A stretch of DNA of 64,000 bases from Hymenobacter sp. YIM 151858-1 (GTDB lineage Bacteria > Bacteroidota > Bacteroidia > Cytophagales > Hymenobacteraceae), in assembly GCF_025979705.1 (NCBI RefSeq), contig NZ_CP110136.1, positions 1,674,001 to 1,738,000 of the forward strand, read 5' to 3'. Shown here piece after piece: positions 1-64,000 of the stretch (the first letter of the stretch is position 1; the number at the start of each line of letters is the position of its first letter). A model generated the notes under the pieces. That model worked only from the letters and a program-made list of their open reading frames with translations, was not told the DNA's origin and made no database searches. Both the position numbers and the translations under genes were made by a program.

Positions 1-78
1 CACGGGGTTGTTCGTGACGACACCATTAATGCTCTGGAGCTGCTTAAGCAACGCCGAAGACGAGACGATGAACTTCAT
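1..78 (-). CDS. dnaN: DNA polymerase III beta clamp, N-terminal start only (cut by left edge)
   Basis: Only the first 26 codons lie in the window. Read on the minus strand from the ATG at 78, they give MKFIVSSSALLKQLQSINGV and then VTNNPV, which I recognise as the very conserved start of Bacteroidota DnaN. DnaN is the sliding clamp that tethers DNA polymerase to the template during replication. The rest of the gene continues beyond position 1. It is divergent from the BLUF gene and has a matching -7 promoter element 35 bases upstream of its start. The call rests on this N-terminal match alone. Confidence 0.85.
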   Translation of the reverse strand, partial: MKFIVSSSALLKQLQSINGVVTNNPV

Positions 79-112
79 ACAGGGGTTTGGGAAGGGTTCT
101 GACAGTAGAGAG

Positions 113-120
113 CAAAGATA
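113..120 (-). promoter_or_regulatory. -7 promoter element for dnaN
   Basis: On the minus strand this reads TATCTTTG, an exact match to the Bacteroidota -7 consensus TAnnTTTG. A start about 7 bases downstream would give a leader of roughly 25-30 nt before the dnaN ATG. I see no clear -33 TTTG at the usual spacing. Confidence 0.5.
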
Positions 121-439
121 GGAAGCCCGCGGGGAGTTTTCAGAAAGTAAAAACACCGCCTGCAATCGTTTTTCGCAGGTAATGTTACTCCCCAAAGGCA
201 CCGATGAGGCTTAATGTATGACAAGGAAACAAAATAACCTCGACAATATGCCAACCTTCGGAAGTTTACCGCGGTAAAAGGCCACCGAACATATGAAAAG
301 GCCTATAAGCCTGCGCTGGCGAATGTGCTCTTGCTGGCGGATGGCGGTAAAAATGGCCCTATCTTGTGTAGCCCACTAACCCCACCTTTTTCTCCTTTTT
401 GGTTGTTTGCCGGCAACCCAAGCCCATTGTGTTTTCAGC
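121..439. other. Intergenic region between divergent dnaN and BLUF gene
   Basis: About 320 bases without a supportable gene. It is visibly more A/T-rich than the surrounding genes, as expected for a region holding divergent promoters. I could not identify a convincing promoter for the BLUF gene here; runs such as the pyrimidine-rich stretch at 387-410 are the only notable feature. Confidence 0.4.
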
Positions 440-883
440 ATGAGCCAACCCGTACTTTATCACCTGGTATACCAAAGCCTGGCTACCCACGAGCTAAGCG
501 AGCAGGAGCTGCAGTTGCTGCTGCGGCAATCGCGCGCGTGGAACGCCGCGCACGAGCTAACCGGCATGTTGCTTTACAGCCACGGCCAGATATTGCAGGT
601 GCTGGAAGGCCCGGCCGACGAGGTGCTTTACATCTTTAAACGCATCAGCCAGGATTGCCGCCACCACAACATTATTCGGCTGGCCGATGGCCCGGTGGAG
701 CAGCGCAACTTTTCGGATTGGTCGATGGGCTTTCAGGCCATCGACCCGGCCGAGTACGCGCAGCTGGCCGGCTACCGCAACCCCCTGGCCGATGCGTACC
801 TGGCCCCGCAACCTACCGATGGCCCCGGTTCGCTGCATGCCCTGCTGAGTACGTTTGTGCGCCGCGAGGCTTTGTATTTGTAA
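440..883 (+). CDS. BLUF-domain blue-light photoreceptor (single domain)
   Basis: A 147-residue protein that is essentially one BLUF domain, which binds FAD and senses blue light. The residues that define the photocycle are present: Tyr11 (in LVYQS), Asn35 (in AWNAAHELTG) and Gln53 (in ILQVLEGP), together with the WSM motif (Trp94, Met96). Other family hallmarks are the DCRHH motif and the RNFSDWSMGF strand. There is no output domain, so it probably acts on a partner protein, as short PixD-type BLUF proteins do; the partner cannot be told from here. The ATG at 440 is preferred over an in-frame upstream start at 407 because it begins right at the domain. The gene faces the PAS-protein gene across a very long hairpin. 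Confidence 0.9.
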   Translation: MSQPVLYHLVYQSLATHELSEQELQLLLRQSRAWNAAHELTGMLLYSHGQILQVLEGPADEVLYIFKRISQDCRHHNIIRLADGPVEQRNFSDWSMGFQAIDPAEYAQLAGYRNPLADAYLAPQPTDGPGSLHALLSTFVRREALYL

Positions 884-890
884 CCTCTTC

Positions 891-961
891 CCTAGGTGCC
901 AAACCACGCGGGGCGCCCTGGCAGCAAGTGCCAGGGCGCCCCGCGTGGTTTGGCACCTAGG
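891..961. terminator. 33-bp perfect inverted repeat between convergent genes
   Basis: Left arm 891-923 and right arm 929-961 are exact reverse complements, 33 bp each, around a 5-base loop. The outer ends of both arms are CCTAGG. It sits between the ends of the BLUF gene (plus) and the PAS gene (minus), so a bidirectional terminator is the natural reading, but there is no T-run on either side. Confidence 0.75.
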
Positions 962-964
962 TAC

Positions 965-1921
965 TTAGGCCGAGGGCACCGCCGCCGCCGAGCCGGCACC
1001 TAGCTGCGCTTCCAGGGCAGCAATGCGGTTGGCTTGCTCACGCAGCAGGCGCTCCAGCTCCAGGTTCCGGAAGGTTACTTTGCTCTCCAGATCCTGGTAA
1101 GCGCGCTGCAACTCGTCTTCGCGGGCGCGCAGCAGCTGCTCGGTCTGTTTTTGCTCGTGAATGTCGGTGCAGGTACCAAACCACTTAAGCACGTTGCCGT
1201 TGGCATCGCACATGGGCAGCGCCCGCCCCAGGTACCAGCGGTACTCGCCATCGTGGCGCCGAAAGCGGTACTCCACCTCGTAGAGTTGCTGGGTGCGCAG
1301 GGAGTTGGTCCAACGCTCGAGGCAGCGGGGCAGATCATCGGGGTGAATAACGGGCTCCCAGCCCCACTCCTGCGCCTGTTGCAGCGTTTGGCCGGTGTAG
1401 GCCATCCAGCGCTGATTGAAGTACGTAACGCCGCCGTCGGGCCGGGCCATCCACAGGATTTCCGACACGTTTTCGGCCAGAAACAGGTATTCCTGCGCTT
1501 GACGCTGCAACTGCAGCGCCTCTTGCTGCGGCTCGGTTACATCGCGGCTGATGCCCTCGAAACGCACGGGCAGGCCGGTATCGGGGTGGCGGCGCGTGCG
1601 GCCGGTTGAGCGTATCCAGCGCACGGCACCGTCGGGCCATATTACGCGGTACTCTTTGAAGTAGCGCCCCGAGCTGCCGGGTTTCAGCACGGCCTCAATG
1701 GCTTGCTCTACACCGGCGCGGTCGTCGGGGTGAATAGCATTGTACAGATCAGGCAGCGTTACGGGCTGATCGACAGGCAAGCCGTAGAGCAGTTTGCACC
1801 GGGCCGACCACGACAACTCGCGGCTCGGCAGTTCCATTTGCCAAATTCCTACCCCAGCCGCCTCTAGTACCGACTCGAGGCGGGATAGTTCGGCAACCGG
1901 ATCGGGTTGTTCAGTACGCAT
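965..1921 (-). CDS. PAS-domain protein with two PAS/PAC modules and a C-terminal coiled coil
   Basis: 318 residues. Two PAS_3-type modules are visible, about residues 12-135 and 140-265. Each shows the typical pattern (YNAIHPDDR and PVIHPDDL histidine-aspartate motifs, then WIRSTG and YRWYLGRALP strands). A predicted coiled coil follows (residues 265-310, Leu/Glu/Gln/Arg heptads). There is no signal peptide, membrane segment, histidine kinase, GGDEF or DNA-binding domain, so the protein is a sensor without a visible output. In this lineage such PAS proteins often resemble the sensory half of hybrid kinases. It may dimerise through its coiled coil and act on a partner, but that is inference. 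Confidence 0.85.
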   Translation of the reverse strand: MRTEQPDPVAELSRLESVLEAAGVGIWQMELPSRELSWSARCKLLYGLPVDQPVTLPDLYNAIHPDDRAGVEQAIEAVLKPGSSGRYFKEYRVIWPDGAVRWIRSTGRTRRHPDTGLPVRFEGISRDVTEPQQEALQLQRQAQEYLFLAENVSEILWMARPDGGVTYFNQRWMAYTGQTLQQAQEWGWEPVIHPDDLPRCLERWTNSLRTQQLYEVEYRFRRHDGEYRWYLGRALPMCDANGNVLKWFGTCTDIHEQKQTEQLLRAREDELQRAYQDLESKVTFRNLELERLLREQANRIAALEAQLGAGSAAAVPSA

Positions 1922-1950
1922 ATGGCTAGGTGGCTTCGGAGGCGGCAGGG

Positions 1951-2334
1951 TTAAGGATGGGTTAGCTCAATTTCGAGCCCCGACTGAAAATACAACGTGA
2001 GCAAGCGTCGGGCGCCGTCGTGGCTACGGCGCATACGGGTAATTAACGCATAGGAAGTGCCATGGGCAAGCTCAAGCACAAGGTAGGGCTGGCTAACTAG
2101 GCTACTGCGCTCCATGGCCCATGTGCCCGCCAGCTCGGTATTATTTGGCATGGCCAGGTGCACGCCATCGGGGCTCAGGCGCACCTGTTCGGCGTCCGTC
2201 CAGCCCGGCTCGGGCCGGTTACCGCTGCGCATTCCCACTACCCGCCAGGCTACGCACAGCAATTCAGCCGTGAGCGTCTGCAGGTTGAAGTCAAAAAACA
2301 AGTCTTGGCTAATTGAATCGAACACTGGCAGCAA
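1951..2334 (-). CDS. Hypothetical protein, about 127 aa
   Basis: I do not recognise a family. The protein is soluble-looking, with no signal peptide or membrane segment. It alternates short hydrophobic strands (YLVLELAHG, RRLLTLYFQSGLEIEL), which suggests a beta-rich fold. No ATG is available in the open frame: the longest version starts with TTG at 2334, and a GTG at 2325 is an alternative, so the start is uncertain. It is divergent from the ribbon-helix-helix-like gene and lies 29 bases downstream of the PAS gene start on the same strand. Confidence 0.5.
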   Translation of the reverse strand: MLPVFDSISQDLFFDFNLQTLTAELLCVAWRVVGMRSGNRPEPGWTDAEQVRLSPDGVHLAMPNNTELAGTWAMERSSLVSQPYLVLELAHGTSYALITRMRRSHDGARRLLTLYFQSGLEIELTHP

Positions 2335-2414
2335 AGAAGCGCGTATTTTGGCCGCGTAAAACCTATTTCGAACCTGACATTACGACCAGAAGCCCGCCTG
2401 GGCCGTACGTACCT

Positions 2415-2927
2415 ATGAGCTGTCAACCCCAAGACGTACTTACCATGAGCTCAAGCCCACGTGCGACTTCCGCTGACCCATTGCCGCCCGACTTCAACGA
2501 GCGCCCCGATGAACAAGGCAATTTGGAAGCACAAACGAGTTTAGGTAATACAAAAATAGGAGAAAGTATTACAGATGTGCAACCGCCAACGGCCGCATCT
2601 GCCAATAATCTTAGTACGAGCAACAGCCGGGTGGGGCGGCCGCCCCGCCTAGGTGCGGTGCCGGTAACCTGGTCGGTGCGGGGTGTGGAGCGCGAAACCC
2701 GCGACGCCCTGGAGCTGGCCGCCCGGCAGTTGGGCAAAACCCTGGGTCAGTACTTCAACGACGAAATCCGGCAGTTTGCCCTTAACCAAGCCGCGGTCGA
2801 GCACACCTCATCGGCCGAGCAGATTCGGGTACTGAAAGAACAGGTTGAGCGCTTGCGCGAATTGGTGGAGAACCTGGCCGCGCTGCTGGGCACCGCCCCC
2901 GAGGACGCACCCGAAGGCCCACGCTAA
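2415..2927 (+). CDS. Ribbon-helix-helix-like protein with disordered N-terminus and coiled coil
   Basis: About 170 residues from the ATG at 2415 (an ATG at 2445 is equally possible). The first ~75 residues are rich in Ser/Pro/Asn/Thr and look disordered. Then comes a segment of the form VTWSVRGVERETRDALELAA followed by RQLGKTLGQYFNDEIR. It resembles the strand-helix-helix pattern of CopG/Arc-type DNA-binding proteins. The last 60 residues form a Leu-heptad coiled coil (RVLKEQVERLRELVENLAAL). Such proteins bind DNA as dimers and often act as small repressors or in plasmid maintenance, but no toxin partner is present here. The AT-rich first part has base use unlike its neighbours (GGTAATACAAAAATAGGAG around 2545). 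The fold assignment is tentative. Confidence 0.6.
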   Translation: MSCQPQDVLTMSSSPRATSADPLPPDFNERPDEQGNLEAQTSLGNTKIGESITDVQPPTAASANNLSTSNSRVGRPPRLGAVPVTWSVRGVERETRDALELAARQLGKTLGQYFNDEIRQFALNQAAVEHTSSAEQIRVLKEQVERLRELVENLAALLGTAPEDAPEGPR

Positions 2928-2952
2928 AGCAACCGGCTTAACTTACCTAGGT

Positions 2953-4695
2953 CTATTCGGTGGCAAACGAGGCGTACTTACGCTTACGCAACCAGGCGCG
3001 CACCAGCCCAAACGCGGCGAGCAAGGCTAGCGGAACGCCCAGGTTCAGCAGCTGCCATTTGCTCTTTTCGGAGTTTACTTTCACTTTATCGAGCGGGCGC
3101 AGCGTGATTTCCTTGCCGCGCACCGAAATCAGACCGGTTTCGTCGAGCAGGTAATCCACGGCGTTCTGCACCAGCTCGCGGTTGGCAAAGCGGGTGGTAG
3201 CCAGGCGGTCGAAGCCCAGGGGCACGGGGCGGCCGGTTTTGGGGTCCACATCGTTGCGCACAAAGTCGCCATCCGACACCAGCACGATTTTGCTCGGCTT
3301 GGCTTGCGCGCTTTGCGCGGGCACAAATTGGGTGGTACCGGGCTGGGCGCGGTTGGCAAACAACGACCGGAACTGCCCTTCGAGCAGGTAGCCCACGGGC
3401 TTTGGCCCGCTGGTGTACAGCTTGGGGTCGGCGGGCAGGCGCGCATCGTTCAGGTTGATGGGTACGGGCGCGGGCAGCACGCGGGTGTAGCGCGAGGTAT
3501 ACATCAGCGGCGTTTTGCGGATGCCCTTGGCCTTAACCGTATCAATGGTGCTCACGAACTTCAGGTACACCGCATCGAGGTTGCGCACGATGGGGTGCGG
3601 GGTGTAGCCATTCACGATGGGGTAAAACTGCCACGGCATGGGCTCTACGTTGGGCTTGTTGCCCGTCATGCCCGTTACCAACGGAATCAGGCCGGAGTTG
3701 ATGTCCAGAATCAGGTCGCCGTTGACGCGCGCGCCGTACGTGAACAGCAGGTCCGTGAGGTTCAGATCGAGCGGAAACGAGAGCATGCCGCCGCGGTTGG
3801 CGCTGTCGAGGTTCACGCGCATGGCATCCACGAAAAACAGCGCCCGGCCGCCTTCGGTGATGAACTTATCGAGCTTGTACTTCTCGGGCTCGGTGTACGG
3901 GCGCTCGGGCTTGGCCACAATCACCGCCGCGAGCGACTTCATGTTCTGCTCGGTTACCTTGTTCAGGTCGATGCGGTACACGTTGTGGTCGCGCTGCAAA
4001 GTGGCAATCAGGTCGTAGAGCTGCGCGTTGTCGGGCTCGCCGTGGCCTTCGACAATGCCGATGAGCTTGCGCTGGCCGGGCTCCAGACGGCGAATAGCAC
4101 TGGCCAGCTCGTATTCCAGGCCTTCGATGCTTTGGTTGAGGCGCACATCGGGCGGGGCGGCCTGGTTGCCGCGCAGCAGCAGCACGTTTTCTTCGCGGCT
4201 GCCCACCGTTACGGTAGCCCACGGAAAGATGATCTTCTCGACGCGCTTGCCGTTTTCGTTGGCCCCTAGGTTGGTTGGGTTCAGGCCTTTCTGAATGAGG
4301 CGCTGGTACTCCTTCTGGCGGTCGGCTTCGGAAGTAGCGGCCGAGGGGTCGACGAACACGTAGCGCAGCTTGGTGCCGGCGTGCACCTGCATTTCGTCGA
4401 GGGTTTCGCGCGTGGCTTGCGACAAGCGCCGGAACGCGGTCGGAAAGTCGCCGGCCAGGTACACCGTAATGGTTACCGGCTCAGGCATTTGCTCCAGCAG
4501 CTGCTCCGTGGCCGGCGACATGCTGTAGCGTTTGTCCTCGGTTAAATCGAGGCGAAAGAAGAACTGCTGCCCGATAAAGTTGAGCAGTACCAGACCTAGG
4601 ATAACCAAGCCGAAGCGCAGCAAATCGCGCTGCTTGCGCGAGGCCGGAGCAACAGCGGTAACGGGTGCGGGCGTGGCGGCGGGAGTTGTTTCCAT
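2953..4695 (-). CDS. gldG: Gliding-motility ABC transporter auxiliary protein GldG
   Basis: 580 residues. The N-terminus is cytoplasmic and Ala/Pro-rich, followed by one membrane helix (about 27-47) and the conserved RLDLTEDKRYSMSPAT segment. A large periplasmic domain of the ABC-2 auxiliary/GldG type runs to about residue 545, and a second membrane helix near the C-terminus ends in a basic RKRK tail. GldG works with GldF and GldA in an ABC transporter needed for gliding in Flavobacterium, and related species carry it even when they do not visibly glide. The gene follows gldF on the same strand with a 20-base gap, so the two are very likely co-transcribed. Length and domain order are normal for the family. 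Confidence 0.92.
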   Translation of the reverse strand: METTPAATPAPVTAVAPASRKQRDLLRFGLVILGLVLLNFIGQQFFFRLDLTEDKRYSMSPATEQLLEQMPEPVTITVYLAGDFPTAFRRLSQATRETLDEMQVHAGTKLRYVFVDPSAATSEADRQKEYQRLIQKGLNPTNLGANENGKRVEKIIFPWATVTVGSREENVLLLRGNQAAPPDVRLNQSIEGLEYELASAIRRLEPGQRKLIGIVEGHGEPDNAQLYDLIATLQRDHNVYRIDLNKVTEQNMKSLAAVIVAKPERPYTEPEKYKLDKFITEGGRALFFVDAMRVNLDSANRGGMLSFPLDLNLTDLLFTYGARVNGDLILDINSGLIPLVTGMTGNKPNVEPMPWQFYPIVNGYTPHPIVRNLDAVYLKFVSTIDTVKAKGIRKTPLMYTSRYTRVLPAPVPINLNDARLPADPKLYTSGPKPVGYLLEGQFRSLFANRAQPGTTQFVPAQSAQAKPSKIVLVSDGDFVRNDVDPKTGRPVPLGFDRLATTRFANRELVQNAVDYLLDETGLISVRGKEITLRPLDKVKVNSEKSKWQLLNLGVPLALLAAFGLVRAWLRKRKYASFATE

Positions 4696-4715
4696 GCGTC
4701 AGAGAGTCCGGCAGG

Positions 4716-5441
4716 TTACCAGTTACGGCTTTGCAATACGAGGCGCGTAGCCAGCAACATGCCCGCTACCACCGAAAGGAAATACAGCACGTCGCGCGAG
4801 TCGACGAGGCCTTTGCTCAGGTCGCGGTAGTGCGCGGCAATGCCCAGCTGGCCGATGTAGTAGGCCGTGGAGCCTTCAAACAACGAGGCCAGCGAATCGA
4901 AGCCGGAGTAAACCAGAAAGCACCCCACCACGGCCACCAAAAAGGCAATGATTTGGTCGCGGGTGAGAGCCGAAGCCAACACGCCGATAGCCGCGAAGAT
5001 GGCCGCGAGCAGCGCAAGGCCAATCAGCGAACCAGCAAACGCCGCCGAGTCGATGTTGCCCACCGGCGAGCCGAGCTGGTACACCGAGTAGTAGTACAGC
5101 AGCGTGGGCACCAGCGCCAGCAAAGCCAGCAGCAAACAGGCCAGGTACTTCCCTCCCACCAATTGCCCATCGGTAAGCGGGCGGGTCAGCAGTAGCTCAA
5201 TGGTGCCAGCCTTTTTCTCCTCGGCAAACGTGCGCATGGTAATGGCCGGAATCAGGAACAGGAAGATCCAAGGGGCCAGATTGAACAACGTTTGCAGATC
5301 GGCAAAGCCGTAGTCGAGCACGGAGCTATCGGGAAATACCCACACGAACAGGCCCGTAGCCACCAGAAACACGCCCAGCACCACGTAGGCTACCGGCGAG
5401 TTGAGGAAGGCGTTGAATTCTTTGCGAAGGACGGCGAACAT
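4716..5441 (-). CDS. gldF: Gliding-motility ABC transporter permease GldF
   Basis: 241 residues with six predicted membrane helices, typical of ABC-2 type permeases. The N-terminus (MFAVLRKEFNAFLNSPVAY) and the cytoplasmic motif MRTFAEEKKAGTIELLLTRP are characteristic of GldF. It would form the membrane channel energised by GldA, with GldG as the periplasmic partner. It is followed by gldG after 20 bases and preceded by gldA 174 bases upstream, the gap being filled by a palindromic repeat. Confidence 0.93.
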   Translation of the reverse strand: MFAVLRKEFNAFLNSPVAYVVLGVFLVATGLFVWVFPDSSVLDYGFADLQTLFNLAPWIFLFLIPAITMRTFAEEKKAGTIELLLTRPLTDGQLVGGKYLACLLLALLALVPTLLYYYSVYQLGSPVGNIDSAAFAGSLIGLALLAAIFAAIGVLASALTRDQIIAFLVAVVGCFLVYSGFDSLASLFEGSTAYYIGQLGIAAHYRDLSKGLVDSRDVLYFLSVVAGMLLATRLVLQSRNW

Positions 5442-5502
5442 GAATCGCTGATTGACGCTGATTTATTTGATTACGCTGATTCGGCAATCGATTCAGCTAG
5501 TT

Positions 5503-5609
5503 CGTCATGTCGAGCGCAGTCGAGACATCTCGCCGGATAGTAATCTTCTTCATTAAGAATGCTATCTGACATCAGCACGCGAGATTCCTCGACTTCGCTC
5601 GGAATGACG
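5503..5609. repeat. Palindromic REP-like element between gldA and gldF
   Basis: Imperfect inverted repeat, left arm 5503-5533 and right arm 5579-5609, about 25 of 31 positions complementary. The arms begin CGTCAT and contain GTCGAG/CTCGAC words. It looks like a relative of the GTCAT-starting palindromes near 60.2, 62.6 and 63.4 kb. Lying inside an apparent operon, it could form an RNA hairpin that lowers or stabilises the gldFG part of the message. Confidence 0.75.
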
Positions 5610-5615
5610 TTCCAT

Positions 5616-6542
5616 TTATGATTTAGAATTGTTCGAGGTCGTCAGCTGCTGAAACACCTGCTCCAACGACTGCTCTTCTTGCCGCAGACCTAGGAGCAAC
5701 CACCCTTGCTGGGCCGCCAGCTGCGAGATGGCGCGGCGCTGGTCGCCGCGGCCATCGGTGCGGATAACCCATACACCGCCTGCGGCTTGCTCTACAGTTT
5801 TGATGCCCGGCAGCTGCCGCAATGGCGTGGGGTCGATAACACCTTCGAACTCGGCGCGGATGATGGTTTCGCCTTTGGCCAGAGCCCCTAGGTCGCGCAC
5901 CGGCGAATCGGCCACCAGCTGCCCGCGGCTGATGATAACCACCCGGTCGCAAAGGGCTTGCACTTCGGGCAAAATGTGCGTGCTGAAGATGACGGTTTTA
6001 TCCTGGCCCAGCTCGCGGATAAGTTGGCGAATCTCGCCAATCTGGTTTGGGTCGAGACCGGTGGTGGGCTCGTCGAGAATAAGCACCTGCGGGTCGTGCA
6101 CCAAGGCCTGCGCCAAGCCCACGCGCTGGCGGTAGCCTTTGGAGAGGGCGCCGATTTGCTTGTTCTGCTCGCGCGTGAGGCCCACGCGGGCTACCAGCTC
6201 TTTCACCCGTTCGCGCAGCGTACCGCCCGCCAGGCCGTGCACCCGCCCGATAAAATCGAGGTACTCGTGCACGTACATATCGAGGTAGAGCGGGTTGTGC
6301 TCGGGCAAGTAGCCTACGCGGCGGCGCACCTCCAAGGGGTGCTCCACCACGTCGAAATCGGCGATGCGCACCGTACCTGCGCTGGGCGGCAGGTAGCCGG
6401 TGGCAATCTTCATAGTAGTGCTTTTACCGGCGCCGTTGGGCCCCAGAAAACCCAGGATTTCGCCGCGGCCCGCCGAAAAGCTGATGTCGTTGACGGCGGC
6501 CTGGGTACCAAAAAGCTTGGTCAAATGTTGGATTTCAACCAT
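5616..6542 (-). CDS. gldA: Gliding-motility ABC transporter ATPase GldA
   Basis: 308 residues, an ABC ATPase. Walker A is GPNGAGKSTT (about residue 34-43), the signature is LSKGYRQRVG, and Walker B is VLILDEPTTGLD. The family's extra C-terminal domain of about 85 residues is present. Its position directly upstream of gldF and gldG on the same strand supports GldA rather than a generic exporter ATPase. In Flavobacterium johnsoniae gldA is not next to gldFG, so the tight clustering here is useful context. The 174-base gap to gldF holds a palindromic repeat, so co-transcription is likely but not certain. Confidence 0.9.
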   Translation of the reverse strand: MVEIQHLTKLFGTQAAVNDISFSAGRGEILGFLGPNGAGKSTTMKIATGYLPPSAGTVRIADFDVVEHPLEVRRRVGYLPEHNPLYLDMYVHEYLDFIGRVHGLAGGTLRERVKELVARVGLTREQNKQIGALSKGYRQRVGLAQALVHDPQVLILDEPTTGLDPNQIGEIRQLIRELGQDKTVIFSTHILPEVQALCDRVVIISRGQLVADSPVRDLGALAKGETIIRAEFEGVIDPTPLRQLPGIKTVEQAAGGVWVIRTDGRGDQRRAISQLAAQQGWLLLGLRQEEQSLEQVFQQLTTSNNSKS

Positions 6543-6598
6543 AGGAAGGGCGAAAGTACTGCATTAGTTGCTCGTTGCTGCATTAGGCACCTAGGGAG

Positions 6599-6796
6599 TT
6601 AGCGCCGATGCAAGGAGGCCTCCCCTATCCACGACGCAACCAAAGGCACGATAACCCACAAGCCCAACAGCACAAGCCATGCGGCGGCAAGAAGCACAAA
6701 CAGTGCCTGCACCCGCCTGCGTTCCGGCAGCGCCCGGCGCCATTGGCGCAGGTTGTACCACAGCAGCACCCACGATAAGGCCCAGATCCAGAGCAT
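6599..6796 (-). CDS. Small two-helix membrane protein
   Basis: 65 residues with two predicted membrane helices (about 3-16 and 30-52) joined by a basic loop (RQWRRALPERRR). No family recognised. It starts 6 bases after the stop codon of the upstream SDR gene on the same strand, which suggests translational coupling and that it is a real gene. Its role is unknown. Confidence 0.6.
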   Translation of the reverse strand: MLWIWALSWVLLWYNLRQWRRALPERRRVQALFVLLAAAWLVLLGLWVIVPLVASWIGEASLHRR

Positions 6797-6802
6797 CGTA
6801 CA

Positions 6803-7501
6803 TTAGCCCCGCTTAGGCTGCAAGGGCCGCATTTCCATGTCCACAATATGGAAGTTGAACGGCGTTTCGATGGCGTACACAATGGCACCGGCAATGTCCT
6901 CGGGTTGCATCATCGAGGGATTGGCCGTGGTGCCGGGGATGTCGTCGAAGAAGTTGGTTTGGGTGGAGCCGGGGTAAAGGCAAGTTACCTTGATGCCATC
7001 CTTGCGCACTTCTTTAAATAACGAGTGCGAAAAGCCGCGCACCGCGTACTTGGTGGCGCAGTAACCCGCCATCATCTCGATGCCGTTGAGGCCGGCAATC
7101 GACGAAATATTAATAATATGGCCCAGCTGCTGTTTGCGCATTTGCGGCAACACGGCTTTGGTGCAGTAAAACGTGCCGTGCACGTTGGTATCGAACATGG
7201 TGTGCCAGTCCTCCGACCGAAAACCATCTACCTCGCCCGCAATGCCCAGGCCGGCGTTGTTCACGAGCGCTGTCACCTCCTGCCCTAGCTCGCGCTGGGT
7301 GTTGGTAAAGGCCTCCTGCACCGACAACTCGTTGCGCACATCGCACTCGAAAAACTGAAACCGCTCGTGCGTGAAATTTTCCGGTGCGCGGCGGCCCCAG
7401 CCGGCCACCACGGCGCCGCGCGCCAGCAGCAACTGCGCCGTGGCCAGGCCAATACCTTTGCTGACGCCCGTGACAATGGCTACCTTGCCGTTCAGATCCA
7501 T
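6803..7501 (-). CDS. Short-chain dehydrogenase/reductase (SDR)
   Basis: 232 residues from the ATG at 7501. Classic SDR features are present: the nucleotide-binding TGVSKGIG motif (residues 11-18), the NNAG motif, the catalytic Ser in ISSIAG and the catalytic pair in YCATK. The substrate cannot be read from sequence. An upstream extension of the frame exists, but the ATG that gives MDLNGKVAIVTG fits the family start. It is followed closely by a small membrane-protein gene and is divergent from the DUF2807 lipoprotein gene, whose start lies only some 20-30 bases away. Confidence 0.85.
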   Translation of the reverse strand: MDLNGKVAIVTGVSKGIGLATAQLLLARGAVVAGWGRRAPENFTHERFQFFECDVRNELSVQEAFTNTQRELGQEVTALVNNAGLGIAGEVDGFRSEDWHTMFDTNVHGTFYCTKAVLPQMRKQQLGHIINISSIAGLNGIEMMAGYCATKYAVRGFSHSLFKEVRKDGIKVTCLYPGSTQTNFFDDIPGTTANPSMMQPEDIAGAIVYAIETPFNFHIVDMEMRPLQPKRG

Positions 7502-7519
7502 AGTATTCTGGTTGAAAAA

Positions 7520-8311
7520 GTGTTGAGCTCGTTGGTAAAAGCCGCGCAAGATAGAGCACGGCCGTGGGTAAGGGCATACGCAGCCAAGGCCCTGCTGTTG
7601 GGGGCACCTTTGCTGCTCCCAGGTTGCCGCAAAGACCAGGAAGGCGACTGTTTCAAGAGCAGCGGCTCCGTAACCACCGAGCGGCGCGAGCTGCCCGCTT
7701 TTCATGTGCTGCGCCTCTACGACAACGTAGAAGTAACCGTGGTGCAGGACACCGAAACTTACGCCGAGGTGCGCACGGGCCGCAATTTGCAAGAAGACCT
7801 AAAACTGAAAGTGCAGGACGGCACGCTTACCATCAGCAACACCAGCCGCTGCAACTGGGTACGCCGCTACGATGTACCGCGCCAGGTTTGGCTGCACGTG
7901 CCGCGCCTCACCGATGTGTTTCATGTGGGCGAGAAGACCCTGCGCACCGAGGGCACCTTTCGGCAGGACACTTTATTTCTGCACCTCTCCCGCGCCGGCA
8001 ACCTGGAGTTCAACGTCCAGAGCAAGTACTTGTGGGTTGATTTGTACGAGTTGGGCGACATGAAGCTCAGCGGTCAGTCGGAGGAGCTCATTGCTACCGT
8101 CGGCGACCTGGGGCGTTTGTTTGCCAACGACCTGACCACCAAGCGCGCCTCCGTGAACCTCCACAAACTCAGCGACGGCGACGCCCACGTACGCACCCTC
8201 GATTTCCTGGGTGCCGAAGTGGCCGGCACGGGCACGCTGTACTACAGCGGCCCGCCCGCGCAAAAGGATGTGAAGGTGACCGGCAAAGGCAAAGCGGTAG
8301 CAGTGCAATGA
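7520..8311 (+). CDS. DUF2807 (GIN-domain) putative lipoprotein
   Basis: A cell-surface or periplasmic protein of the DUF2807 family (putative auto-transporter adhesin head, GIN domain), whose members are common in Bacteroidota and of unknown function. A hydrophobic stretch ending LLLPGC at about residue 34 looks like a lipoprotein signal with the Cys at the lipobox. The mature part is a series of short beta strands (VLRLYDNVEVTVVQD, LKLKVQDGTLTISN) as expected for the repeating beta structure. No ATG fits: GTG at 7520 or TTG at 7532 are the likely starts, and I give the former. The stop codon lies inside an iterated-word palindrome. Confidence 0.75.
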   Translation: MLSSLVKAAQDRARPWVRAYAAKALLLGAPLLLPGCRKDQEGDCFKSSGSVTTERRELPAFHVLRLYDNVEVTVVQDTETYAEVRTGRNLQEDLKLKVQDGTLTISNTSRCNWVRRYDVPRQVWLHVPRLTDVFHVGEKTLRTEGTFRQDTLFLHLSRAGNLEFNVQSKYLWVDLYELGDMKLSGQSEELIATVGDLGRLFANDLTTKRASVNLHKLSDGDAHVRTLDFLGAEVAGTGTLYYSGPPAQKDVKVTGKGKAVAVQ

Positions 8312-8397
8312 GCAATGAGCAATGAGCAATGAGGCTACGCCCGACTACTGCGCCGGTTGCGCCAATTGTTCATTGATCATTGCTCATTGATCATTGC
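8303..8397. repeat. Intergenic palindrome built from an iterated GCAATGA word
   Basis: The left arm is four head-to-tail copies of GCAATGA (8303-8331). The right arm (about 8369-8397) is the reverse complement of the same repeated word, with about 26 of 29 positions matching. It covers the end of the DUF2807 gene and the gap to the convergent SDR gene, so it may act as a two-way terminator. Confidence 0.7.
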
Positions 8398-8398
8398 A

Positions 8399-9112
8399 TC
8401 AAATATCACCCAGTTGCGGGCGCATCAGGATTTCCTCGATTACGGCTTGCGGTGAGAGGCTGTAGGCGCCAAATACCGCTCCGGCAACGTCCTCGGCTTT
8501 CATAAAGCGTTCGGCGGGTAAATCAACGCCTTCCCAACTGGCCGTGAGCGTAGCGCCGGGCAAAATGGCCGTTACCCGCAGGTTGCTGTGCTTTAGCTCT
8601 TCGCGGAGGTTTTTCGTCATGCCGTAGAGGGCAAATTTGGCCACGCCGTAGGCCCCGCCGTTGGGGTAGGCCGTGATGCTGGCCGTGGAGCACATCGTGA
8701 AAATATGCCCACCCTCCTGCTCCAGCATGTGCGGCAGCAGGCCACGCGTTACGTCGTAGGCGCTGAGCAGGTTTACGGCCAGCATCTCGCGCATCGTGGA
8801 GCCGTCGGCGGCATCGTCTTGCAAACGCCCCGGAATAAAGTACCCCGCGTTGTTTACCAGCACATCCACCGAAGTACCCAGGCCCAGTACAAAATCCACG
8901 AAGCGGCGGGCCTCGTTGGTACGGCTCAAATCAACGGCCAGAGCGTGGAGTTTTACGTGCGGAAAGCGCTGCTGAAAATCCTCGCGCAGCTCGTCGAGGC
9001 TGTCGGCCGAGCGCGAGCACGTCACCAACTGAAAGCCTGCTTCGGCAAATCGGACCAAAATTGCCCTTCCGATGCCTTTCGTGCCACCCGTCACTACAAT
9101 TGTTTTCTGCAT
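8399..9112 (-). CDS. Short-chain dehydrogenase/reductase (SDR)
   Basis: 237 residues with the SDR nucleotide motif TGGTKGIG (residues 8-15), NNAG, a serine-containing MCSTASI strand and the catalytic YGVAK pair. The substrate is unknown. It is related in type to the SDR at 6.8-7.5 kb but not a recent duplicate. It is divergent from mlaE, with about 95 bases between the starts, and convergent with the DUF2807 lipoprotein gene. Confidence 0.88.
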   Translation of the reverse strand: MQKTIVVTGGTKGIGRAILVRFAEAGFQLVTCSRSADSLDELREDFQQRFPHVKLHALAVDLSRTNEARRFVDFVLGLGTSVDVLVNNAGYFIPGRLQDDAADGSTMREMLAVNLLSAYDVTRGLLPHMLEQEGGHIFTMCSTASITAYPNGGAYGVAKFALYGMTKNLREELKHSNLRVTAILPGATLTASWEGVDLPAERFMKAEDVAGAVFGAYSLSPQAVIEEILMRPQLGDI

Positions 9113-9208
9113 AAGCCGTAAGATTGTTTCGCCGTTCGTACGTATGTGAGCGGGAAGCGTGCCGCGTCAGGGGCACGTTGCTCTTCATTTTTTTGACAGC
9201 CTAAGTTT

Positions 9209-9940
9209 ATGGTCAAAGTTTTCGGCCAATATCTGCTTTTCCTGCAGAGCATGCTCGTTCGCAAGGAGCGCCTGCGCGTGCTCTGGAACCGCACCCTCGA
9301 CGAAGCCGTGAACATCGGCATCGATTCGGTATTTATCGTCAGCATCGTGGCCGCGTTTATCGGGGCGGTTACGTGCGTGCAAATTGCCTACAACCTCACC
9401 AATCCGCTTATCCCAAAGTCGACAATCGGCTTTATGGTGCGCGAAATGACGATTCTGGAGCTTGCCCCCACCATCACCAGCATTGTGCTGGCGGGCAAAG
9501 TAGGCTCCAGCATTGCCGGCGGCCTCGGTACGATGCGTATCACCGAGCAGATCGACGCCCTGGAGGTAATGGGCATTAACTCAACCTCTTACCTGGTATT
9601 TCCGCGCATTCTGGGCGCCATCATCACCTTCCCCATGCTGGTGATTCTGGCTATGGTGCTGTCTATCCTAGGTGGTTATCTGGCCGGCACGCTGTCGGGG
9701 GCTTTGTCGGCGCAGGAGTATATCGAGGGTATCCGGGCCGATTTCATACCATACAACATCACCTTCGCCCTCATCAAGTCGGTGGTTTTTGCGTTTCTGG
9801 TTTCGTCCATCTCGGCCTACCGCGGCTTCTTCACCGAAGGCGGCGCGCTGGAGGTGGGCGCCAGCAGCACCACGGCCGTTACGCACTCCATCATCGCCAT
9901 TTTGCTGGCCGATTACGTGCTGGCCCAAACGCTCCTGTAA
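9209..9940 (+). CDS. mlaE: MlaE/YrbE-type lipid ABC transporter permease
   Basis: 243 residues, permease of the MlaE family that moves phospholipids between the inner and outer membranes. The family signature is clear: VREMTILELAPTITSIVLAG, followed by GSSIAGGLGTMRITEQIDAL and MGINSTSYLVFPR. Five or so membrane helices are predicted. The ATPase gene mlaF follows 88 bases downstream on the same strand. No MCE-domain (MlaD) gene follows in this window, although the two are usually linked. Confidence 0.92.
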   Translation: MVKVFGQYLLFLQSMLVRKERLRVLWNRTLDEAVNIGIDSVFIVSIVAAFIGAVTCVQIAYNLTNPLIPKSTIGFMVREMTILELAPTITSIVLAGKVGSSIAGGLGTMRITEQIDALEVMGINSTSYLVFPRILGAIITFPMLVILAMVLSILGGYLAGTLSGALSAQEYIEGIRADFIPYNITFALIKSVVFAFLVSSISAYRGFFTEGGALEVGASSTTAVTHSIIAILLADYVLAQTLL

Positions 9941-10028
9941 TAGGTTTTAGGTCTTGGAGACTTAGGCATCAGGCCATTTACCCGCTGCCACTACGCCCCG
10001 ACCAACCAATACCTAGGCCCTGCCTGCC

Positions 10029-10835
10029 ATGATCGAAATTCATAACGTACATAAAAACTTCGGCGATACGCCCATCCTCCGGGGCATCACCTGCACCTTC
10101 GAAACGGGCAAGTGCAACTTGGTGCTGGGGGGCTCGGGCACGGGCAAATCGGTGCTGCTCAAGTGCATCGTGGGCTTGCTTAAGCCCGACCTCGGCTCCA
10201 TTACCTTCGACGGCACCATCTTCACGAACAACAAAATCGAAATCCGGCAGGAAATCCGGAAACAGATCGGAATGCTGTTTCAGGCCTCGGCCCTGTTCGA
10301 CTCGATGAACGTGTTCGAGAACGTGGAATTTCCGCTGCAGATGCTCACGCCCGACATGAGCAAGGAAGAGCGCCGCGACCGGGTGGAGTTTTGCCTCAAG
10401 CGCGTAGGGCTCGAAAACGCCGGCCCCAAAATGCCGTCCGAGCTATCGGGCGGCATGAAAAAACGCGTGGGCATTGCCCGCGCCATCGCGCCCAACTGCA
10501 CCTACCTGTTCTGCGACGAGCCCAATTCCGGCCTCGACCCGCTCACGAGCATCAAAATCGACGAGCTGATCTACGAAATCACCCACGAGTACGGCATCAC
10601 CACCGTTATCATCACCCACGACATGAACTCGGTGGTGGAAATCGGCGACCATATCGTGTTCCTGCACAAGGGCCTGAAGCTGTGGGACGGCACCAAGGAC
10701 GAAATCCTGAACGCGCAAGTACCCGAGCTCAAGGACTTTATCTTCAGCAGCAGCCTCGTGCGGGCCGCCAAAAAAGTAGAGCAGGAAGGCGGCACCATCG
10801 AAACTTCCGTCGGCGAGCCGATTCAGGGCGAATAG
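10029..10835 (+). CDS. mlaF: MlaF-type lipid ABC transporter ATPase
   Basis: 268 residues. Walker A is GGSGTGKSVL (about 35-44), the signature is LSGGMKKRVGIARA and Walker B is YLFCDEPNSGLDP, all close to MlaF proteins. It would energise MlaE for phospholipid traffic across the envelope. The C-terminal ~25 residues are an extension rich in Glu and Gly. A strong hairpin follows the gene and separates it from the convergent DinB gene, so the transcription unit appears to contain only mlaE and mlaF. Confidence 0.92.
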   Translation: MIEIHNVHKNFGDTPILRGITCTFETGKCNLVLGGSGTGKSVLLKCIVGLLKPDLGSITFDGTIFTNNKIEIRQEIRKQIGMLFQASALFDSMNVFENVEFPLQMLTPDMSKEERRDRVEFCLKRVGLENAGPKMPSELSGGMKKRVGIARAIAPNCTYLFCDEPNSGLDPLTSIKIDELIYEITHEYGITTVIITHDMNSVVEIGDHIVFLHKGLKLWDGTKDEILNAQVPELKDFIFSSSLVRAAKKVEQEGGTIETSVGEPIQGE

Positions 10836-10867
10836 GTGTTGCCCCGTTAAAGCGCAGCATTAAACAA

Positions 10868-10911
10868 CAAGCGGGGCCGGCAAACCTTTCTAGGTTCGCC
10901 GGCCCCGCTTG
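10868..10911. terminator. Bidirectional terminator hairpin after mlaF
   Basis: Arms 10868-10886 and 10893-10911, 18 of 19 pairs, loop of 6. The arms are flanked by CAA on the left and TTG on the right. It lies between the convergent mlaF and DinB genes. Confidence 0.8.
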
Positions 10912-10933
10912 CTTACAAGGAGCTACGGACCTG

Positions 10934-11491
10934 CTACCAGCCCATGCGCTTGCGCAGGCTGGTAATGTGCGCTACATGGTGGCGGCCGTGCCAGGCATAC
11001 ATCACCAAGGCCTGATCGAGGCGAATGGTTTGCTGCATGCCGGGGTGGTACCACGTGCGTAGCCATTGCTCGTCGGTGAGCTGGCTCAGCAGCACTACCC
11101 AGCGGGCGTGCAGCGCATCCAGCAGAATCAGCGACACATCGGGCGGCACAATGGCTATGTCGGGCAGCTCGGCCCAGCCGGCTTCGTCGTAGGGCTTGAT
11201 GGTGGGGTTGTCTTCGGTAAGCGCCAGCCGGAAGCGCATGTAGCTGTTGAGGTGCGAGTCGGGCACGTGGTGCAGCACCTGCCGCACCGACCAGCCACCC
11301 GGGCGGTAAGGCGTATCAAACTGCAGGCCGTTGAGGCCATCCAGCGCCTGGCGCAGCTCCGTTGGCAGTGCCATCAGCTGCTGAATGTACACGGCGCGCT
11401 CATCGGCCGTTAGGGGCTGCTCGGGCAAGGTATAGTGGCCAATCGGATAGCGCAGGTCCTGGTCGGCGGCAGCGGTTTCGGGGGCAGACAT
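10934..11491 (-). CDS. DinB/YfiT-family protein (bacillithiol-transferase-like)
   Basis: 185 residues from the ATG at 11491. The DinB-fold four-helix bundle of the YfiT type is indicated by RPGGWSVRQVLHHVPDSHLN, FRLALTEDNP, and MYAWHGRHHVAHI; the three His residues in these motifs are the metal ligands of the family. YfiT/BstA proteins transfer bacillithiol or act as metal-dependent hydrolases in detoxification. Many Bacteroidota make bacillithiol, so a thiol-transferase role is plausible but not shown here. It starts 230 bases downstream of the nuclease gene on the same strand, with a terminator in between. Confidence 0.85.
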   Translation of the reverse strand: MSAPETAAADQDLRYPIGHYTLPEQPLTADERAVYIQQLMALPTELRQALDGLNGLQFDTPYRPGGWSVRQVLHHVPDSHLNSYMRFRLALTEDNPTIKPYDEAGWAELPDIAIVPPDVSLILLDALHARWVVLLSQLTDEQWLRTWYHPGMQQTIRLDQALVMYAWHGRHHVAHITSLRKRMGW

Positions 11492-11661
11492 CTTGATTCT
11501 TGGAAAGTAGCTGGTAAACGAAGTCGCAATTCTAGGCAATTACCCTCAGGTGTGCCACGGGCGGCAACTCACCCAGGCAACAAAACCGCTGGCCGGGCCC
11601 TGGCGCGGCCGAGTAACTATGCTTCACCTAGGGCGCGCCCTAAGGCTAGGGCACCCCAAAA

Positions 11662-11701
11662 CACAGCGGCCCGCTTCCGGGGCAGGAAGCGGGCCGCTGT
11701 G
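11662..11701 (-). terminator. Terminator after the bifunctional-nuclease gene
   Basis: Perfect 17-bp arms (11662-11678 and 11685-11701) with a 6-base loop. On the minus strand it is followed by TTTTGGGG. It lies 20 bases beyond the stop of the nuclease gene. Confidence 0.85.
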
Positions 11702-11720
11702 GCAATAAAACGTTCAGAGG

Positions 11721-12347
11721 CTATTCTTTGCCCCCGTTGCGCTTGTTCAACTCGTCGCGGATTTTCGCCGCTTTCTCGTAGTCTTCGCGCTCCAGGGCCT
11801 GGGCCAGCATCTTGGTCAATTCGTCGAGCGACACCTGCCCGCTGGGTTCCCGGGTTTCGGCTACCTCGGTGCGGGTGCTGCTGGTTTCTTCGTCGTCGTC
11901 ATCGTCGTCGTCATCCGATTCGGCGCTTTCATCAAGGTCCGACAGGATGATACCGGCTTCGCTCATCACGCTTTCGACGGTGTAAATCGGCACCCCGAAG
12001 CGCAAGCCAATGGCAATGGCGTCGGAAGGCCGCGAGTCCAGCTCAAACGTAGTGGCACCGTCGGTGCACACGATTTTGGAGTAGAACACGCCCTCTTTCA
12101 GGTCGGAAATAAGCACCTCGAGGATGCTCACGTGTACCTGCTCGGCAAACGACTTGAACAGATCGTGCGTGAGCGGGCGGTTCGGGTTTATTTTCTCGAT
12201 CTGGATGGCAATGCTCTGCGCTTCGAACATGCCGATGATGATGGGCAGGCGCCGGTTGCCGTGCCGCTCGCCCAGAATCAGAGCAAACGACCCCGACTGC
12301 GACTGGCTAGACGACAAGCCCAGTATTTCGAGCTGGATTTTCTTCAC
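11721..12347 (-). CDS. Bifunctional nuclease family (DUF151) protein with UvrB/C motif
   Basis: 208 residues in two domains. The N-terminal DUF151/BFN domain (about 1-130) shows LPIIIGMFEAQSIAI and FELDSRPSDAIAIGLRFGVP, the family hallmarks. An acidic linker with eight Asp residues in a row follows (about 147-160). The C-terminal UVR motif (about 175-205, LTKMLAQALEREDYEKAAKI) mediates protein contacts in UvrB/UvrC. BFN proteins have been described as RNase/DNase enzymes in plants, and the bacterial role is poorly known. The architecture is common in Bacteroidota. It is downstream of etfB-etfA on the same strand but separated by a palindrome. Confidence 0.9.
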   Translation of the reverse strand: MKKIQLEILGLSSSQSQSGSFALILGERHGNRRLPIIIGMFEAQSIAIQIEKINPNRPLTHDLFKSFAEQVHVSILEVLISDLKEGVFYSKIVCTDGATTFELDSRPSDAIAIGLRFGVPIYTVESVMSEAGIILSDLDESAESDDDDDDDDEETSSTRTEVAETREPSGQVSLDELTKMLAQALEREDYEKAAKIRDELNKRNGGKE

Positions 12348-12366
12348 GGAGTGGGAGAAGGAAGGT

Positions 12367-12477
12367 GCTAATGTGAAAATGTGCTGCTCGTGCCAATGTG
12401 GGAATGTGCTGGTGCGCTAACGACTGAAAATCAATCTTAAAGCATTAGCCCATCACCCACATTGGCACGCTGGCACA
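12367..12477. repeat. Intergenic palindrome built from an iterated AATGTG word
   Basis: The left side repeats AATGTG several times (12370-12410). The right side carries the reverse complement (CACATT, twice, 12455-12477). The core arms GTGCCAATGTGGG and CCCACATTGGCAC are exact complements of 13 bp. It follows the end of etfA and precedes the start of the nuclease gene. Confidence 0.7.
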
Positions 12478-13458
12478 TTACCCATTCAGTTCCTTAACCG
12501 CCTGGGTCAGCTTGGGCAATACGTCGAAAACGTCGCCCACGATGCCATAATCGGCAGCTTTAAAGAACGGAGCCTCGGGGTCTTTGTTGATAACGACAAT
12601 GACTTTGGAGGAATTGACACCCGCAAGGTGCTGAATAGCACCCGAAATGCCGCAAGCAATATAGAGGTTCGGCGATACTGTGATGCCGGTCTGCCCTACG
12701 TGCTCGTGGTGAGGGCGCCAGTCTACGTCCGACACCGGCTTGGAGCACGCCGTGGCAGCTCCCAGGGCCTTGGCCAGCTCTTCGATGAGGTGCCAGTTTT
12801 CCGGGCCCTTCATGCCCCGGCCACCCGATACTACCTTGTCGGCTTCGGGCAGCGGCACACCGCCGGTTTGCTCCTGCATGATCACCTGTTTGGGCGCATC
12901 GGCAAAATCGGCATCGGCCAGCTGGGCCGAGAACGACTGCACCTGAGCGGTTTGGCCGGCGCTCTGCTGCGCTTCGATGCTGTTCTTCTTCACCGCAATG
13001 ATTTTGCGGTCGTTTACCAGCACCACGTCGGAGAAAGCCTTGCCCGAGTAGGCACCGCGCTTCACCGTGAACTTACCGCCCTCTACGCGCGGCAGCTCCA
13101 CCACGTTGGTGGCCAGGCTGGCTTGCAGGCGTACGGCCAGGCGCGAGCCTACCGAGGTGCCAATGTTGCTGTTGGCCAGCACGATTACCTGCGCCTGCTC
13201 CTGCTCGGCGGCAGTAGCAATCAGCTTGGTGTAGGCACCGTTTACAAATTCTTTCAGGCGGGCATCGTTGTCGTACAGCACCTTGCCGATGCCTTGCTCA
13301 CCGAGCTTGGCCAGGCTGGCTTCCGAGGCCTCGCCCACGGCAATGGCCGTAGCGGTGGTACCTAGGGCCTGGGCTACTTGCGCCCCGTACGAGGCTACTT
13401 CGAGCGAAGACTTTTTTACTTCGCCCTTATCGCATTCTACTACTACGAGTACAGACAC
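12478..13458 (-). CDS. etfA: Electron transfer flavoprotein alpha subunit
   Basis: 326 residues. The C-terminal FAD-binding domain is clear (about 205-320): SGGRGMKGPENWHLIEELA, SDVDWRPHHEHVGQTG and YIACGISGAIQHLAG. ETF carries electrons from acyl-CoA dehydrogenases to the quinone pool. The start codon is GTG at 13458, giving MSVLVVVE, which matches the family start. It follows etfB on the same strand with a 130-base gap that contains an iterated-word palindrome. Confidence 0.95.
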   Translation of the reverse strand: MSVLVVVECDKGEVKKSSLEVASYGAQVAQALGTTATAIAVGEASEASLAKLGEQGIGKVLYDNDARLKEFVNGAYTKLIATAAEQEQAQVIVLANSNIGTSVGSRLAVRLQASLATNVVELPRVEGGKFTVKRGAYSGKAFSDVVLVNDRKIIAVKKNSIEAQQSAGQTAQVQSFSAQLADADFADAPKQVIMQEQTGGVPLPEADKVVSGGRGMKGPENWHLIEELAKALGAATACSKPVSDVDWRPHHEHVGQTGITVSPNLYIACGISGAIQHLAGVNSSKVIVVINKDPEAPFFKAADYGIVGDVFDVLPKLTQAVKELNG

Positions 13459-13463
13459 AGTCT

Positions 13464-13586
13464 TTCGAGTTTAAGAGTGGAAGAGTTTAAGAGTGCTGAG
13501 TGGTGCAGGCAGCGGCGGTTGTTGGCAGGTTGCTTCGGCGGGGCAAAAGCAACTCACTAACTGGCTAACCCACAAACTCTTAAACT
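13464..13586. repeat. Intercistronic inverted repeat built from TTTAAGAGT words
   Basis: The left side contains GTTTAAGAGTGGAAGAG and a second TTTAAGAGTG. The right side (13569-13586) carries ACTCTTAAAC. The match is imperfect, but the same word recurs on opposite strands. It lies between etfB and etfA. Confidence 0.55.
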
Positions 13587-13588
13587 TG

Positions 13589-14326
13589 TTAGATTACCTT
13601 GGCTTCGTTGCGCAGCAACCGAATCAGCTCGCCGGCGTTGTCGGCATCGATGAGCTTTACGCCTTGCTTTTTGGGCGGCAGCGCGTACTCTACCACTTCG
13701 GTAGCAGCACCCTGGCCGGTAGCTTCCACCACTTTCAGCGGCTTGGTACGGGCCGTCATGATGCCGCGCATGTTCGGAATGCGGGGTTCGCACATCGGCT
13801 CCTGGCACGAAACCACGAACGGTGCCTGCACCTCCACGATTTCTTTGCCGCCTTCGATTTCGCGCTCCAGCGTGGCGGAAGTGCCGTTCATGTCCAGCTT
13901 CATGGCCGGGGCCACCGTCGGAACACCGAGCAGCTCGCCTACCATGCCGTGCACCTGAAAGCCGTTGTAATCGATGCTTTCTTTGCCCATCAGGATGACG
14001 TCGTAGCCACCGTCTTTGGCTACGGCAGCAATTTGCTGCGCCACGAAGAAAGCATCGGTGGGCTTGGCGTTTACGCGAATGGCGTCGTCGGCGCCAATGG
14101 CGAGGGCCTTGCGGATATTGGGCTCCGTATCAGCCTCCCCTACGTTGAGTACCGTAACGGTGCCGCCGAGTTGTTCCTTGAGCTCGATGGCGCGGGTCAG
14201 GGCGTATTCATCCCAAGGGTTAATCACAAACTGAACGCCAGCCTTATTCAGCTCCTTGTTATCGGGCGTGAACGTGATTTTGGTGGTGGTGTCGGGAACG
14301 TTGCTGATGCAAACGAGGAACTTCAT
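13589..14326 (-). CDS. etfB: Electron transfer flavoprotein beta subunit
   Basis: 245 residues starting MKFLVCISNVPDT. Family motifs are WDEYALTRAIELKE, the LMGKESIDYNG segment and the C-terminal KPLKVVE region. It binds AMP and pairs with EtfA to form the heterodimeric ETF of fatty-acid and amino-acid oxidation. It is the first gene of the etfB-etfA unit and is divergent from the TPR gene, with 73 bases between the starts. Confidence 0.95.
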   Translation of the reverse strand: MKFLVCISNVPDTTTKITFTPDNKELNKAGVQFVINPWDEYALTRAIELKEQLGGTVTVLNVGEADTEPNIRKALAIGADDAIRVNAKPTDAFFVAQQIAAVAKDGGYDVILMGKESIDYNGFQVHGMVGELLGVPTVAPAMKLDMNGTSATLEREIEGGKEIVEVQAPFVVSCQEPMCEPRIPNMRGIMTARTKPLKVVEATGQGAATEVVEYALPPKKQGVKLIDADNAGELIRLLRNEAKVI

Positions 14327-14399
14327 CAGGTCTGCTTATAAGTCAAAAGATGCGGGGAAGCCCCTAATTTCGGGCCGAAGATACTGGAAAATCCTGCCG

Positions 14400-14741
14400 A
14401 TGGAAACCTCGCCGAGCCGCCTCCAGCAATTGCTGGCTTTCTACGAAGAAGATCCGAACGACCCGTTCACTGTATACGCTATTGCTACCGAATACCGTTC
14501 GGCTGGCAATACCGATGCCGCCTGGCAGTTTTACCAGAAGCTCCTCGCCGAACACCCTGACTACGTGGGCACTTACTACCACGCAGGTAAGCTAAAGCAG
14601 CAGTTGGCCGAGGCTTCGGAAGCCGAACAAATTTTTCGAACGGGCCTGGTGGTAGCCCGCCGGGCCGGCCAGATGCACGCCGCCTCCGAGCTGCAACAAG
14701 CCCTGAACCAGCTGCTGGGGCTGGATTACGAAGACGATTAA
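14400..14741 (+). CDS. Small tetratricopeptide (TPR) protein
   Basis: 113 residues from the ATG at 14400 (METSPSRLQQLLAFYEEDPN). Three helical TPR-like units can be traced: PFTVYAIATEYRSAGNTDAA, PDYVGTYYHAGKLKQQLAEA and AEQIFRTGLVVARRAGQMHA. No signal peptide or catalytic domain is present, so it is probably a small cytoplasmic adaptor. An open frame extends upstream into the divergent etfB gene, but the ATG at 14400 is the sensible start. A strong terminator follows 20 bases after the stop. Confidence 0.8.
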   Translation: METSPSRLQQLLAFYEEDPNDPFTVYAIATEYRSAGNTDAAWQFYQKLLAEHPDYVGTYYHAGKLKQQLAEASEAEQIFRTGLVVARRAGQMHAASELQQALNQLLGLDYEDD

Positions 14742-14760
14742 CCCCATTGCGCTTCTCATC

Positions 14761-14787
14761 AAAAAGCCGGCCCAGCGCCGGCTTTTT
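14761..14787 (+). terminator. Intrinsic terminator after TPR gene
   Basis: Perfect 11-bp arms AAAAAGCCGGC and GCCGGCTTTTT with a 5-base loop, ending in five T. It is the most classical terminator of the window. Confidence 0.92.
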
Positions 14788-15059
14788 CGCACACGTGCCC
14801 CAAGGCCGCGCTTACCAACGGGCATTCGTTGGGCCACGGGCCGGGCAGCCATTTCGCGCGCTCATTTCAGGCAAATAAAACCAGCTTAAACACTGATGAC
14901 AAGCAACTTGCCCAGCTAACACAACGCAGCGGTACGCCCCAAGGCACCACGCCTGGCTGGGGTAGCTTGTAGCCCTAGGTGCATGTTAAGTTTTTACAGT
15001 TGAGGGGCAATGAACTGCTGTTTGTGCGTTATTTACACTCCTGCAAACGCTCGCGCGCT

Positions 15060-15332
15060 ATGGCCTCCCCCATCTCTGTCCGCATCGACTACGGCCCGGG
15101 CTACCTGGTGGTAGTACTCGGCTGCCAGGCTACGGGCGAAGAGCGTTGGAAGCGCCGCTTTCCGACGGTGCTATGGGAAATGTTGCCGCCCGACGAAACG
15201 GCCGATTTGCTGGCCGATGCCTTTTTTCTGGAGCATCCTGAGCTGGCCGACGATGCGCTTTTCCGGGCCCGGTTTTCGGCTGATCTGCAGCTTGCGCTGG
15301 AGCCCGATTCGGCCCAGGTAAGCAACCCCTAA
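15060..15332 (+). CDS. Hypothetical acidic protein, 90 aa
   Basis: I do not recognise a family. The protein begins MASPISVRIDYGPGYLVVVL and ends in an acidic, Leu/Ala-rich helical half (ETADLLADAFFLEHPELADD). No signal peptide or membrane helix is evident. The ATG at 15060 follows about 270 bases of non-coding DNA after the TPR terminator, in which I see nothing but one CCTAGG. The next gene, on the same strand, starts 84 bases downstream. Confidence 0.55.
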   Translation: MASPISVRIDYGPGYLVVVLGCQATGEERWKRRFPTVLWEMLPPDETADLLADAFFLEHPELADDALFRARFSADLQLALEPDSAQVSNP

Positions 15333-15416
15333 CTAACTGTTGGGCTTGCAATTATCCGTAACCCACTGCGTTACGACGGGGTAAAAGAATGGACCAACCA
15401 AAACCCATTCGCACCC

Positions 15417-16328
15417 ATGGCTCATCACCAAAAGCTTCGGACCGACGACTTCGACGAGCGCGGCCGCAACCAATACGAACACAACGATAACCGCCGCGGT
15501 AGCCGCCAACCCGACGACACCTACGAACAGCGCAACTACGGCCACAGCCGCGAAGGCGAGTCGGGGCGCAGCTCGTACGCCTCGTCGGGCAGCATAGGTG
15601 CTTACGGCCAAAACAACCAGGGCCGCAACCAAGGCGACCAGACACGCCCCGGCCACGACCAGCACCGGGAGCAGGATTACCGCAACACCCGCGGCCGCTA
15701 CGAGGACGAAGATGACCGGCGCCGCACGTCGGGCAACTTCGACCTAGGCCCGGGCCGCAGCTACGGCCGGGCCGCGCAGCAGCGCGGCGAGTTTCAGTAC
15801 TACACCCGCGACAACGCCCAATTTCGCGGCTACCCCGACGATAACGACCAGCGGCAGTATGCCACCCGGCAGGACGATGCGCCTGGGTATGTGCACTACC
15901 AGCACCAGCGCCCCGGTGGCATAACCCCGCGCGACTACAACCAGGACGATGCCCGCGTGCGGGGCAACGAGGCCTCGCGGGGCCGCGACCAGTACTCGCG
16001 TGGGTTTGCCGGCCGCGGCCACAGCCCCTACGCCGGGGGCTACGACCAAGACAACCGCGGTGGCAACAACGAACGCAGCGGCTACGAAGACCGGCGCGGC
16101 TACAGCGGCTACGAGGACCGCGACAATCGCCGCGGCGACCAAGACGACCGCAGCAGCCGCCAGGAGTTCGGCTACGGCAACGACTACTCCAGTTCGCTCT
16201 ACGACGACAACAGCCGCAACCGTACCAACCGTGGCCACGACGATGAGTACCGCCGCAACGACGACCGCAACCGCGAGCAAGGCCGCGGCCACCACGATAC
16301 GGACGACCGCCGCGGGCGCCAGCGCTAA
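15417..16328 (+). CDS. Intrinsically disordered Arg/Asp/Gly/Tyr/Asn-rich protein
   Basis: 303 residues of extremely low complexity and no recognised domain. By hand count it has about 54 Arg and 41 Asp but only one Lys, no Cys, no Trp, and only about 13 Phe/Leu/Ile/Val residues in total. Short motifs recur, such as GYEDR, DNRRG, RGRD and YxxDDxR. No signal peptide is present. The composition is that of a fully disordered, salt-bridge-rich polymer, similar in kind to RGG/YG-rich RNA-binding or condensate-forming proteins, but the function is unknown. The plus strand is chosen because its third codon positions are strongly C/G as in neighbouring genes, and a terminator follows directly. Confidence 0.75.
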   Translation: MAHHQKLRTDDFDERGRNQYEHNDNRRGSRQPDDTYEQRNYGHSREGESGRSSYASSGSIGAYGQNNQGRNQGDQTRPGHDQHREQDYRNTRGRYEDEDDRRRTSGNFDLGPGRSYGRAAQQRGEFQYYTRDNAQFRGYPDDNDQRQYATRQDDAPGYVHYQHQRPGGITPRDYNQDDARVRGNEASRGRDQYSRGFAGRGHSPYAGGYDQDNRGGNNERSGYEDRRGYSGYEDRDNRRGDQDDRSSRQEFGYGNDYSSSLYDDNSRNRTNRGHDDEYRRNDDRNREQGRGHHDTDDRRGRQR

Positions 16329-16352
16329 CGCCCCCTTTAATCTGCAATAATC

Positions 16353-16384
16353 AACAACCCGGCACAGCCTTGTGCCGGGTTGTT
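16353..16384 (+). terminator. Terminator after the disordered-protein gene
   Basis: Perfect 14-bp arms, AACAACCCGGCACA and TGTGCCGGGTTGTT, loop of 4, followed by TTGCTTTT. It lies 25 bases past the stop codon. Confidence 0.88.
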
Positions 16385-16559
16385 TTGCTTTTGGGCCACC
16401 TAGGGCACCTAGGCAGCGGCAAGGCAGCGGCAAGGCAGCAACATGCGCAAATACAGCTGAATACCTGACGATTATCAGCCACACCCCACTGGACTTTAAA
16501 CCCGCCAGAAGGTAACTTAATACCTGCCCGAGCAACCCCTTCCCTGCTTTGGCTTACCC

Positions 16560-16772
16560 ATGGAAAACCTGGATGAGAAACAAGCCCGCGCCTACGTGCA
16601 ACAGTGGCTCAGCAGCCACCCCGATCGGATTGAAAGCCGCCGCGCCGACCCCTTTGCCCTGCGGCAGTGGCAAGATGCCGCCGTGCTGCGCCTACGCGAG
16701 GGCATTGCCGAAGACGCGGAGTTTATCCTAAACCGCTTCGCCACCAAATCGGAAACGCATTCCATGCATTAG
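16560..16772 (+). CDS. Hypothetical small protein, 70 aa
   Basis: No family recognised. It is charged and helical (LDEKQARAYVQQWLSSHPD, VLRLREGIAEDAEFILNRFA), soluble, and without a signal peptide. The gene stands alone between a terminator and the convergent DUF3078 gene. The ATG at 16560 is the only reasonable start. Codon use looks like that of the neighbours, which supports it being real. Confidence 0.5.
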   Translation: MENLDEKQARAYVQQWLSSHPDRIESRRADPFALRQWQDAAVLRLREGIAEDAEFILNRFATKSETHSMH

Positions 16773-16829
16773 CACGGCGTAGCTGCTGGCCTAGGTATCT
16801 CCGCCTGTTAGTACCTAGGTCAGCGGCTA

Positions 16830-17759
16830 CTACTTTTGCTCGGTGTAGTTCTGGAAAGTGTACAAAAAGCCCAACGACAGCGTTTGGCTGGCCTGAATCT
16901 TTTTGTCCTGATCGTAATCGTAGAGGCCAATCCCGGTTATGGCCACGTTGATGTAGCGGTTCACTTTTGCGGTTACAGCCAAATCGAGCCGGTGGTCGAT
17001 TTGGCGCCAATTCAGCTTTTCGTAGTTGGCAAACAGCAGGTAGCGGCCTTTCAGGGTCACGTTTTCCATGATTTGCTTATCGAACTCCGAGAGTACCTGC
17101 AGCGCCAGTATTTCGTAGCGCACCTGGCGGGGCGGGCGCACTCCGTAGGGGGTTTCGCCCACGCCTGCCACAAAGCGCCCGGGGTCGTCGACGATGGTGA
17201 TGCGCGGCGAAAACGGCGAGAGGCGCAGCTTAAAGTAGGTGGTTGGGTGGTACTCGAAGCCGTACGACGCCGTGATGAAAGCCGGCGCAAACCACGACGA
17301 CACGAACCGGGCCCGCTCGTTGCCGGAGGCATCTTTGCTGTACTCGTAGCCGGGGGCGAATTGCGTGAGCAAGTTCAGCGAGGCAAACAGGTCCCAGTCG
17401 GAGCTGATGCTGTAGCCGTATTTGGTATCGAGGAACAAGCGGTCGAGGTTTTTGCGGTAACCCTGCCCTTTGTTCTGGGCAAACGCAAAAAGCAAATCGG
17501 CCTGGTTATCCCAGCTGTTGCGGCCCACGCGGTAGTTGGCCTGCGTGTTGAGCAAGGCGTTCAGCCCCAAAAAGCTAACCCCGCCGCCCTTCCAGTTGTC
17601 GGAAAGCAGCGCCTGGCTGAAGTTGAGCGAACCCTTCAGCTTGGTGCGCCACGGCGAAACGGTATCGGCCGGGGCAGTAAGGGATAGTTGTGCTTAAGCG
17701 TTTCCGGCATTCGCGAGCAGGCACAGGGCCAGCAACCAATGCGTAGTTTTCCATTTCAT
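16830..17759 (-). pseudogene. DUF3078 outer-membrane-type protein, interrupted by an in-frame stop at the signal-peptide end
   Basis: Read from the ATG at 17759 the gene gives a clear signal peptide (MKWKTTHWLLALCLLANAG), then NA. Codon 22 is a TAA stop (17694-17696), and the same frame continues without interruption to 16830. The continuation reads AQLSLTAPADTVSPWRTKLK and then the DUF3078 family body (FSQALLSDNWKGGGVSFLGL, WDLFASLNLLTQFAPGYEY, FKLRLSPFSPRITIVDDPG) to a beta-strand end near TLSLGFLYTFQNYTEQK. The TAA most likely arose from CAA, since Ala-Gln-Ala is a common cleavage site. As written, no full protein can be made; an internal TTG at 17570 would give a product without a signal peptide. 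A sequencing error cannot be excluded. Confidence 0.85.
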
Positions 17760-17945
17760 AGCGCGGCAATTTTGTTGAGCCCGGCCAAGGCCAGGCGCAG
17801 GCCAATGGCACGCCCTGGCAAACCTCAAAGCCAGTTGAGCCTGAAATAAGTCAAAAGAATCTTACTTGGGTTTATTGATTATCCTGAATAAGTGTTCTGG
17901 AGTCGCATTCTTGAACTCTGCTCCGGCTTTGGCTGTCGGGGGTGA

Positions 17946-18761
17946 ATGCGTAAGACCACCTTGCCACTGCTCGCCGGCGCGTTGCTGTTGGGCGCCTCGG
18001 GCCACCTGCACGCCCAAAGCCCCGAAACGCACGACAACCTCGATGCGCCCTTCGTGCGCAACCTCCGGCCCGACCGCCCCGGCCAAACCGTAACCACCAG
18101 CATGCTGCGGCCCGGCCAGTTTCAGGTGGAGGCCGGTACCCAGCGCCTCGTGCCTGGCGCGGGCCTGGGCACCACCCGTTCGTTGGGGCTGCTGCGCGTC
18201 GGGTTTTTCAACCACATGGAGTTGCGGCTTGCGCAAGCCTACGTGCACCAACAGCCCCGGCCCACCCGGGAGGGCGCGCCGGTAGCGGCGTACGGCCTGG
18301 CCCCGCTTACCCTAGGTGCCAAATGGCTGGCCTCGACGCGACAGGATGCCCGCTCGCAGGTGGTGTTTCTGACGGAGCTTACCCTGCCCAAAACCGGCGA
18401 CCAAAGCCTGCATTTAGCCAAGCCCCTGGCCGCAGCCCGGGCGCTGGTATCGCAACAAATCGGGCGGCGCTACGGGCTAGAAGCCAACCTGGGGTTCAGC
18501 CAAAGCGGTTTCCGGGCTGCCGATACCAAGCAAGGGCAGTTTCTGTACACGCTGGCCCTAAACGGCCCCCTAGGTAAGCGGTTCGGCTTTTTTGCCGAGG
18601 GCTACGGCACCGGGCGCGGCAGCTACCAGTACGGCACCACCGCGGGCCTTAACTGGCGCCCCCTGCCCGGCCTGCGCCTCGATGTAACCGCCGGCCGAAC
18701 CCTTACGGGGCCCAGCAGCACCAGCTTTGGCGGCGGCGTAAGCGTGCGGTTGCCGCAGTAA
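17946..18761 (+). CDS. Predicted outer-membrane beta-barrel protein (transporter-like)
   Basis: 271 residues with a signal peptide (MRKTTLPLLAGALLLGASG, cleaved after HLHAQ). The body resembles the family annotated as 'transporter', MetA-pathway-like outer-membrane proteins: LRPDRPGQTVTTSMLRPGQF, QVEAGTQRLVPG, and amphipathic strands ending in GGGVSVRLPQ. Most likely an outer-membrane barrel of about 10-12 strands, with substrate unknown. It ends at a 24-bp perfect hairpin shared with the convergent gene. Confidence 0.75.
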   Translation: MRKTTLPLLAGALLLGASGHLHAQSPETHDNLDAPFVRNLRPDRPGQTVTTSMLRPGQFQVEAGTQRLVPGAGLGTTRSLGLLRVGFFNHMELRLAQAYVHQQPRPTREGAPVAAYGLAPLTLGAKWLASTRQDARSQVVFLTELTLPKTGDQSLHLAKPLAAARALVSQQIGRRYGLEANLGFSQSGFRAADTKQGQFLYTLALNGPLGKRFGFFAEGYGTGRGSYQYGTTAGLNWRPLPGLRLDVTAGRTLTGPSSTSFGGGVSVRLPQ

Positions 18762-18781
18762 CCAGCAGGCACCTATGCACG

Positions 18782-18833
18782 GCCTACCAACAACGAGGGC
18801 GCCCCGATTGGGGCGCCCTCGTTGTTGGTAGGC
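18782..18833. terminator. 24-bp perfect bidirectional hairpin
   Basis: Arms 18782-18805 and 18110-18133 equivalents on the plus line (18810-18833) are exact reverse complements of 24 bp with a 4-base loop. It lies between the ends of two convergent genes. The arms contain CAACAA and TTGTTG near the base rather than a T-run. Confidence 0.88.
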
Positions 18834-18844
18834 GAAAACGCAGC

Positions 18845-19576
18845 CTACTTGGCGTCGAGCTGCGCAACGGCTTTGCGCAGTTCGTCTTCATTCCTAACAG
18901 TCAGCTTCAGGCTTCGAAAACGTTCGGCCTCGCTTTTGGATAATACGGTTTCGAGCTGTTTGCTGCCGGGCTTGCTGATACGGGCCAATTTTCCATCAGG
19001 CAGTTTCAGATAAAGCTCGGTTGCATCCTGCAGTTCGTTGTAGTCGCGACCCGAACCGTAAGCTTGGTTCATGTCATTCTTGATGAACACTTTACGCGGC
19101 AGCTTGTAGAGCGCGTATTGCCCTTCGGGCCGGGCGTAGAGCACCTCCACAAACGCATCTTTAATCACCACCGGTGGGTTGGCCAAGCGCTGGTACCAGT
19201 GCTCTACCGGTCCGTTGGGGCCTGTTTCGCGCAGCATAAACCGGTCTACCTGGCTCAGATCAATCATGATTGAATCCTTGCTCGGCCGCAATGCCAAAAG
19301 CCGCTGGCCGAAGGCATCGTACTTCATGGGCAAATCGGAGGCCTGCACGCCCCGGCGCATGTACACCACGCCTGGCAGCCAGCGCGGTACCGTGTAGGGA
19401 GTACCCTTCATGCCCACGTAGCGATTATCGTAGGCCACGGCCATTCCGTAGGCGCCCAAGCGCCCGGCGGCCGCAAGATTGTCGTTGGCGGCTTGGCCCG
19501 AGAGTACGGTGGGGTTCGTTTGCGCCATAGCGGGCAAGGCTGCCGTGGCTAACAAACCAATCAACAATCGTTTCAT
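18845..19576 (-). CDS. Secreted hypothetical protein
   Basis: 243 residues with a signal peptide (MKRLLIGLLATAALPAMAQ). The mature protein has no domain I can name. It contains repeated short beta-like stretches (YMRRGVQASDLPMKYDAFG, VEVLYARPEGQYALYKL) of a type frequent in Hymenobacter secreted proteins, where they are hypothetical. The C-terminus is charged and helical (ELRKAVAQLDAK). It lies immediately downstream of the pyruvate carboxylase gene on the same strand (24 bases), so co-transcription is possible. Confidence 0.65.
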   Translation of the reverse strand: MKRLLIGLLATAALPAMAQTNPTVLSGQAANDNLAAAGRLGAYGMAVAYDNRYVGMKGTPYTVPRWLPGVVYMRRGVQASDLPMKYDAFGQRLLALRPSKDSIMIDLSQVDRFMLRETGPNGPVEHWYQRLANPPVVIKDAFVEVLYARPEGQYALYKLPRKVFIKNDMNQAYGSGRDYNELQDATELYLKLPDGKLARISKPGSKQLETVLSKSEAERFRSLKLTVRNEDELRKAVAQLDAK

Positions 19577-19600
19577 GGTAGTGGTGCGGGTAATGGTAGC

Positions 19601-22600
19601 TTAGTTCTCGCCCAATGTAAGCACCAAATCATCAGCATTCACCAGGGTGCCTTCGTTCAGGTTTACCAGCTGCACGCTGGCATCGGCGGGGGCCGTAATG
19701 GTGGTTTCCATCTTCATGGCCTCGATGATGAACAGCGGCGTGTTGCGCTTTACTTTCTGGCCGCTTTCAACCAGCACCTTCGAGAGCAGGCCTTGCAGCG
19801 GCGCGCCAATCTGGCGCGGGTTGGCTTTGTCGGCTTTGGGGTTCGATACGGTTTTTACCTCCACCGACCGGTCGCGGATTTCGAGGTTGCGCGTCTGGCC
19901 ATTCAGGGTGAAGAAGATGGTGCGGCAGCCGTCGTCGTTAACGGTACCCACCGACTGCAGGCGCACGATAATGCTCTTGCCGCGGGCGATGTCGATGATG
20001 GTTTCTTCGCCCGGTTTAAGGCCGTAGAAGAACACCCGCGTGGGCACCACCGAAACGTCGCCGTACTGCTGCAGGTGCTTCCAGTACTGCTCGAACACTT
20101 TCGGGTAGAGCAGCCACGAGAGCAGATCGGTGAAGCGGGCACCGGGGCCAAACTTCTCCTGAAACCGCGCCCACTCCTTGTCGAAGTCGATGGGCTTGAG
20201 GTGCTCGTTGGGGCGGTCGGTGAAGGGCTTTTCGTCCTTCAGAATAATCTTTTGAAGCTCGTGGGGCCAGCCGCCTTCGGGCTGCCCGATGTCGCCGCGG
20301 AACAGCTCGCGCACCGACTCGGGGAAGCTGATGGTGTGGCCTTTCGTGAGCACATCTTCGGTGGTGAGGTTGTTCGACACCAGGAACAAAGCCATGTCGC
20401 CCACTACCTTCGACGAGGGCGTCACCTTCACGATGTCGCCGAACAGCTCGTTTACTTCGGCGAAGGTTTGCTTGATGAGCTCAAACTTATCGAGCAAGCC
20501 CAGGCCCGCCGCCTGCGGGCGCAGGTTGGAGTACTGCCCGCCGGGAATTTCGTGCTGGAATACTTCCGAAGTACCCGCCTTCAGGCCCGACTCAAACGGG
20601 TAGTAGTAGTCGCGTACGGTTTCGAAGTAGTTCGAGAACTCGTTGAGGCTGTGCTGGTCGAACTCGCGGTGGCGCTCGGTGCCGCGCAGCATCTCCACCA
20701 CCGAGTTGAAGTTGGGCTGCGAGGTAAGGCCCGAAAGGGAACCGATGGCAACGTCGATTACATCCACGCCGGCTTCTACGGCCTTCAGGTAAGTGGCCGG
20801 CTGCAACGACGAGGTATCGTGGGTGTGCAGGTGAATGGGCATGCTCACGGTTTCGCGCAGCGCCGTGATGAGCTCGGTGGCGGCGTAGGGCTTCAGCAGG
20901 CCCGCCATGTCCTTGATGCACAGGATGTGCGCACCGGCGTCTTCGATTTGCTTGGCCAGGCGCAGGTAGTACTCAAGGTTGTACTTGTGGTTGCGCTTGG
21001 GGTCGAGGATGTCGCCGGTGTAGCAAATGGCGGCTTCGGCTAGGCCTTGGGTTTTGTTGCGCACGAAGCCGATGCAGGCCTCCATGCCCTTCATCCAGTT
21101 CAGCGAATCGAAGATGCGGAACACATCGACGCCGGTTTCCCAGGCTTGCTGCACAAAGCGCTCCGTCAGGTTATCGGGGTAGGCTTTATAGCCCACGCCG
21201 TTGGCCCCGCGGATGAGCATCTGCAGCAGAATATTGGGCACGGCTTCGCGAATCTTGGCCAGTCGGTCCCAGGGGTCTTCTTTCAGAAAACGCATGGCCA
21301 CATCGAAGGTGGCGCCGCCCCAGCACTCGAGCGAGAAGGTTTGCGGGTGCTGGCGGGCGTAGCGGTCGGCCACCTTCAGCATATCGAAGCTGCGCATGCG
21401 CGTAGCCAGCAGGCTCTGGTGCGCGTCGCGGAAGGTGGTGTCGGTGTAGTGAATGAGCGGATCCTGGCGCAGCCATTGCGCAAAGCCTTCGGGCCCTAGG
21501 TCGGTGAGGCGCTGCTTAGTGCCGGGGGGCACGGCCGAAAGCGGCGGGGTAATGGCCCAGCCGGGTTCGTTGTTGGGCTGAAACGAGCCCGACGCTGCCT
21601 GCCAGCCCGCAACGTGATTTACTTGCGGCAGCTTGGGTTTGGGCAGCTCCTTCTTCGGGTCGACGTGGCCTTTTACGTCGGCGTTGCCGTTCACAATCAA
21701 ATCACCCAGGAACTCGAGCAGGCGCGTGCCGCGGTCGAGGCGCGGCTTAAACTTGAACAGCTCCTGGTGGTCTTTGATGAAGTCGACGTTGGCTTGCCCG
21801 GCCACAAACTCGGGGTGGGCAATGATGTTCTGCAGAAACTGAATGTTGGTGCGCACGCCGCGTACCCGGAACTCGTCGAGGGTGCGCTGCATCTTTTGGG
21901 CGGCACCTTCGAGCGTGGGCGCGTGGGCCGACACCTTCACCAGGAGCGAGTCGAAGAAGGGCGAAATCTTTACGCCCTGGTACACCGAGCCTTGGTCGAG
22001 GCGGATGCCGAAACCACCGGCCGAGCGGTACGCCACGATGGTGCCGTAGTCGGGCTTGAAGTCGTTTTCGGGGTCTTCGGTGGTGATGCGGCACTGAATG
22101 GCGTAGCCGATTTTCAGCGGCTTCACATCGGGGCCCAGGCCAATTTCGGGGTCCGAAAGGCGGCGCCCGTCGGCAATGTGCAGCTGCGTTTTGATCAGGT
22201 CGATGCCCGTAATCATTTCGGTTACGGTGTGCTCTACCTGAATGCGGGGGTTTACCTCGATGAAGTAGATGCGGTCGTGCTCGGGGTTCACCAAGAACTC
22301 CACGGTGCCCACGTTGTTGTAGCCTACCGCTTTACCTAGGCGCAGCGAGTACTCGTAGAGCAGGTGGCGCATGTGGTCGGGCAGGTTCAGCGAGGGGGCC
22401 ACTTCGACCACCTTCTGGTAACGGCGCTGCACCGAGCAGTCGCGCTCGTACAAGTGAATGATGTTGCCGTGGGTATCGGCCACCAGCTGCACCTCAATGT
22501 GCTTGGGGCGCTCCACAAACTTCTCGAGGAACACGGTGTCGTCGCCGAACGCCTTTTTGGCTTCGTTGCGGGCCTCAAAAAAGCCTTTCTCCAGCTGCTC

Positions 22601-23128
22601 GTCGTCGCGAATTACGCGCATGCCGCGGCCACCGCCACCGGCCGCCGCTTTCAGCATCACGGGGTAGCCAATTTGGTGGGCTTCGTCGCGGGCTACCTCG
22701 TAGCTGGTGAGGGGCTGCTGGCTGCTTTCAATGATGGGCACCTGGCAGCGCACGGCCACTTCCTTGGCGCGCACTTTATCACCTAGGGCTTCCATTACCT
22801 CGGGGCGCGGCCCCACAAACGTAATACCTTCTTCGCCGCAGCGCCGGGCAAAAGTGGCGTTTTCCGACAGGAAACCGTAGCCGGGGTGAATGGCATCGAC
22901 GCCGTTGGCTTTGGCCACCCGCAGTATCTCCTCAATGTCGAGGTAGGGCTTCAGCGGGTCCTCGTCGCGGCCCACCTGGTAGGCCTCGTCGGCCTTGTAG
23001 CGGTGCAACGAGTAGCGGTCCTCGTAGGTGTAAATCGCGACGGTCTGGATGCCTAGCTCGGTGGCGGCGCGCAGCACGCGAATCGCAATTTCACCGCGGT
23101 TCGCGACGAGTAGTTTGCGGATGTTCAT
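19601..23128 (-). CDS. pyc: Pyruvate carboxylase
   Basis: 1175 residues, the normal length of the single-chain enzyme that turns pyruvate into oxaloacetate with ATP and biotin. Domains in order are: biotin carboxylase (1-450; AAAGGGGRGMRVIRDDEQL, FIEVNPRIQVEHTVTEMITG), carboxyltransferase of the HMGL-like TIM-barrel type (about 560-830; DTTFRDAHQSLLATRMRS, LHTHDTS), the PC-specific linker domain, and the biotinyl domain with EAMKMET and the biotinyl Lys at 1139. It refills the TCA cycle. The gene stands alone apart from the small downstream secreted-protein gene, and its start is divergent from an SDR gene across 323 bases. Confidence 0.97.
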   Translation of the reverse strand: MNIRKLLVANRGEIAIRVLRAATELGIQTVAIYTYEDRYSLHRYKADEAYQVGRDEDPLKPYLDIEEILRVAKANGVDAIHPGYGFLSENATFARRCGEEGITFVGPRPEVMEALGDKVRAKEVAVRCQVPIIESSQQPLTSYEVARDEAHQIGYPVMLKAAAGGGGRGMRVIRDDEQLEKGFFEARNEAKKAFGDDTVFLEKFVERPKHIEVQLVADTHGNIIHLYERDCSVQRRYQKVVEVAPSLNLPDHMRHLLYEYSLRLGKAVGYNNVGTVEFLVNPEHDRIYFIEVNPRIQVEHTVTEMITGIDLIKTQLHIADGRRLSDPEIGLGPDVKPLKIGYAIQCRITTEDPENDFKPDYGTIVAYRSAGGFGIRLDQGSVYQGVKISPFFDSLLVKVSAHAPTLEGAAQKMQRTLDEFRVRGVRTNIQFLQNIIAHPEFVAGQANVDFIKDHQELFKFKPRLDRGTRLLEFLGDLIVNGNADVKGHVDPKKELPKPKLPQVNHVAGWQAASGSFQPNNEPGWAITPPLSAVPPGTKQRLTDLGPEGFAQWLRQDPLIHYTDTTFRDAHQSLLATRMRSFDMLKVADRYARQHPQTFSLECWGGATFDVAMRFLKEDPWDRLAKIREAVPNILLQMLIRGANGVGYKAYPDNLTERFVQQAWETGVDVFRIFDSLNWMKGMEACIGFVRNKTQGLAEAAICYTGDILDPKRNHKYNLEYYLRLAKQIEDAGAHILCIKDMAGLLKPYAATELITALRETVSMPIHLHTHDTSSLQPATYLKAVEAGVDVIDVAIGSLSGLTSQPNFNSVVEMLRGTERHREFDQHSLNEFSNYFETVRDYYYPFESGLKAGTSEVFQHEIPGGQYSNLRPQAAGLGLLDKFELIKQTFAEVNELFGDIVKVTPSSKVVGDMALFLVSNNLTTEDVLTKGHTISFPESVRELFRGDIGQPEGGWPHELQKIILKDEKPFTDRPNEHLKPIDFDKEWARFQEKFGPGARFTDLLSWLLYPKVFEQYWKHLQQYGDVSVVPTRVFFYGLKPGEETIIDIARGKSIIVRLQSVGTVNDDGCRTIFFTLNGQTRNLEIRDRSVEVKTVSNPKADKANPRQIGAPLQGLLSKVLVESGQKVKRNTPLFIIEAMKMETTITAPADASVQLVNLNEGTLVNADDLVLTLGEN

Positions 23129-23451
23129 AACTCGGTTGTGGTAGTGGAGGAATGCAGGGATTGGGTCGAAGCTACGTAAAACAGCATGCTTCCGTCGAGC
23201 TTGTTGGTAGGCAAGCCGAACAATATTGCGCAGTTAATTTATAATAACTAAGCAAGATCAGCTTGACTTAAAGCAATTTATCTGCGTCGCAAAAATTTCG
23301 GCGCTGCAGCTACATAGCCCAGCGAAATAGCTATTACACAACAATTTGATAACACTGGGCGCGGCATTGGCTAAGGACGCGCCCTGGGTGCCGGCAAACC
23401 TTACCGCCACCTAGGGGTTGTTTCGGGGTTCCGCAACCCCAACCCCACGGC
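23129..23451. other. Divergent intergenic region between pyc and SDR
   Basis: 323 bases, A/T-rich in the first 220 (around 23215-23345), as expected for two opposing promoters. No exact TAnnTTTG element was found on either strand. Close to the SDR start there is a small hairpin-like stretch (GGGGTTG ... CAACCCC, about 23415-23441) and one CCTAGG at 23410. I see no gene here. Confidence 0.4.
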
Positions 23452-24165
23452 ATGGATTTCTCCGGCAAAACCATTTTGGTCGTTGGTGCCTCCTCGGGCA
23501 TCGGCCTGGCTACGGCCCAACTGCTTCAGCAACAAGGCGCCACGCTTATTACGGCCTCGCGCCACCAATCCGCCGAGCTGCAAGCCCTGGGCGCCCAGCA
23601 CCTCCCCCTCGACGTAACCCAGTTTGAGGCCGCCGCCCTCGACGGCTTGCCCGAGGTGCTGCACGGCGTGGTGTACTGTCCCGGCTCTATTTTGCTGCGG
23701 CCCTTCGAGCGCCTGGGAGCCGAGCAGTTCCGGGCAGACTTTGAGCTGAATGTGGTGGGGGCCGTGCAGGTGCTGCAGGCCTGCATGAAGCGCCTGAAGA
23801 AAGCCGGCAACGCCGCGGTTGTGCTGTTTAGCACGGTGGCGGCTTACAACGGCATGCCCTTCCACGCGAGCATTGCCACGGCCAAGGCAGCGCTGGAGGG
23901 CCTAACCCGCTCGTTGGCCTCGGAGTACGCCGGCAGCGGCATTCGGGTAAATGCCTTGGCGCCTTCGCTCACCAACACTCCGCTGGCCGCGGCTTTATTG
24001 AACACGCCCGAAAAGCAGGAAGCCGGCGCCAAGCGCCACCCCTTGCAGCGCGTGGGCCAGCCTACCGATTTGGCGGAGTCGGCCGCTTTCTTGCTCTCCG
24101 ATGCGGCTAGCTTCATTACGGGTCAGATCATCCGCGTCGACGGCGGTTACTCCACGCTGAAGTAG
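23452..24165 (+). CDS. SDR-fold protein lacking the catalytic Tyr
   Basis: 237 residues with a normal SDR nucleotide-binding start (VVGASSGIGLATAQLL) and the usual C-terminal SFITGQIIRVDGGYS. The active site is unusual. In the segment FHASIATAKAALEGLTRSLA, the residue four before the catalytic Lys is Ile rather than Tyr, and the preceding serine strand reads LFSTVAAYN. Most SDRs require the YxxxK pair, so this protein may have a changed mechanism or a non-enzymatic role. The gene precedes the photolyase gene on the same strand, 153 bases away, with an inverted repeat in between. Confidence 0.85.
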   Translation: MDFSGKTILVVGASSGIGLATAQLLQQQGATLITASRHQSAELQALGAQHLPLDVTQFEAAALDGLPEVLHGVVYCPGSILLRPFERLGAEQFRADFELNVVGAVQVLQACMKRLKKAGNAAVVLFSTVAAYNGMPFHASIATAKAALEGLTRSLASEYAGSGIRVNALAPSLTNTPLAAALLNTPEKQEAGAKRHPLQRVGQPTDLAESAAFLLSDAASFITGQIIRVDGGYSTLK

Positions 24166-24170
24166 CCGTC

Positions 24171-24313
24171 AGGACTTAGGGCTTGGTGGTTAGGACTTAG
24201 TTCGGGCAGCTGCTGGTTGCACAACATCCCGACGACTATCCGACACCGCAAGCTTGGCTTTAACAATCACCTGAGCGCCAGTCACTAAGCCCCAAGCCCT
24301 AACAACTAAGCCC
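24171..24313. repeat. Inverted repeat of GGACTTAG / GGGCTTGG words
   Basis: Left words at 24171-24200 (GGACTTAGGGCTTGG, GGTTAGGACTTAG) return as reverse complements at 24282-24313 (CACTAAGCCCCAAGCC, CTAACAACTAAGCCC). The arms are about 80 bases apart and imperfect. It fills the gap between an SDR gene and the photolyase gene. Confidence 0.65.
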
Positions 24314-24318
24314 TACCC

Positions 24319-25635
24319 ATGAAAATTGCGCTGTTCTGGCACCGCCGCGACTTCCGGCAGCACGATAACGCCGGCCTGACTGCCGCCCTGCAAAGCGGCC
24401 TGCCCGTGGTGCCGCTGTTCATCTACGACACCGACATCCTCGACTACGTGCCGCGCCCCCGCGATGCGCGCCTTACCTTTATTTATGATGAGGTGGAGCG
24501 CCTGGCCCGGCGAACCGAAGCCGCGGGCGGCACTTTTCTGGCCTACTATGGCAAGCCCGTGGAGGTGTTCCGGCAGCTGCTCGAGCGCCACGACCTAGGG
24601 GCGGTTTTCACCAACGAAGACTACGAGCCCTACGCCACCCAGCGCGACACCGAAGTAGCCGAGCTGCTGCAAAGCCGCGGCGTGCCTTTCAAAGCGTATA
24701 AGGATCAGGTCATCTTCGCCAAAAACGAGGTGCTCACCAAATCGGGCACGCCGCACAAGGCCTTTGGCATGTACCGCGACGCCTGGGAGGCCAAGCTGCG
24801 CGAGGAAGACCTGCGCCCCTACCCCTCGGCCGAGCTGTACCGGGCCGAGCACCTAGGGTGCCTGCCCGCGCCACCCCGCCCTACCCTCGAGCAAATGGGG
24901 TTTGAGCGCTTCGAGCAATACGTGCCCACGGCCGAAATACCGGCCGAAAACTTCGTGCGCGACTACCACCTTACCCGCGACCGGCTGGGGCTGGCCAACA
25001 GCAGCACGCGCCGCTCGGTGCACCTACGCTTTGGCACCCTGAGCGTGCGCGAGCTGATGCGCCAGGCCCACGAGTTCAACCCCAAGCTGCTGGCCGAGCT
25101 GGTGTGGCGCGACTACTACATGATGCTGATGTGGCACTTCCCCGACACGGCTCACGAAAGCTACAACCCTAGGTTGCGCCACGTGGAGTACCGCAACAAC
25201 GAGGAAGAATACCAGCGCTGGTGCGATGGGCAAACGGGCTACCCGCTGGTAGATGCCGGCATGCGCGAGCTAAACCAAACCGGCTTTCTGCACAACCGCG
25301 CCCGCATTGCCGTGGCTGGTTTCCTCAACAAGCACCTGCTCATTGATTGGCGCCTGGGCGAGCGGTATTTTGCCGATAAGCTGCTCGATTACGACCTGGC
25401 CCTGAACGTGGGCAACTGGCAGTGGGTGGCCGGCACCGGCGTGGTGGCCGCGCCGTGGTTCCGGGTGTTCAGCCCCGAGTCGCAGCTCCAAAAGTTCGAC
25501 CCCACGCTGGAGTACGTACGCCGCTGGGTGCCCGAGTACGGCACCAAGGCATATCCGGCCCCTATGGTCGACCACAAGTTTGCCCGCGAGCGGGCGGTGG
25601 CGGTGTTCCGTGCAGCTTATCACGCTGTAGTGTAA
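24319..25635 (+). CDS. phr: Deoxyribodipyrimidine photolyase / cryptochrome family
   Basis: 438 residues. The N-terminal photolyase domain (about 1-130; MKIALFWHRRDFRQHDNAGL) binds the antenna pigment. The FAD-binding domain (about 195-430) has STRRSVHLRFGTLSVREL, ELVWRDYYMMLMWHFPDT, WCDGQTGYPLVDAGMREL and NVGNWQWVAGTG. These are the class I CPD photolyase motifs, with the electron-transfer Trp residues at the expected places. It repairs UV-induced pyrimidine dimers in blue light. Hymenobacter species are often UV-tolerant, so this fits. It follows an SDR gene but shows no operon partner of its own. Confidence 0.92.
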   Translation: MKIALFWHRRDFRQHDNAGLTAALQSGLPVVPLFIYDTDILDYVPRPRDARLTFIYDEVERLARRTEAAGGTFLAYYGKPVEVFRQLLERHDLGAVFTNEDYEPYATQRDTEVAELLQSRGVPFKAYKDQVIFAKNEVLTKSGTPHKAFGMYRDAWEAKLREEDLRPYPSAELYRAEHLGCLPAPPRPTLEQMGFERFEQYVPTAEIPAENFVRDYHLTRDRLGLANSSTRRSVHLRFGTLSVRELMRQAHEFNPKLLAELVWRDYYMMLMWHFPDTAHESYNPRLRHVEYRNNEEEYQRWCDGQTGYPLVDAGMRELNQTGFLHNRARIAVAGFLNKHLLIDWRLGERYFADKLLDYDLALNVGNWQWVAGTGVVAAPWFRVFSPESQLQKFDPTLEYVRRWVPEYGTKAYPAPMVDHKFARERAVAVFRAAYHAVV

Positions 25636-25665
25636 GATGGTTGCCATCCATACATTTGCTGGAAC

Positions 25666-26259
25666 ATGGCAGCTGCAACCGAGCAAATTGAAGCCAAGCG
25701 CAAGGTACTGGCCGAAGTAGCTAGTCAACTGTCCAACCACCCTCAACTAGCCCGCTTAGCTAGCAGTTTGGCTAAGAACTTTAAACCAACTGTTGCCGAC
25801 GCGCTCCGACGAACGCAGCTTTTGGCGTATTGGCTATATGTGAGCGAACAGCCTGTGCTGGCACTACAAGTGTGTCAATTGCTGAACGATATTCCTTTCG
25901 AAAACGACTTCAACCGCTGGACCTGGATTGAACTGACCCTAGCCCTGGAATGCCAACTCCATTCTGAGGTCGGAAATATGGCTCAAGCACAAAACTGCGC
26001 AACAGCCATCTTAGCTCCTTATGAAGCAGCTTTTCCAGCTAGTCGTCGCACCTTAGCAGGTCGACTACATGGCTCATTGTTGCGCGAAAAAGAGATTAGC
26101 ACGGCAGAACTCTATGCAGATGCCACGGCTGCAACTAACTTCCGTTTGAGCCAGTTGGGCGAGCTACTGTTAATTCGTGCCCTTGGCGGATTGGAAGCCG
26201 TGCCAGTTGCGGAGGTTGATCAGCAGCTACGCTCGACCTTGAACAAGCTAAGAGCCTGA
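25666..26259 (+). CDS. Hypothetical helical protein of lower GC content
   Basis: 197 residues, all-helical in appearance (VLAEVASQLSNHPQLARLAS, TQLLAYWLYVSEQPVLALQV), with no family I recognise with confidence. It has no signal peptide. The gene is visibly lower in GC than its neighbours and uses codons such as TTA, CTA and AGT that are rare around it. It contains several CTAG tetramers that are not in CCTAGG. This suggests recent horizontal transfer. It starts 30 bases after the photolyase gene and ends 82 bases before the TetR-like gene. Confidence 0.65.
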   Translation: MAAATEQIEAKRKVLAEVASQLSNHPQLARLASSLAKNFKPTVADALRRTQLLAYWLYVSEQPVLALQVCQLLNDIPFENDFNRWTWIELTLALECQLHSEVGNMAQAQNCATAILAPYEAAFPASRRTLAGRLHGSLLREKEISTAELYADATAATNFRLSQLGELLLIRALGGLEAVPVAEVDQQLRSTLNKLRA

Positions 26260-26341
26260 GGCAAATTTAAGCTGCAATTCGGGGCGTGGGCTACACCAAA
26301 TCAATGCTCAACTTTCCTTCGTGCTCAATGGTTGTAACAGC

Positions 26342-26980
26342 ATGGAGAAAGACCGCATCAAGCAGGCGTATTTCGACTACGTACTGCGCAAGAACACGCC
26401 GCCCGCCTCGGTTTTCAAGCTTACCAAAAAACTCGGCATACCGGAGGCCGAGTTCTACCGCTACTACCCCACTTTCGAGGCCATCGACCGCGAAATTTGG
26501 GCTGATTTTGGCCGGCAGGCCCGCGAGCAAGCCAGCAAAGACGCCGTGTGGCCCGAGTACTCGGCCCGCGAGAAGCTGCTGGGCTTTTACTTCACGCTGC
26601 TCGAAATCCTGAAGCAAAACCGCAGCTACGCGCTGCAGTCGCTCCGGCGCTACATGCCCGAGCTGCCCGGCCTCACGCCGCGCGTACTCGACGATTTCCG
26701 GCAGGACTTTCAGGCCTTTGTGGGCGGTATTTTGCACGCCGGCCAAAGCACCGACGAGGTAGCCCGCCGCCCCGTGTTGCAACAGCGGTACCCGCGCTTG
26801 TTTTGGCAGCAGGCCTTGTTCGTGCTCGGGTTCTTCGCCAAGGATGACTCGCTGAACTTCGAGCGCACCGATGCGGCCGTGGAAAAAGCCGTGCGCCTGA
26901 GCTTCGACCTGGTAGGCCCCAACACCCTGGATTCGGCTTTCGACCTGGCCCGCTTCCTGTTTCAATCGCGCCGCCGCTAA
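26342..26980 (+). CDS. TetR-family-like protein, paired with ABC1 kinase
   Basis: 212 residues from the ATG at 26342 (MEKDRIKQAYFDYVLRKNTP). The N-terminal helix-turn-helix of the TetR fold is visible: PASVFKLTKKLGIPEAEFYR and YYPTFEAIDREIW. The remaining ~165 residues form the C-terminal ligand/dimer domain. The stop overlaps the start of the ABC1 kinase gene by one base (TAATGA), implying translational coupling. TetR-fold COQ9 and ABC1-family COQ8 work together in eukaryotic quinone synthesis, so the pair here may be a non-regulatory TetR-fold partner of a kinase, but it could simply be a repressor of its own operon. Confidence 0.8.
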   Translation: MEKDRIKQAYFDYVLRKNTPPASVFKLTKKLGIPEAEFYRYYPTFEAIDREIWADFGRQAREQASKDAVWPEYSAREKLLGFYFTLLEILKQNRSYALQSLRRYMPELPGLTPRVLDDFRQDFQAFVGGILHAGQSTDEVARRPVLQQRYPRLFWQQALFVLGFFAKDDSLNFERTDAAVEKAVRLSFDLVGPNTLDSAFDLARFLFQSRRR

Positions 26981-28329
26981 TGAGCAACCTCCCCAACGAG
27001 GGCGCCGCGCCCGAGCCCGGCAGTGGCCAGCCTTTGGTGTCGCTGCCCACCACCAAGGTGGCGCGGGCCGCACGCTTCGCCAAAACCGGCCTGAAGGTAG
27101 GCGCCAACTACGTGAAGCACTACGCCAAGCGCGCCGCCGGCGCCGAGGTAAGCCAGGACGACCTGCACGCCGCCAACGCGGCCGAGCTCTACGGCGCGCT
27201 CAGTCAAATGAAGGGCTCGGTGCTGAAGGTGGCGCAGATGCTGGCCATGGAGAAGAACATTCTGCCCACGGCCTACGCCGAGCAGTTTGCGCAGGCGCAG
27301 TACCAAACGCCGCCGCTCTCGGGGCCGCTGGTCGTGAAGGCTTTTCGCGATGCGTTCGGCAAGTCGCCCTACGAGTTGTTCGATGCGTTTGAGCCCGCCG
27401 CCCGGCAGGCCGCCAGCATCGGGCAGGTGCACTTTGCGCGCCTGGGTGCCAAGGAGCTGGCCGTGAAGGTGCAGTACCCCGGCGTGGCTTCCAGCATCAA
27501 ATCCGACCTAGGGCTGGTGAAGCCCGTGGCCCTGCGCATCCTCGGCCTCGACGAAGCCCAGGTGCGCCCTTACCTGGAGGAGGTGGAAACCCGCCTGCTC
27601 GAAGAAACCGACTACGCCCTGGAGCTGCGCCGCGGCCAGCAAATTGCCGCGCAGTGCGCCCACCTGCCGCACCTGGAGTTTCCGAGGTACTACCCCGAGC
27701 TTTCGTCGGCCCGCATCCTGACCATGGATTGGCTGCCGGGCCGGCATCTGCGCGAGTTTCTGCAAACCGAGCCCAGTCAGGCGGTGCGCAACCAGTTGGG
27801 TCAGGCTTTGTGGGATTTCTATATGTTTCAGCTGAACGAGCTGCGCCAGGTGCACGCCGATCCGCACCCCGGCAACTTCCTGCTTCGCGCCGATGCGGGC
27901 GGCACCGTGGGCGTGCTCGATTTTGGCTGCGTGAAGGAAATACCCCCCGAGGTGCACGCCATCTTCACGGCCCTGCTCGCCCCCGAAACCCTCGACGACG
28001 AAGCCCGCCTCCTAGGTTTGCTGGAAGAAGCCGGCGTGCTGCGCCCCTCCGACGCCGCTGCCCGGCGCGAGCTGTACCTGCGCACCCTGCACGACTCGCT
28101 TGCGCTGGTAGGCCAGCCGTTCCGCCAACCTACCTTCGACTTCGGCAACCCGGCTTTCTTGGAGTCGCTCTACGCCCTCGGCGACAACCTGATGCAAAAC
28201 CCCGAGCTGCGGCAGGAGCGCGAGCCGCGCGGCTCCGAGCACTTTATTTACCTGAACCGCACTTACGTGGGCCTTTACGCGCTGCTTACCGAGCTGGGCG
28301 CTTTGGTGCGCACCATGCCGGCTGCCTAG
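26980..28329 (+). CDS. ABC1/UbiB-family atypical kinase
   Basis: 449 residues. The family's catalytic features are present: the KVAQ variant of the KxGQ motif (MKGSVLKVAQMLAMEKNILP), the Ala-rich loop QAASIGQVHFARL, the Lys in ELAVKVQYPGV, HADPHPGNFLL and the DFG in LDFGCVKEIP. ABC1 proteins bind ATP and are required for ubiquinone synthesis in many organisms. Bacteroidota use menaquinone, so the role here may be in lipid or quinone metabolism, which is inference. The start overlaps the stop of the preceding TetR-like gene by one base. Confidence 0.9.
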   Translation: MSNLPNEGAAPEPGSGQPLVSLPTTKVARAARFAKTGLKVGANYVKHYAKRAAGAEVSQDDLHAANAAELYGALSQMKGSVLKVAQMLAMEKNILPTAYAEQFAQAQYQTPPLSGPLVVKAFRDAFGKSPYELFDAFEPAARQAASIGQVHFARLGAKELAVKVQYPGVASSIKSDLGLVKPVALRILGLDEAQVRPYLEEVETRLLEETDYALELRRGQQIAAQCAHLPHLEFPRYYPELSSARILTMDWLPGRHLREFLQTEPSQAVRNQLGQALWDFYMFQLNELRQVHADPHPGNFLLRADAGGTVGVLDFGCVKEIPPEVHAIFTALLAPETLDDEARLLGLLEEAGVLRPSDAAARRELYLRTLHDSLALVGQPFRQPTFDFGNPAFLESLYALGDNLMQNPELRQEREPRGSEHFIYLNRTYVGLYALLTELGALVRTMPAA

Positions 28330-28396
28330 GTGCTGGTGGCGCCAGCGTACCTAGGCAGCTGAGGTTAGCGACCTGTTTGGCGTTTCTTTGCGGCCC

Positions 28397-28942
28397 ATGA
28401 ACCTGCAAGACGAGCTTCTGCGCGAGCATTCGCGCCAGCAATACCAACTCCTTACCGCCTACATCGGAGCCGACGAAACCCGTTTTGCCGAGCTGATGCG
28501 GTTGCTGTTTGCCGGCCCCAGGCGCCTTACCCAAATGGCGGCCGGGCTGCTGGGCCACTGCGCCGAAGCCGAGGCCGCGTTGCTGATGCCGCACCTAGGG
28601 GCGCTGCTGCAGTTTTGCCAGCAGCCCAACCTGCCCGATGCCGTGCTGCGCAACACCATGCGCGCGCTGCAGTTTGCCCCAGTGCCGCCCGGGCTGCAGG
28701 CGCAGGCATTCGACGTATGCCTCCGTGCCCTCAGCCACCAAGCCACGCCCGTAGCCACCCAAACCTTTGCCCTTACGGCCGCTACCCGCCTCTGCGAGCA
28801 GCACCCAGCCCTGGCTCAGGAGCTGCTGCACGCTCTTGAACCGCTGCTGCCCCAAGCCCGCGCAGCCCTCCGCAGCCGGGCCCAGAAAGAGCTGCCTAAA
28901 CTTCGGCGGCTACGCTTGGCCACAGCGCCGTATGAGGTCTGA
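28397..28942 (+). CDS. Helical-repeat (HEAT-like) protein, 181 aa
   Basis: No named family. The sequence is entirely helical and Leu/Ala-rich, with a repeat-like spacing of about 35-40 residues (AELMRLLFAGPRRLTQMAAG, LLMPHLGALLQFCQQP, RNTMRALQFAPVPPGLQ). This suggests a HEAT- or ARM-type scaffold. The ATG at 28397 gives MNLQDELLREHSRQQYQLL. It starts 67 bases after the ABC1 kinase stop on the same strand, possibly as the third gene of that unit. Confidence 0.6.
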   Translation: MNLQDELLREHSRQQYQLLTAYIGADETRFAELMRLLFAGPRRLTQMAAGLLGHCAEAEAALLMPHLGALLQFCQQPNLPDAVLRNTMRALQFAPVPPGLQAQAFDVCLRALSHQATPVATQTFALTAATRLCEQHPALAQELLHALEPLLPQARAALRSRAQKELPKLRRLRLATAPYEV

Positions 28943-28982
28943 TTAAGCGCCCCAACCCACTTTCCAAACTCACCCACAACCC

Positions 28983-29849
28983 ATGAAATACCTGTTCGCA
29001 TTTGTGGCAGCCTGGCTGTGCGGCGCAACTGCGGTACTGGCCCAAGAGCCGGCGCCGTGCTGCGCTAAGCCCACCCCCGATGCCATGCTAGCCTTTGCCC
29101 AACTAGCCGCCGATCCGGCATTTATGACCGGGCACGAGTCGCCCCTGCCCTTCGACTACACCCCGCAGGCCACCGGCCATACCATCACGTTTACCACCCC
29201 CGACAGCAGCACCGCCTACGGCTACGAGGTGAAACCCGCGCAGCCCAACGGCAAATACCTGTTCGTGATACACGAGTGGTGGGGCCTGAACGACTACATC
29301 AAGCGCGAAACCGACCGCCTGGCCGCCGCGCTGCCCGGCGTTACGGTACTGGCCATCGATTTGTACGACGGCAAGCTGGCCACCACCGCGCCGGAGGCGA
29401 GCCGCCTGGTGCAAACCGTGGATAAAACCCGCGCCCAGAACATTATCCGCGGAGCCCTGCAACATGCCGGGCCCAAGGCCCAGGTTGCCACCCTGGGTTG
29501 GTGCTTCGGGGGCGGGTGGTCGTTGCAGGCGGCTATGCTGGCCGGCAAGCAGGCCGCGGGCTGCGTGGTTTACTACGGCATGCCCGAAAAGGACGTGGCC
29601 CGGCTGAAAACCCTGAACACCGATGTGCTGGGCATTTTTGCTACCCAGGATCAGAGCATCAGCCCAGCCGTGGTAAAGCAGTTTCAGGGTGATATGAAAA
29701 AGGCCGGCAAGCAGCTGACGGTGCACAACTTTGAGGCCGCGCACGCCTTTGCCAACCCCAGCAACCCCAAGTACGACGCTACCGCCGCCACCAAGGCCAA
29801 CGCGCTGGCGCTCGGCTACCTCAAAAAGAAGTTTAAGCTGAAGGGCTAG
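28983..29849 (+). CDS. Secreted dienelactone-hydrolase-family protein
   Basis: 288 residues with a signal peptide (MKYLFAFVAAWLCGATAV, cleaved after LAQ). The alpha/beta-hydrolase core has the dienelactone hydrolase nucleophile motif GWCFGGG (Cys174), the aspartate in FATQDQS and the histidine in AAHAFANP, the usual Cys-Asp-His triad. DLH enzymes open lactone rings; the Bacteroidota secreted versions have no known substrate. A CCAKPT sequence follows the signal peptide. A terminator lies just downstream. Confidence 0.88.
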   Translation: MKYLFAFVAAWLCGATAVLAQEPAPCCAKPTPDAMLAFAQLAADPAFMTGHESPLPFDYTPQATGHTITFTTPDSSTAYGYEVKPAQPNGKYLFVIHEWWGLNDYIKRETDRLAAALPGVTVLAIDLYDGKLATTAPEASRLVQTVDKTRAQNIIRGALQHAGPKAQVATLGWCFGGGWSLQAAMLAGKQAAGCVVYYGMPEKDVARLKTLNTDVLGIFATQDQSISPAVVKQFQGDMKKAGKQLTVHNFEAAHAFANPSNPKYDATAATKANALALGYLKKKFKLKG

Positions 29850-29877
29850 CCCAGCCGGGCCGCCCCCGCCGAGCCAC

Positions 29878-29911
29878 GCCGCCGCAGCCCTAGGTTGCGG
29901 CGGCTTTTTGT
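29878..29911 (+). terminator. Terminator after the dienelactone hydrolase gene
   Basis: Arms GCCGCCGCA and TGCGGCGGC around a loop holding CCTAGG, followed by TTTTTGTTG. It lies about 30 bases past the stop. Confidence 0.85.
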
Positions 29912-29979
29912 TGCGCATGGGCCGGCGGTTCTGCTATCTTCCGGCAAGCCAATTGTTGCCACCCCAACCCGCCCGCGCC

Positions 29980-30456
29980 ATGCCCACCGCTGCCCTTGCC
30001 TCCTTGCTGAACGAATACGGCGAAAGCCACCAGAACCCCACCAACAAGCTGGTGCACTGGGTTTGCGTGCCCCTGATTATGTTTTCGCTCCTGGGTCTGC
30101 TGTGGTCGATTCCGGTGCCGGAGGCAGTGCAGCGCATAAGCCCGTGGCTGAACTGGGCTACCGTGGTGATGGTGCTGACCGTGGTGTACTACGTGCGCCT
30201 TTCGGTGCCCTTGGCTTTGGGCATGGTGCTGGTAAGCACAGGCTTAGCACTGCTGCTTTGGTTGGTTGAAGCGCAAGCGGGGCTGCCGCTGTGGGCCGTG
30301 TGCCTCATCATTTTCGTGCTGGCCTGGGTGGGGCAGTTTTGGGGCCACAAGGTAGAAGGCAAAAAGCCGAGCTTCCTGAAGGATGTGCAATTTCTGCTGA
30401 TCGGCCCGCTGTGGCTGCTGCACTTTGTGTACCGCCGCCTGGGTTGGGCCTACTGA
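29980..30456 (+). CDS. Mpo1-like (DUF962) membrane protein
   Basis: 158 residues from the ATG at 29980. The family motif is NEYGESHQNPTNKLVHWVCV near the N-terminus, and GQFWGHKVEGKKPSF with a second conserved His near residue 125. Four membrane helices are predicted. Yeast Mpo1 is an iron-dependent dioxygenase that shortens 2-hydroxy fatty acids made from sphingoid bases. Sphingolipids occur in Bacteroidota, so a similar role is plausible but not shown. It is followed by a 27-bp perfect hairpin. Confidence 0.87.
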   Translation: MPTAALASLLNEYGESHQNPTNKLVHWVCVPLIMFSLLGLLWSIPVPEAVQRISPWLNWATVVMVLTVVYYVRLSVPLALGMVLVSTGLALLLWLVEAQAGLPLWAVCLIIFVLAWVGQFWGHKVEGKKPSFLKDVQFLLIGPLWLLHFVYRRLGWAY

Positions 30457-30492
30457 TGAGCTGATACAGCAATCCATTACCGGGCTCATGCC

Positions 30493-30548
30493 GCCCAACG
30501 CGCCCCGGCGCAGCTTCGGGGCCGAAGCTGCGCCGGGGCGCGTTGGGC
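30493..30548. terminator. 27-bp perfect GC-rich hairpin
   Basis: Arms 30493-30519 and 30522-30548 are exact reverse complements of 27 bp with a 2-base loop. It lies 37 bases beyond the Mpo1-like gene. There is no T-run, only CTTATAC after the right arm. Confidence 0.82.
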
Positions 30549-30686
30549 TTATACTATTGCCAGAACGTTTTCACATAGCTAAGCTCGCCCCATCTAAATG
30601 CAAATAATTATTGTTTAATGGCCAAACTAAAAAAACCGTATCCGTACCTTTTAGTCCCCGATACCACAAGGTTCTCTCCTTCGATT

Positions 30687-33600
30687 ATGCTACCAACTCT
30701 ACGCTTTTTTCGGCAGTGGCTTACGGTTGGGTTGCTGGCAGCCACGCCGGTAGCAACGGCCATTGCGCAGCAAACGCCGCGGGTTTGGGACCCCGCCGCT
30801 GCCGATCCGCAGTACCAGGCCCGCAAGCGCCAACTAGCCGAGCGCCTGCTGGGCAAATACCCGGTGCCCGCTCGGGTACCGCGCCCCTCTGGCAGCCCCC
30901 TCCAAGGCCGCACCACGGCTACGCTGCCGGCCTGCGCCGAACCCTTTGATGCCGCCAATCCGGCCGGTTGGACGCAGGTGGGCCGCGGCGACGACATTTC
31001 CCTGGGTCCGATTCAGCTGGGTTTCGGTTTCCAGTATTTCGGCACCACTTACACCGAGGTGTACATCAACACCAACGGCAACATCACATTCAATAAGTCG
31101 TACCCCGCCTTCAACTCTTCGGGCCTGCCTATTTTGGAGCAGGGCGAGGAGGATATTGCCATGCTGGCGCCGTTTTGGGCTGATGTGGACACCGAAAACG
31201 ACAACAGCGGCACCATTTGGTACCGCCTGTTTGCCGACCGCCTGGTGGTTACCTACGACCGCGTGGGCTACTACCGGGAGCAGGCCGATAAGGTGAATAC
31301 CTTTCAGGTCATCATTCGGGCCAACACCGCGGCGGGCTTCAGCGGCGACGATGTAACGTTTGCCTACGGCGATATGCAGTGGACCACGGCCAGCAGCTCG
31401 GGCGGCTCGGGCGGTTTTGGGGGCCTGCAAGGCGCTACCGTGGGCGGCAACGTGGGCGACCAGCAGAATTTCTTTGAGTTCGGCCGCTTTAACAAGCCCG
31501 GCAACGCCCTGCCCAACCTGCCTACGTCCAACACGCCGGGCGGCGTCGATTGGCTTGATAACCAGTGCATCAGCTTTCAGGTACGCAACCGCAACAACCC
31601 GCCGGCAGCCGTAGGCCTGGCTGCCAGCAGCACCATCACGCTCAACCAAGGCGAAACCCGCAGCATCGAGGCGCAATTTTTCGGCTCGGAAGGCAACCAG
31701 AACGTTACGGTAACGCCTGCCCTAGGTGGCTTGTGCAACGCTACGGCCACGGTAGCCAACAACGGCACGCCGCACCCCACGCTCAACTTCAGCGCAACGG
31801 GCGCGCCGTGCAACGCGGGCACCAACACGGTGACGTTTCGGGTGCAGGACAACGGCTCGCCGGCCCAAACGCAAACCTACACCGTTACGGTAGTCGTGAA
31901 CCCGGTTGCCGGCACTGGCAGCGTCTGGACCGGGGCCGTAAGTACGGACTACAACGACCCGGCCAACTGGAGCAATAACCGCGTGCCCACCGCCGCCGAC
32001 GACATAACCATACCGGCCGGGGTGCCGCGTATGCCGCAGGTAAGCACAAGCGGCGCCGCCCGCAACGTTACCATTGCCACAAGCGCAGCGTTCGGCACTA
32101 CCGACAGCGGCGTGCTAACCATTACCGGCAACCTCACCAACAACGGAACCCTAGGTGGCCCGGGCACGGTGCTTACTGCGGGGCCTGCGGTGCAAACATT
32201 TGGCGGCAGCGGTAGCGTAAGCGTGGGTAGCCTCACGGTTGGGGCTGCCGGCGTTCAGCTTGCCGAGCCGGTTGCAGTCAGCAGAATCCTGACGCTGAAT
32301 GGCAACCTGGCAGCCAACAACAACCTTACGCTGGTATCTTCCGGCAGCGGCACGGCCACGGTGGTAAACGTGGGCGCCGCCGCCATAACGGGCAGCGCCC
32401 GCATTCAGCGCTACATCAGCGGCAGCCGCAACGCCGGCCTGGGGTACCGGCACTTGTCGTCGCCGGTGGCCAACAGCACCATTGCCGGCATGCAGGCCAG
32501 CAACCTGGCCGGTTTTACGCCGGTGGTAAACCCCGCCTACAACACCGCCCCCGAGCCTGCCAGCGTAACACCTTTCCCGAACGTGTTTTTCTACGACCAG
32601 TCGCGCGTGGCAACGAGCGGCCAAGGCTCCGTTGCTGATTTCGACCTAGGGTGGGTTTCGCCGGGCAGCACCGCCGATTTGCTGGTGCCCGGCCAGGGGT
32701 ACACAGTGAATATAGCCGCCAATCAAACCCTGAACTTTGTGGGCCAGCCCAACAACGGCACCATCACCCGCGGCGGCCTGGGGCGCAATTCGCAAAGCCA
32801 GGCCGGCTGGCACCTGCTCGGCAACCCCTACCCTTCGCCCATCGACTGGAACCTGACGTACGCCGGCGCTACCAACCTCGATAACACGGTGTACGTGTTC
32901 AAATCGAGCGGACCGTACACGGGCTCCTACGCCAGCTACGTGGCGGGCACCGGGGTAGCCACCAACGGCGGCAGCAACATCATTCCGGTAGCCCAGGGCT
33001 TTTTTGTGCGCACCAGCACGGCCGGCGCCACCGGCAGCCTCACTTTTACCAACGCGGCCCGGGTTACAACCCTCAGCAACGTACCCCTCGAGCGCACCAC
33101 CCAAACCCACCCAATTGCCAAGCTCAGCCTCAACGGCACGGGCCTCTCCGATCAGGTAGCGGTATATTTCCACCCCAATGCCACGCCCGCTTTCGATTCG
33201 GCTTTTGATGCCTTTAAGCTCTCGGCCGGAGGCAACGTGTTGGCCATAGGCCCCAACCCGCAGCAATTGCTCTCGATTAGTGGCCTACCCCTGCTGGCTA
33301 CCGAGCCAGTTGCCGTACCATTGTATGCCTACCTTGGCGCGGCCGGCACTTACAGCCTGAACGCCGATGAGTTGCTGAACCTGCCGGCGGGCACCGCCGT
33401 GCACCTGCGCGACGCCGCCACCGGTGCCGTAATCGACCTAGGCAAGCAGCCCACGTACACTTTTACCGCCGAAGCCGGGCTTGCTGGCGCGCGTTTTAGC
33501 CTGCTTTTCACGCCTGCCCGCCCGCTGGCTAACGCAGGTGCCAGCCCGAAACCGGCGGTGGATGTTTTTCCGAACCCCGCTCACGAGCAGCTTTGGCTAA

Positions 33601-33791
33601 GCCTGCCGGCAGGCAACCAAGCAGTTGAGGCCGTGCTGTACAATGCCTTGGGCCAAGAGGTGCAGCGCCAAACCATACCGGCCGGCAACACCAAACAAGC
33701 CATGAAACTCAGGCAACTGGCTCCCGGGGTGTACACACTTCGCTTGCACCTAGGCCAGCAAGTGGTAGCCAGGCGCGTAATCGTTAATTAG
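30687..33791 (+). CDS. Large secreted T9SS cargo protein with nidogen-like domain
   Basis: About 1034 residues from the ATG at 30687. The signal peptide is MLPTLRFFRQWLTVGLLAAT, ending in AIAQ. A nidogen-type extracellular domain follows (about 80-300; SLGPIQLGFGFQYFGTTYTE, VYINTNGNITFN, APFWADVDTENDNSG). Then come Ig-like/adhesion-like repeats rich in Thr/Asn/Gly. The C-terminal ~80 residues form a T9SS type A sorting domain (VDVFPNPAHEQLWLSLPAG, ALGQEVQRQTIPAG, LAPGVYTLRLHLG). It should be exported by type IX secretion and held at or released from the surface. An ATG 69 bases upstream exists, but a TACCTTTT promoter-like element lies between the two, favouring the later start. Confidence 0.88.
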   Translation: MLPTLRFFRQWLTVGLLAATPVATAIAQQTPRVWDPAAADPQYQARKRQLAERLLGKYPVPARVPRPSGSPLQGRTTATLPACAEPFDAANPAGWTQVGRGDDISLGPIQLGFGFQYFGTTYTEVYINTNGNITFNKSYPAFNSSGLPILEQGEEDIAMLAPFWADVDTENDNSGTIWYRLFADRLVVTYDRVGYYREQADKVNTFQVIIRANTAAGFSGDDVTFAYGDMQWTTASSSGGSGGFGGLQGATVGGNVGDQQNFFEFGRFNKPGNALPNLPTSNTPGGVDWLDNQCISFQVRNRNNPPAAVGLAASSTITLNQGETRSIEAQFFGSEGNQNVTVTPALGGLCNATATVANNGTPHPTLNFSATGAPCNAGTNTVTFRVQDNGSPAQTQTYTVTVVVNPVAGTGSVWTGAVSTDYNDPANWSNNRVPTAADDITIPAGVPRMPQVSTSGAARNVTIATSAAFGTTDSGVLTITGNLTNNGTLGGPGTVLTAGPAVQTFGGSGSVSVGSLTVGAAGVQLAEPVAVSRILTLNGNLAANNNLTLVSSGSGTATVVNVGAAAITGSARIQRYISGSRNAGLGYRHLSSPVANSTIAGMQASNLAGFTPVVNPAYNTAPEPASVTPFPNVFFYDQSRVATSGQGSVADFDLGWVSPGSTADLLVPGQGYTVNIAANQTLNFVGQPNNGTITRGGLGRNSQSQAGWHLLGNPYPSPIDWNLTYAGATNLDNTVYVFKSSGPYTGSYASYVAGTGVATNGGSNIIPVAQGFFVRTSTAGATGSLTFTNAARVTTLSNVPLERTTQTHPIAKLSLNGTGLSDQVAVYFHPNATPAFDSAFDAFKLSAGGNVLAIGPNPQQLLSISGLPLLATEPVAVPLYAYLGAAGTYSLNADELLNLPAGTAVHLRDAATGAVIDLGKQPTYTFTAEAGLAGARFSLLFTPARPLANAGASPKPAVDVFPNPAHEQLWLSLPAGNQAVEAVLYNALGQEVQRQTIPAGNTKQAMKLRQLAPGVYTLRLHLGQQVVARRVIVN

Positions 33792-33805
33792 CGCATCGGT
33801 ATTGG

Positions 33806-33813
33806 TACTTTTG
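33806..33813 (+). promoter_or_regulatory. -7 promoter element for the PID-CTERM gene
   Basis: Reads TACTTTTG, an exact match to TAnnTTTG. A transcript would begin about 33820. This makes an ATG at 33821 effectively leaderless and favours 33854 or 33878 as the start. It lies 14 bases after the T9SS gene stop, so the small gene has its own promoter. Confidence 0.6.
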
Positions 33814-33877
33814 TAATTCGATGCTGCCATGCTTTACTTTAAGCAACTTTCAGATGCACTTTACCTTTTCTTTGGCC

Positions 33878-34090
33878 ATGCTTAAAGCCTTCTGCTTTAG
33901 TCGAGCTGCACTCCTTGTACTGCTGGTGGTGTTGGCCGCCTCCGTTTCGGCAATGGCCCAGGGCCCCGGCACTGGCGGCCCTACTCCCAACAACCCCACC
34001 GAAATTCCGATTGATGGCGGCGTATCGTTGCTGGTAGCAGCAGCGGGTGCACTGGGTATCCGGCAACTCACCCGCCGTCGGCGCTCCTAA
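33878..34090 (+). CDS. PID-CTERM small protein
   Basis: 70 residues from the ATG at 33878. It has a signal peptide (LVVLAASVSAMAQ region) followed by a very short Gly/Pro/Thr-rich mature part, then PTEIPIDGGVSLLVAAAGAL, GIRQLTRRRRS. The Pro-Ile-Asp-Gly-Gly motif, a hydrophobic stretch and a basic tail are the hallmarks of the PID-CTERM sorting signal of Bacteroidota, thought to be handled by an exosortase-like system. The protein is little more than signal peptide plus sorting tail, which is typical of this family. In-frame ATGs at 33821 and 33854 are alternatives. Confidence 0.82.
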   Translation: MLKAFCFSRAALLVLLVVLAASVSAMAQGPGTGGPTPNNPTEIPIDGGVSLLVAAAGALGIRQLTRRRRS

Positions 34091-34097
34091 CCAATCC

Positions 34098-34148
34098 GTT
34101 AAGCAAAAGAAAAGGCCCGCTTGCCGCGGGCCTTTTCTTTTGCTTAAC
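34098..34148. terminator. 23-bp perfect bidirectional hairpin
   Basis: Arms 34098-34120 and 34126-34148 are exact complements of 23 bp with a 5-base loop. The base of the stem is A/T-rich (AAGCAAAAGAAAA and its complement), giving a U-rich side in both directions. It separates the PID-CTERM gene from the convergent phenylalanine hydroxylase gene. Confidence 0.92.
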
Positions 34149-34166
34149 AACGTGGCTAAATGAGTT

Positions 34167-34904
34167 TTACGCTTGCTCAGCCGACATACTGGCTGGTACG
34201 TTGGCAGCCGTAAGGCGAACCGCCAACTCGGCCGTAGCATCGGCGAGCTCGGCCCAATTAGGCAGCACAAAGTAGGCCGCCTGAAAACCCTCGCGCACGA
34301 TGGGCGTGCCCACCACCGCGGCTACATCCAGGGGCTGGCGCGTAACCTCCTGGCTAAGGCAGTGGTGCAGCTCCGAGGCCGAGGACAGCAGGCCCGCACC
34401 AAACACGCGCAGGTTGTCGCCCTCCTGCACCAGGCCGAACTCGGCCGTGTACCAGAACAAGCGTACCAGCTGCTGCACGGCGGCCGCGTCGTCGAGGTGG
34501 TGGCGCGCTACCTGCCCAAAATGCTCAAGCCAGGTGGCCCACTCGGGGTCGGTGAGCAAGGGCAAGTGGCCGAAAGCATCGTGGAACAGATCGGGGCCCG
34601 AGATGTAGTCGAAATGCTGCATGGAGCGCACCCACTGCGTAACCGGGAACCGGCGCTCGGCCAGCAGGCCCAGAAAGGTGCGGTCATCAACGCGGCCGGG
34701 CGCGGGTACCACGTCCCAGCCGGTGTGTTGGCGCAGGCGCTGCCCTAGGTCTTCCAGGCTAGGCGCGGCGTCGCGGGTTAGGCCCAGGCGATTGAGCCCG
34801 GCCACAAACGGCGCCGCAGCCCGGCGGTGCAGCAGGGCGGTTTGGCGGTCGAAGAGAACCTTCCACACGAGGTGGTCTTCGGCGGTGAAGTGAGGGGCTT
34901 GCAT
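34167..34904 (-). CDS. phhA: Phenylalanine 4-monooxygenase
   Basis: 245 residues, the bacterial single-domain form. The iron ligands are His108 and His113 (HDAFGH) and Glu155 (WYTAEFGLVQ). Other family motifs are RRFPVTQWVRSMQHFDYISG and DLFHDAFGHLPLL. It converts phenylalanine to tyrosine with a pterin cofactor and oxygen and opens Phe breakdown. No pterin recycling gene is next to it. It has its own promoter, a 190-base leader with a short open frame, and a terminator-like hairpin directly before the start codon, which suggests leader regulation. Confidence 0.92.
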   Translation of the reverse strand: MQAPHFTAEDHLVWKVLFDRQTALLHRRAAAPFVAGLNRLGLTRDAAPSLEDLGQRLRQHTGWDVVPAPGRVDDRTFLGLLAERRFPVTQWVRSMQHFDYISGPDLFHDAFGHLPLLTDPEWATWLEHFGQVARHHLDDAAAVQQLVRLFWYTAEFGLVQEGDNLRVFGAGLLSSASELHHCLSQEVTRQPLDVAAVVGTPIVREGFQAAYFVLPNWAELADATAELAVRLTAANVPASMSAEQA

Positions 34905-34921
34905 ACGAACTACTTAGGCAG

Positions 34922-34959
34922 AAAAAAAGCCCGGTCTCCGTGGGGCGGAGCCGGGCTTT
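34922..34959 (-). terminator. Terminator-like hairpin in the phhA leader (possible attenuator)
   Basis: On the minus strand AAAGCCCGG pairs with CCGGGCTTT across an inner CTCCG/CGGAG stem. The stem is followed by seven T and then, 17 bases later, the phhA start codon. An intrinsic terminator placed after the promoter and before the gene it would silence is the arrangement of an attenuator. Confidence 0.65.
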
Positions 34960-34995
34960 GTTGAAATCAGAGAAGGTGAATTAGCTGCTTTAGCT

Positions 34996-35085
34996 TCATT
35001 TTCTCGCATGCAACGGCACGACTCCGGCCCCGATTGCGGGCTGGACGTACAGCATAAAGTTGCATTTAATGGACTGGTGCAGCAT
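34996..35085 (-). CDS. Candidate leader peptide of phhA, 29 aa
   Basis: A short open frame that begins MLHQSIKCNFMLY and ends PLHARK, immediately downstream of the phhA promoter and ending about 36 bases before the attenuator-like hairpin. It contains one Phe and one Tyr near each other but no run of Phe codons, so a classical codon-run attenuator is not indicated. A nascent-peptide arrest mechanism such as that of TnaC is a speculative alternative. Whether it is translated is unknown. Confidence 0.35.
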   Translation of the reverse strand: MLHQSIKCNFMLYVQPAIGAGVVPLHARK

Positions 35086-35092
35086 GATGCTA

Positions 35093-35122
35093 CAAAAGTA
35101 GCAAGAAATTTCGGTGGTGCAA
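35093..35122 (-). promoter_or_regulatory. Promoter of phhA
   Basis: On the minus strand the -7 element is TACTTTTG (35093-35100) and a TTG (35120-35122) lies 19 bases upstream, the spacing expected for the Bacteroidota -33 element. Transcription would start near 35086, just at the candidate leader peptide. Confidence 0.65.
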
Positions 35123-35172
35123 CTTGGCCTAGGTTCGAGCCAAATTTTTAGCCGCCGGATACAACGGCTGGG

Positions 35173-36063
35173 TTAGTCGGCTTTCTGCAACTGCCCCACC
35201 GGCTCGTAGTTCATGCTCAGGCCCGTACCGCGCGTAATGGTCAGGGCTAGGTTGGCCTGCTGCTTGGGCGAAGCGTTAAGCAGCACCGCCGCCGAGCCCG
35301 CCATGAACTGCAAGCTCGCCCGCCTCCCCGGCAGCAGCGTGGCCTTGCCGAAAATGCCGCCGCCGCGAGGCCGCTCCTTCACCTCAACTGGCACCTTGCC
35401 TTTGTTGTAAGCCTCAACCCGGAAGCTGCCTTCCTGCAAGCCGCCCAGCACAAACTGCTTGCCTGGTTCGATAAACAAATCTGAATGCACCGTGCCAGCC
35501 CAGCCAGCCGTGGCGGCCAGCAGCAAAAAAGCCAAGGCGGCGGTAGCGGCTTGCGGCCGCGGCGCTACCACTTTCGGTAGCTCGACCAAGCTGGCGGCGC
35601 GGCGGCGCAGCAGCCAGTAATCAAGCGAATAGCGCCCGGGGCCCACGGCCGTTATCACCACAAAAGCCCAGAACAGCAACTGCTGATAGTACATGCCCGT
35701 GATGGGGGACGGGTCGTTGTACCAGATAAAGGCCACCACAAAAAACTGGAAAGCCAGCTGCAGCCCGCTCCAGCGCGTGAACAAACCTAGGGCAATCAGC
35801 AAGCCGCCTACAAACTCGCCCCACACAGCAGCCCCAGCCCAGAAGTACGGCGACGGGAACGTGAACCCCAGACCCGCTACTTGCTGCACAAACCAGTCGG
35901 GCGGGCCGGGTACCTGGGCACTGGCTACGGCCGCCAGGTTAGTAAGTTTGGGCAGGCCGGCGCCATCGGCAATGGATAGCCCTAGGTGCAGGCGGAACAG
36001 CAGCCAGGCCGCATCGATGGCGCGGTTGGGCAATGCAGCGGCAGAAAACAGTAGCTTTTTCAT
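35173..36063 (-). CDS. DoxX-family membrane protein with C-terminal extension
   Basis: 296 residues. The N-terminal 150 residues hold about four membrane helices of the DoxX/TQO-small type (AAVWGEFVGGLLIALGLFTR, QLAFQFFVVAFIWYNDPSP). The C-terminal ~130 residues include one more helix (about 170-190) and a soluble beta-rich part (VLGGLQEGSFRVEAYNKGKV). DoxX proteins are quinone-interacting or redox-related membrane proteins, but the exact role is unknown. The gene is followed by a 268-base gap before phhA and preceded by the AraC-type gene 60 bases away on the same strand. Confidence 0.75.
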   Translation of the reverse strand: MKKLLFSAAALPNRAIDAAWLLFRLHLGLSIADGAGLPKLTNLAAVASAQVPGPPDWFVQQVAGLGFTFPSPYFWAGAAVWGEFVGGLLIALGLFTRWSGLQLAFQFFVVAFIWYNDPSPITGMYYQQLLFWAFVVITAVGPGRYSLDYWLLRRRAASLVELPKVVAPRPQAATAALAFLLLAATAGWAGTVHSDLFIEPGKQFVLGGLQEGSFRVEAYNKGKVPVEVKERPRGGGIFGKATLLPGRRASLQFMAGSAAVLLNASPKQQANLALTITRGTGLSMNYEPVGQLQKAD

Positions 36064-36123
36064 GGTGCAGCAGTGGGTTGGTTGAACAGCCCAAAACTGC
36101 CTTAACTGCCTCTCGAAAGCGCT

Positions 36124-37368
36124 CTAGGTTATGATTCGGGACGACTCAATTTGTGATTTGAGCCTTGTGGCCGCCTCGCTCGGTGTCTCACCCTTGAGCT
36201 TTTTAAACACCCGATTGAAGGTAGACTTGGAGTTGAAGCCCGACTCCAAGGCAATGCCCACCAAGGTGTAGTGCTGGTACTTGGGGTCGGCGAGCAGCCG
36301 CTCGGCCTCCCTTACCCGGTAGCTGTTCACGAAGTCGTTGAAGTTCTGCCCAAAGCCCGAGTTGATGACCTTCGACAGCGTGGTGGTATTGGTTTGCAGC
36401 CGGGCGGCCAGGTCGGCCAGCGAAAGGTCGGGCTCGAGGTAGGGCCGCTCGGTAAGCATAAGTTGCTCGAGGCGCTCGGCCCAGCGCAGCTGCTCGGCGG
36501 TTGGGGCGTCGGTCTTGGTTTCGGCTTGCTCCTCGGCCACCGGCTTGGGTGCTGCCGGAGCATACCCCACCGGCTGCGGCTCGAAGTGCAACGGCACGCG
36601 CCACTGGTGCTGCGCCTGCCAGCCGCCAATGCTGAGGTAGTAAATGATGATGCCCGTAAACAGGTACCCGTACCAGAACTGCACGTACGACAGCCCCGCC
36701 CCAAAATCGACCAACGAAAACGCCACCGATACCACCGTACCCACCAGCACCGCCACCAATGCGTGCCGCAGCCAGCGGAAGCGCCGCCGCTCGGTATCGG
36801 AAAAGTTGTCGTTGAGGTAGTGGGTGTACTGCCGGAACTCCCGGAGCGTTAGGTACCCGTAGGCACCTAGGGAAATGTAGTTGAGCAGGCTAGCCACATC
36901 GTGCACGGCCAGGATGCTGATGAGCGCGCCCTTGGTGCCATAGTGCTCGGGCAGTGGTTGCCCCAACCAGCGGTGCCGCACCAACACATCAAGCACAAAG
37001 CAGACCCCATACCAGGCCACGTAAGTTGCCGCTGGCGCAAAGTGCCATAGTTGGCGCTTACTCAACCTGAACTGCTGGTTAGTAAGGCTGCGGAAGTAGA
37101 AATAAAACAACGGCCCCGCCCCTAGGTAAAAGGAGAACGGGAAGTAGAACATGAACGTGGAATAGGCATTGTGCGCGTCGTACCAGCCAGCAAAGCCTAA
37201 CATCCACTGCGCCACGTTGGCCGTGTACAGCAGAATCAGCAGCCCCAGCCAACGGTCGGCGGGCTCTTCGAGGCACCAGCTGCGCAGCAGCAGCAGCACC
37301 CCAAATACAATGCCCTGCACGAAAAACGGCAGCAGCAACGAGCTGTATGGGCTGAAGTCAAACAACAT
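36124..37368 (-). CDS. AraC-family regulator with seven-helix membrane N-terminus
   Basis: 414 residues. The first ~240 contain seven predicted membrane helices (LFDFSPYSSLLLPFFVQGIV onward). The C-terminal ~110 residues are an AraC-type DNA-binding domain: LSLADLAARLQTNTTTLSKV, INSGFGQNFNDFVNSYRV, and TLVGIALESGFNSKSTFNRV with FKKLKGETPSE. A linker with Ala/Glu/Pro separates the two. This membrane-AraC form is common in Bacteroidota and may sense an envelope signal. It precedes the DoxX gene on the same strand, so it may regulate it. It also lies just beyond the trp operon's terminator. Confidence 0.88.
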   Translation of the reverse strand: MLFDFSPYSSLLLPFFVQGIVFGVLLLLRSWCLEEPADRWLGLLILLYTANVAQWMLGFAGWYDAHNAYSTFMFYFPFSFYLGAGPLFYFYFRSLTNQQFRLSKRQLWHFAPAATYVAWYGVCFVLDVLVRHRWLGQPLPEHYGTKGALISILAVHDVASLLNYISLGAYGYLTLREFRQYTHYLNDNFSDTERRRFRWLRHALVAVLVGTVVSVAFSLVDFGAGLSYVQFWYGYLFTGIIIYYLSIGGWQAQHQWRVPLHFEPQPVGYAPAAPKPVAEEQAETKTDAPTAEQLRWAERLEQLMLTERPYLEPDLSLADLAARLQTNTTTLSKVINSGFGQNFNDFVNSYRVREAERLLADPKYQHYTLVGIALESGFNSKSTFNRVFKKLKGETPSEAATRLKSQIESSRIIT

Positions 37369-37379
37369 AAAGCGAAAGA

Positions 37380-37418
37380 AGGGCCGGATGAGGCTACTTC
37401 CAACCTCAACCCGGCCCT
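37380..37418 (-). terminator. Terminator of the trp-aroF operon
   Basis: AGGGCCGG ATGAGG pairs with CCTCAA CCCGGCCCT across a short loop, with one unpaired base on each side. It is about 25-60 bases beyond the aroF stop on the minus strand and just ahead of the AraC gene start. Confidence 0.7.
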
Positions 37419-37443
37419 GTTCGCATTGTTTGCGGCGGCAGTG

Positions 37444-38472
37444 CTACACCAGTTCCCGCTCAATCAGCTCCTGGCGCAGCGCGTAGGTGCGGCGCATGGC
37501 CTCCACCAACCGTGCCGACTCGTCGAAATCGAGGGTTTGCTGGCCATCCGAGGCGGCGCGCTCGGGCACCGGCGCGGTTTCGTACAAGATGCCATCGGCA
37601 CCGGCCATGATGCCGGCCAGGGCCAGCGGGGCCACGTGTTCGCGCAAGCCAATGCCGTGCGAGGGGTCGACGAATACCGGCAGGTGCGTTTTCTCCTTCA
37701 GGATGGGCACCGCGTTCAAATCGAGCGTGTTGCGCGAAGCCGTTTCGAACGTGCGAATGCCCCGCTCGCACAGGATGATGTGCTCGTTGCCTCCCGAGAA
37801 AATGTATTCGGCCGAGTGCAGCAACTCCTCAATGGTGCCCGATACGCCCCGCTTCAGCAGCACGGGCTTGTCAACGCCACCTAGGGCATCGAGCAGGTTG
37901 AAGTTCTGGGTGTTGCGCGCACCTACTTGGAACACGTCGACGTAGTCGTACATCTCCTCTACCTGCGACACCTGCATCACTTCCGTTACGATGCGCAAGC
38001 CGTACTGGCGAGCCAGGCGGTAGAAGTCGCGCAGGCCAGCCAAGCCTAGGCCGCGGAACGAATACGGCGACGAACGGGGCTTGAATACGCCACCGCGCAT
38101 CAGGCGCACGCCGCTCTGCACAAGGTGCTGCATCACGGCCTCCATCTGCGCTTCGTTCTCGATGCTGCAGGGGCCGGCTACGATGCTCAGCGAACCTTCG
38201 CCTAGGTGAATGCCGTCGCCGAGGTCGAGCACGGTGGGGTGCACGCGCCACTTGCGCGAAACGAGCTTGTAGTCGTCGGATACGCGATGAACGTCGCGCA
38301 CACCGGGCAGGGCGCCAATGCGGCGGAGGTCAACGTCTTGCGGACCTAGGGCCACGAGGTAAGCCGCGCGCTGCGTATGAACCGGGGTGACTTTAAAACG
38401 CAACTGGCGCAGTTCGGCAACCAGGGCTTCTTGCGCAGCAAACGTAAGCTGGGGGTCGAGGTGAATTATCAT
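37444..38472 (-). CDS. aroF: 3-deoxy-7-phosphoheptulonate synthase (DAHP synthase)
   Basis: 342 residues from the ATG at 38472. The N-terminal ~90 residues form a ferredoxin/ACT-like domain (MIIHLDPQLTFAAQEALVAE). The catalytic barrel follows, with SIVAGPCSIENEAQMEAVM, GGVFKPRSSPYSFRGLG and DPSHGIGLREHV. This is the type I-beta enzyme, which joins erythrose 4-phosphate and PEP to begin the shikimate pathway. As the last gene of the trp operon it would raise aromatic precursor supply when tryptophan is scarce. The gap after trpA is 68 bases. Confidence 0.93.
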   Translation of the reverse strand: MIIHLDPQLTFAAQEALVAELRQLRFKVTPVHTQRAAYLVALGPQDVDLRRIGALPGVRDVHRVSDDYKLVSRKWRVHPTVLDLGDGIHLGEGSLSIVAGPCSIENEAQMEAVMQHLVQSGVRLMRGGVFKPRSSPYSFRGLGLAGLRDFYRLARQYGLRIVTEVMQVSQVEEMYDYVDVFQVGARNTQNFNLLDALGGVDKPVLLKRGVSGTIEELLHSAEYIFSGGNEHIILCERGIRTFETASRNTLDLNAVPILKEKTHLPVFVDPSHGIGLREHVAPLALAGIMAGADGILYETAPVPERAASDGQQTLDFDESARLVEAMRRTYALRQELIERELV

Positions 38473-38540
38473 GGACCGCTGATGTGGGTCTGGGGAAAGT
38501 TTCAGGTGGATGCAGAGGCCTGTTGGCCGCTGCCTAGGTA

Positions 38541-39353
38541 CTAGCGGATGCTCTGCACAAATTGGCGAGCGGCGGCGTGCGGGTCGTCGGCGCCTTCGAG
38601 GGCGCGCAGCAAGGCCGAGCCGATGATGGCGCCGTTGGCGTGCTGGCAAGCCTGCTCGAACGAGGCCCGATCGGCAATGCCGAAGCCTACCAAGCGCGGG
38701 TTGCGTAAGTTCATTTGGGCAATGCGCTGCAGGTAAGCATCCTGCGCGGTTTTGTCGGCAGTTTGGTTGCCGCCCGTCAGGCCTGGGCCCGACACCAGGT
38801 ACAGGAATGCATCAGTAAGCTCATCGAGGCGGCGGATGCGGGCTTCCGAGGTTTGCGGCGTGATGAGGAACACCTTGCGCAGGTTGTAGCGCCGAAAGGT
38901 TTCCTGGTAGAAGTCGGCGTACTCCTCGGCGGGCAGGTCGGGCAGAATCACGCCATCGATGCCGGCTTCCGAAGCACGGCGGCAGAACTCCTCCATGCCC
39001 AGCTGCATCACCGGGTTCAGGTAGCCCATCAGCAGTATCGGTGTATCGGGCAAGTACTGCCGCACGCCCTGCAGCTCATCGAGCAAGCGGCGCAGCGTCA
39101 TGCCGTTGCGCAAGGCCACGGTGCTGGTTTGCTGAATTACCGGGCCGTCGGCCAAGGGGTCGGAAAACGGCACGCCGATTTCTAGGATGTCGGCACCGGC
39201 TTCGGCCAAAGTGCGCAGCAGCGGCACGGTGTCATGGAGGCTGGGGTAGCCGGCCGTAACATAAAGGTTGAGCAGCCCCTGCGGCTTGCGGGCAAAGAGG
39301 TCGGCGAAGCGGTTGGTCTGAACCACGTTATCGGGCTGAGTTGCGGTTTGCAC
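38541..39353 (-). CDS. trpA: Tryptophan synthase alpha subunit
   Basis: 270 residues. Motifs include LEIGVPFSDPLADGPVIQ (catalytic Glu and Asp region) and GVILPDLPAEEYADF, and the phosphate-binding VSGPGLTGG. TrpA splits indole-3-glycerol phosphate to indole, which is channelled to TrpB. It follows trpB by 46 bases on the same strand. The length is normal for the family. Confidence 0.95.
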   Translation of the reverse strand: MQTATQPDNVVQTNRFADLFARKPQGLLNLYVTAGYPSLHDTVPLLRTLAEAGADILEIGVPFSDPLADGPVIQQTSTVALRNGMTLRRLLDELQGVRQYLPDTPILLMGYLNPVMQLGMEEFCRRASEAGIDGVILPDLPAEEYADFYQETFRRYNLRKVFLITPQTSEARIRRLDELTDAFLYLVSGPGLTGGNQTADKTAQDAYLQRIAQMNLRNPRLVGFGIADRASFEQACQHANGAIIGSALLRALEGADDPHAAARQFVQSIR

Positions 39354-39399
39354 GGTGCCAGATGGTAGAGTTGAGTGTTGGCGCGGCAGCGCGCATGAA

Positions 39400-40584
39400 C
39401 TAAGCTAGGTGTAGCTCGCGCAAGTAGGTTTCGAGGTCCTTGTCGCCGCGACCCGAGAGGTTTAGCACCACCACGTCGGTTGGCTTCAGCTCGAGCTGGT
39501 CGAGAGCGGAGAAGGCGTGCGCGGTTTCGAGGGCCGGAATGATGCCTTCGAGGCGGCTGCACAGCTGCGCGGCTTGCAGGGCGTCTTCGTCGGTAACCGC
39601 CACGAATTTGGCGCGGCCCGAATCGGCCAAGTAAGCGTGAAGCGGACCAATACCAGGGTAATCCAGACCGGCCGAAATAGAGTGCGGTTCGGTAATCTGT
39701 CCGTGCTCATCCTGCATCAGCAGCGTGCGGCTGCCGTGGATGATGCCCGGCCGACCCAGCACCGAAGTAGCCGCCGATTTGTCGGTGTGCACGCCGTGGC
39801 CGGCGGCCTCTACGGCTACCAGCTGCACGCTGGGCTCGTCGAGAAAGTGGTAGAAGGCACCCGCGGCGTTGGAGCCACCGCCCACGCAGGCCACCACGTA
39901 GTCGGGCAGCTCGCGGCCGGCTTGCTCCAGCAGCTGCTTCCGCATTTCCTTACTGATAACGGACTGCAGCCGCGCTACCAGATCGGGGTACGGGTGCGGG
40001 CCCACTACCGAGCCAATGATATAGTGCGTATCGGTAGGGTTCGAAATCCAGTCGCGAATAGCTTCGTTGGTGGCGTCTTTCAGCGTTTTGCTGCCGCTGG
40101 TGGCAGGCCGAACTTCAGCCCCCAACATGCGCATGCGGGCTACGTTGGGTTTCTGCCGCTCCATGTCAACAGCGCCCATGTACACAATGCATTCCAACCC
40201 GCGCAGCGCGCACACCGTAGCCGTGGCCACGCCGTGCTGGCCAGCCCCGGTTTCGGCGATGATGCGCTTTTTACCTAGGCGCTCGGCCAGCAGAATCTGC
40301 CCCACGGTGTTGTTCACCTTGTGGGCGCCGGTGTGGCAGAGGTCTTCGCGCTTCAGGTAAATGGTAGCCCCGTAGCGCTCCGATAGGCGCTTGGCCCGGA
40401 ACAGCGGCGTGGGCCGACCAACGTAGTCGCGTAGCAACTGCTGGTACTCCTGCTGAAAATCCGGATCGGCCAGAATGCTCAGGTATTGCTCGCGCAGCTC
40501 CTCCACGTTGGGGTAGAGCATTTCCGGAATGAAAGCGCCACCAAACTGGCCGTAGTAGCCGCGGGCAGTGGGTTGAAAAGACAT
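39400..40584 (-). CDS. trpB: Tryptophan synthase beta subunit
   Basis: 394 residues. The PLP lysine lies in [16 protein letters not shown] (the His-Lys pair), the phosphate-binding loop is [14 protein letters not shown], and [15 protein letters not shown] is also present. TrpB makes tryptophan from indole and serine. It begins 14 bases after the trpF stop, so translation is probably coupled. Confidence 0.97.
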
Positions 40585-40598
40585 AGATCGGTGTGGTG

Positions 40599-41291
40599 TT
40601 AGCGAGTGGTAGATGCTGCCGGCCGTAGCTGAGCCAGCGTTTCGCGGAGCAAGGCAATGTTCTTGAGGCCAGGGGCTTGCTCGAGCTTGCTGTTGAGGTC
40701 GAAACCAGCCAGGCCGGGCAAGGTTAGCGCGCCGGCTTCGGCAGCGTTGTCAGGCCCTAGGCCGCCGGCCAGCAGGTAGGGCGTGGGCAAGTTGTAGCGG
40801 CGCAGCAACTCCCAGTTGAAGGCAACGCCGTTGCCGCCAGCAGCCGGCCCGGCGGTATCGAACACGAACATGTTGCAGTGGGGCACGTAGGCTTCGAGCT
40901 GGCCGAAATCGAACAACTCCCCTACCCCGAATGCTTTGATTACTGCCAGGCCAGCGGCTGCCAGCTCGGCGCATTCGGCGGGCGTTTCGTGCCCATGCAG
41001 CTGCACGGCATTTAGGCCAAAGTGCAGGGCAATGCGCCGAATTACGGCCGTGCGCTCGTTCACGAACACTCCTACTTTGGTAACTGGTAGGCTGCGCATT
41101 TGGGCAGCATCCAAGGTATCCAGCGCATAGCGCGGCGACTTTGGCGCGAAGATGAAGCCTAGCATATCCACCTCTTGCGCAGCCACTTGGGCCACGTTGT
41201 CGGGGTACTTCAGGCCGCAAACCTTCACCAGCGGCCGGTTAGCCGATGCGGCAGGCAGTGCAGTGGTCAGCAACGAGTGAGCAGCAGTCAT
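40599..41291 (-). CDS. trpF: Phosphoribosylanthranilate isomerase
   Basis: 230 residues. Motifs are the catalytic Cys in [27 protein letters not shown], and the C-terminal [18 protein letters not shown]. It catalyses the third step from anthranilate. It is separate from TrpC here, not fused as in enteric bacteria. Gaps to trpC and trpB are 14 bases each. Confidence 0.95.
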
Positions 41292-41305
41292 GGCCTCGGC
41301 AACAG

Positions 41306-42139
41306 TTAGCGCACGGCTTGCAGTTCGCGCAGTTGCTGAATAAGCGCGGCGCAGGCCTTTTCGGGGCGACTGTTGCGCATAAAGGTTTCACCGATCAGGA
41401 AGCCGTCGAAGCCAGCTTGGCGCAGCACCTGAATATCGGCCGCGGTGCGCAGGCCGCTTTCGGCCACCCGACCTAGGCGAGCGGGCAGCAGCTGGGCCAG
41501 CTCCAACGAGCGGTCGATGTTCACGGAGAAGTCGCGCAGGTCACGGTTGTTTACGCCTACCAGGTCAACGGCATCAATGGCGACATCGAGGGTACGCAGC
41601 AGCTCTTCGCGGTCGTGCACTTCGAGCAGCACCTCCAGCCCTAGGTCCTTGGCGAACAGACCTAGGCGACGCACCTCGGCCGGTTCGAGCACGCTGGCAA
41701 TCAGCAGCACGGCATCGGCACCAATGCTGCGCGCTTCCAGCAGCTGGTATTCGTCAATCACGAAATCTTTGCGCAGTATGGGGCACAGGTTGAACTTGCG
41801 GGCCGTGGCCAAGTCCTCGTTTTTGCCGCCGAAGAACTCATTATCGGTGAGTATAGACAGCGCCGAAGCCCCGGCCATCATGTAGCCCAAGGTGGTTCGC
41901 TCCACCTTCGCAAACTCGTTGATCCAGCCTTTCGAGGGCGAGCGGCGCTTGAACTCCGCAATAATGCCGCTGAGCTCGGGCCGGCGCAAGTAGCCCAGCA
42001 ACGACAACGTAGGCGAGTTGAAGTACTGGCTGCGCTCGAGCAGCGTAGTGGGTACCAAGCTGCGGCGCTCGGCTACCTCCTGCTGTTTGTGGGCCACAAT
42101 GCGGGCGAGTACATCGGGGGGCGAAATGGTAGTGCTCAT
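41306..42139 (-). CDS. trpC: Indole-3-glycerol-phosphate synthase
   Basis: 277 residues. The catalytic Lys region IIAEFKRRSPSKGWI, the second motif CPILRKDFVIDEYQL and the C-terminal VAESGLRTAADIQVL are all present. It closes the indole ring in tryptophan synthesis. A 165-base gap upstream, filled by a palindromic repeat, separates it from trpD, the widest gap in the operon. Confidence 0.96.
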   Translation of the reverse strand: MSTTISPPDVLARIVAHKQQEVAERRSLVPTTLLERSQYFNSPTLSLLGYLRRPELSGIIAEFKRRSPSKGWINEFAKVERTTLGYMMAGASALSILTDNEFFGGKNEDLATARKFNLCPILRKDFVIDEYQLLEARSIGADAVLLIASVLEPAEVRRLGLFAKDLGLEVLLEVHDREELLRTLDVAIDAVDLVGVNNRDLRDFSVNIDRSLELAQLLPARLGRVAESGLRTAADIQVLRQAGFDGFLIGETFMRNSRPEKACAALIQQLRELQAVR

Positions 42140-42147
42140 ATGAAGTG

Positions 42148-42302
42148 CCTCACCCCCGGCCCCCTCTCCAAAAGAGAGGGGGAGCCTGACGACTTTGGGG
42201 TTTGTGAGGTTGTTTGTATGTAGAGAGTAGAAGAATTCGAAAAGGGTCAGCCTGTAGGTATTCGCTCCCCCTCTCCAGAGGAGAGGGGGCCGGGGGGTGA
42301 GG
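42148..42302. repeat. Palindromic repeat inside the trp operon (CCTCACCCCC type)
   Basis: The outer arms are CCTCACCCCCGGCCCCCTCT (42148 onward) and its near reverse complement at the right end. Each arm contains a local GAGAGGGGG hairpin. The two copies flank about 80 bases of unrelated sequence. It fills the trpD-trpC gap. Confidence 0.75.
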
Positions 42303-42304
42303 CC

Positions 42305-43297
42305 CTAGGTGTTCAGCAAGGTGGTAAAGGCCTGCCGCGCCCGGCCCGAGTCGAGCGACTCGTAAGCGGCATCCAGCGCATCGGGCAGGCTGATATTGGG
42401 GTTGATGCAGCAGATACCTAGGGCGGCGTTGGCGGCCACCACATCGCACTGCGGGCGGGTGCCTTTGCCATCGAGCACATCGCGGAAGATGCGGGCCGAA
42501 CCTTCTACCGAACGGCCGCCTACCAGGTCTTCGGTGCGGCACACGGGCAGGCCAAGCTCGGTGGCGGTTAGCAGCCGCTCGCCTTCTTCGGAGGTAGCAA
42601 TTTTGGCGTCGCCGGTAAGCGAGAGTTCGTCGTAGCCATCGAGGGCGTGCACCACGGCGTAGCGGGTACCGCTTTCCTGCAGCAGGTATTGGTACAGGCG
42701 CAACAGCTCGAGGCTATACACGCCCAGCAACTGAGCCGTGGGGCGCGCGGGGTTGATGAGCGGCCCCAGCATATTGAAGAAGGTGCGCACCCCTAGGTCG
42801 CGCCGAACCGGCGCAATGCGCCGCATGGCCGGATGAAACGCCGGCGCGTGCAGAAAGCAGATGTTGGCGGCCTCCAGCTGATGGCGCAGCCGGTCGGTGG
42901 GCGAATCGAAGTCGTAGCCGAAGTAGGCCAGGATGTTGGAAGCACCTACCGACGACGAGACGCCGAAGTTGCCGTGCTTCACCACTTTGTAGCCAGCGCC
43001 GGCCACCACAAAGCTGGCCAAGGTGCTGATGTTCAGGGTTTCTTTGCCGTCGCCACCGGTGCCCACAATATCGAGCACCTCGTGGGTGCCCAGCTCCGGG
43101 TCGCGGCACAGCTCGAGCAGCGCGTCGCGGAAGCCAGCCAGCTCGGGCACCGTAATGGGGCGCATCCGAAACACGGTTAGCAGCGCGGCGGCCTCGGCGT
43201 CGTTCACCTCGCCCTGACCTAGGCGCAGCATCAGCTCGTGGGCCTCGGCGCGGCTTAGGTTGTGGTGTTCGAACAGGGCAGTGAGCAGTTGTTTCAT
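42305..43297 (-). CDS. trpD: Anthranilate phosphoribosyltransferase
   Basis: About 330 residues from the ATG at 43297. The family signature is DIVGTGGDGKETLNISTLAS (substrate-binding Gly-rich loop), followed by KVVKHGNFGVSSSVGASN. It transfers the phosphoribosyl group to anthranilate. A CCTAGG overlaps the stop codon. The gap to trpG upstream is 81 bases and holds a short tandem repeat. Confidence 0.95.
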   Translation of the reverse strand: MKQLLTALFEHHNLSRAEAHELMLRLGQGEVNDAEAAALLTVFRMRPITVPELAGFRDALLELCRDPELGTHEVLDIVGTGGDGKETLNISTLASFVVAGAGYKVVKHGNFGVSSSVGASNILAYFGYDFDSPTDRLRHQLEAANICFLHAPAFHPAMRRIAPVRRDLGVRTFFNMLGPLINPARPTAQLLGVYSLELLRLYQYLLQESGTRYAVVHALDGYDELSLTGDAKIATSEEGERLLTATELGLPVCRTEDLVGGRSVEGSARIFRDVLDGKGTRPQCDVVAANAALGICCINPNISLPDALDAAYESLDSGRARQAFTTLLNT

Positions 43298-43300
43298 GAA

Positions 43301-43350
43301 GTAGATGAGTCGATGAGTCGATGAGTGAATGAATGGATGAGCGGATGGGT
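43301..43350. repeat. Short tandem repeat of GATGAGTC-like octamers
   Basis: Six degenerate 8-base units in a row (GATGAGTC, GATGAGTC, GATGAGTG, AATGAATG, GATGAGCG, GATGGGTG) between trpG and trpD. It has no inverted partner, unlike the other word-built intergenic stretches. Confidence 0.75.
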
Positions 43351-43378
43351 GAAGCGCGGAGGAGCGCAACGCACTCAG

Positions 43379-43966
43379 CTACTTGTCCACTTCTTCGCCG
43401 CTTAGCCAGTTCTGCAGCAAGCGGTGGCCGTGCTCCGTCAGGATAGACTCGGGGTGGAACTGCACGCCGCGCACGTCGTATTCGCGGTGGCGCAGCGCCA
43501 TGATTTCGCCTTCTTCGTCGAAAGCCGTAGCCTCCAGGCAGTCGGGCATGGAGTCGGGCTTCACGGCCCACGAGTGGTAGCGCCCCACCCGGAAACGCTC
43601 CGGAATGCCGTCGAACAGCCGCTCACTGGGCACGGCCACGGTGGCGTCGGTAGCTACGCCGTGGCGCACCGTGCTCAGGTTGATCAGGCTGGCCCCGAAG
43701 CTCTCGGCAATGCCCTGATGACCTAGGCACACGCCCAAAATGCGCTTGGTGGGTGCGTAGCGGCGAATCAGCTCCGGCATCAGCCCGGCTTCCGAGGGAA
43801 TGCCGGGGCCCGGCGACAGCAGCACGGCATCGTACTGCTCTACTTCATCTAGGTCGAGCTGGTCGTTGCGGCGCACGGTGATTTTGTCGCCATAGCCTAG
43901 CTCGCGCAGCACCTGCACCAGGTTGTAGGTAAACGAATCGTAGTTGTCGAAAACGAGAATAGACAT
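43379..43966 (-). CDS. trpG: Anthranilate synthase component II (glutamine amidotransferase)
   Basis: 195 residues. The catalytic triad of class I amidotransferases is visible: Cys in LGVCLGHQGIAESFGA, and His-Pro-Glu in GVQFHPESILTEHG; PGPGIPSEAGLMPE is also present. It supplies ammonia to TrpE. It starts 42 bases after trpE. Confidence 0.96.
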   Translation of the reverse strand: MSILVFDNYDSFTYNLVQVLRELGYGDKITVRRNDQLDLDEVEQYDAVLLSPGPGIPSEAGLMPELIRRYAPTKRILGVCLGHQGIAESFGASLINLSTVRHGVATDATVAVPSERLFDGIPERFRVGRYHSWAVKPDSMPDCLEATAFDEEGEIMALRHREYDVRGVQFHPESILTEHGHRLLQNWLSGEEVDK

Positions 43967-44008
43967 CTGTCGGCAGTTTCTACAGGTGGGCAGTTTATCA
44001 ACCTAGGG

Positions 44009-45490
44009 TTAGCGGATGGTAGCAGCGGTAGCCTCCGTAGCGCCGAGCTCCACGGGCAGCACTTCGTCGCCGGCTGCGGCGGCTTGCTTGAGGGCCTGGC
44101 GTAGCGCAGCCAACTTGTGGTGCACCTCGTTCAGTTCCGACTCGATGTCGGACTTCGCCACTACCCCGGCACCCGCCTGGAAGTAAAGCGTGCGGCCTAC
44201 GCTCACAAACGAGCGAATGAAAATGGCGTGGTTGAAGTCGCCGTTCAGCCCTAGGTGCCCGATGCAGCCGCCGTACAAGCCACGCGCCGTGGGCTCCAGC
44301 TCATCAATCAGCTGCATGGCCCGCACCTTCGGCGCACCCGAGAGCGTACCCGCCGGGAATGTGTCGGCCGCTACTTGCAGCGGATCGGTGCCATCGGCCA
44401 GGGTGGCGGCCACGTGGCTTACTAGGTGGATAACGTGCGAGTAATATTGGATTTCGCGGAAGCGGCGCACCTCTACGGTGCGGCCGTGGCGGGCTAGGTC
44501 GTTGCGGGCCAAGTCAACCAGCATCACGTGCTCGGCGTTTTCCTTGGGGTCGTCGGCCAGCTTCTGAGCTAGTGCGGCATCTTCGGCATCGTGGCCGGTG
44601 CGGCGGAACGTGCCGGCAATCGGAAAGATGCTGGCCTCGCGGCCCTCCACGCGCAGCTGCGGCTCGGGCGACGAGCCCAGCAGGCGGTACTGGCCGTAGT
44701 CGAAATAGAACAGGTACGGCGAAGGATTGATGGCCCGCAAAGCGCGGTACACCTGAAACTCGTCGCCGCGGAAGCGCTGGGCAAAGCGGCGCGACAACAC
44801 TATCTGGAACACGTCGCCGCGCAGGCAGTGCTGCTGGCCCGCGGCCAACACCCGGCGGAATTCGTCGTCGGTTTGGTTGGTTTCCTCCGGCCCTTCCATG
44901 GCAAAGCCGAAGGTGGGGCGCACGGGGCTGCGCACCACGCTCAGCAGGCGCTGCAGGGCTGCGTCGTCGGGCTCCGAATCGGCGGGCGTGTGCTCAAACA
45001 CGTGCAGCTCCTGGCGGTAGTGGTTCAGGGCCAGCACGTAGCGGTACAGGCCGTAGCGCGCATCGGGCAAGGGGCCGGCCACCGGCTTCGCGGCATCGAA
45101 CTGCACATCTTCGCAGTACTGCGCCGCACCGTACCCTAAGTAGCCAAACAGTCCGCCCGTGATGAAGGGAAAGTTGGTAGCCGGCGCCTCAAAGCGGCGG
45201 GCAAACTGCCGCAAGCGTTCCAGGGCCTCGTGCCGGGGGTTAGCCAAGGTGGTACGCTCCTCGGTGCCGTTGAGCAGGCGCTCCAGCAACTCGGCGCCGC
45301 GCAGCTCAAAGCGGGCCAGCTCATCGAAGGCGATGTACGAAAAAGCGTTTTGCTGCGCGTGGTAATCGGAGCTTTCGAGCAGCAGGCAGCCGGGGTACTG
45401 GTCGCGCAGGCGCAGGTACAAGCCAACGGGCGTAACGGTGTCGGCGGGCAGGCTGAGGTGACGGGTACGGAGCTGAATGGGTGCTGACAT
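44009..45490 (-). CDS. trpE: Anthranilate synthase component I
   Basis: 493 residues from the ATG at 45490. The feedback-inhibition motif LLESSDYHAQQNAFSY (the LLES type that binds tryptophan) lies near the N-terminus, and the chorismate-binding motifs LVDLARNDLARHG and TFPAGTLSGAPKVRAM near the C-terminus. It converts chorismate to anthranilate with ammonia from TrpG. It is the first gene of the operon and lies 120 bases downstream of the leader peptide stop. An in-frame upstream TTG is ignored because it would fall inside the attenuator hairpin. Confidence 0.97.
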   Translation of the reverse strand: MSAPIQLRTRHLSLPADTVTPVGLYLRLRDQYPGCLLLESSDYHAQQNAFSYIAFDELARFELRGAELLERLLNGTEERTTLANPRHEALERLRQFARRFEAPATNFPFITGGLFGYLGYGAAQYCEDVQFDAAKPVAGPLPDARYGLYRYVLALNHYRQELHVFEHTPADSEPDDAALQRLLSVVRSPVRPTFGFAMEGPEETNQTDDEFRRVLAAGQQHCLRGDVFQIVLSRRFAQRFRGDEFQVYRALRAINPSPYLFYFDYGQYRLLGSSPEPQLRVEGREASIFPIAGTFRRTGHDAEDAALAQKLADDPKENAEHVMLVDLARNDLARHGRTVEVRRFREIQYYSHVIHLVSHVAATLADGTDPLQVAADTFPAGTLSGAPKVRAMQLIDELEPTARGLYGGCIGHLGLNGDFNHAIFIRSFVSVGRTLYFQAGAGVVAKSDIESELNEVHHKLAALRQALKQAAAAGDEVLPVELGATEATAATIR

Positions 45491-45540
45491 GGCTAAAAAA
45501 ATCGAGGCTGGCGGTTCGGGATTTTGGCCGGGCCCGAAAT

Positions 45541-45575
45541 GCAACAAGCCCGGCTTATTCGGCCGGGCTTGTTGC
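45541..45575 (-). terminator. trp attenuator hairpin
   Basis: Perfect 14-bp arms (45541-45554 and 45562-45575) with a 7-base loop, between the leader peptide and trpE. The distal arm can pair instead with GCCCGGC at 45527-45533, giving a mutually exclusive structure. On the minus strand no T-run follows directly; seven T occur 40 bases later, just before the trpE start. Confidence 0.75.
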
Positions 45576-45583
45576 TTTGTATC

Positions 45584-45594
45584 TGGTGGTAGCA
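45584..45594 (-). promoter_or_regulatory. Segment complementary to the Trp codons of the leader peptide
   Basis: In the transcript this reads TGCTACCACCA and can pair with TGGTGGTGGCA at 45654-45664, which contains the three Trp codons (one G-U pair). A ribosome stalled on those codons would prevent the pairing. This is the region 1/region 2 contact of a classical attenuator. Confidence 0.6.
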
Positions 45595-45610
45595 GCGGTT
45601 GCTGCTTCGA

Positions 45611-45691
45611 CTAGCTTACAGACGCACGTGCGACCCGTCCGAGATTTCGGCCGTGCCACCACCAAAGCTGCTGCGAAGTCGAGTAGTTCAT
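45611..45691 (-). CDS. trpL: trp operon leader peptide, 26 aa with three consecutive Trp
   Basis: A short open frame that starts MNYSTSQQLWWWHGRN, with Trp at residues 10-12, and ends RASVS before a TAG stop at 45611. It begins about 20 bases after the trp promoter and lies between that promoter and the attenuator hairpin, so ribosome stalling at scarce Trp-tRNA would decide whether trpE is transcribed. Three adjacent Trp codons in 26 are far beyond chance given how rare Trp is. It is too short for usual gene finders. Confidence 0.85.
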   Translation of the reverse strand: MNYSTSQQLWWWHGRNLGRVARASVS

Positions 45692-45712
45692 TGTTGTGTC
45701 TGATTGACGCTG

Positions 45713-45742
45713 CAAAAGTACACAGCTTTTCAAAAAGCCAAA
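45713..45742 (-). promoter_or_regulatory. Promoter of the trp operon
   Basis: On the minus strand the -7 element is TACTTTTG (45713-45720) and TTTG (45739-45742) lies 18 bases upstream as the -33 element. Transcription would start close to 45706, about 15 bases before the leader peptide ATG. The same -7 sequence precedes phhA. Confidence 0.75.
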
Positions 45743-45879
45743 GGTTTTACTGCCGAATTATTAGCAAACGGCAGAAATATTATCATATTCCCAAAAACCT
45801 AAGCCCATACGCAACGATTCTTACAAACCTTTGCCAAATGAGCTCGGATTAATTGACAATCCAACAACGCGTTACCCGT

Positions 45880-47307
45880 TTAGTTTTTCACAAACGTCCG
45901 GCTCACCACTTGTTTCTTGTTTTTGAGCCGAACCGTGTAGCTTCCTTTTAATAGGTGGCTTAAATCGAGCGGGGTGTTGGGCCCGCGCAGGCTACGCCGC
46001 AGCAGCACGCGCCCCGTGGTATCCGAAAGCTCCAGCCGGGCCTCCTGCCAGCCCTCGGGCAGCTGCACCGTAAGTTGCTGCCCGGCCGGATTAGGATATA
46101 GGCTAAACATTGCGGTTTTGGCCCCTGACTGCTGACTATTTACCAGCGCGGGCGCAAACAACCATTGCTGCGCCGCCGGAAACTCGCGCTGCCAAAACCA
46201 CTCGGCGTGTTGGCCATCGGCGCGCACCTGGTAGCTAAGGTCGGTAGCGGCGTAGCCGGCCCGCTGCAACGAGTCGCGCACGGCCTGCATCAGCGGCACC
46301 ATCGTCTGGCTTTCCTGAGCGCCGGCCACAAAATAAAAGCGGGTGGGTGCGGCGGCGCGGTGCTGGTTCAGATAAGCTTTCAGCTCGGCCTCGGCAAACC
46401 AAAACGCCGGCGAAAACACCCCTACCCGCCCAAAAGTATTGGGGTAGCGCGTGGCCGCGTACAACGAAATCAGCCCGCCCATACTCGAGCCGGCAATACC
46501 GGTATTGGCGCGGTCGGTGAGGGTGCGGTAGTTGGCGTCGATGTAGGGTTTCAGGGTTTGCACCAGAAAATCGGTGTAGAGTGCGCCCTGCCCGCCGCCG
46601 TACTGCGCGTTGCGCCACGGCGAGTACTCGTCGAGGCGGGTGGTGCCGCCGTTGTCCACGGCCACCACAATGCAGCTGCCTGCCTTAATGCCCTGCTGCT
46701 CCAACGCACCTAGGGCTTCGTCAACACCCCACTCGCCCGAAAAGCTGGTGCATTTATCGAACACGTTCTGCCCGTCGTGCATGTACAGCACCGGGTAGCG
46801 CTGCTGCGGATTGGCAGCGTAGCCGGTGGGCAGGTACACCCACACCCGCCGCTTACGCCCGAGCTGCGGCATATCAAACTCTGTGCTGACGACGCGCACC
46901 TGGGGCTGCACGGCCGTCGACTGGCACGGCGCAGGGGCGTTGGTTCCTAGGTCCTTCCAGCCCAGCACCTGCAAGTCAACGGTGGTGGGCGCGGCCGTAA
47001 GGGTGAGCTTGCGGTTGGGCACATCGGCAAACTGGGCGTCGGTTTCTACCGCCGCCCAGGAGCCTCGGGTGAATTTGAACTCGACGGCGCCGGTAAGCGT
47101 GGCGGGCAAGGTAACCTGGTACCGGCCCGATGCCGCTTGCTGGAGCTGCCAATCGGGGCTGGCCGGGTTCCAGTTATTAAAGCTACCGGCCACGTACAGC
47201 TTGGCCCCGGCGGGGGTGTTGGCGGGCACGCTGGTGAGCTGGAGCGTGGTTTGGGCCCGGGCCTGACCTAGGGACAGGACAAGACCAACAGCAAGCAGAA
47301 GGCGCAT
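45880..47307 (-). CDS. Secreted esterase-like alpha/beta hydrolase with CBM-like N-terminus and T9SS tail
   Basis: 475 residues from the ATG at 47307. A signal peptide (MRLLLAVGLVLSLGQARA) is followed by a starch-binding-like module (about 25-115; AKLYVAGSFNNWNPASPDWQ). The esterase D/Fes-like hydrolase domain (about 140-390) has YPVLYMHDGQNVFD, the nucleophile in GIAGSSMGGLISLYAA and the His in QHAEWFWQREF. The C-terminal ~75 residues are a T9SS type A sorting domain (FSLYPNPAGQQLTVQLPEG). Export to the surface and action on carbohydrate esters or oligosaccharides is likely. It is divergent from susC, supporting membership of the starch locus. Confidence 0.85.
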   Translation of the reverse strand: MRLLLAVGLVLSLGQARAQTTLQLTSVPANTPAGAKLYVAGSFNNWNPASPDWQLQQAASGRYQVTLPATLTGAVEFKFTRGSWAAVETDAQFADVPNRKLTLTAAPTTVDLQVLGWKDLGTNAPAPCQSTAVQPQVRVVSTEFDMPQLGRKRRVWVYLPTGYAANPQQRYPVLYMHDGQNVFDKCTSFSGEWGVDEALGALEQQGIKAGSCIVVAVDNGGTTRLDEYSPWRNAQYGGGQGALYTDFLVQTLKPYIDANYRTLTDRANTGIAGSSMGGLISLYAATRYPNTFGRVGVFSPAFWFAEAELKAYLNQHRAAAPTRFYFVAGAQESQTMVPLMQAVRDSLQRAGYAATDLSYQVRADGQHAEWFWQREFPAAQQWLFAPALVNSQQSGAKTAMFSLYPNPAGQQLTVQLPEGWQEARLELSDTTGRVLLRRSLRGPNTPLDLSHLLKGSYTVRLKNKKQVVSRTFVKN

Positions 47308-47753
47308 GGAACTTGGTTGATTATAGAAACAACGCAAGTAAAGCCGCTTGCTCGAAACATTTTTTGTGGAATGCAAAATTGTGCTGCGTCTGTCCGACCT
47401 TCGGCCGAGCTTATCAGTCGATCCCGAATTAAAGCCCGCGACACTATTTAGCTGCAAAACAATTACTTACTTCAAACGATTTCGGAGTAATAAGGGCGCC
47501 GCGGCTATGAAATCCTTTGCATAAAAGCATAGGTAAAATCATCCCACAAATAGTACTATATAATCATCTGTCGCAAACGTTTGCGATACCTGCTTTGATT
47601 ACTTTAACTTGCGGAGTTTATTTATGGGAACAAACCACCTCGTCAGGTACCCTCTTCACCACAACTTCTTGGCCATTGCTTCAACCCACATTTGAAAAGT
47701 CGACGGCTTACCAAACGCCTGCAAACATCTCCCTCAACCCAGTTCATGTGACC
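47308..47753. other. Divergent regulatory region between esterase and susC
   Basis: 446 bases, A/T-rich relative to the genes. It holds the LacI-type palindrome at 47571-47586. A TACTTTAA element (about 47600) is a weak candidate for the susC -7 box. No exact TAnnTTTG was found. An open frame in phase with susC from 47517 to 47753 has no signal-peptide character and is probably not translated. Confidence 0.5.
47571..47586. promoter_or_regulatory. 16-bp palindromic operator, LacI-family type
   Basis: TCGCAAACGTTTGCGA is a perfect palindrome with the central CG and flanking AAA/TTT typical of LacI/PurR-family operators. It lies 168 bases before the susC ATG, within the divergent region. A LacI-type maltose or starch regulator is the obvious candidate; its gene is not in the window. 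Confidence 0.65.
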
Positions 47754-50700
47754 ATGAAACACTCCTACCTGCCGAAACTTTGGTTTCTGCTTTTCTTCCT
47801 AGTCAGTTGCTGCCTGAATGCGGCCGCCCAAACGGGCGCCGTGAGCGGGCGTATCCTTGACGAAAATCAACAAGGCCTGCCGGGCGTAACTGTACTCATC
47901 GAGGGCACGCAGCTGGGCAGCTCCACCAACGGCGAGGGCCAGTACCTGATTCAGAACGTGCCGGCCGGTCCGCGCGTGGTGGTGGCCTCGTTCGTGGGCT
48001 TCTCCACCCAGCGCATCCCCGTAACGGTGGTAGCCGGCCAAACCGCTACCGTGCCCAACACCGTGCTGGGCGAAAACACCACCCTGCTGAACGAAGCCGT
48101 GGTTATCGGCTACGGCACCCAGCGCCGCCAGGACCTCTCGGGTTCCGTAGAGCAAATCTCGGAGCGCCAGTTCGTGAAAGGCCAGGTTACCAACCCCGAG
48201 CAACTGGTACAGGGCAAAGTCGCTGGCTTGCAGGTAACCACCAGCAGCGGTGCTCCCGGCGCTGGCTCGGTTATCCGCATCCGCGGCGGCTCCTCGCTGA
48301 ACGCCGGCAACGACCCGCTGTTCGTAATTGACGGTGTGCCGGTTGACAACCGCGACCTGCCCGGTGCCTCCAACCCCTTGTCGCTGATCAACCCCAACGA
48401 CATCGAGAGCATCAGTGTGCTGAAAGACGCCTCGGCCGCGGCCATTTACGGTTCGCGCGCTTCGAACGGCGTAATCATCGTAACGACCAAGAAAGGCCTG
48501 CAAGGCGAGAAGCTGCGCGTAAACGTGTCGAGCCAGAACTCGGTTTCGACGCCCGTACGCTACGTTGACGTGCTGTCGGCCGACGAATTCCGCGCCCTCG
48601 TGAACGAGCGCGGCAACGCCCAGCAAAAAGCTTCGCTGGGTACGGCCAACACCGACTGGCAGAAGGAAATCTTCCGCACGGCCCAAACCACCGACAACAA
48701 CGTGAGCCTAACCGGCGCCGTTGGCAAGCTGCCCTTCCGCGCCTCGGCTGGCTACCTCGACCAAGAGGGCCTGTTGAAGCGCAACGACCTGAAGCGCTAC
48801 ACCGGCGCCCTGAGCCTGACCCCCGTACTGCTCGACGGCAACCTGCGCGTTGACATGAACGTGAAGGGCTCGTGGATTGACAATAACTTCTCTAACCAGG
48901 ACGCCGTGGGTGCCGCCGTGTACTACGACCCCACGCAGCCTATCTTCTCGTCGGAAGGCCGTTTCGCCCCGTACGGTGGCTACTTCCAGTTCCTCGACAA
49001 CGGCAGCATCAACACCCTGGCCCCGCGCAACCCCGTGGGCCTGATCGAGCAGAACCGCCGCCGCAGCACCGTAAAGCGTAGCATCGGCAACCTTCAGCTC
49101 GATTACAAGCTGCCCTTCCTGCGCGACCTGAGCGCCAACCTGAACCTGGGCTACGACATCCAGCGCAGCCGCGGTACCAGCGTAACCGACCCCAACTCGG
49201 GCCAGCTGACTGGTGCCCGCCTGGGCCGTGGTATTTTTGAGCAGTACGCGCGCGACAACAACAACCGCCTGCTCGAAGCCTTCCTGCGCTACAATAAGCA
49301 GTTTGGCGGCAGCCGCCTCGAGTTGCTGGGCGGCCACTCCTACCAGAGCTTCGACTACAAAGAGTACGTGTTCGACGACCGCGACGTATTCGGCCAGATC
49401 TTCCAGAACCCCGCCGACCGTCCGATCAACGGCAAAGACTACTTCGACCCCGGCTACCGCCTGCTGTCGTTCTACGGCCGCGCCAACTACACCCTCAAGG
49501 ACAAGTACATCCTGACGGCTACGTTCCGCGCCGACGGCTCGTCGCGCTTCTTGGAAGAAAACCGTTGGGGCTACTTCCCCTCGGCTGCCTTTGCTTGGCG
49601 TTTGAAAGACGAGGGCTTCCTGAAGAACTCGTCGGCTGTTTCGGACCTGAAACTGCGCCTGAGCGTGGGCCAGACCGGTCAGCAAGACATCGGCAACCGC
49701 TACTACGACTACATTTCGCTCTACACCCCGAGCCGCAACACCGCGCAGTACCAGCTGGGTAACCAGTTCTACAACACGCTGCGCGCCGGCCTCTACAACG
49801 AGGAGCTGAAGTGGGAAACCTCCACCACCTACAACGCCGGTCTGGACTTCGGTTTCCTCGACGGCCGCATCAGCGGTGCAGTTGACGCTTACCAGCGCAA
49901 AACCACCGACCTACTGAGCTTCATTCAGGTAGCAGCCCTCACCAACCTCTCGAACGAAGGCTTCTTCAACGTAGGTGACCTCGAAACCCGTGGCGTGGAA
50001 GCCAACTTGAACCTGGGCCTCGTACGCGGCGACAAGTTCGACTGGTCGATCAACGCCAACGCCAACGTGCTGCGCACCGAAATCACGCGCCTCACCAACG
50101 TTGAGAACCCCAACTTCGTGGGCAACCCGACAGGCGGCATCGACGGCGGCGTGGGCAACAACATCCAGATCAACTCGGTAGGCTACCAGCCTCAGTCGTT
50201 CTTCGTGTTCCAGCAAGTGTACGACAGCAACGGCAAGCCGGTAGAAGGCCTGTACGTTGACCGCAACGGCGACGGCGTAATCAACGGCTCCGACCGTTAC
50301 CGCTACCAGTCGGCCCGTCCGCGCGCCATCCTGGGCTTCGGTACCAACCTCACCTACGGCAAGGCCAGCCTCGCTGCCACGCTGCGTTCGCACATTGGCA
50401 ACTACGTGTACAACAACGTACGCTCGCAGTCCTTCTTCGTGCAGAACTCGAACGGTTTCGTGAACAACACCACCGCAGAAGTAAACGACTCGCGCTTTGG
50501 CTCGCCGCAGTACTTCTCAGATTACTTCATCGAAAACGCTTCGTTCCTGCGCATGGAAAACATTACGTTGGGCTACAATTTCGGCAACATATACAAAGAC
50601 CGCGCGAACCTCAACGTATCTTTTGCTGTTCAGAACTTGTTCACTATCACGAACTACACGGGTCTGGATCCGGAGCCGCAGCGTGATGGCAACCAAGGCA

Positions 50701-50762
50701 TCGACAACACGATCTACCCGCGTCCGCGCACGTTCACGGTTGGTCTGAACTTCGGCTTCTAA
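47754..50762 (+). CDS. susC: SusC-type TonB-dependent outer-membrane transporter
   Basis: 1002 residues from the ATG at 47754. A signal peptide (MKHSYLPKLWFLLFFLVSC) is followed by a carboxypeptidase-regulatory-like domain (about 27-105; VSGRILDENQQGLPGVTVLI). The SusC-type plug begins EAVVIGYGTQRRQDLSGSV, and a 22-strand barrel ends RPRTFTVGLNFGF. It imports oligosaccharides with energy from TonB, working with SusD. Here starch or maltodextrin is likely because SusE and a GH13 amylase are next to it. CCTAGG does not occur in this gene, unlike in most of the window, and codon use looks optimised for high expression. susD follows 13 bases downstream. Confidence 0.96.
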   Translation: MKHSYLPKLWFLLFFLVSCCLNAAAQTGAVSGRILDENQQGLPGVTVLIEGTQLGSSTNGEGQYLIQNVPAGPRVVVASFVGFSTQRIPVTVVAGQTATVPNTVLGENTTLLNEAVVIGYGTQRRQDLSGSVEQISERQFVKGQVTNPEQLVQGKVAGLQVTTSSGAPGAGSVIRIRGGSSLNAGNDPLFVIDGVPVDNRDLPGASNPLSLINPNDIESISVLKDASAAAIYGSRASNGVIIVTTKKGLQGEKLRVNVSSQNSVSTPVRYVDVLSADEFRALVNERGNAQQKASLGTANTDWQKEIFRTAQTTDNNVSLTGAVGKLPFRASAGYLDQEGLLKRNDLKRYTGALSLTPVLLDGNLRVDMNVKGSWIDNNFSNQDAVGAAVYYDPTQPIFSSEGRFAPYGGYFQFLDNGSINTLAPRNPVGLIEQNRRRSTVKRSIGNLQLDYKLPFLRDLSANLNLGYDIQRSRGTSVTDPNSGQLTGARLGRGIFEQYARDNNNRLLEAFLRYNKQFGGSRLELLGGHSYQSFDYKEYVFDDRDVFGQIFQNPADRPINGKDYFDPGYRLLSFYGRANYTLKDKYILTATFRADGSSRFLEENRWGYFPSAAFAWRLKDEGFLKNSSAVSDLKLRLSVGQTGQQDIGNRYYDYISLYTPSRNTAQYQLGNQFYNTLRAGLYNEELKWETSTTYNAGLDFGFLDGRISGAVDAYQRKTTDLLSFIQVAALTNLSNEGFFNVGDLETRGVEANLNLGLVRGDKFDWSINANANVLRTEITRLTNVENPNFVGNPTGGIDGGVGNNIQINSVGYQPQSFFVFQQVYDSNGKPVEGLYVDRNGDGVINGSDRYRYQSARPRAILGFGTNLTYGKASLAATLRSHIGNYVYNNVRSQSFFVQNSNGFVNNTTAEVNDSRFGSPQYFSDYFIENASFLRMENITLGYNFGNIYKDRANLNVSFAVQNLFTITNYTGLDPEPQRDGNQGIDNTIYPRPRTFTVGLNFGF

Positions 50763-50775
50763 CGCATTCCTGAAA

Positions 50776-52386
50776 ATGAAAAATAAGTTTATCCGGAGTC
50801 TGGCAGCCGTAATGCTTGCGGCCTCGCTGGCACCGCTTTCTTCTTGCGTAGGCGAACTGGAGCAGTCGCCCACGTTCCTATCCAACACCGAAACGGTGTA
50901 CCGCGACCCGGCCCAGATTCAGCAGGTGCTGACCCGCCTCTACGCTACCCTGGCCATCAGCGGCCAGCAGGGCCCGGCCGGCCTGCCCGACATCACGGGC
51001 ATCGACGAAGGCTTCTCGAACTACCTGCGCCAGTACTGGAAAGCCCAGGAACTGACCACCGACGAGGCCATTATCGCCTGGAACGACGGCAACCTGCCCG
51101 ACTACAACCGCCTGACCTGGAACGCCAACAACGAGTTCGTACGCGCCATGTACGACCGTATTTTCTACCAGGTAGGCTTGTGCAACGAGTTCATCCGCCA
51201 GACCACCGACGCCAAGCTGAGCGAGCGGGGCATCAGCGGCAACGATGCGGCTACGATCAAAACGTACCGCGCCGAGGCCCGTTTCCTGCGTGCGCTGAGC
51301 TACTACCACGCGCTCGATATGTTCGGGGGCAACGTGCCGTTTGCTACCGAAGAAGCCTCGGTGGGCAGCACGCTGCCGCAGCAAACCAACCCGACGGCGC
51401 TGTTCACCTACATCGAGTCGGAGCTGAAGGCTGCCGAGGCCGACCTGCCCAACGCTGGCCCTAATACGGCCAACTACGGCCGCGCTACCAAGGCTGCGGC
51501 CTGGACGCTGCTGGCCAAGCTGTACCTGAACTCGAAAACCTACCTGGGCGCTTCGAGCCAAGACCGTTGGTCGGACGTAATTGCCAACTGCAACAAGGTA
51601 ATCGCCGCCAACTACCAGTTGGCCCCCGAGTACCGCTTGCTGTTCCTGGCCGATAACGACCGCACGGCGGCCAACCGCGAAATCATCTTCCCGATCAACT
51701 TCGACGGCATCCGGACCAAAACTTTTGGCGGCATGACGTTCCTGGTGCACGCCGCTATTGGTGGCAGCATGAAGGCCTCGGACTTTGGTGTGAACGGCGG
51801 CTGGTTTGGCCTGCGCACCAAGAAGAACCTGGTTGACCTGTTCCCGGATGCCAACGGCACCGCCGACAAGCGTGCTATGTTCTACACGGCCGGCCAGAGC
51901 AAGGAAATCAGCGACATCTTCACCTTCACCGACGGCTACGCCGTTACGAAGTACAAGAACGTAACCTCGACGGGCCAGGCCGGCTCCGATGCTACGGGCG
52001 ACTTCCCTGACACGGACTTCCCGATGTTCCGCCTGGCCGATGTGTACCTGATGTACGCCGAGGCTGTATTGCGCGGCGGCACGGGTGGCAGCCAGGCCGA
52101 CGCCGTGCGCTATGTAAATCAGCTTCGCACCCGCGCCCAGGCTGCGCAGGTAACCACCCTCACCCTCGACGGCATTCTGGACGAGCGTGCCCGCGAGCTG
52201 TACTGGGAGGGCCACCGCCGCACCGACCTGATCCGCTTTGGCAAGTTCACGGGCGGCAACTACGTGTGGCCGTTTAAGGGCGGCACGCCGGCCGGCCGGG
52301 GCGTATCCGACAACCTGCGGATTTTCCCCATCCCGACCACGGACCTCACGGCCAACCCCAACCTGAAGCAGAACCCCGGCTACTAA
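50776..52386 (+). CDS. susD: SusD-type surface glycan-binding lipoprotein
   Basis: 536 residues. The lipoprotein signal is MKNKFIRSLAAVMLAASLAP with the lipobox LSSC, placing it on the outer membrane. The mature part is the helical SusD/RagB fold (QQGPAGLPDITGIDEGFSNY, FLRALSYYHALDMFGGNVPF, ARELYWEGHRRTDLIRFGKF). It sits on SusC as a lid that binds glycan. The spacing of 13 bases after susC implies co-translation. Confidence 0.96.
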   Translation: MKNKFIRSLAAVMLAASLAPLSSCVGELEQSPTFLSNTETVYRDPAQIQQVLTRLYATLAISGQQGPAGLPDITGIDEGFSNYLRQYWKAQELTTDEAIIAWNDGNLPDYNRLTWNANNEFVRAMYDRIFYQVGLCNEFIRQTTDAKLSERGISGNDAATIKTYRAEARFLRALSYYHALDMFGGNVPFATEEASVGSTLPQQTNPTALFTYIESELKAAEADLPNAGPNTANYGRATKAAAWTLLAKLYLNSKTYLGASSQDRWSDVIANCNKVIAANYQLAPEYRLLFLADNDRTAANREIIFPINFDGIRTKTFGGMTFLVHAAIGGSMKASDFGVNGGWFGLRTKKNLVDLFPDANGTADKRAMFYTAGQSKEISDIFTFTDGYAVTKYKNVTSTGQAGSDATGDFPDTDFPMFRLADVYLMYAEAVLRGGTGGSQADAVRYVNQLRTRAQAAQVTTLTLDGILDERARELYWEGHRRTDLIRFGKFTGGNYVWPFKGGTPAGRGVSDNLRIFPIPTTDLTANPNLKQNPGY

Positions 52387-52486
52387 GCCGTAGCCGGCAG
52401 GCCCCGGTGCCCTGGGCAGGGCAACCACCTAGGGCACCGGGCGCCTGGCTGCTGAATCCTTCAAGCGTTTTTCAAATCCACATCAT

Positions 52487-53545
52487 ATGAACAATCGGCT
52501 TACCCAACTTACTGGGCTCTGCGCCGCCGCTCTGCTCCTGCTCGCCTCGTGCGAAAAGGAGGAAGAACGCGCAGTACTAGCCCCCAAGGATGTGCCTGGC
52601 CTGACGGCCTCGGCCACTACGCTGAACCTCTCGATGGCTACCGCCACCCAACCGGCGGTAACCTACAACTGGACGCGTTCGACCTTCGGCTACGACGCCG
52701 CGGTTACCTACACGCTACAGTTTGATAAGCAAAGCGGTGATTTTTCGACGCCTTACGAAGTAGCGGTGGGCACGGCCCTCACTAAAACCTTCACGGTAGC
52801 GGAAATCAACGACATTCTCATCAGCCGCCTGAAGCTGACTGCCGGTACACCGGCGCAGGTAAAAGTGCGCGTGAAGTCGAGCGTAGGCGACAAGGTTGCG
52901 CCGCTGAACTCGGGTGTTTCTACCTTCACGGCCACGCCGTACCTGGTAGTAATCAACTATCCCTCGCTGTATGTGCCGGGCAACCACCAGGGTTGGTCGC
53001 CGGCTACGGCTCCCAAAATTTCGGCCTTCACCAACAACCCCGATGTGTACGAGGGCTTCGTGAACATCACCGATGCTTCGCCGGAGTTCAAGTTTACCAG
53101 CAACCCGAACTGGGACGGCACCAACTACGGTGACGGTGGCGCAGCCGGTACGCTCTCGACCAACGGTGGCGCTGGCAACCTGAAGGTAGCCGGCCCGGGC
53201 TACTACCGCCTGAAGGCCAACACCAAGAGCCTGACCTGGGAAAACCTGAAAACCACCTGGGGCGTGATTGGCTCGGCTACCCCCAACGAGTGGAACAGCG
53301 ACACTCCCCTGACGTTCGACGCTACCACCGGCACCTGGAGCGCCCGCGTAGCTTTGAAAGTGGGTGAGATTAAGTTCCGCGCCAACAGCGACTGGGGCGT
53401 AAACTTCGGCGACGGCGGCAACGGCGCACCCGTAGACGCTATTCTGGACTATGGCGGCGACAACATCAAAATCAACACCGCTGGTACTTACACCGTAACG
53501 CTCGACCTGAGCAAGCCCGGAAACTACACCTTCACGGTGAAGTAG
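52487..53545 (+). CDS. susE: SusE-type starch-binding lipoprotein
   Basis: 352 residues. Lipoprotein signal MNNRLTQLTGLCAAALLLLA with the lipobox LASC. The SusE domain follows (about 28-150; TATQPAVTYNWTRSTFGYDA), then two starch-binding modules. Each contains an FKF or IKF strand and a NYGDGG or NFGDGG motif, about residues 155-260 and 260-350. In Bacteroides thetaiotaomicron SusE and SusF bind starch at the surface. It follows susD by 100 bases and ends at a strong terminator. Confidence 0.92.
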   Translation: MNNRLTQLTGLCAAALLLLASCEKEEERAVLAPKDVPGLTASATTLNLSMATATQPAVTYNWTRSTFGYDAAVTYTLQFDKQSGDFSTPYEVAVGTALTKTFTVAEINDILISRLKLTAGTPAQVKVRVKSSVGDKVAPLNSGVSTFTATPYLVVINYPSLYVPGNHQGWSPATAPKISAFTNNPDVYEGFVNITDASPEFKFTSNPNWDGTNYGDGGAAGTLSTNGGAGNLKVAGPGYYRLKANTKSLTWENLKTTWGVIGSATPNEWNSDTPLTFDATTGTWSARVALKVGEIKFRANSDWGVNFGDGGNGAPVDAILDYGGDNIKINTAGTYTVTLDLSKPGNYTFTVK

Positions 53546-53590
53546 TAAGTACTTCGGCAGCAACGCGCTAGCACATGCGGCGCGCTGCCT

Positions 53591-53636
53591 GGCAACAAAA
53601 AAGGCCACTGCTTCGGCGGTGGCCTTTTTTGTTGCC
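53591..53636 (+). terminator. Terminator of susC-D-E
   Basis: 21-bp arms (53591-53611 and 53616-53636) with one G-U pair and a TTCG loop; the stem contains AAAAAA on one side and TTTTTT on the other. It lies 45 bases beyond the susE stop. Confidence 0.93.
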
Positions 53637-53815
53637 GAATATTTTTACGCAGCGCATACCTAGGGAGCCTGATACGGTGCACGTTCGGCAGTACCGCCGC
53701 TGTTTTGAAGCACTTTGCGTGTGTATTCCGGCAATAAAACTAGGTACTTGCTATAACCTGCCTATTTTCGCAGATAGTCCGGCTTATCCGGTTTCCCCGC
53801 AACCCAAACTGCTTT

Positions 53816-54676
53816 ATGATTCTAATTGCCGACGGCGGTTCTACCAAAACCAGCTGGTGCCAGCTCGACCTAGCCGACCCGCAGGATCGTATCCACTTCA
53901 ACACCGAGGGGTACAACCCGTATTTCATCGACACCGCGGGCATCGTGAAGTCGTTGGACGGCAGCTTGCCGGAAGCCCTGCCGCGCGAGCAAGTATCGCA
54001 GGTAAGCTACTACGGCGCGGGCTGCTCTACCCCGGCCAACGTGGGCACTGTGGAGAAGGCCATGCGCCAGGTATTCCCGAATGCCAACGTATACGTAGGC
54101 CACGATTTGCTCGCCGCGGCGCGCGCGTTGCTCGGCCGTGAGGCAGGCTTTGCAGCCATTCTGGGCACGGGCACCAACTCGGCTATTTATGATGGCCAGG
54201 ACATTGCCCACAACATCGACTCGCTGGGCTATTTCCTGGGCGACGAAGGCTCGGGCTCCTGGATTGGCAAACGCCTGCTGCGTGACTACATGCGCCGCCT
54301 GTTGCCCGATGGTTTGCAGGAAGCCTTTAAGAAGGAGTACGGCCTCGAAAACGAGCAGATCTTCGACCGCATTTACAACCAGCCGTTGCCCAACCGCTTT
54401 CTGGCTTCGTTCAGCAAGTTTGCTTACGAGCACAACAACATCAGCTACTGCCGCGACATCGTGGTAGAGGGCTTCGAGGCCTTCTTCAAGAACCTCGTTA
54501 TCCGCTACCCCGAATACCAGAATTACACTTTCAACTGCGTGGGTTCGGTGGGCTACAACTTCCGCGACGCGCTTTCGCAGGTGGCCCGTGCCCACGGCAT
54601 GCAGGTCGGCAAAATCATCCGCTCCCCTATCGATAGCCTCGTTGACTACCACGTGGAGGTAGCGCAGGCCGACTAG
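53816..54676 (+). CDS. N-acetylglucosamine-kinase-like sugar kinase (BadF/BcrA/BcrD ATPase fold)
   Basis: 286 residues. The actin-like ATPase motifs are DGGSTKTSWCQLDLADPQD at the N-terminus, GTGTNSAIYDGQDI, and GDEGSGSWIGKRLLRDYM. Bacterial members phosphorylate N-acetylglucosamine or related sugars. In a starch locus it may serve a side sugar, or may be unrelated to starch. It stands after the susE terminator with its own upstream region (TATTTTCG near 53764 resembles a -7 element). Two terminators follow. Confidence 0.85.
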   Translation: MILIADGGSTKTSWCQLDLADPQDRIHFNTEGYNPYFIDTAGIVKSLDGSLPEALPREQVSQVSYYGAGCSTPANVGTVEKAMRQVFPNANVYVGHDLLAAARALLGREAGFAAILGTGTNSAIYDGQDIAHNIDSLGYFLGDEGSGSWIGKRLLRDYMRRLLPDGLQEAFKKEYGLENEQIFDRIYNQPLPNRFLASFSKFAYEHNNISYCRDIVVEGFEAFFKNLVIRYPEYQNYTFNCVGSVGYNFRDALSQVARAHGMQVGKIIRSPIDSLVDYHVEVAQAD

Positions 54677-54697
54677 GTGCCCTAGGTGCCGCACGCG

Positions 54698-54736
54698 CAA
54701 CAAGGCCGCTCCCAGCCAGTGGGAGCGGCCTTGTTG
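54698..54736 (+). terminator. Terminator after the sugar kinase gene
   Basis: Perfect 17-bp arms starting CAACAAGGCCGC and ending TTGTTG, loop of 5, 22 bases beyond the kinase stop. A TTTG follows the stem. Confidence 0.9.
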
Positions 54737-54872
54737 TTTGCCGGTGTTCCGGCGGGCGTACGCGGGTGTGGGCATTGTACCCTAGGTCGGTACCCGCGCT
54801 ACAAGCAAAGGCAGGGTTAGCCAGACTCATGCCAACGCCTGAAACCTGACCGCCACGCCCTTAACTCCCACG

Positions 54873-54912
54873 CAACAAAAAAGCCCCGCCAGCTGGCGGG
54901 GCTTTTTTGTTG
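54873..54912. terminator. 40-bp perfect palindrome between convergent genes
   Basis: Two 20-bp halves (54873-54892 and 54893-54912) with no loop, A6 on one side and T6 on the other. It stands 26 bases past the end of the amylase gene, which is on the minus strand. It should terminate in both directions. Confidence 0.93.
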
Positions 54913-54938
54913 GCCGAAGCCGTTGGCATGGCAAGCAC

Positions 54939-57755
54939 CTAGGGCTGCACTACCAGGCGCGTAGTGGCGGCGGTAGCACCGGCTTGCACCTTCACGAGGT
55001 ACACGCCCGGAGCCAGGCCGGCCAGCGGTACTTTAACGCCGATGGGGCCGGCTGCCTGACGGCCCGGCAGCGCTACGCGGCGTACCTCGCGGCCGATGAT
55101 GTTGTGCACACTTACCTGCACGGGCGCGGCCGTAGGCAAGGTAAAGAGCACCGTAGCCTGCGAGCTGGCAGGGTTGGGCGCTACCGTGAGGCCGATGGCC
55201 GCTACTTGCTGCGCGGCTTTCGAAGAGGTAACGCGGGCCAGGCGGCGCGAGGTGTATACGCGGTACTCACCAGGCTGCAGCGTAATGGCCGCATTCACGT
55301 CGGTTACCGTGATGCTGTCGTTAGCCAGGTAGTTGTACCACTTGCCCGTGCTCTGGAACTTGGGGTTCACCGTTGCCGAAACCACATCGAAGTTGCCGAT
55401 AACGGCTACGCTCAGGTTGGCGTCGCTGAGATGGATGGTTTTGGTAGCCCCGGCCACGTTCTGCACGAACGTCGAGGGGTTATCGAACACCGGGTTATTT
55501 TTCTTCAGCGAAATAAGGTTGCGGTAGGTGTCGTAGAGCTTGCGGCGGGCCGGTACGTTGTAGTACTCCCAGCGGATGGGCTTGTTGCCTACGCGGCCAT
55601 TCTCGTCGATGCTCACGTCGTAACCCACTTCGCCAAACTGCCAGATCATTTTCGGGCCGGGCACCGTGAAGAAGAACGCCGCGGCGGCTTCGTTGCGGGC
55701 CAAAGCCGTGTTCAGGTTGCGGGTATCGTAACCGGCCACCTGCTTGCCGAAGCTGATGTTTTTGAACATCAGGCGCTCCTCGTCGTGGCTTTCCATGTAG
55801 GTTACCAGGTTCGGCTGCGACCAGTTACGGGTGCCGTAGTAGCCCCAGCTCAGGTCCGACTTGTTGTTCTCCACGTAGCCCATGGTGGCCTCGTTGTAGT
55901 TGTGGTTCAGGTTGCCCCACAACATCATGCCTTCGGCCGCCAGAATCTGCTCTTCGCTGTTATCGGCAAAGTGCTCCAGTATCACGTAGGCATCTTTGTC
56001 GACGGTGCGGATGTGGTTGTTGTAATCCTTCCAGATGGCAATGCGCGAGTCATCTTTCTGCCCCCACTTGCCCACGTCGCCGCCGGCATTGGTTTGCGTA
56101 AAGCCCTTCGACAAGTCGAAACGGTAGCCGTCGATTTTGTACTCCTGCAGCCAGAACTCCATCACGCGCTTCGAGAAGGCACGGGTGTAGGGGCTCTCGT
56201 GGTTGAAGTCGTAGCCCACGTTGAAGGGGTGCGTAGCATCCTGGTTGAACCACGGGCTGTTGGCGGTAGGCTTGCCGTTTTCGAAGTACAGCTGCACCAT
56301 CGGCGACTCGCCAAACGAGTGGTTGAGCACCATGTCCAGAATCACGGCAATGCCGCGGCGGTGGCACTCGTCGATAAAGCGCTTCAGCTGATCTTTGGGG
56401 CCGTAGTATTTATCGGGAGCGAAATAGAAAGAGGTGTTGTAGCCCCACGATTCGTTGCCCTCAAACTCGTTGACGGGCATCAGCTCGATGGCGTTTACGC
56501 CCAGGCGCTGCAGGTAAGCCAGCGTGTCGGTGAGGGTTTGGTAGTCGTGGCGGGCAATAAAGTCGCGCACCAGCAGCTCGTAAATAACCAGCTTGCTTTT
56601 GGCCGGGCGCTTATAGGTGGCAGCCTGCCAGTTGTAAGCCGCCTGGTTGGTTTGCAGCACCGATACGTTGCCGGTGGTTTTGCCCGTGGGGTAAGCCTTC
56701 AGGCCGGGGTACGTTACCTGTGGGATAAAGGGGTCGTCGCTGGGGTCGAGCACCTTCTCGGTGAAGGGGTCGGCGATGCGCAGCGTGCCATCTACCAAGT
56801 ACTGGTAGGCGTACTCCTGGCCAGCCTGCAGGTTATCGAGCTGCAACCACCACTGCTTGCCGTCGGGGGTTTTCTTCATGTAGCCCGCGTCGGTGGGCTC
56901 CCAGTTGTTGAACTCGCCCAACACGAAAGCGTGCTGCTTATCGGGGGCGGTAAGTACCAGCACCACCGAGGTGCCGCCGGGCAGGTAATTGATACCATCG
57001 CGCATGCCGCCGGGCAGCGCCTGCGTAACCACGGCGCCGCGCACGAAAAACACCAGCGTTTGCTGGGCCGTTTGCGAGCCGTCGGTGGCAACCACTTTTA
57101 CTTCGTTGCGGCCGGCCTGGGTAAACGTCAGCTCTTTGCTGATGCTGTTGGCGTTGGCTTCTTCCTGCAAAGCGTTGTTAAGGAACAGCTTGAGGTTGCT
57201 GCTCTTCGAGGCTTCGGCCGAAACCCGCACTTTGGCACCGCTTTCCACCAGCTGCAAGTTCTGGCCGGCGGGGGCCGTAAAGCGTACCGACAGGGCCGCG
57301 CTCTGCTGCACCTCAATCAGGATGTCCTTGTTGCCGGTGTCTTTGCCCTCGGGCGAGCCGTTGGCCCCGCGAAACACCATCGCGAGCTTCATGATTTTGT
57401 CGGTTGCCGGCAGCTTATCGTAGTAAGTGCGCGGCACGAAGCTGATGGTGTAGAGGTTAGGATTGGTGGCGCTGCGCGTCATCTTCTCCTTGGCAATGGG
57501 CTGCGAGAAACTGGTGCCCACCACCGCCTTCCAGTCGGTATCGTTGGCGCTTTTGTCGGAGATTACGCCGGTCCAGATGTACACGTCGCCGGTGTAATCC
57601 TTCAGTCCGCCCGAGCCTTTGGTGGCATCGAAAGTCAGGGTTACCTGGTCGTCGGCCGTGAAAAACGACGGCTGCGTGGTAACCACCTGGGCGCGCACGG
57701 CAGCTGTGCTGAGCAGCATCAGCCAGAGCACACCTAGGAGTCGAAGTTTTCTCAT
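54939..57755 (-). CDS. GH13 alpha-amylase, secreted, with T9SS sorting domain
   Basis: 938 residues from the ATG at 57755. A signal peptide (MRKLRLLGVLWLMLLSTAAV) is followed by two N-terminal beta domains (about 25-240) and a CBM48-like domain (about 260-350; AFVLGEFNNWEPTDAGY). The GH13 barrel covers about 390-720. Its conserved regions are DMVLNHS (about 474-480), GYRFDLSKG with nucleophile Asp547, ILEHF with acid/base Glu594, and ESHDEER with Asp658. A beta C-domain follows and then the T9SS type A tail (LTVAPNPASSQATVLFTLP, LAPGVYLVKVQAGA). It degrades starch at the cell surface to feed SusC/D. It is convergent with the kinase gene and has an operator half-site upstream. Confidence 0.94.
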   Translation of the reverse strand: MRKLRLLGVLWLMLLSTAAVRAQVVTTQPSFFTADDQVTLTFDATKGSGGLKDYTGDVYIWTGVISDKSANDTDWKAVVGTSFSQPIAKEKMTRSATNPNLYTISFVPRTYYDKLPATDKIMKLAMVFRGANGSPEGKDTGNKDILIEVQQSAALSVRFTAPAGQNLQLVESGAKVRVSAEASKSSNLKLFLNNALQEEANANSISKELTFTQAGRNEVKVVATDGSQTAQQTLVFFVRGAVVTQALPGGMRDGINYLPGGTSVVLVLTAPDKQHAFVLGEFNNWEPTDAGYMKKTPDGKQWWLQLDNLQAGQEYAYQYLVDGTLRIADPFTEKVLDPSDDPFIPQVTYPGLKAYPTGKTTGNVSVLQTNQAAYNWQAATYKRPAKSKLVIYELLVRDFIARHDYQTLTDTLAYLQRLGVNAIELMPVNEFEGNESWGYNTSFYFAPDKYYGPKDQLKRFIDECHRRGIAVILDMVLNHSFGESPMVQLYFENGKPTANSPWFNQDATHPFNVGYDFNHESPYTRAFSKRVMEFWLQEYKIDGYRFDLSKGFTQTNAGGDVGKWGQKDDSRIAIWKDYNNHIRTVDKDAYVILEHFADNSEEQILAAEGMMLWGNLNHNYNEATMGYVENNKSDLSWGYYGTRNWSQPNLVTYMESHDEERLMFKNISFGKQVAGYDTRNLNTALARNEAAAAFFFTVPGPKMIWQFGEVGYDVSIDENGRVGNKPIRWEYYNVPARRKLYDTYRNLISLKKNNPVFDNPSTFVQNVAGATKTIHLSDANLSVAVIGNFDVVSATVNPKFQSTGKWYNYLANDSITVTDVNAAITLQPGEYRVYTSRRLARVTSSKAAQQVAAIGLTVAPNPASSQATVLFTLPTAAPVQVSVHNIIGREVRRVALPGRQAAGPIGVKVPLAGLAPGVYLVKVQAGATAATTRLVVQP

Positions 57756-57834
57756 AAACGGTGGCAAATAGTAGTGGTTGAGGTGATGAACCTAAAAAAA
57801 AGACGCAAGAAACACAGTAAAGGTACTACCCTAC

Positions 57835-57844
57835 CGCAAACGTT
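57835..57844. promoter_or_regulatory. Half-copy of the LacI-type operator upstream of the amylase
   Basis: CGCAAACGTT matches the left part of the palindrome upstream of susC exactly for 10 bases. The right side (ACCAG instead of TGCG) does not match. It lies 80 bases upstream of the amylase ATG, next to a TACCTTTA element (57818-57825, minus strand) that could be its -7 box. A shared regulator is suggested but not proven. Confidence 0.4.
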
Positions 57845-57871
57845 ACCAGCCCCGCTCCTATCTTTTGTGTG

Positions 57872-57879
57872 TAGCTTTG
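57872..57879 (+). promoter_or_regulatory. -7 promoter element for the DUF2279 gene
   Basis: Reads TAGCTTTG, an exact TAnnTTTG match, 23 bases before the DUF2279 ATG. A second weaker element TATCTTTT lies 13 bases upstream. Confidence 0.55.
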
Positions 57880-57901
57880 GCCCGCGCACAATTTTCTTCG
57901 A

Positions 57902-58864
57902 ATGCGGGCTCTGCAACGCGGTTTTGTTTTGGCCATTGGCTGCCTGGTGGCAAGCACTTTGGGGGTAGCCCAGGGCCTGCCGCCGGCTGCCGCCGCAAAC
58001 GATTCGGTGCTTATGGCTGCGCCGCGGCGCCCGGCCCTAGGTGCTACGCCGGTTCCGGTGCCCAGGCACCGCCTGCCGCTGGTTATCGGCACTTTTGCCA
58101 CGGGCTACGCCGGCACTTATTACGCGCTCAGCCGGGGCTGGTACACGGGGCCGCGCAGCCGCTTTCATTGGTTCGACGACACGCGCGAATGGAAACAGCT
58201 CGATAAAGCGGGGCACCTGTGGGGTGCGTTTCATGAGAGTCGCGGGGCCGTGGATTTGCTGCGCTGGGCCGGCCTCACGCCCAAGCAAGCCATTTGGTAC
58301 GGCGGCTTCGTGGGCTTTTTGCTGCAAAGTCCCATCGAGTATTTCGATGGCCGCGACCCGGCCTACGGCGCCTCGGCTTCCGATCTGGTGGCCAACTTCC
58401 TGGGCTCGGCCGGGGTTATGGCGCAACAGCTTACCTGGGGCGAAGTTCGCCTGATGCCCAAAGTGTCGTTCCGGACCACGCCTTACGCCCCGCGCCGGCC
58501 CAATGTGCTGGGCAAAAACCTGGGCGAGCGGCTCCTGAAAGACTACAACGGCCAAACCTACTGGCTGTGCGCCGATGTGGGCGCCTTTTTGCCCCAGGGC
58601 AGCCGTTGGCCCCGCTGGCTGCAACCGGCCCTGGGTTACGGCGCCCAGCAAATGCTCTACAACGACCCCGACGCCAACCGCGCCGCCGGCCTCGATGCCT
58701 ACCGCCAGTACTACCTGTCGTTCGACATCGACTTGCGGCACATTCCCACCCGCAGCAAAGCCCTACGAACGGTGTTTTACGTGGCCAGCATCTTCCACTT
58801 GCCCGCGCCTGCCCTGGAGCTAAACCGCAAGCGTGGCCTGGTGCTGCACGGGCTGTACCACTAA
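57902..58864 (+). CDS. DUF2279 family protein (YfiM-like)
   Basis: 320 residues with a signal peptide (MRALQRGFVLAIGCLVASTL, cleaved near VAQG). The family motif is DDTREWKQLDKAGHLWGAF, with the His and Asp typical of DUF2279, and FVGFLLQSPIEYFDGRDPAY. The C-terminal half is specific to this lineage (YNGQTYWLCADVGAF). Function is unknown; membrane association is likely. It is divergent from the amylase gene across 146 bases. Confidence 0.85.
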   Translation: MRALQRGFVLAIGCLVASTLGVAQGLPPAAAANDSVLMAAPRRPALGATPVPVPRHRLPLVIGTFATGYAGTYYALSRGWYTGPRSRFHWFDDTREWKQLDKAGHLWGAFHESRGAVDLLRWAGLTPKQAIWYGGFVGFLLQSPIEYFDGRDPAYGASASDLVANFLGSAGVMAQQLTWGEVRLMPKVSFRTTPYAPRRPNVLGKNLGERLLKDYNGQTYWLCADVGAFLPQGSRWPRWLQPALGYGAQQMLYNDPDANRAAGLDAYRQYYLSFDIDLRHIPTRSKALRTVFYVASIFHLPAPALELNRKRGLVLHGLYH

Positions 58865-59016
58865 GGCACCTAGGGCCTTGGGTGCCGCTGGGCCAGCCCC
58901 GGGCATCGGTGGGGCCGCTTTTCGCGTTTCATTAGCGACCTTTACCCCTGCCCGCGCCCCGGCTGCCACCGCCGCCCCGGCGACCTAGGGCAAACCAGAC
59001 GAAAAATCAGCTGATT

Positions 59017-60156
59017 ATGAATATTGGAGACCGAGTGCGCCTGATGTCGGGCCGCGAAGAAGGCATCGTTACCCGCATCCTCGATCAAAACCTTGTTGAA
59101 GTAACCATCGACGACTTTCCGGTGCCGGTGCTGCGCTCAGAGTTGGTGCTGGTAGCTCCCGAGGAGTTTAAGGCCTTTGGCGGCAGCGAGCTGGCGCCTT
59201 CGCAGGTAGCGGCGCCGCGCCCCCTCAAGCCGGGCAAGCCCACCGGCAAAAACACGCCGCCCGCCGTTACCAGCACTACCTCGCCCGGCGGCAGCACGCC
59301 CGTGCCGCCCAAGCCCGCCCCGGCTCCGCCCGCGCCCAAAGGCCTGTACCTGGCCCTGGTGCAGCAAACCTCGGAGCTGCTGGTGGCGCACCTCATCAAC
59401 AACACCGATGCCGACGTGCTCTTTACCTTTGGCGAGGAGCGCAACGGGCAGTACCGCGCCCTGGCTTCTGATAAGCTGGCCCCCAAAGCGGTAAGCCAGC
59501 CCCTAGGTCATCGGCACCTCAAGGACTTCGACCAGTGGAGCACGGCCGTGGTGCAGCTGCTGCCCTCGCAGCCGAACGCGCCTACCCTGTTCGAGACGTT
59601 GGTTAAGCGCGTGTCGTTCAAGGCCAGCTCGTTCTACTCCAGCCGCCGCGAGGCGCCGGTTATCAAGCGCGAGGCCTTCCTGTTTCAGCTCGATGAAAAA
59701 CCGGTAGCGCCCATTCCGGTGCCCACCACCGACGAGCCCAAGCCCGCTGCTGCCCCCGCCGCCGTCGACCCCGTGAAGCTGCGCGACCAAATTGCCGACA
59801 AACTGCGCGGCGACGCCAAAACCGTAGTACCCGCTCCCAAGCAGGAGCCCTTGAAAGCAATTGTGGCCCCGCCCCACGAGGTTGACTTGCACCTGGAGGC
59901 CCTAAAACCCGAAGGCGGCACCGAAGGCCTGAGCAACACCGCTATTCTGGAGCTGCAGGTAAACGCCTTTGAGGATGCGCTCAGCCGGGCCCTGGCCACC
60001 AACATGCACGAAATCGTGTTCATCCACGGCACCGGCAACGGCACGCTGCGCAAGGAGCTGCATAAGCGCCTGAGCCGCAACCGCGACATCAAGTTCTTCG
60101 AGGAAGCCCGCAAAGAGAAATTCGGCTACGGCGCTACGCTGGTGCGGCTGAAGTAG
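59017..60156 (+). CDS. DUF2027 protein with C-terminal Smr domain
   Basis: 379 residues. The N-terminal ~50 residues form an SH3-like DUF2027 domain (IGDRVRLMSGREEGIVTRIL), followed by a Pro/Ala-rich linker. A central beta domain (about 110-235) precedes a second Pro/Ala-rich linker. The C-terminal Smr domain (about 285-379) has EVDLHLEAL, IVFIHGTGNGTLRKELHKRL and GATLVRL. Smr domains occur in MutS2, where they cleave or nick nucleic acid. This composite is a Bacteroidota family of unknown role. It starts 152 bases after the DUF2279 gene on the same strand. Confidence 0.88.
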   Translation: MNIGDRVRLMSGREEGIVTRILDQNLVEVTIDDFPVPVLRSELVLVAPEEFKAFGGSELAPSQVAAPRPLKPGKPTGKNTPPAVTSTTSPGGSTPVPPKPAPAPPAPKGLYLALVQQTSELLVAHLINNTDADVLFTFGEERNGQYRALASDKLAPKAVSQPLGHRHLKDFDQWSTAVVQLLPSQPNAPTLFETLVKRVSFKASSFYSSRREAPVIKREAFLFQLDEKPVAPIPVPTTDEPKPAAAPAAVDPVKLRDQIADKLRGDAKTVVPAPKQEPLKAIVAPPHEVDLHLEALKPEGGTEGLSNTAILELQVNAFEDALSRALATNMHEIVFIHGTGNGTLRKELHKRLSRNRDIKFFEEARKEKFGYGATLVRLK

Positions 60157-60173
60157 GGAGTTTGCCCTAGGTG

Positions 60174-60323
60174 CTGTCATCCTGAGCCTAAGCGAAGGAC
60201 CTTCTCACGCAAAAACGAGCCGTTGTTTACGCTGTCATCCTGAGCAAAGCGAAGGACCTTATCACGCGAGATAGTAATTACTACCTGGCGTGATAAGGTC
60301 CTTCGCTGTGCTCAGGATGACAG
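60174..60323. repeat. Three copies of the GTCATCCTGAGC repeat, two forming a palindrome
   Basis: The first copy is at 60174-60209 (plus). The second at 60232-60267 (plus) and the third at 60288-60323 (minus) face each other across a 20-base spacer, forming a near-perfect hairpin of 36 bp. The core is CTGTCATCCTGAGC followed by AGCGAAGGACCTT. It lies between the Smr gene and the GIY-YIG gene. Confidence 0.88.
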
Positions 60324-60350
60324 TATCACTTATCACATCTAAAATCTGCA

Positions 60351-60631
60351 ATGCCCTATTACGTCTATATCTCTACCAACCCCGCAAAACAGTTCTGTAC
60401 ATCGGCGTAACAAACGACTTAGCAAACCGCCTCGCGCAGCACTACGCCAACCGCGGCGAACCAGGCACTTTTGCGGGTAAGTATTTCTGCTACAACTTGC
60501 TCTACTTCGAGGAGCATCAGAATAGCCTTAACGCCATTGCCCGCGAGAAGGAATTGAAAGGCTGGACGCGGGCGAAAAAAGACGCTTTGATCGATACCTT
60601 GAACCCTGCAAGAGAATTCTTGCAATCCTGA
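60351..60631 (+). pseudogene. GIY-YIG endonuclease, frameshifted
   Basis: A small single-domain GIY-YIG protein. From the ATG at 60351 the frame reads MPYYVYISTNPAK and then runs into QFCTSA and a stop. The rest of the family sequence continues in the neighbouring frame from about 60383: TVLYIGVTNDLANRLAQHY, KYFCYNLLYFEEHQN, AIAREKELKGWTRAKKDALI. One added A in the AAAA run at 60386-60389 would join the two parts into a normal ~93-residue protein. GIY-YIG proteins of this type cut or bind DNA. Read without the frameshift, the second frame could begin upstream in repeat DNA, which is unlikely to be real. A sequencing error in the A-run is possible. Confidence 0.75.
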
Positions 60632-60639
60632 CGGCGCCC

Positions 60640-60673
60640 GACGTGGCAAGGTCCTTCCTTCGTCAGGATGACA
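60640..60673. repeat. Diverged copy of the GTCATCCTGAGC repeat
   Basis: Reads in the minus orientation like the third copy at 60288-60323 (AAGGTCCTTC ... CAGGATGACA) with several changes. Together they bracket the GIY-YIG gene. Confidence 0.7.
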
Positions 60674-60699
60674 ATACACACCGCTCTTCTTCCACCCCG

Positions 60700-62586
60700 A
60701 TGAACCTACCCGGCCTCCTTGCCGCCTCGCTCCTAGCCCTCAGCACCCTCCCCACTTTCGCGCAGCAGCCCGCAGCACCTGGGCTGCCGGTACCGCGCAA
60801 CCTGCAGGCCACCTACGCCAAAGGCACCCGCGCCGAAGACGGCAAGCCTGGTCCCAAGTACTGGCAAAACGCGGCCGATTATAACCTGCGCATCAACTTC
60901 GACCCTACCACGCGCCTGGTGGCCGGCACCGTCGATATCACCTACTTCAACAACAGCCCCGACGAGCTAAATCAGCTGTGGTTTAAGCTCTACCCAAACC
61001 TTTACAAAAAGGGCGCGGCGCGGGCCAGCAGCATCCGGCCCGAAGATGTAAGCGAAGGCGTGAAGATTGAGCAGCTGACCATCAACGGGCAGGCCCTCGA
61101 CCTAGGCAAACTGAACATCGACGCTACCAACATGCAGGTGCTGCTGCCGCAGGCCCTCGGCGCCGGGCAGCAGGCCAAGGTATCGGTAACGTACTCCTAC
61201 ACGCTTAACCAAGGCTCGCACACGCGCACCGGCGAGGTGGAGCCCGGTTCGCACTTCGTGGCGTACTTCTTCCCGCGCATTGCCGTGTACGACGACATCG
61301 ACGGCTGGAACAAGCTGCCCTACAACGGCCAGCAGGAGTTCTACAACGACTTCGGCAACTTCTCGGCGGCCATTACGGTGCCCAAAGACTACGTGGTGTG
61401 GGCCACCGGCGACCTGCAGAACGCCTCCGAGGTGCTCACGAAGAAATACGCCAAGCGCCTGCGCGACGCCGAGCGCAAAGACGCGGTGGTAAAAATCATC
61501 GACGAAGCCGATGCCCAGCGCCGCGACATCACGGCCGGCAACGCCCAAAACACCTGGCGCTTCGAGGCCAGGAACGTGCCCGACTTCGCCTTTGCCACCT
61601 CCGACCATTACGTGTGGCAGTCGACGAGCCTGGTAGTCGATCCGAAAACCAAGCGGCGCACCCGCGTGGATGCCGTGTACAACCCCAAGCACAAGGATTT
61701 TGAGGAGGTGGTGCACTTCGGCCGCAAAACCGTGGAGGCCATGAGCTACACCTTTCCGAAGTGGCCCTTCCCCTACTCCCATGAAACCGTGTTCAACGGC
61801 CTCGACCAGATGGAGTATCCCATGATGGTGAACGACAACCCCGTGGAAACCCGCGCCGACGCTATTACCCTCACCGACCACGAAATCTTCCACACGATGT
61901 TCCCCTTCTACATGGGCATCAACGAAACCAAGTACGGTTGGATGGACGAGGGTTGGGCGACCATCGGCGAGTGGGTTATTTCGAGCATCATCGACCCGAA
62001 GCTGGTGGACGATTACGGCGTGCTGCCCTACGCCCGCGCCGCCGCCACTGAGGCCGACATGCCCATCACCACGCTCAGCACCCAGCAAACCGGCACGGCT
62101 TTTTTCCTGAACTCCTACCCCAAGCCGGCCCTGGGTTACCTCTACGTGCGCGACCTCCTAGGCGACGAGCTGTTCACGAAGGCGCTGCACACCTACATCC
62201 AGAACTGGAACGGCAAGCACCCCATGCCCTTCGACTTCTTCAACTCGATGAACGCCGGGGCCGGCCGCAACCTCAACTGGTTCTGGCAGCGCTGGTTCTT
62301 CGACGGCGGCTACCCCGACCTAGGCATTGCCAGCGTAACCAAGCAAGGCGCCAGCTACGATGTGGTAGTGGAAGCAAAAGGCAGCAAGCCCGTTCCCGTG
62401 GATTTGACTGTGACTTACGCCGACGGCACTACGCAGCAAGTGCACCGCAACATCGGCGTGTGGGAGTCGGCGCCTAGGTCCATAACCGTGCAAGTACCCG
62501 GCGACAAAGCCGTGAAGCAGGTGAAGCTGGGTAGTACTTACGTGCCGGATAGCTACCCGCAGGACAATGTGTGGGAAGGAAAGTAG
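60700..62586 (+). CDS. Secreted M1-family metallopeptidase
   Basis: 628 residues from the ATG at 60700. Signal peptide MNLPGLLAASLLALSTLPTF, cleaved after AQQ. The zinc site is His394-Glu395-Ile-Phe-His398 with the third ligand Glu417 (MDEGWAT), 18 residues further, as in M1 aminopeptidases. The N-terminal beta domain (about 45-290) and the helical catalytic domain (about 340-560) are recognisable. It should trim peptides in the periplasm or outside. There is no T9SS tail. The stop is followed by a 41-bp palindrome. Confidence 0.93.
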   Translation: MNLPGLLAASLLALSTLPTFAQQPAAPGLPVPRNLQATYAKGTRAEDGKPGPKYWQNAADYNLRINFDPTTRLVAGTVDITYFNNSPDELNQLWFKLYPNLYKKGAARASSIRPEDVSEGVKIEQLTINGQALDLGKLNIDATNMQVLLPQALGAGQQAKVSVTYSYTLNQGSHTRTGEVEPGSHFVAYFFPRIAVYDDIDGWNKLPYNGQQEFYNDFGNFSAAITVPKDYVVWATGDLQNASEVLTKKYAKRLRDAERKDAVVKIIDEADAQRRDITAGNAQNTWRFEARNVPDFAFATSDHYVWQSTSLVVDPKTKRRTRVDAVYNPKHKDFEEVVHFGRKTVEAMSYTFPKWPFPYSHETVFNGLDQMEYPMMVNDNPVETRADAITLTDHEIFHTMFPFYMGINETKYGWMDEGWATIGEWVISSIIDPKLVDDYGVLPYARAAATEADMPITTLSTQQTGTAFFLNSYPKPALGYLYVRDLLGDELFTKALHTYIQNWNGKHPMPFDFFNSMNAGAGRNLNWFWQRWFFDGGYPDLGIASVTKQGASYDVVVEAKGSKPVPVDLTVTYADGTTQQVHRNIGVWESAPRSITVQVPGDKAVKQVKLGSTYVPDSYPQDNVWEGK

Positions 62587-62596
62587 AACGACCCTG

Positions 62597-62686
62597 CTGT
62601 CATCCTGAGCACAGCGAAGGACCTTATCACGTTTGGTTGATTACTACCAAACGTGATAAGGTCCTTCGCTGTGCTCAGGATGACAG
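62597..62686. repeat. 41-bp perfect inverted repeat of the GTCATCCTGAGC family
   Basis: Arms 62597-62637 and 62646-62686 are exact reverse complements of 41 bp with an 8-base loop. The arm starts CTGTCATCCTGAGC like the copies near 60.2 kb. It lies between the M1 peptidase and RNase P RNA. Confidence 0.93.
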
Positions 62687-62711
62687 ACGAACCAAGAAAG
62701 AAAGAATAAAT

Positions 62712-62719
62712 TACCTTTG
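62712..62719 (+). promoter_or_regulatory. -7 promoter element of rnpB
   Basis: Reads TACCTTTG, an exact TAnnTTTG match, seven bases before the predicted 5' end of RNase P RNA. Confidence 0.65.
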
Positions 62720-62726
62720 CCCGCAA

Positions 62727-63190
62727 GTGATGCGCCGCCCCACCGCTGCGCAACCGGCCTAGGTCGGGAGCGGAGAGGAAAGTCCGGGCAACGCAGAGCA
62801 CCCTGCTTCCTAACGGGAAGGACGGCGGCGGGCGACGGCCGCCGGACAGCCAGTGCCACAGAAAACTACCGCCTGTTTGAGCTTAGGTAAAAAGCTTAGG
62901 GACTTGGCTGAACGACTCCAAGCACCATAAGTTCTTAAGCCCTAACCGGTAAGGGTGAAAAGGTGCGGTAAGAGCGCACCAGCGGGCGGGCAACCGTTCC
63001 GGCTGGGTAAACCTCAGGGGTTGAAAGGCCAAATAGGCCGGCAGGCGGGGCTTCGGTCCCGCAACGAGCGGCTCGCTCGTTGTCGGCGGGTAGGCTGATG
63101 GAGCCCACGCGCGAGTGTGGGCCTAGATAAATGGTGGGGCCGCTGCCCTTCGCGGGGTGGCGGACAGAACCCGGCTTACAGGCGCATCAC
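62727..63190 (+). ncRNA. rnpB: RNase P RNA
   Basis: The catalytic RNA that trims tRNA 5' ends. Universal core segments are present: GAGAGGAAAGTCCGGGC (near 62773), ACAGAAAACTACCGCC and the J/P segments GGTAAGGGTGAAAAGGTG and AGATAAATGGTGGGGCCG, ending in GACAGAACCCGGCTTACA. The ends are set by helix P1: GTGATGCGCC at 62727-62736 is the exact complement of GGCGCATCAC at 63181-63190. The length (464) is a little longer than typical bacterial A-type RNAs. It has its own promoter and terminator. It contains a CCTAGG near 62758. Confidence 0.97.
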
Positions 63191-63199
63191 CAAAAACAC

Positions 63200-63240
63200 A
63201 AAACCGGCCGTCGTTGCAAGTGCAGCGGCGGCCGGTTTTG
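63200..63240 (+). terminator. Terminator of rnpB
   Basis: A 19-bp stem (63200-63218 and 63221-63239) with two G-U pairs and a 2-base loop. The stem ends in TTTT, and TTGCTTTAA follows. It lies 10 bases past the RNA's 3' end. Confidence 0.9.
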
Positions 63241-63295
63241 CTTTAAAGACATGTTTGGGGTTGCGAAGCCCAATGGATGCCAACTAGAGCTAAGA

Positions 63296-63555
63296 CTAGT
63301 TCCCCTCCTCAGATGAGGAGGGGCTGGGGGTGGTTGACTGGTCGTTGAACGCCTCTGAACGGGTCGTCATGCTGAGCTTGCCGAAGCATCTCTACCGCTT
63401 CGTTGAGGCTCGTATCTGGCGAAGCGGTAGAGATGCTTCGGCAAGCTCAGCATGACAGACGCGGGAAGCAGTCCTAGGTAGTTTTAGCTCTAGCTTTTCA
63501 ACCACCCCTAGCCCACGCCGCTCGATGCGCGGAATTCATCTGAGGAGGGGAACTA
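63296..63555. repeat. Nested palindromic repeat, outer element (CTAGTTCCCCTCCTC type)
   Basis: The left end reads CTAGTTCCCCTCCTCAGATG and contains its own 11-bp hairpin (CCCCTCCTCAG/TGAGGAGGGG region). The right end, after 63498, carries the reverse complement (CAACCACCCCTAGCCC then CATCTGAGGAGGGGAACTAG). A different palindrome sits in the middle. This 260-base stretch, with its neighbours, fills the 400-base gap between rnpB and the cytochrome gene; no gene is seen. Confidence 0.8.
63366..63456. repeat. 37-bp perfect inverted repeat, inner element (GTCATGCTGAGC type)
   Basis: Arms 63366-63402 and 63420-63456 are exact complements of 37 bp with a 17-base loop. The arm begins GTCATGCTGAGC, clearly related to the GTCATCCTGAGC elements at 60.2 and 62.6 kb. 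It lies inside the outer palindrome. Confidence 0.9.
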
Positions 63556-63590
63556 GCTGTAACCTCAATCCTAGCCTTAGCTCTAACACG

Positions 63591-64000
63591 CTACTTCTTG
63601 TTAGCAGCCCGAATGGCTTTTACCTCGGCGGCTGAAACGGCCGAGGCTTTGTTGCCGAAGCTGTTGCGCACGTAAGTCAGCACGTCGGCAATTTGCTGAT
63701 CGGTGAGGTGGGGCTGCGCGGGCATCACGTTGCGGTACTCTTCGCCGTCGATGTCAACATCCTCGAGGCCATTCAGCACCACCTTTACCAGGCGGGTTTT
63801 GTCGCCGAGCACCCAAGTTGTTTTGCTGAGCGGCGGGTTCATCGTTTCCACGCCTCCCCCATCGGCCATGTGGCAGGTGAGGCAGTTTTGGGTGTACACG
63901 GTTTTGCCCGCGGCCAGCGTAGCCGCCGACACGGCTGCCCCGGCGGGCTTTGCTTTGGCAGCGGTTGGTTTGGCCTTGGCAGTCGGTTTTTGTTGAGCGG
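63591..64000 (-). CDS. Cytochrome c (C-terminal part; 5' end beyond right edge)
   Basis: At least 136 residues on the minus strand. The frame stays open to the window edge, and the N-terminal part in the window reads AQQKPTAKAKPTAAKAKPAG, so the true start and signal peptide lie to the right. The haem site is CLTCH, with a Met ligand likely in NVMPAQPHL. It is a class I c-type cytochrome (MADGGGVETMNPPL, LTDQQIADVLTYVRNSFGN) with a Lys/Pro/Ala-rich linker before the domain. A GTG at 63932 would give a shorter protein but cuts the linker. Such small secreted cytochromes often serve as electron shuttles or as parts of dehydrogenases. Confidence 0.85.
   Translation of the reverse strand, partial: AQQKPTAKAKPTAAKAKPAGAAVSAATLAAGKTVYTQNCLTCHMADGGGVETMNPPLSKTTWVLGDKTRLVKVVLNGLEDVDIDGEEYRNVMPAQPHLTDQQIADVLTYVRNSFGNKASAVSAAEVKAIRAANKK

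Follow-up and report, generated by a model that had tools for sequence, protein, structure and literature searches.

The stretch of Hymenobacter DNA analysed here (64,000 nucleotides, the window) raises the question of why one hexamer, CCTAGG, recurs in it at more than one copy per kilobase. The number of about 82 copies given in the earlier note proved exact: 82 were found at 891..63478 (1.28 per kb), and they made up the bulk of the CTAG sites, as had also been claimed (82 of 134). In 100 dinucleotide shuffles of the window the mean was 14.4 copies (standard deviation 3.6, maximum 27), and Markov models of order 1, 2 and 3 predicted 14.0, 12.9 and 16.1 copies, respectively; the order-4 model, which already includes the 5-mers CCTAG and CTAGG, predicted 68.7. 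When all 6-mers of the window were ranked by excess, CCTAGG came first under both the order-1 and the order-3 model. The shuffles and Markov models rule out chance or base composition as the cause. A genome-wide count no higher than the Markov expectation, and loss of the excess after correction for codon use, had been considered beforehand, and neither was found. The 4.62-Mb genome contained 5325 copies compared to 75 of the reversed control GGATCC, and the Leu codons CTN of the window were CTA in 45 of 69 cases in the motif context, whereas C-CTN-GG under different flanks had CTA in 3 of 23 and all remaining CTN codons in 73 of 1517. These findings bear out the proposal of a hyper-abundant, HIP1-like iterated genome word for which composition and codon use do not account; at approximately one copy per kb genome-wide, it is a single over-represented short word, as expected of an uptake sequence.

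Copies were present both between and within genes, the latter being simple codon-score calls made for this analysis. Two intergenic copies, at 891..896 and 956-961, share the region between predicted genes 440-883 (plus strand) and 965-1837 (minus strand); a coding copy at 4265..4270 lies in predicted gene 2953-4695 (minus strand), and an intergenic pair at 16399-16404 and 16408-16413 starts 9 bp apart. Five copies lie in or at trpD and trpG (42304..43727; starts 42304, 42417, 42792, 43218 and 43722), a stretch alignable with congeners poor in CCTAGG. The density in the window was 2.92/kb between predicted genes compared to 0.94/kb within them, and in genome G004 it was 2.38/kb in intergenic and 1.15/kb in coding DNA. 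Nearly all coding copies of the window (48 of 50) were in the frame xxC CTA GGx, encoding Leu-Gly, and 2 of 50 were in the frame CCT AGG. In a single 1.2-Mb stretch of G004, in which the origin position was not located, 759 copies were read on the forward and 779 on the reverse strand, and the most uneven 100-kb bin held 82 vs 61. rRNA operons lay in two of the five long gaps that were scanned, and these two operons were without sites. In genome G000, seven RM-type loci (25.1 kb) held 2 copies, whereas ten loci found by a DNA pattern (30.2 kb) held 39, a contrast that is conservative because the comparison loci include L140, which overlaps RM-type locus L134, and one further locus that holds a methylase. 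The site density at RM-type loci was clearly lower than in the chromosome samples in 7 of 9 g4 genomes, the exceptions being G041 (equal to its own chromosome sample) and G043 (above it). The RM-type loci of G005 held one copy in 3.7 kb and those of G004 six in 6.8 kb, five of them at one methylase.

The word that is driven is not the palindromic CCTAGG, however, but the asymmetric ACCTAGG, on either strand, with G preferred to C as the next base. Among the 82 window sites, A preceded 41, T followed 35, both flanks were present in 3 and neither in 3, so that 79 of 82 copies lay within ACCTAGG or CCTAGGT. In G004 genes, the fraction of Leu CTN codons in this context that were CTA depended on the flanking bases, from A..G (173/186, 93%), C..T (299/341, 88%), G..T (128/159, 81%) and A..C (187/265, 71%) down to G..C (28/154, 18%), C..C (28/98) and T..C (2/42), and was approximately 6% outside the motif context. 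Some small classes with neither A before nor T after were nevertheless well filled (T..G 3/4, T..A 1/1, C..G 9/23). In motif-poor congeners the corresponding values for A..G, C..T, G..T, A..C, G..C, C..C and T..C were 0/2, 0/7, 0/8, 2/79, 0/65, 0/71 and 0/32, respectively. The form ACCTAGGT accounted for 29 of 1657 CCTAGG sites. The palindromic signal suggested in the earlier note was therefore not upheld, flanks G..C being filled to 18% compared to 93% for A..G, and the flank dependence together with the rarity of ACCTAGGT (29/1657) rules out a plain palindromic site for restriction or methylation. The AvrII/BlnI/XmaJI recognition site is the same 6-mer contained in ACCTAGG, but here the flanking bases decide the filling. 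Restriction sites are usually avoided in genomes.

The sites arose by substitution in place. At aligned, ungapped G000 sites, five motif-poor congeners had CCTAGG in 1 of 174 states, and the commonest states were CCCAGG/CCTGGG (43) and CCGAGG/CCTCGG (23), so the gains include both transitions and transversions. CCTAGG was 65 times commoner than in congeners compared to only 2.2-3.2 times for ACTAGG, GCTAGG and TCTAGG. The small rise of these three words, the CCGAGG sources and the flank effect rule out deamination at Dcm sites (CCCAGG to CCTAGG). Several near-miss words were 2.2-5.6 times commoner than in congeners, and between genes the one-mismatch words were at 0.3-1.7 times expectation, the first position excepted; the latter contrasts with the 947 vs 86 reported for an uptake word of A. 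pleuropneumoniae (PMC1939737).

More than 5000 copies of CCTAGG were found in 9 of 204 family genomes, and sampled relatives carried other words, namely TGGCCTAS, CCCTAGGG, RASCTAGSTY, AACTATAR, AAGTATAR and GGGGCCCC, or none evident in 20-80 kb; CCTAGG thus does not characterise the family as a whole. The 20-kb samples were non-random, and part of the g4 genomes had been picked by their CCTAGG count. These differing words are dialects, as known for uptake sequences, and two of them, RASCTAGSTY and GGGGCCCC, are palindromic. Dialects of the DUS among lineages are described for Neisseriaceae (PMC3630211). In G118 (888 CCTAGG) no clear word was evident in 20 kb; AACACGTT was rejected as a dialect of G002, its excess being confined to one 40-kb region (19 copies, still 19 with 20 kb more) and the motif fit having drifted, and words in the G011, G017, G140 and G146 samples were borderline or repeat-like and left uncounted. 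Among the best 80 of 485 TrpD relatives in GTDB, g1 congeners were found and otherwise mostly other families; of the loci of at least 10 kb in this set, that of G005 had a CCTAGG-type word. At a few of these loci other words were locally frequent (for example CCATTGAC in L304 and TGAGTAGT in L288), which we read as putative local repeats. None of the papers listed by the literature searches reports such a word in Hymenobacteraceae.

Filling also depended on the distance to another site, being 19/38 at 9-50 bp, 72/96 at 50-100 bp, 382/468 at 100-400 bp, 297/335 at 400-800 bp, 83/99 at 800-1600 bp and 13/13 beyond. None of 5000 stratified permutations reached this trend, and 27,382 control CTN codons were without it. 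When distances under 50, 100 and 200 bp were omitted, 12, 48 and 341 of 3000 permutations, respectively, reached the spacing effect. Its strength is thus limited to distances of less than about 100 bp, and the filling at 800-1600 bp falls below that at 400-800 bp; both points count against the uptake reading proposed below. With each ACCTAGGT site counted once, inter-site gaps were more even than in simulation: 150 observed vs 175 simulated below 100 bp (sd 9.9), 372 vs 413 at 100-400 bp (sd 15), 803 vs 719 at 400-1600 bp (sd 17) and 12 vs 24.7 at 3200 bp or more (sd 4.1). In H. influenzae, a second USS within 100 bp gives no detectable rise in receptor binding (PMC7811141). A site-autonomous repair hot spot, one of the roles suggested in the earlier note, fits poorly with sites being filled less near another site.

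From this sequence evidence we consider, with a probability of roughly one half, that ACCTAGG(G/C) may be a DNA uptake sequence with which this Hymenobacteraceae lineage tags its own DNA, in the manner of a USS or DUS. The machine that handles the DNA, most likely an uptake receptor of natural transformation, would favour fragments with ACCTAGG(G/C); recombination of the favoured fragments would multiply the word at all positions that tolerate point mutations, up to the filling of most synonymous Leu-Gly sites in a suitable context. In relatives the preferred word would have been switched, giving dialects, or lost. The uptake reading predicts that fragments bearing ACCTAGGG would be preferred over those bearing GCCTAGGC or a scrambled word. 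The pattern resembles DNA uptake sequences more closely than methylase-linked HIPs. Like the DUS of Neisseriaceae and the USS of Pasteurellaceae, it consists of a short asymmetric word that is repeated thousands of times, varies as dialects between lineages and arose by point substitution; close pairs add little, and the word is rarer in coding sequence, in rRNA and in DNA of recent acquisition, here with exceptions at the RM-type loci of G004, G041 and G043. Unlike them, it is a word of 7-8 bp (DUS have been studied as 10-mers), most of its one-mismatch words are not enriched between genes, and it belongs to Bacteroidota of putative competence, with no type IV pilus ATPase found in the 14 g1/g4 genomes tested.

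In the USS/DUS systems known so far, DNA is taken up by type IV pili, with a minor pilin as receptor. PF00437 (T2SS/T4P ATPase) had no match in 14 of 14 genomes tested from the own genus (g1) and g4, and was above the cut-off in 1 of 20, on which grounds a type IV pilus was rejected as the uptake machinery; because this ATPase was not found, uptake would presumably be pilus-independent. No uptake receptor was found. ComEC was present in 33 of 33 genomes and does not discriminate, because it occurs whether or not a genome carries the motif. DUF5689, a domain of a Riemerella protein that is essential for transformation, was rejected as a marker of the trait, since it showed no association with the motif: of 17 genomes with a motif 10 had it, of the 16 others 7 had it, and it was absent from G000. 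A preference for its own DNA is reported for Riemerella columbina (PMC7965970), and a unique transformation machinery has been proposed for R. anatipestifer (PMC8459023). It is possible, at somewhat less than even odds, that sequence-specific uptake in Hymenobacteraceae works without a type IV pilus and that its dialects (ACCTAGGS and the words of the relatives given above) change fast and act as mating barriers.

A HIP-type word, modified by a methylase and built up by methylation-directed mismatch repair or by a need for approximately one mark per kb, is a less likely explanation, although it shares several features of the data and takes up the methylation mark suggested in the earlier note. 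Elhai's model of HIP1 (GCGATCGC) ties methylases to HIP sites and alternate HIPs, which occur at the density seen here, close to 1 per kb (PMC4390886). Patchy replacement in relatives is likewise common to both, some dialects here are palindromic and thereby more HIP-like, and diminishing returns near existing sites would also suit a segment-serving mark. In contrast, cyanobacterial HIPs are mostly palindromes with matching methylases, whereas the specificity of the main word here is asymmetric, with filling graded by flank (93/88/81/71/18%), and the classes tested included no methylase that all carriers share. The C5, N4/N6-beta and type I/gamma classes were patchy in the high or middle carriers and were rejected as the common factor (PF00145 in 4, PF01555 in 5 and PF02384 in 11 of 13, the last not in G005 and G129). 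The DNA pattern [GA]NPP[YF] gave 32 matches in the three close carriers G000, G004 and G005, of which 30 were read, including all of G004 and G005, and revealed no methylase common to the three; the genome-wide search covered these three families and this pattern. A 1005-aa MmeI-like protein of G000 and G004 was rejected, as its middle part differs and the pattern had no match for it in G005.

Less probable still is that the word is recognised by another segment-scoring machine. This could be a nuclease of the RecBCD/AddAB type that reads it as a Chi-like site, a protein of the nucleoid or of segregation, or a system for packaging or for telling self from non-self. An asymmetric word of 7-8 bp at approximately 1.3 per kb, with filling dependent on neighbouring sites, is consistent with such a machine, and Chi sites too are short, asymmetric and over-represented. 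Classical Chi, however, is strand-biased relative to replication, and a Chi site was rejected on the near-equal strand counts in 1.2 Mb of G004 (759 vs 779); moreover, the word differs within one family, faster than expected of a housekeeping nuclease. A bias of mutation or repair that acts on each site by itself, in the manner of Vsr or of gene conversion, and turns near-misses into CCTAGG is disfavoured as highly improbable: the change from CCCAGG and CCGAGG is strongly directional and most intergenic near-misses are at or under expectation, but the gains mix transitions with transversions, filling depends on the distance to other sites (0/5000 permutations), and Vsr (PF03852) was present in 3 of 13 high or middle carriers, which counts against VSP-type repair bias. 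An artefact of codon use or base composition is refuted, even though genic sites are nearly all Leu-Gly codons, by CTA use that ranges from 5% to 93% with the flank, by an intergenic density above the genic one and by the near absence of CCTAGG from syntenic genes of congeners.

Genomic uptake sequences have been described in Pasteurellaceae and Neisseriaceae; the HIP riddle of cyanobacteria is, to our knowledge, still unsolved. This Bacteroidota family offers a natural comparison, because a saturating word is present in some congeners but not in others and changes its identity between related genomes; whichever gene determines the word should vary along with it among close relatives. A methylase-linked word would put the HIP model to a strong test. 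As an uptake tag, the word would indicate a new DNA receptor and be relevant to the preference of Riemerella columbina for its own DNA, and if that uptake is pilus-independent, it would represent a further, independently evolved uptake-sequence drive beside those of Neisseriaceae and Pasteurellaceae, with a new receptor class. Either way, most permitted synonymous Leu-Gly sites have been rewritten by a pressure other than codon use, and this rewriting is relevant to work on codon usage and on barriers to gene flow.

The window contained 82 copies of CCTAGG compared to 14.4 on average and at most 27 in 100 dinucleotide shuffles, and CCTAGG was the top 6-mer by excess over Markov models of order 1 (14.0 expected) and order 3 (16.1 expected); order 4, in which the 5-mers of CCTAGG are already included, gave an expectation of 68.7. 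There were 134 CTAG in the window, and 82 of these were within CCTAGG. In the source genome G000 (4,621,779 bases, three contigs), CCTAGG occurred 5325 times compared to 75 times for the reversed word, GGATCC. Among 204 genomes of the family, more than 5000 CCTAGG were found in nine (G000, G004, G005, G030, G036, G072, G088, G104 and G123), 1209-2331 in four (G041, G043, G129 and G137), 507-888 in eight and fewer than 500 in 183. These counts bear out the hyper-abundance, and the predominance of CCTAGG among CTAG sites, claimed in the earlier note, and show that the excess is real, genome-wide, strongly driven and lineage-specific. In the same survey, the control word GGATCC split the genomes of genus g4 roughly in two, one group having about 0-50 copies and the other mostly 60-330, a pattern that BamHI-type restriction would leave if it had eliminated the site from many species.

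Codon use was rejected as the cause. The coding sites of the window were in the Leu-Gly frame xxC CTA GGx in 48/50 cases and in the frame CCT AGG in 2/50, and CCTAGG was denser between predicted genes (2.92/kb) than inside them (0.94/kb). In the three motif-rich genomes of the genus (G000, G004 and G005), CTA was used in 172/260 CTN codons of the context C-CTN-GG compared to 6.4% in all other contexts, so the excess was not lost once codon use was accounted for; in five motif-poor congeners, the values were 3/238 and 2.0%, respectively. Other features of the window were pyruvate carboxylase (19601-23128), trpD, trpG and trpE (42305-45490), a SusD gene with an alpha-amylase-family protein bearing a T9SS tail (50812-57731) and bacterial RNase P RNA class A (62727-63194). 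Two near-perfect hairpin copies of about 100 bp (60216-60340 and 62586-62705; folds of -78 and -84 kcal/mol) had matches listed on both strands in several congeners and seven places in 1.2 Mb of G004, like a dispersed REP/MITE-like element.

Within the genus (eight genomes), CCTAGG numbered 5325, 5678 and 6212 in the three carriers, G005 being Solirubrum puertoriconensis MC1A, and 123-249 in Hymenobacter busanensis, H. edaphi, H. jeollabukensis, H. sp. CRA2 and H. sp. 15J16-1T3B. All seven congeners had matches to a 20-kb segment of the window, and the carriers look like one clade because aligned identity to G000 was 86% for G004 and G005 compared to 77-78% for the motif-poor congeners. With unaligned or gapped sites excluded, the 82 window sites aligned at 76 positions in G004, 70 in G005 and 25, 29, 44, 34 and 42 in the motif-poor congeners; the same word was present at 53/76, 48/70 and 1/174, respectively. 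The commonest motif-poor states were the one-base variants CCCAGG/CCTGGG (43) and CCGAGG/CCTCGG (23), so the sites arose largely through substitution in place, by transitions and transversions both. Conservation between G000 and G004 exceeded that of all hexamers in phase 2 of genes (36/48 sites compared to 50%) and between genes (16/26 compared to 42%).

The flanks of the 1657 CCTAGG in G004:C1:1-1,200,000 were very uneven. A..G (455), C..T (433), G..T (262) and A..C (225) were frequent, and G..C (51), C..C (30), A..T (29) and T..A (1) were rare; A before or T after was found at 1509/1657 sites, and at 79/82 in the window. The palindrome proposed in the earlier note therefore arises incidentally from the core. 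The proportion of potential Leu-Gly sites having CTA (filling) in G004 genes was high for A..G (173/186, 93%), C..T (299/341, 88%), G..T (128/159, 81%), A..C (187/265, 71%), T..T (47/60), A..T (20/25) and A..A (12/13), and low for G..C (28/154, 18%), C..C (28/98, 29%), G..G (12/48), C..G (9/23) and T..C (2/42, 5%); T..G (3/4) and T..A (1/1) were exceptions with few cases. After ACCTAGG, G was preferred and C was second, and filling was 91% and 89% with C or G preceding compared to 63% and 76% with A or T. The driven word is therefore asymmetric ACCTAGG, then G over C. The C..T context itself had a frequency of 28.4 per 100 kb in G004 compared to 2.1 in motif-poor congeners, so neighbouring codon positions moved too. 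The two strands had similar numbers of the word (759 and 779; 82 and 61 in the widest 100-kb bin).

Filling also depended on spacing. Of the 1049 potential sites in G004 genes, 866 were filled, and the proportion rose with distance from the nearest other site: 19/38 at 9-50 bp, 72/96 at 50-100, 132/161 at 100-200, 250/307 at 200-400, 297/335 at 400-800, 83/99 at 800-1600 and 13/13 beyond, nearly unchanged when each site was counted once. Permutation within flank classes reached this trend in 0/5000, and 27,382 other CTN codons had no distance trend. In genes of at least 900 bp, away from the ends, the trend remained (z = 4.6, 0/3000 permutations). When distances below 50, 100 and 200 bp were excluded, it was reached by 12, 48 and 341 of 3000 permutations, and the effect is therefore strong at distances under 100 bp but lacks significance past 200 bp. 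Gaps were more even than in 500 simulations respecting genes, each site counted once: 150 compared to 175 (sd 9.9) below 100 bp, 372 to 413 (15) at 100-400, 803 to 719 (17) at 400-1600, 171 to 176 (9) at 1600-3200 and 12 to 24.7 (4.1) at 3200 or more. Nine gaps exceeded 3.5 kb, and rRNA operons were present in 2/5 scanned for RNA genes.

Vsr was rejected, as PF03852 was present in only 3/13 high or middle carriers. A HIP-type word linked to a DNA methylase, as HIP words are tied to methylases in Elhai (2015; PMC4390886), is a less likely alternative on the methylase families covered: in these carriers PF00145 was found in 4/13, PF01555 in 5/13 and PF02384 in 11/13, the last missing from G005 and G129. 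The DNA pattern encoding [GA]NPP[YF] gave 32 hits in G000, G004 and G005, and no methylase was common to all three among the 30 read, which included every G004 and G005 hit; [DNS]PP[YFW] was present in just three of the proteins above 180 aa predicted from 1.2 Mb of G004, and none of these looked methylase-like by local sequence. In presumably foreign DNA, seven restriction-modification/Vsr loci of G000 held 2 CCTAGG in 25.1 kb compared to 39 in 30.2 kb of ten comparison loci of G000 found by DNA pattern. Counter-examples were two G004 loci, with 6 in 6.8 kb, five at a 1005-aa methylase also present in G000, and one G005 locus, with 1 in 3.7 kb. Of nine g4 genomes, seven were clearly poorer in CCTAGG at such loci than in samples of the chromosome, whereas G041 had equal values and G043 higher ones at the loci; the word of G041, G043 and G137 is different from CCTAGG. 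The 1005-aa MmeI-like methylases (G000:C1:2172717, L158; G004:C1:2005162, L150) were orthologous and 87% identical, and their differing middle (about residues 640-830) suggests a swapped target-recognition domain.

Other words were found in 20-40 kb samples of other high or middle genomes, of which the g4 genomes were picked by CCTAGG count and hence give no frequency estimate: ACCTAGG[TGC] in G088, SCCCTAGGGS in G072, CCTAGG in G104, RASCTAGSTY in G030 with similar forms in G036 and G123, and STGGCCTA(S), preceded by A or G, in G041, G043, G137 and G129. The G118 sample had no clear word. Of 20 further genomes, five being the motif-poor congeners, four had one: AACTATA[AG] in G182 (CTATAGTT, 33 in 20 kb compared to 0.5 expected), AAGTATA[A/G or A/C] in G174 and G154, and palindromic GGGGCCCC in G065 (L266; 16 in 20 kb compared to 1.2), which is closer to HIP than the other words. 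The remaining 16 had no clear word (G011, G017, G140 and G146 borderline or repeat-like). In G174, the ComEC match at G174:C1:2771217-2771876 had one in-frame TAA, even though its genome bears the AAGTATAR word.

Uptake sequences are the closest comparison. Frye et al. (2013; PMC3630211) list eight DUS dialects, and copy numbers range from 943 to 5918 across the genomes named. Riemerella columbina favours its own DNA, and its k-mer table has A/T-rich words among the rows listed (PMC7965970); R. anatipestifer requires ComEC, DprA, ComF, RecA and four proteins without known function (PMC8459023). No uptake-sequence system was reported for Bacteroidota among the literature matches listed. ComEC (PF03772) was present in 33/33 genomes tested, and DUF5689, a domain of an essential Riemerella transformation protein, did not track the trait (10/17 motif-bearing and 7/16 other genomes). 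The pilus ATPase PF00437 had no match in 14/14 genomes of the own genus and g4 and was over the cut-off in 1/20; a pilus-based receptor is therefore unlikely, and on this point membership of the known DUS/USS systems fails. One-mismatch words between genes were at 0.3-1.7x expectation, first position apart, in contrast to the A. pleuropneumoniae uptake word (947 compared to 86; Bakkali, PMC1939737), which counts against an uptake reading; relative to congeners, several near-misses were 2.2-5.6x commoner, and CCCAGG (0.58x) and CCGAGG (0.75x) were rarer. By analogy, the pattern matches the behaviour of uptake sequences described by Mora et al. (2020; PMC7811141), and overall its nearest match is a system of uptake sequences that differ in dialect, a mechanism that we infer.
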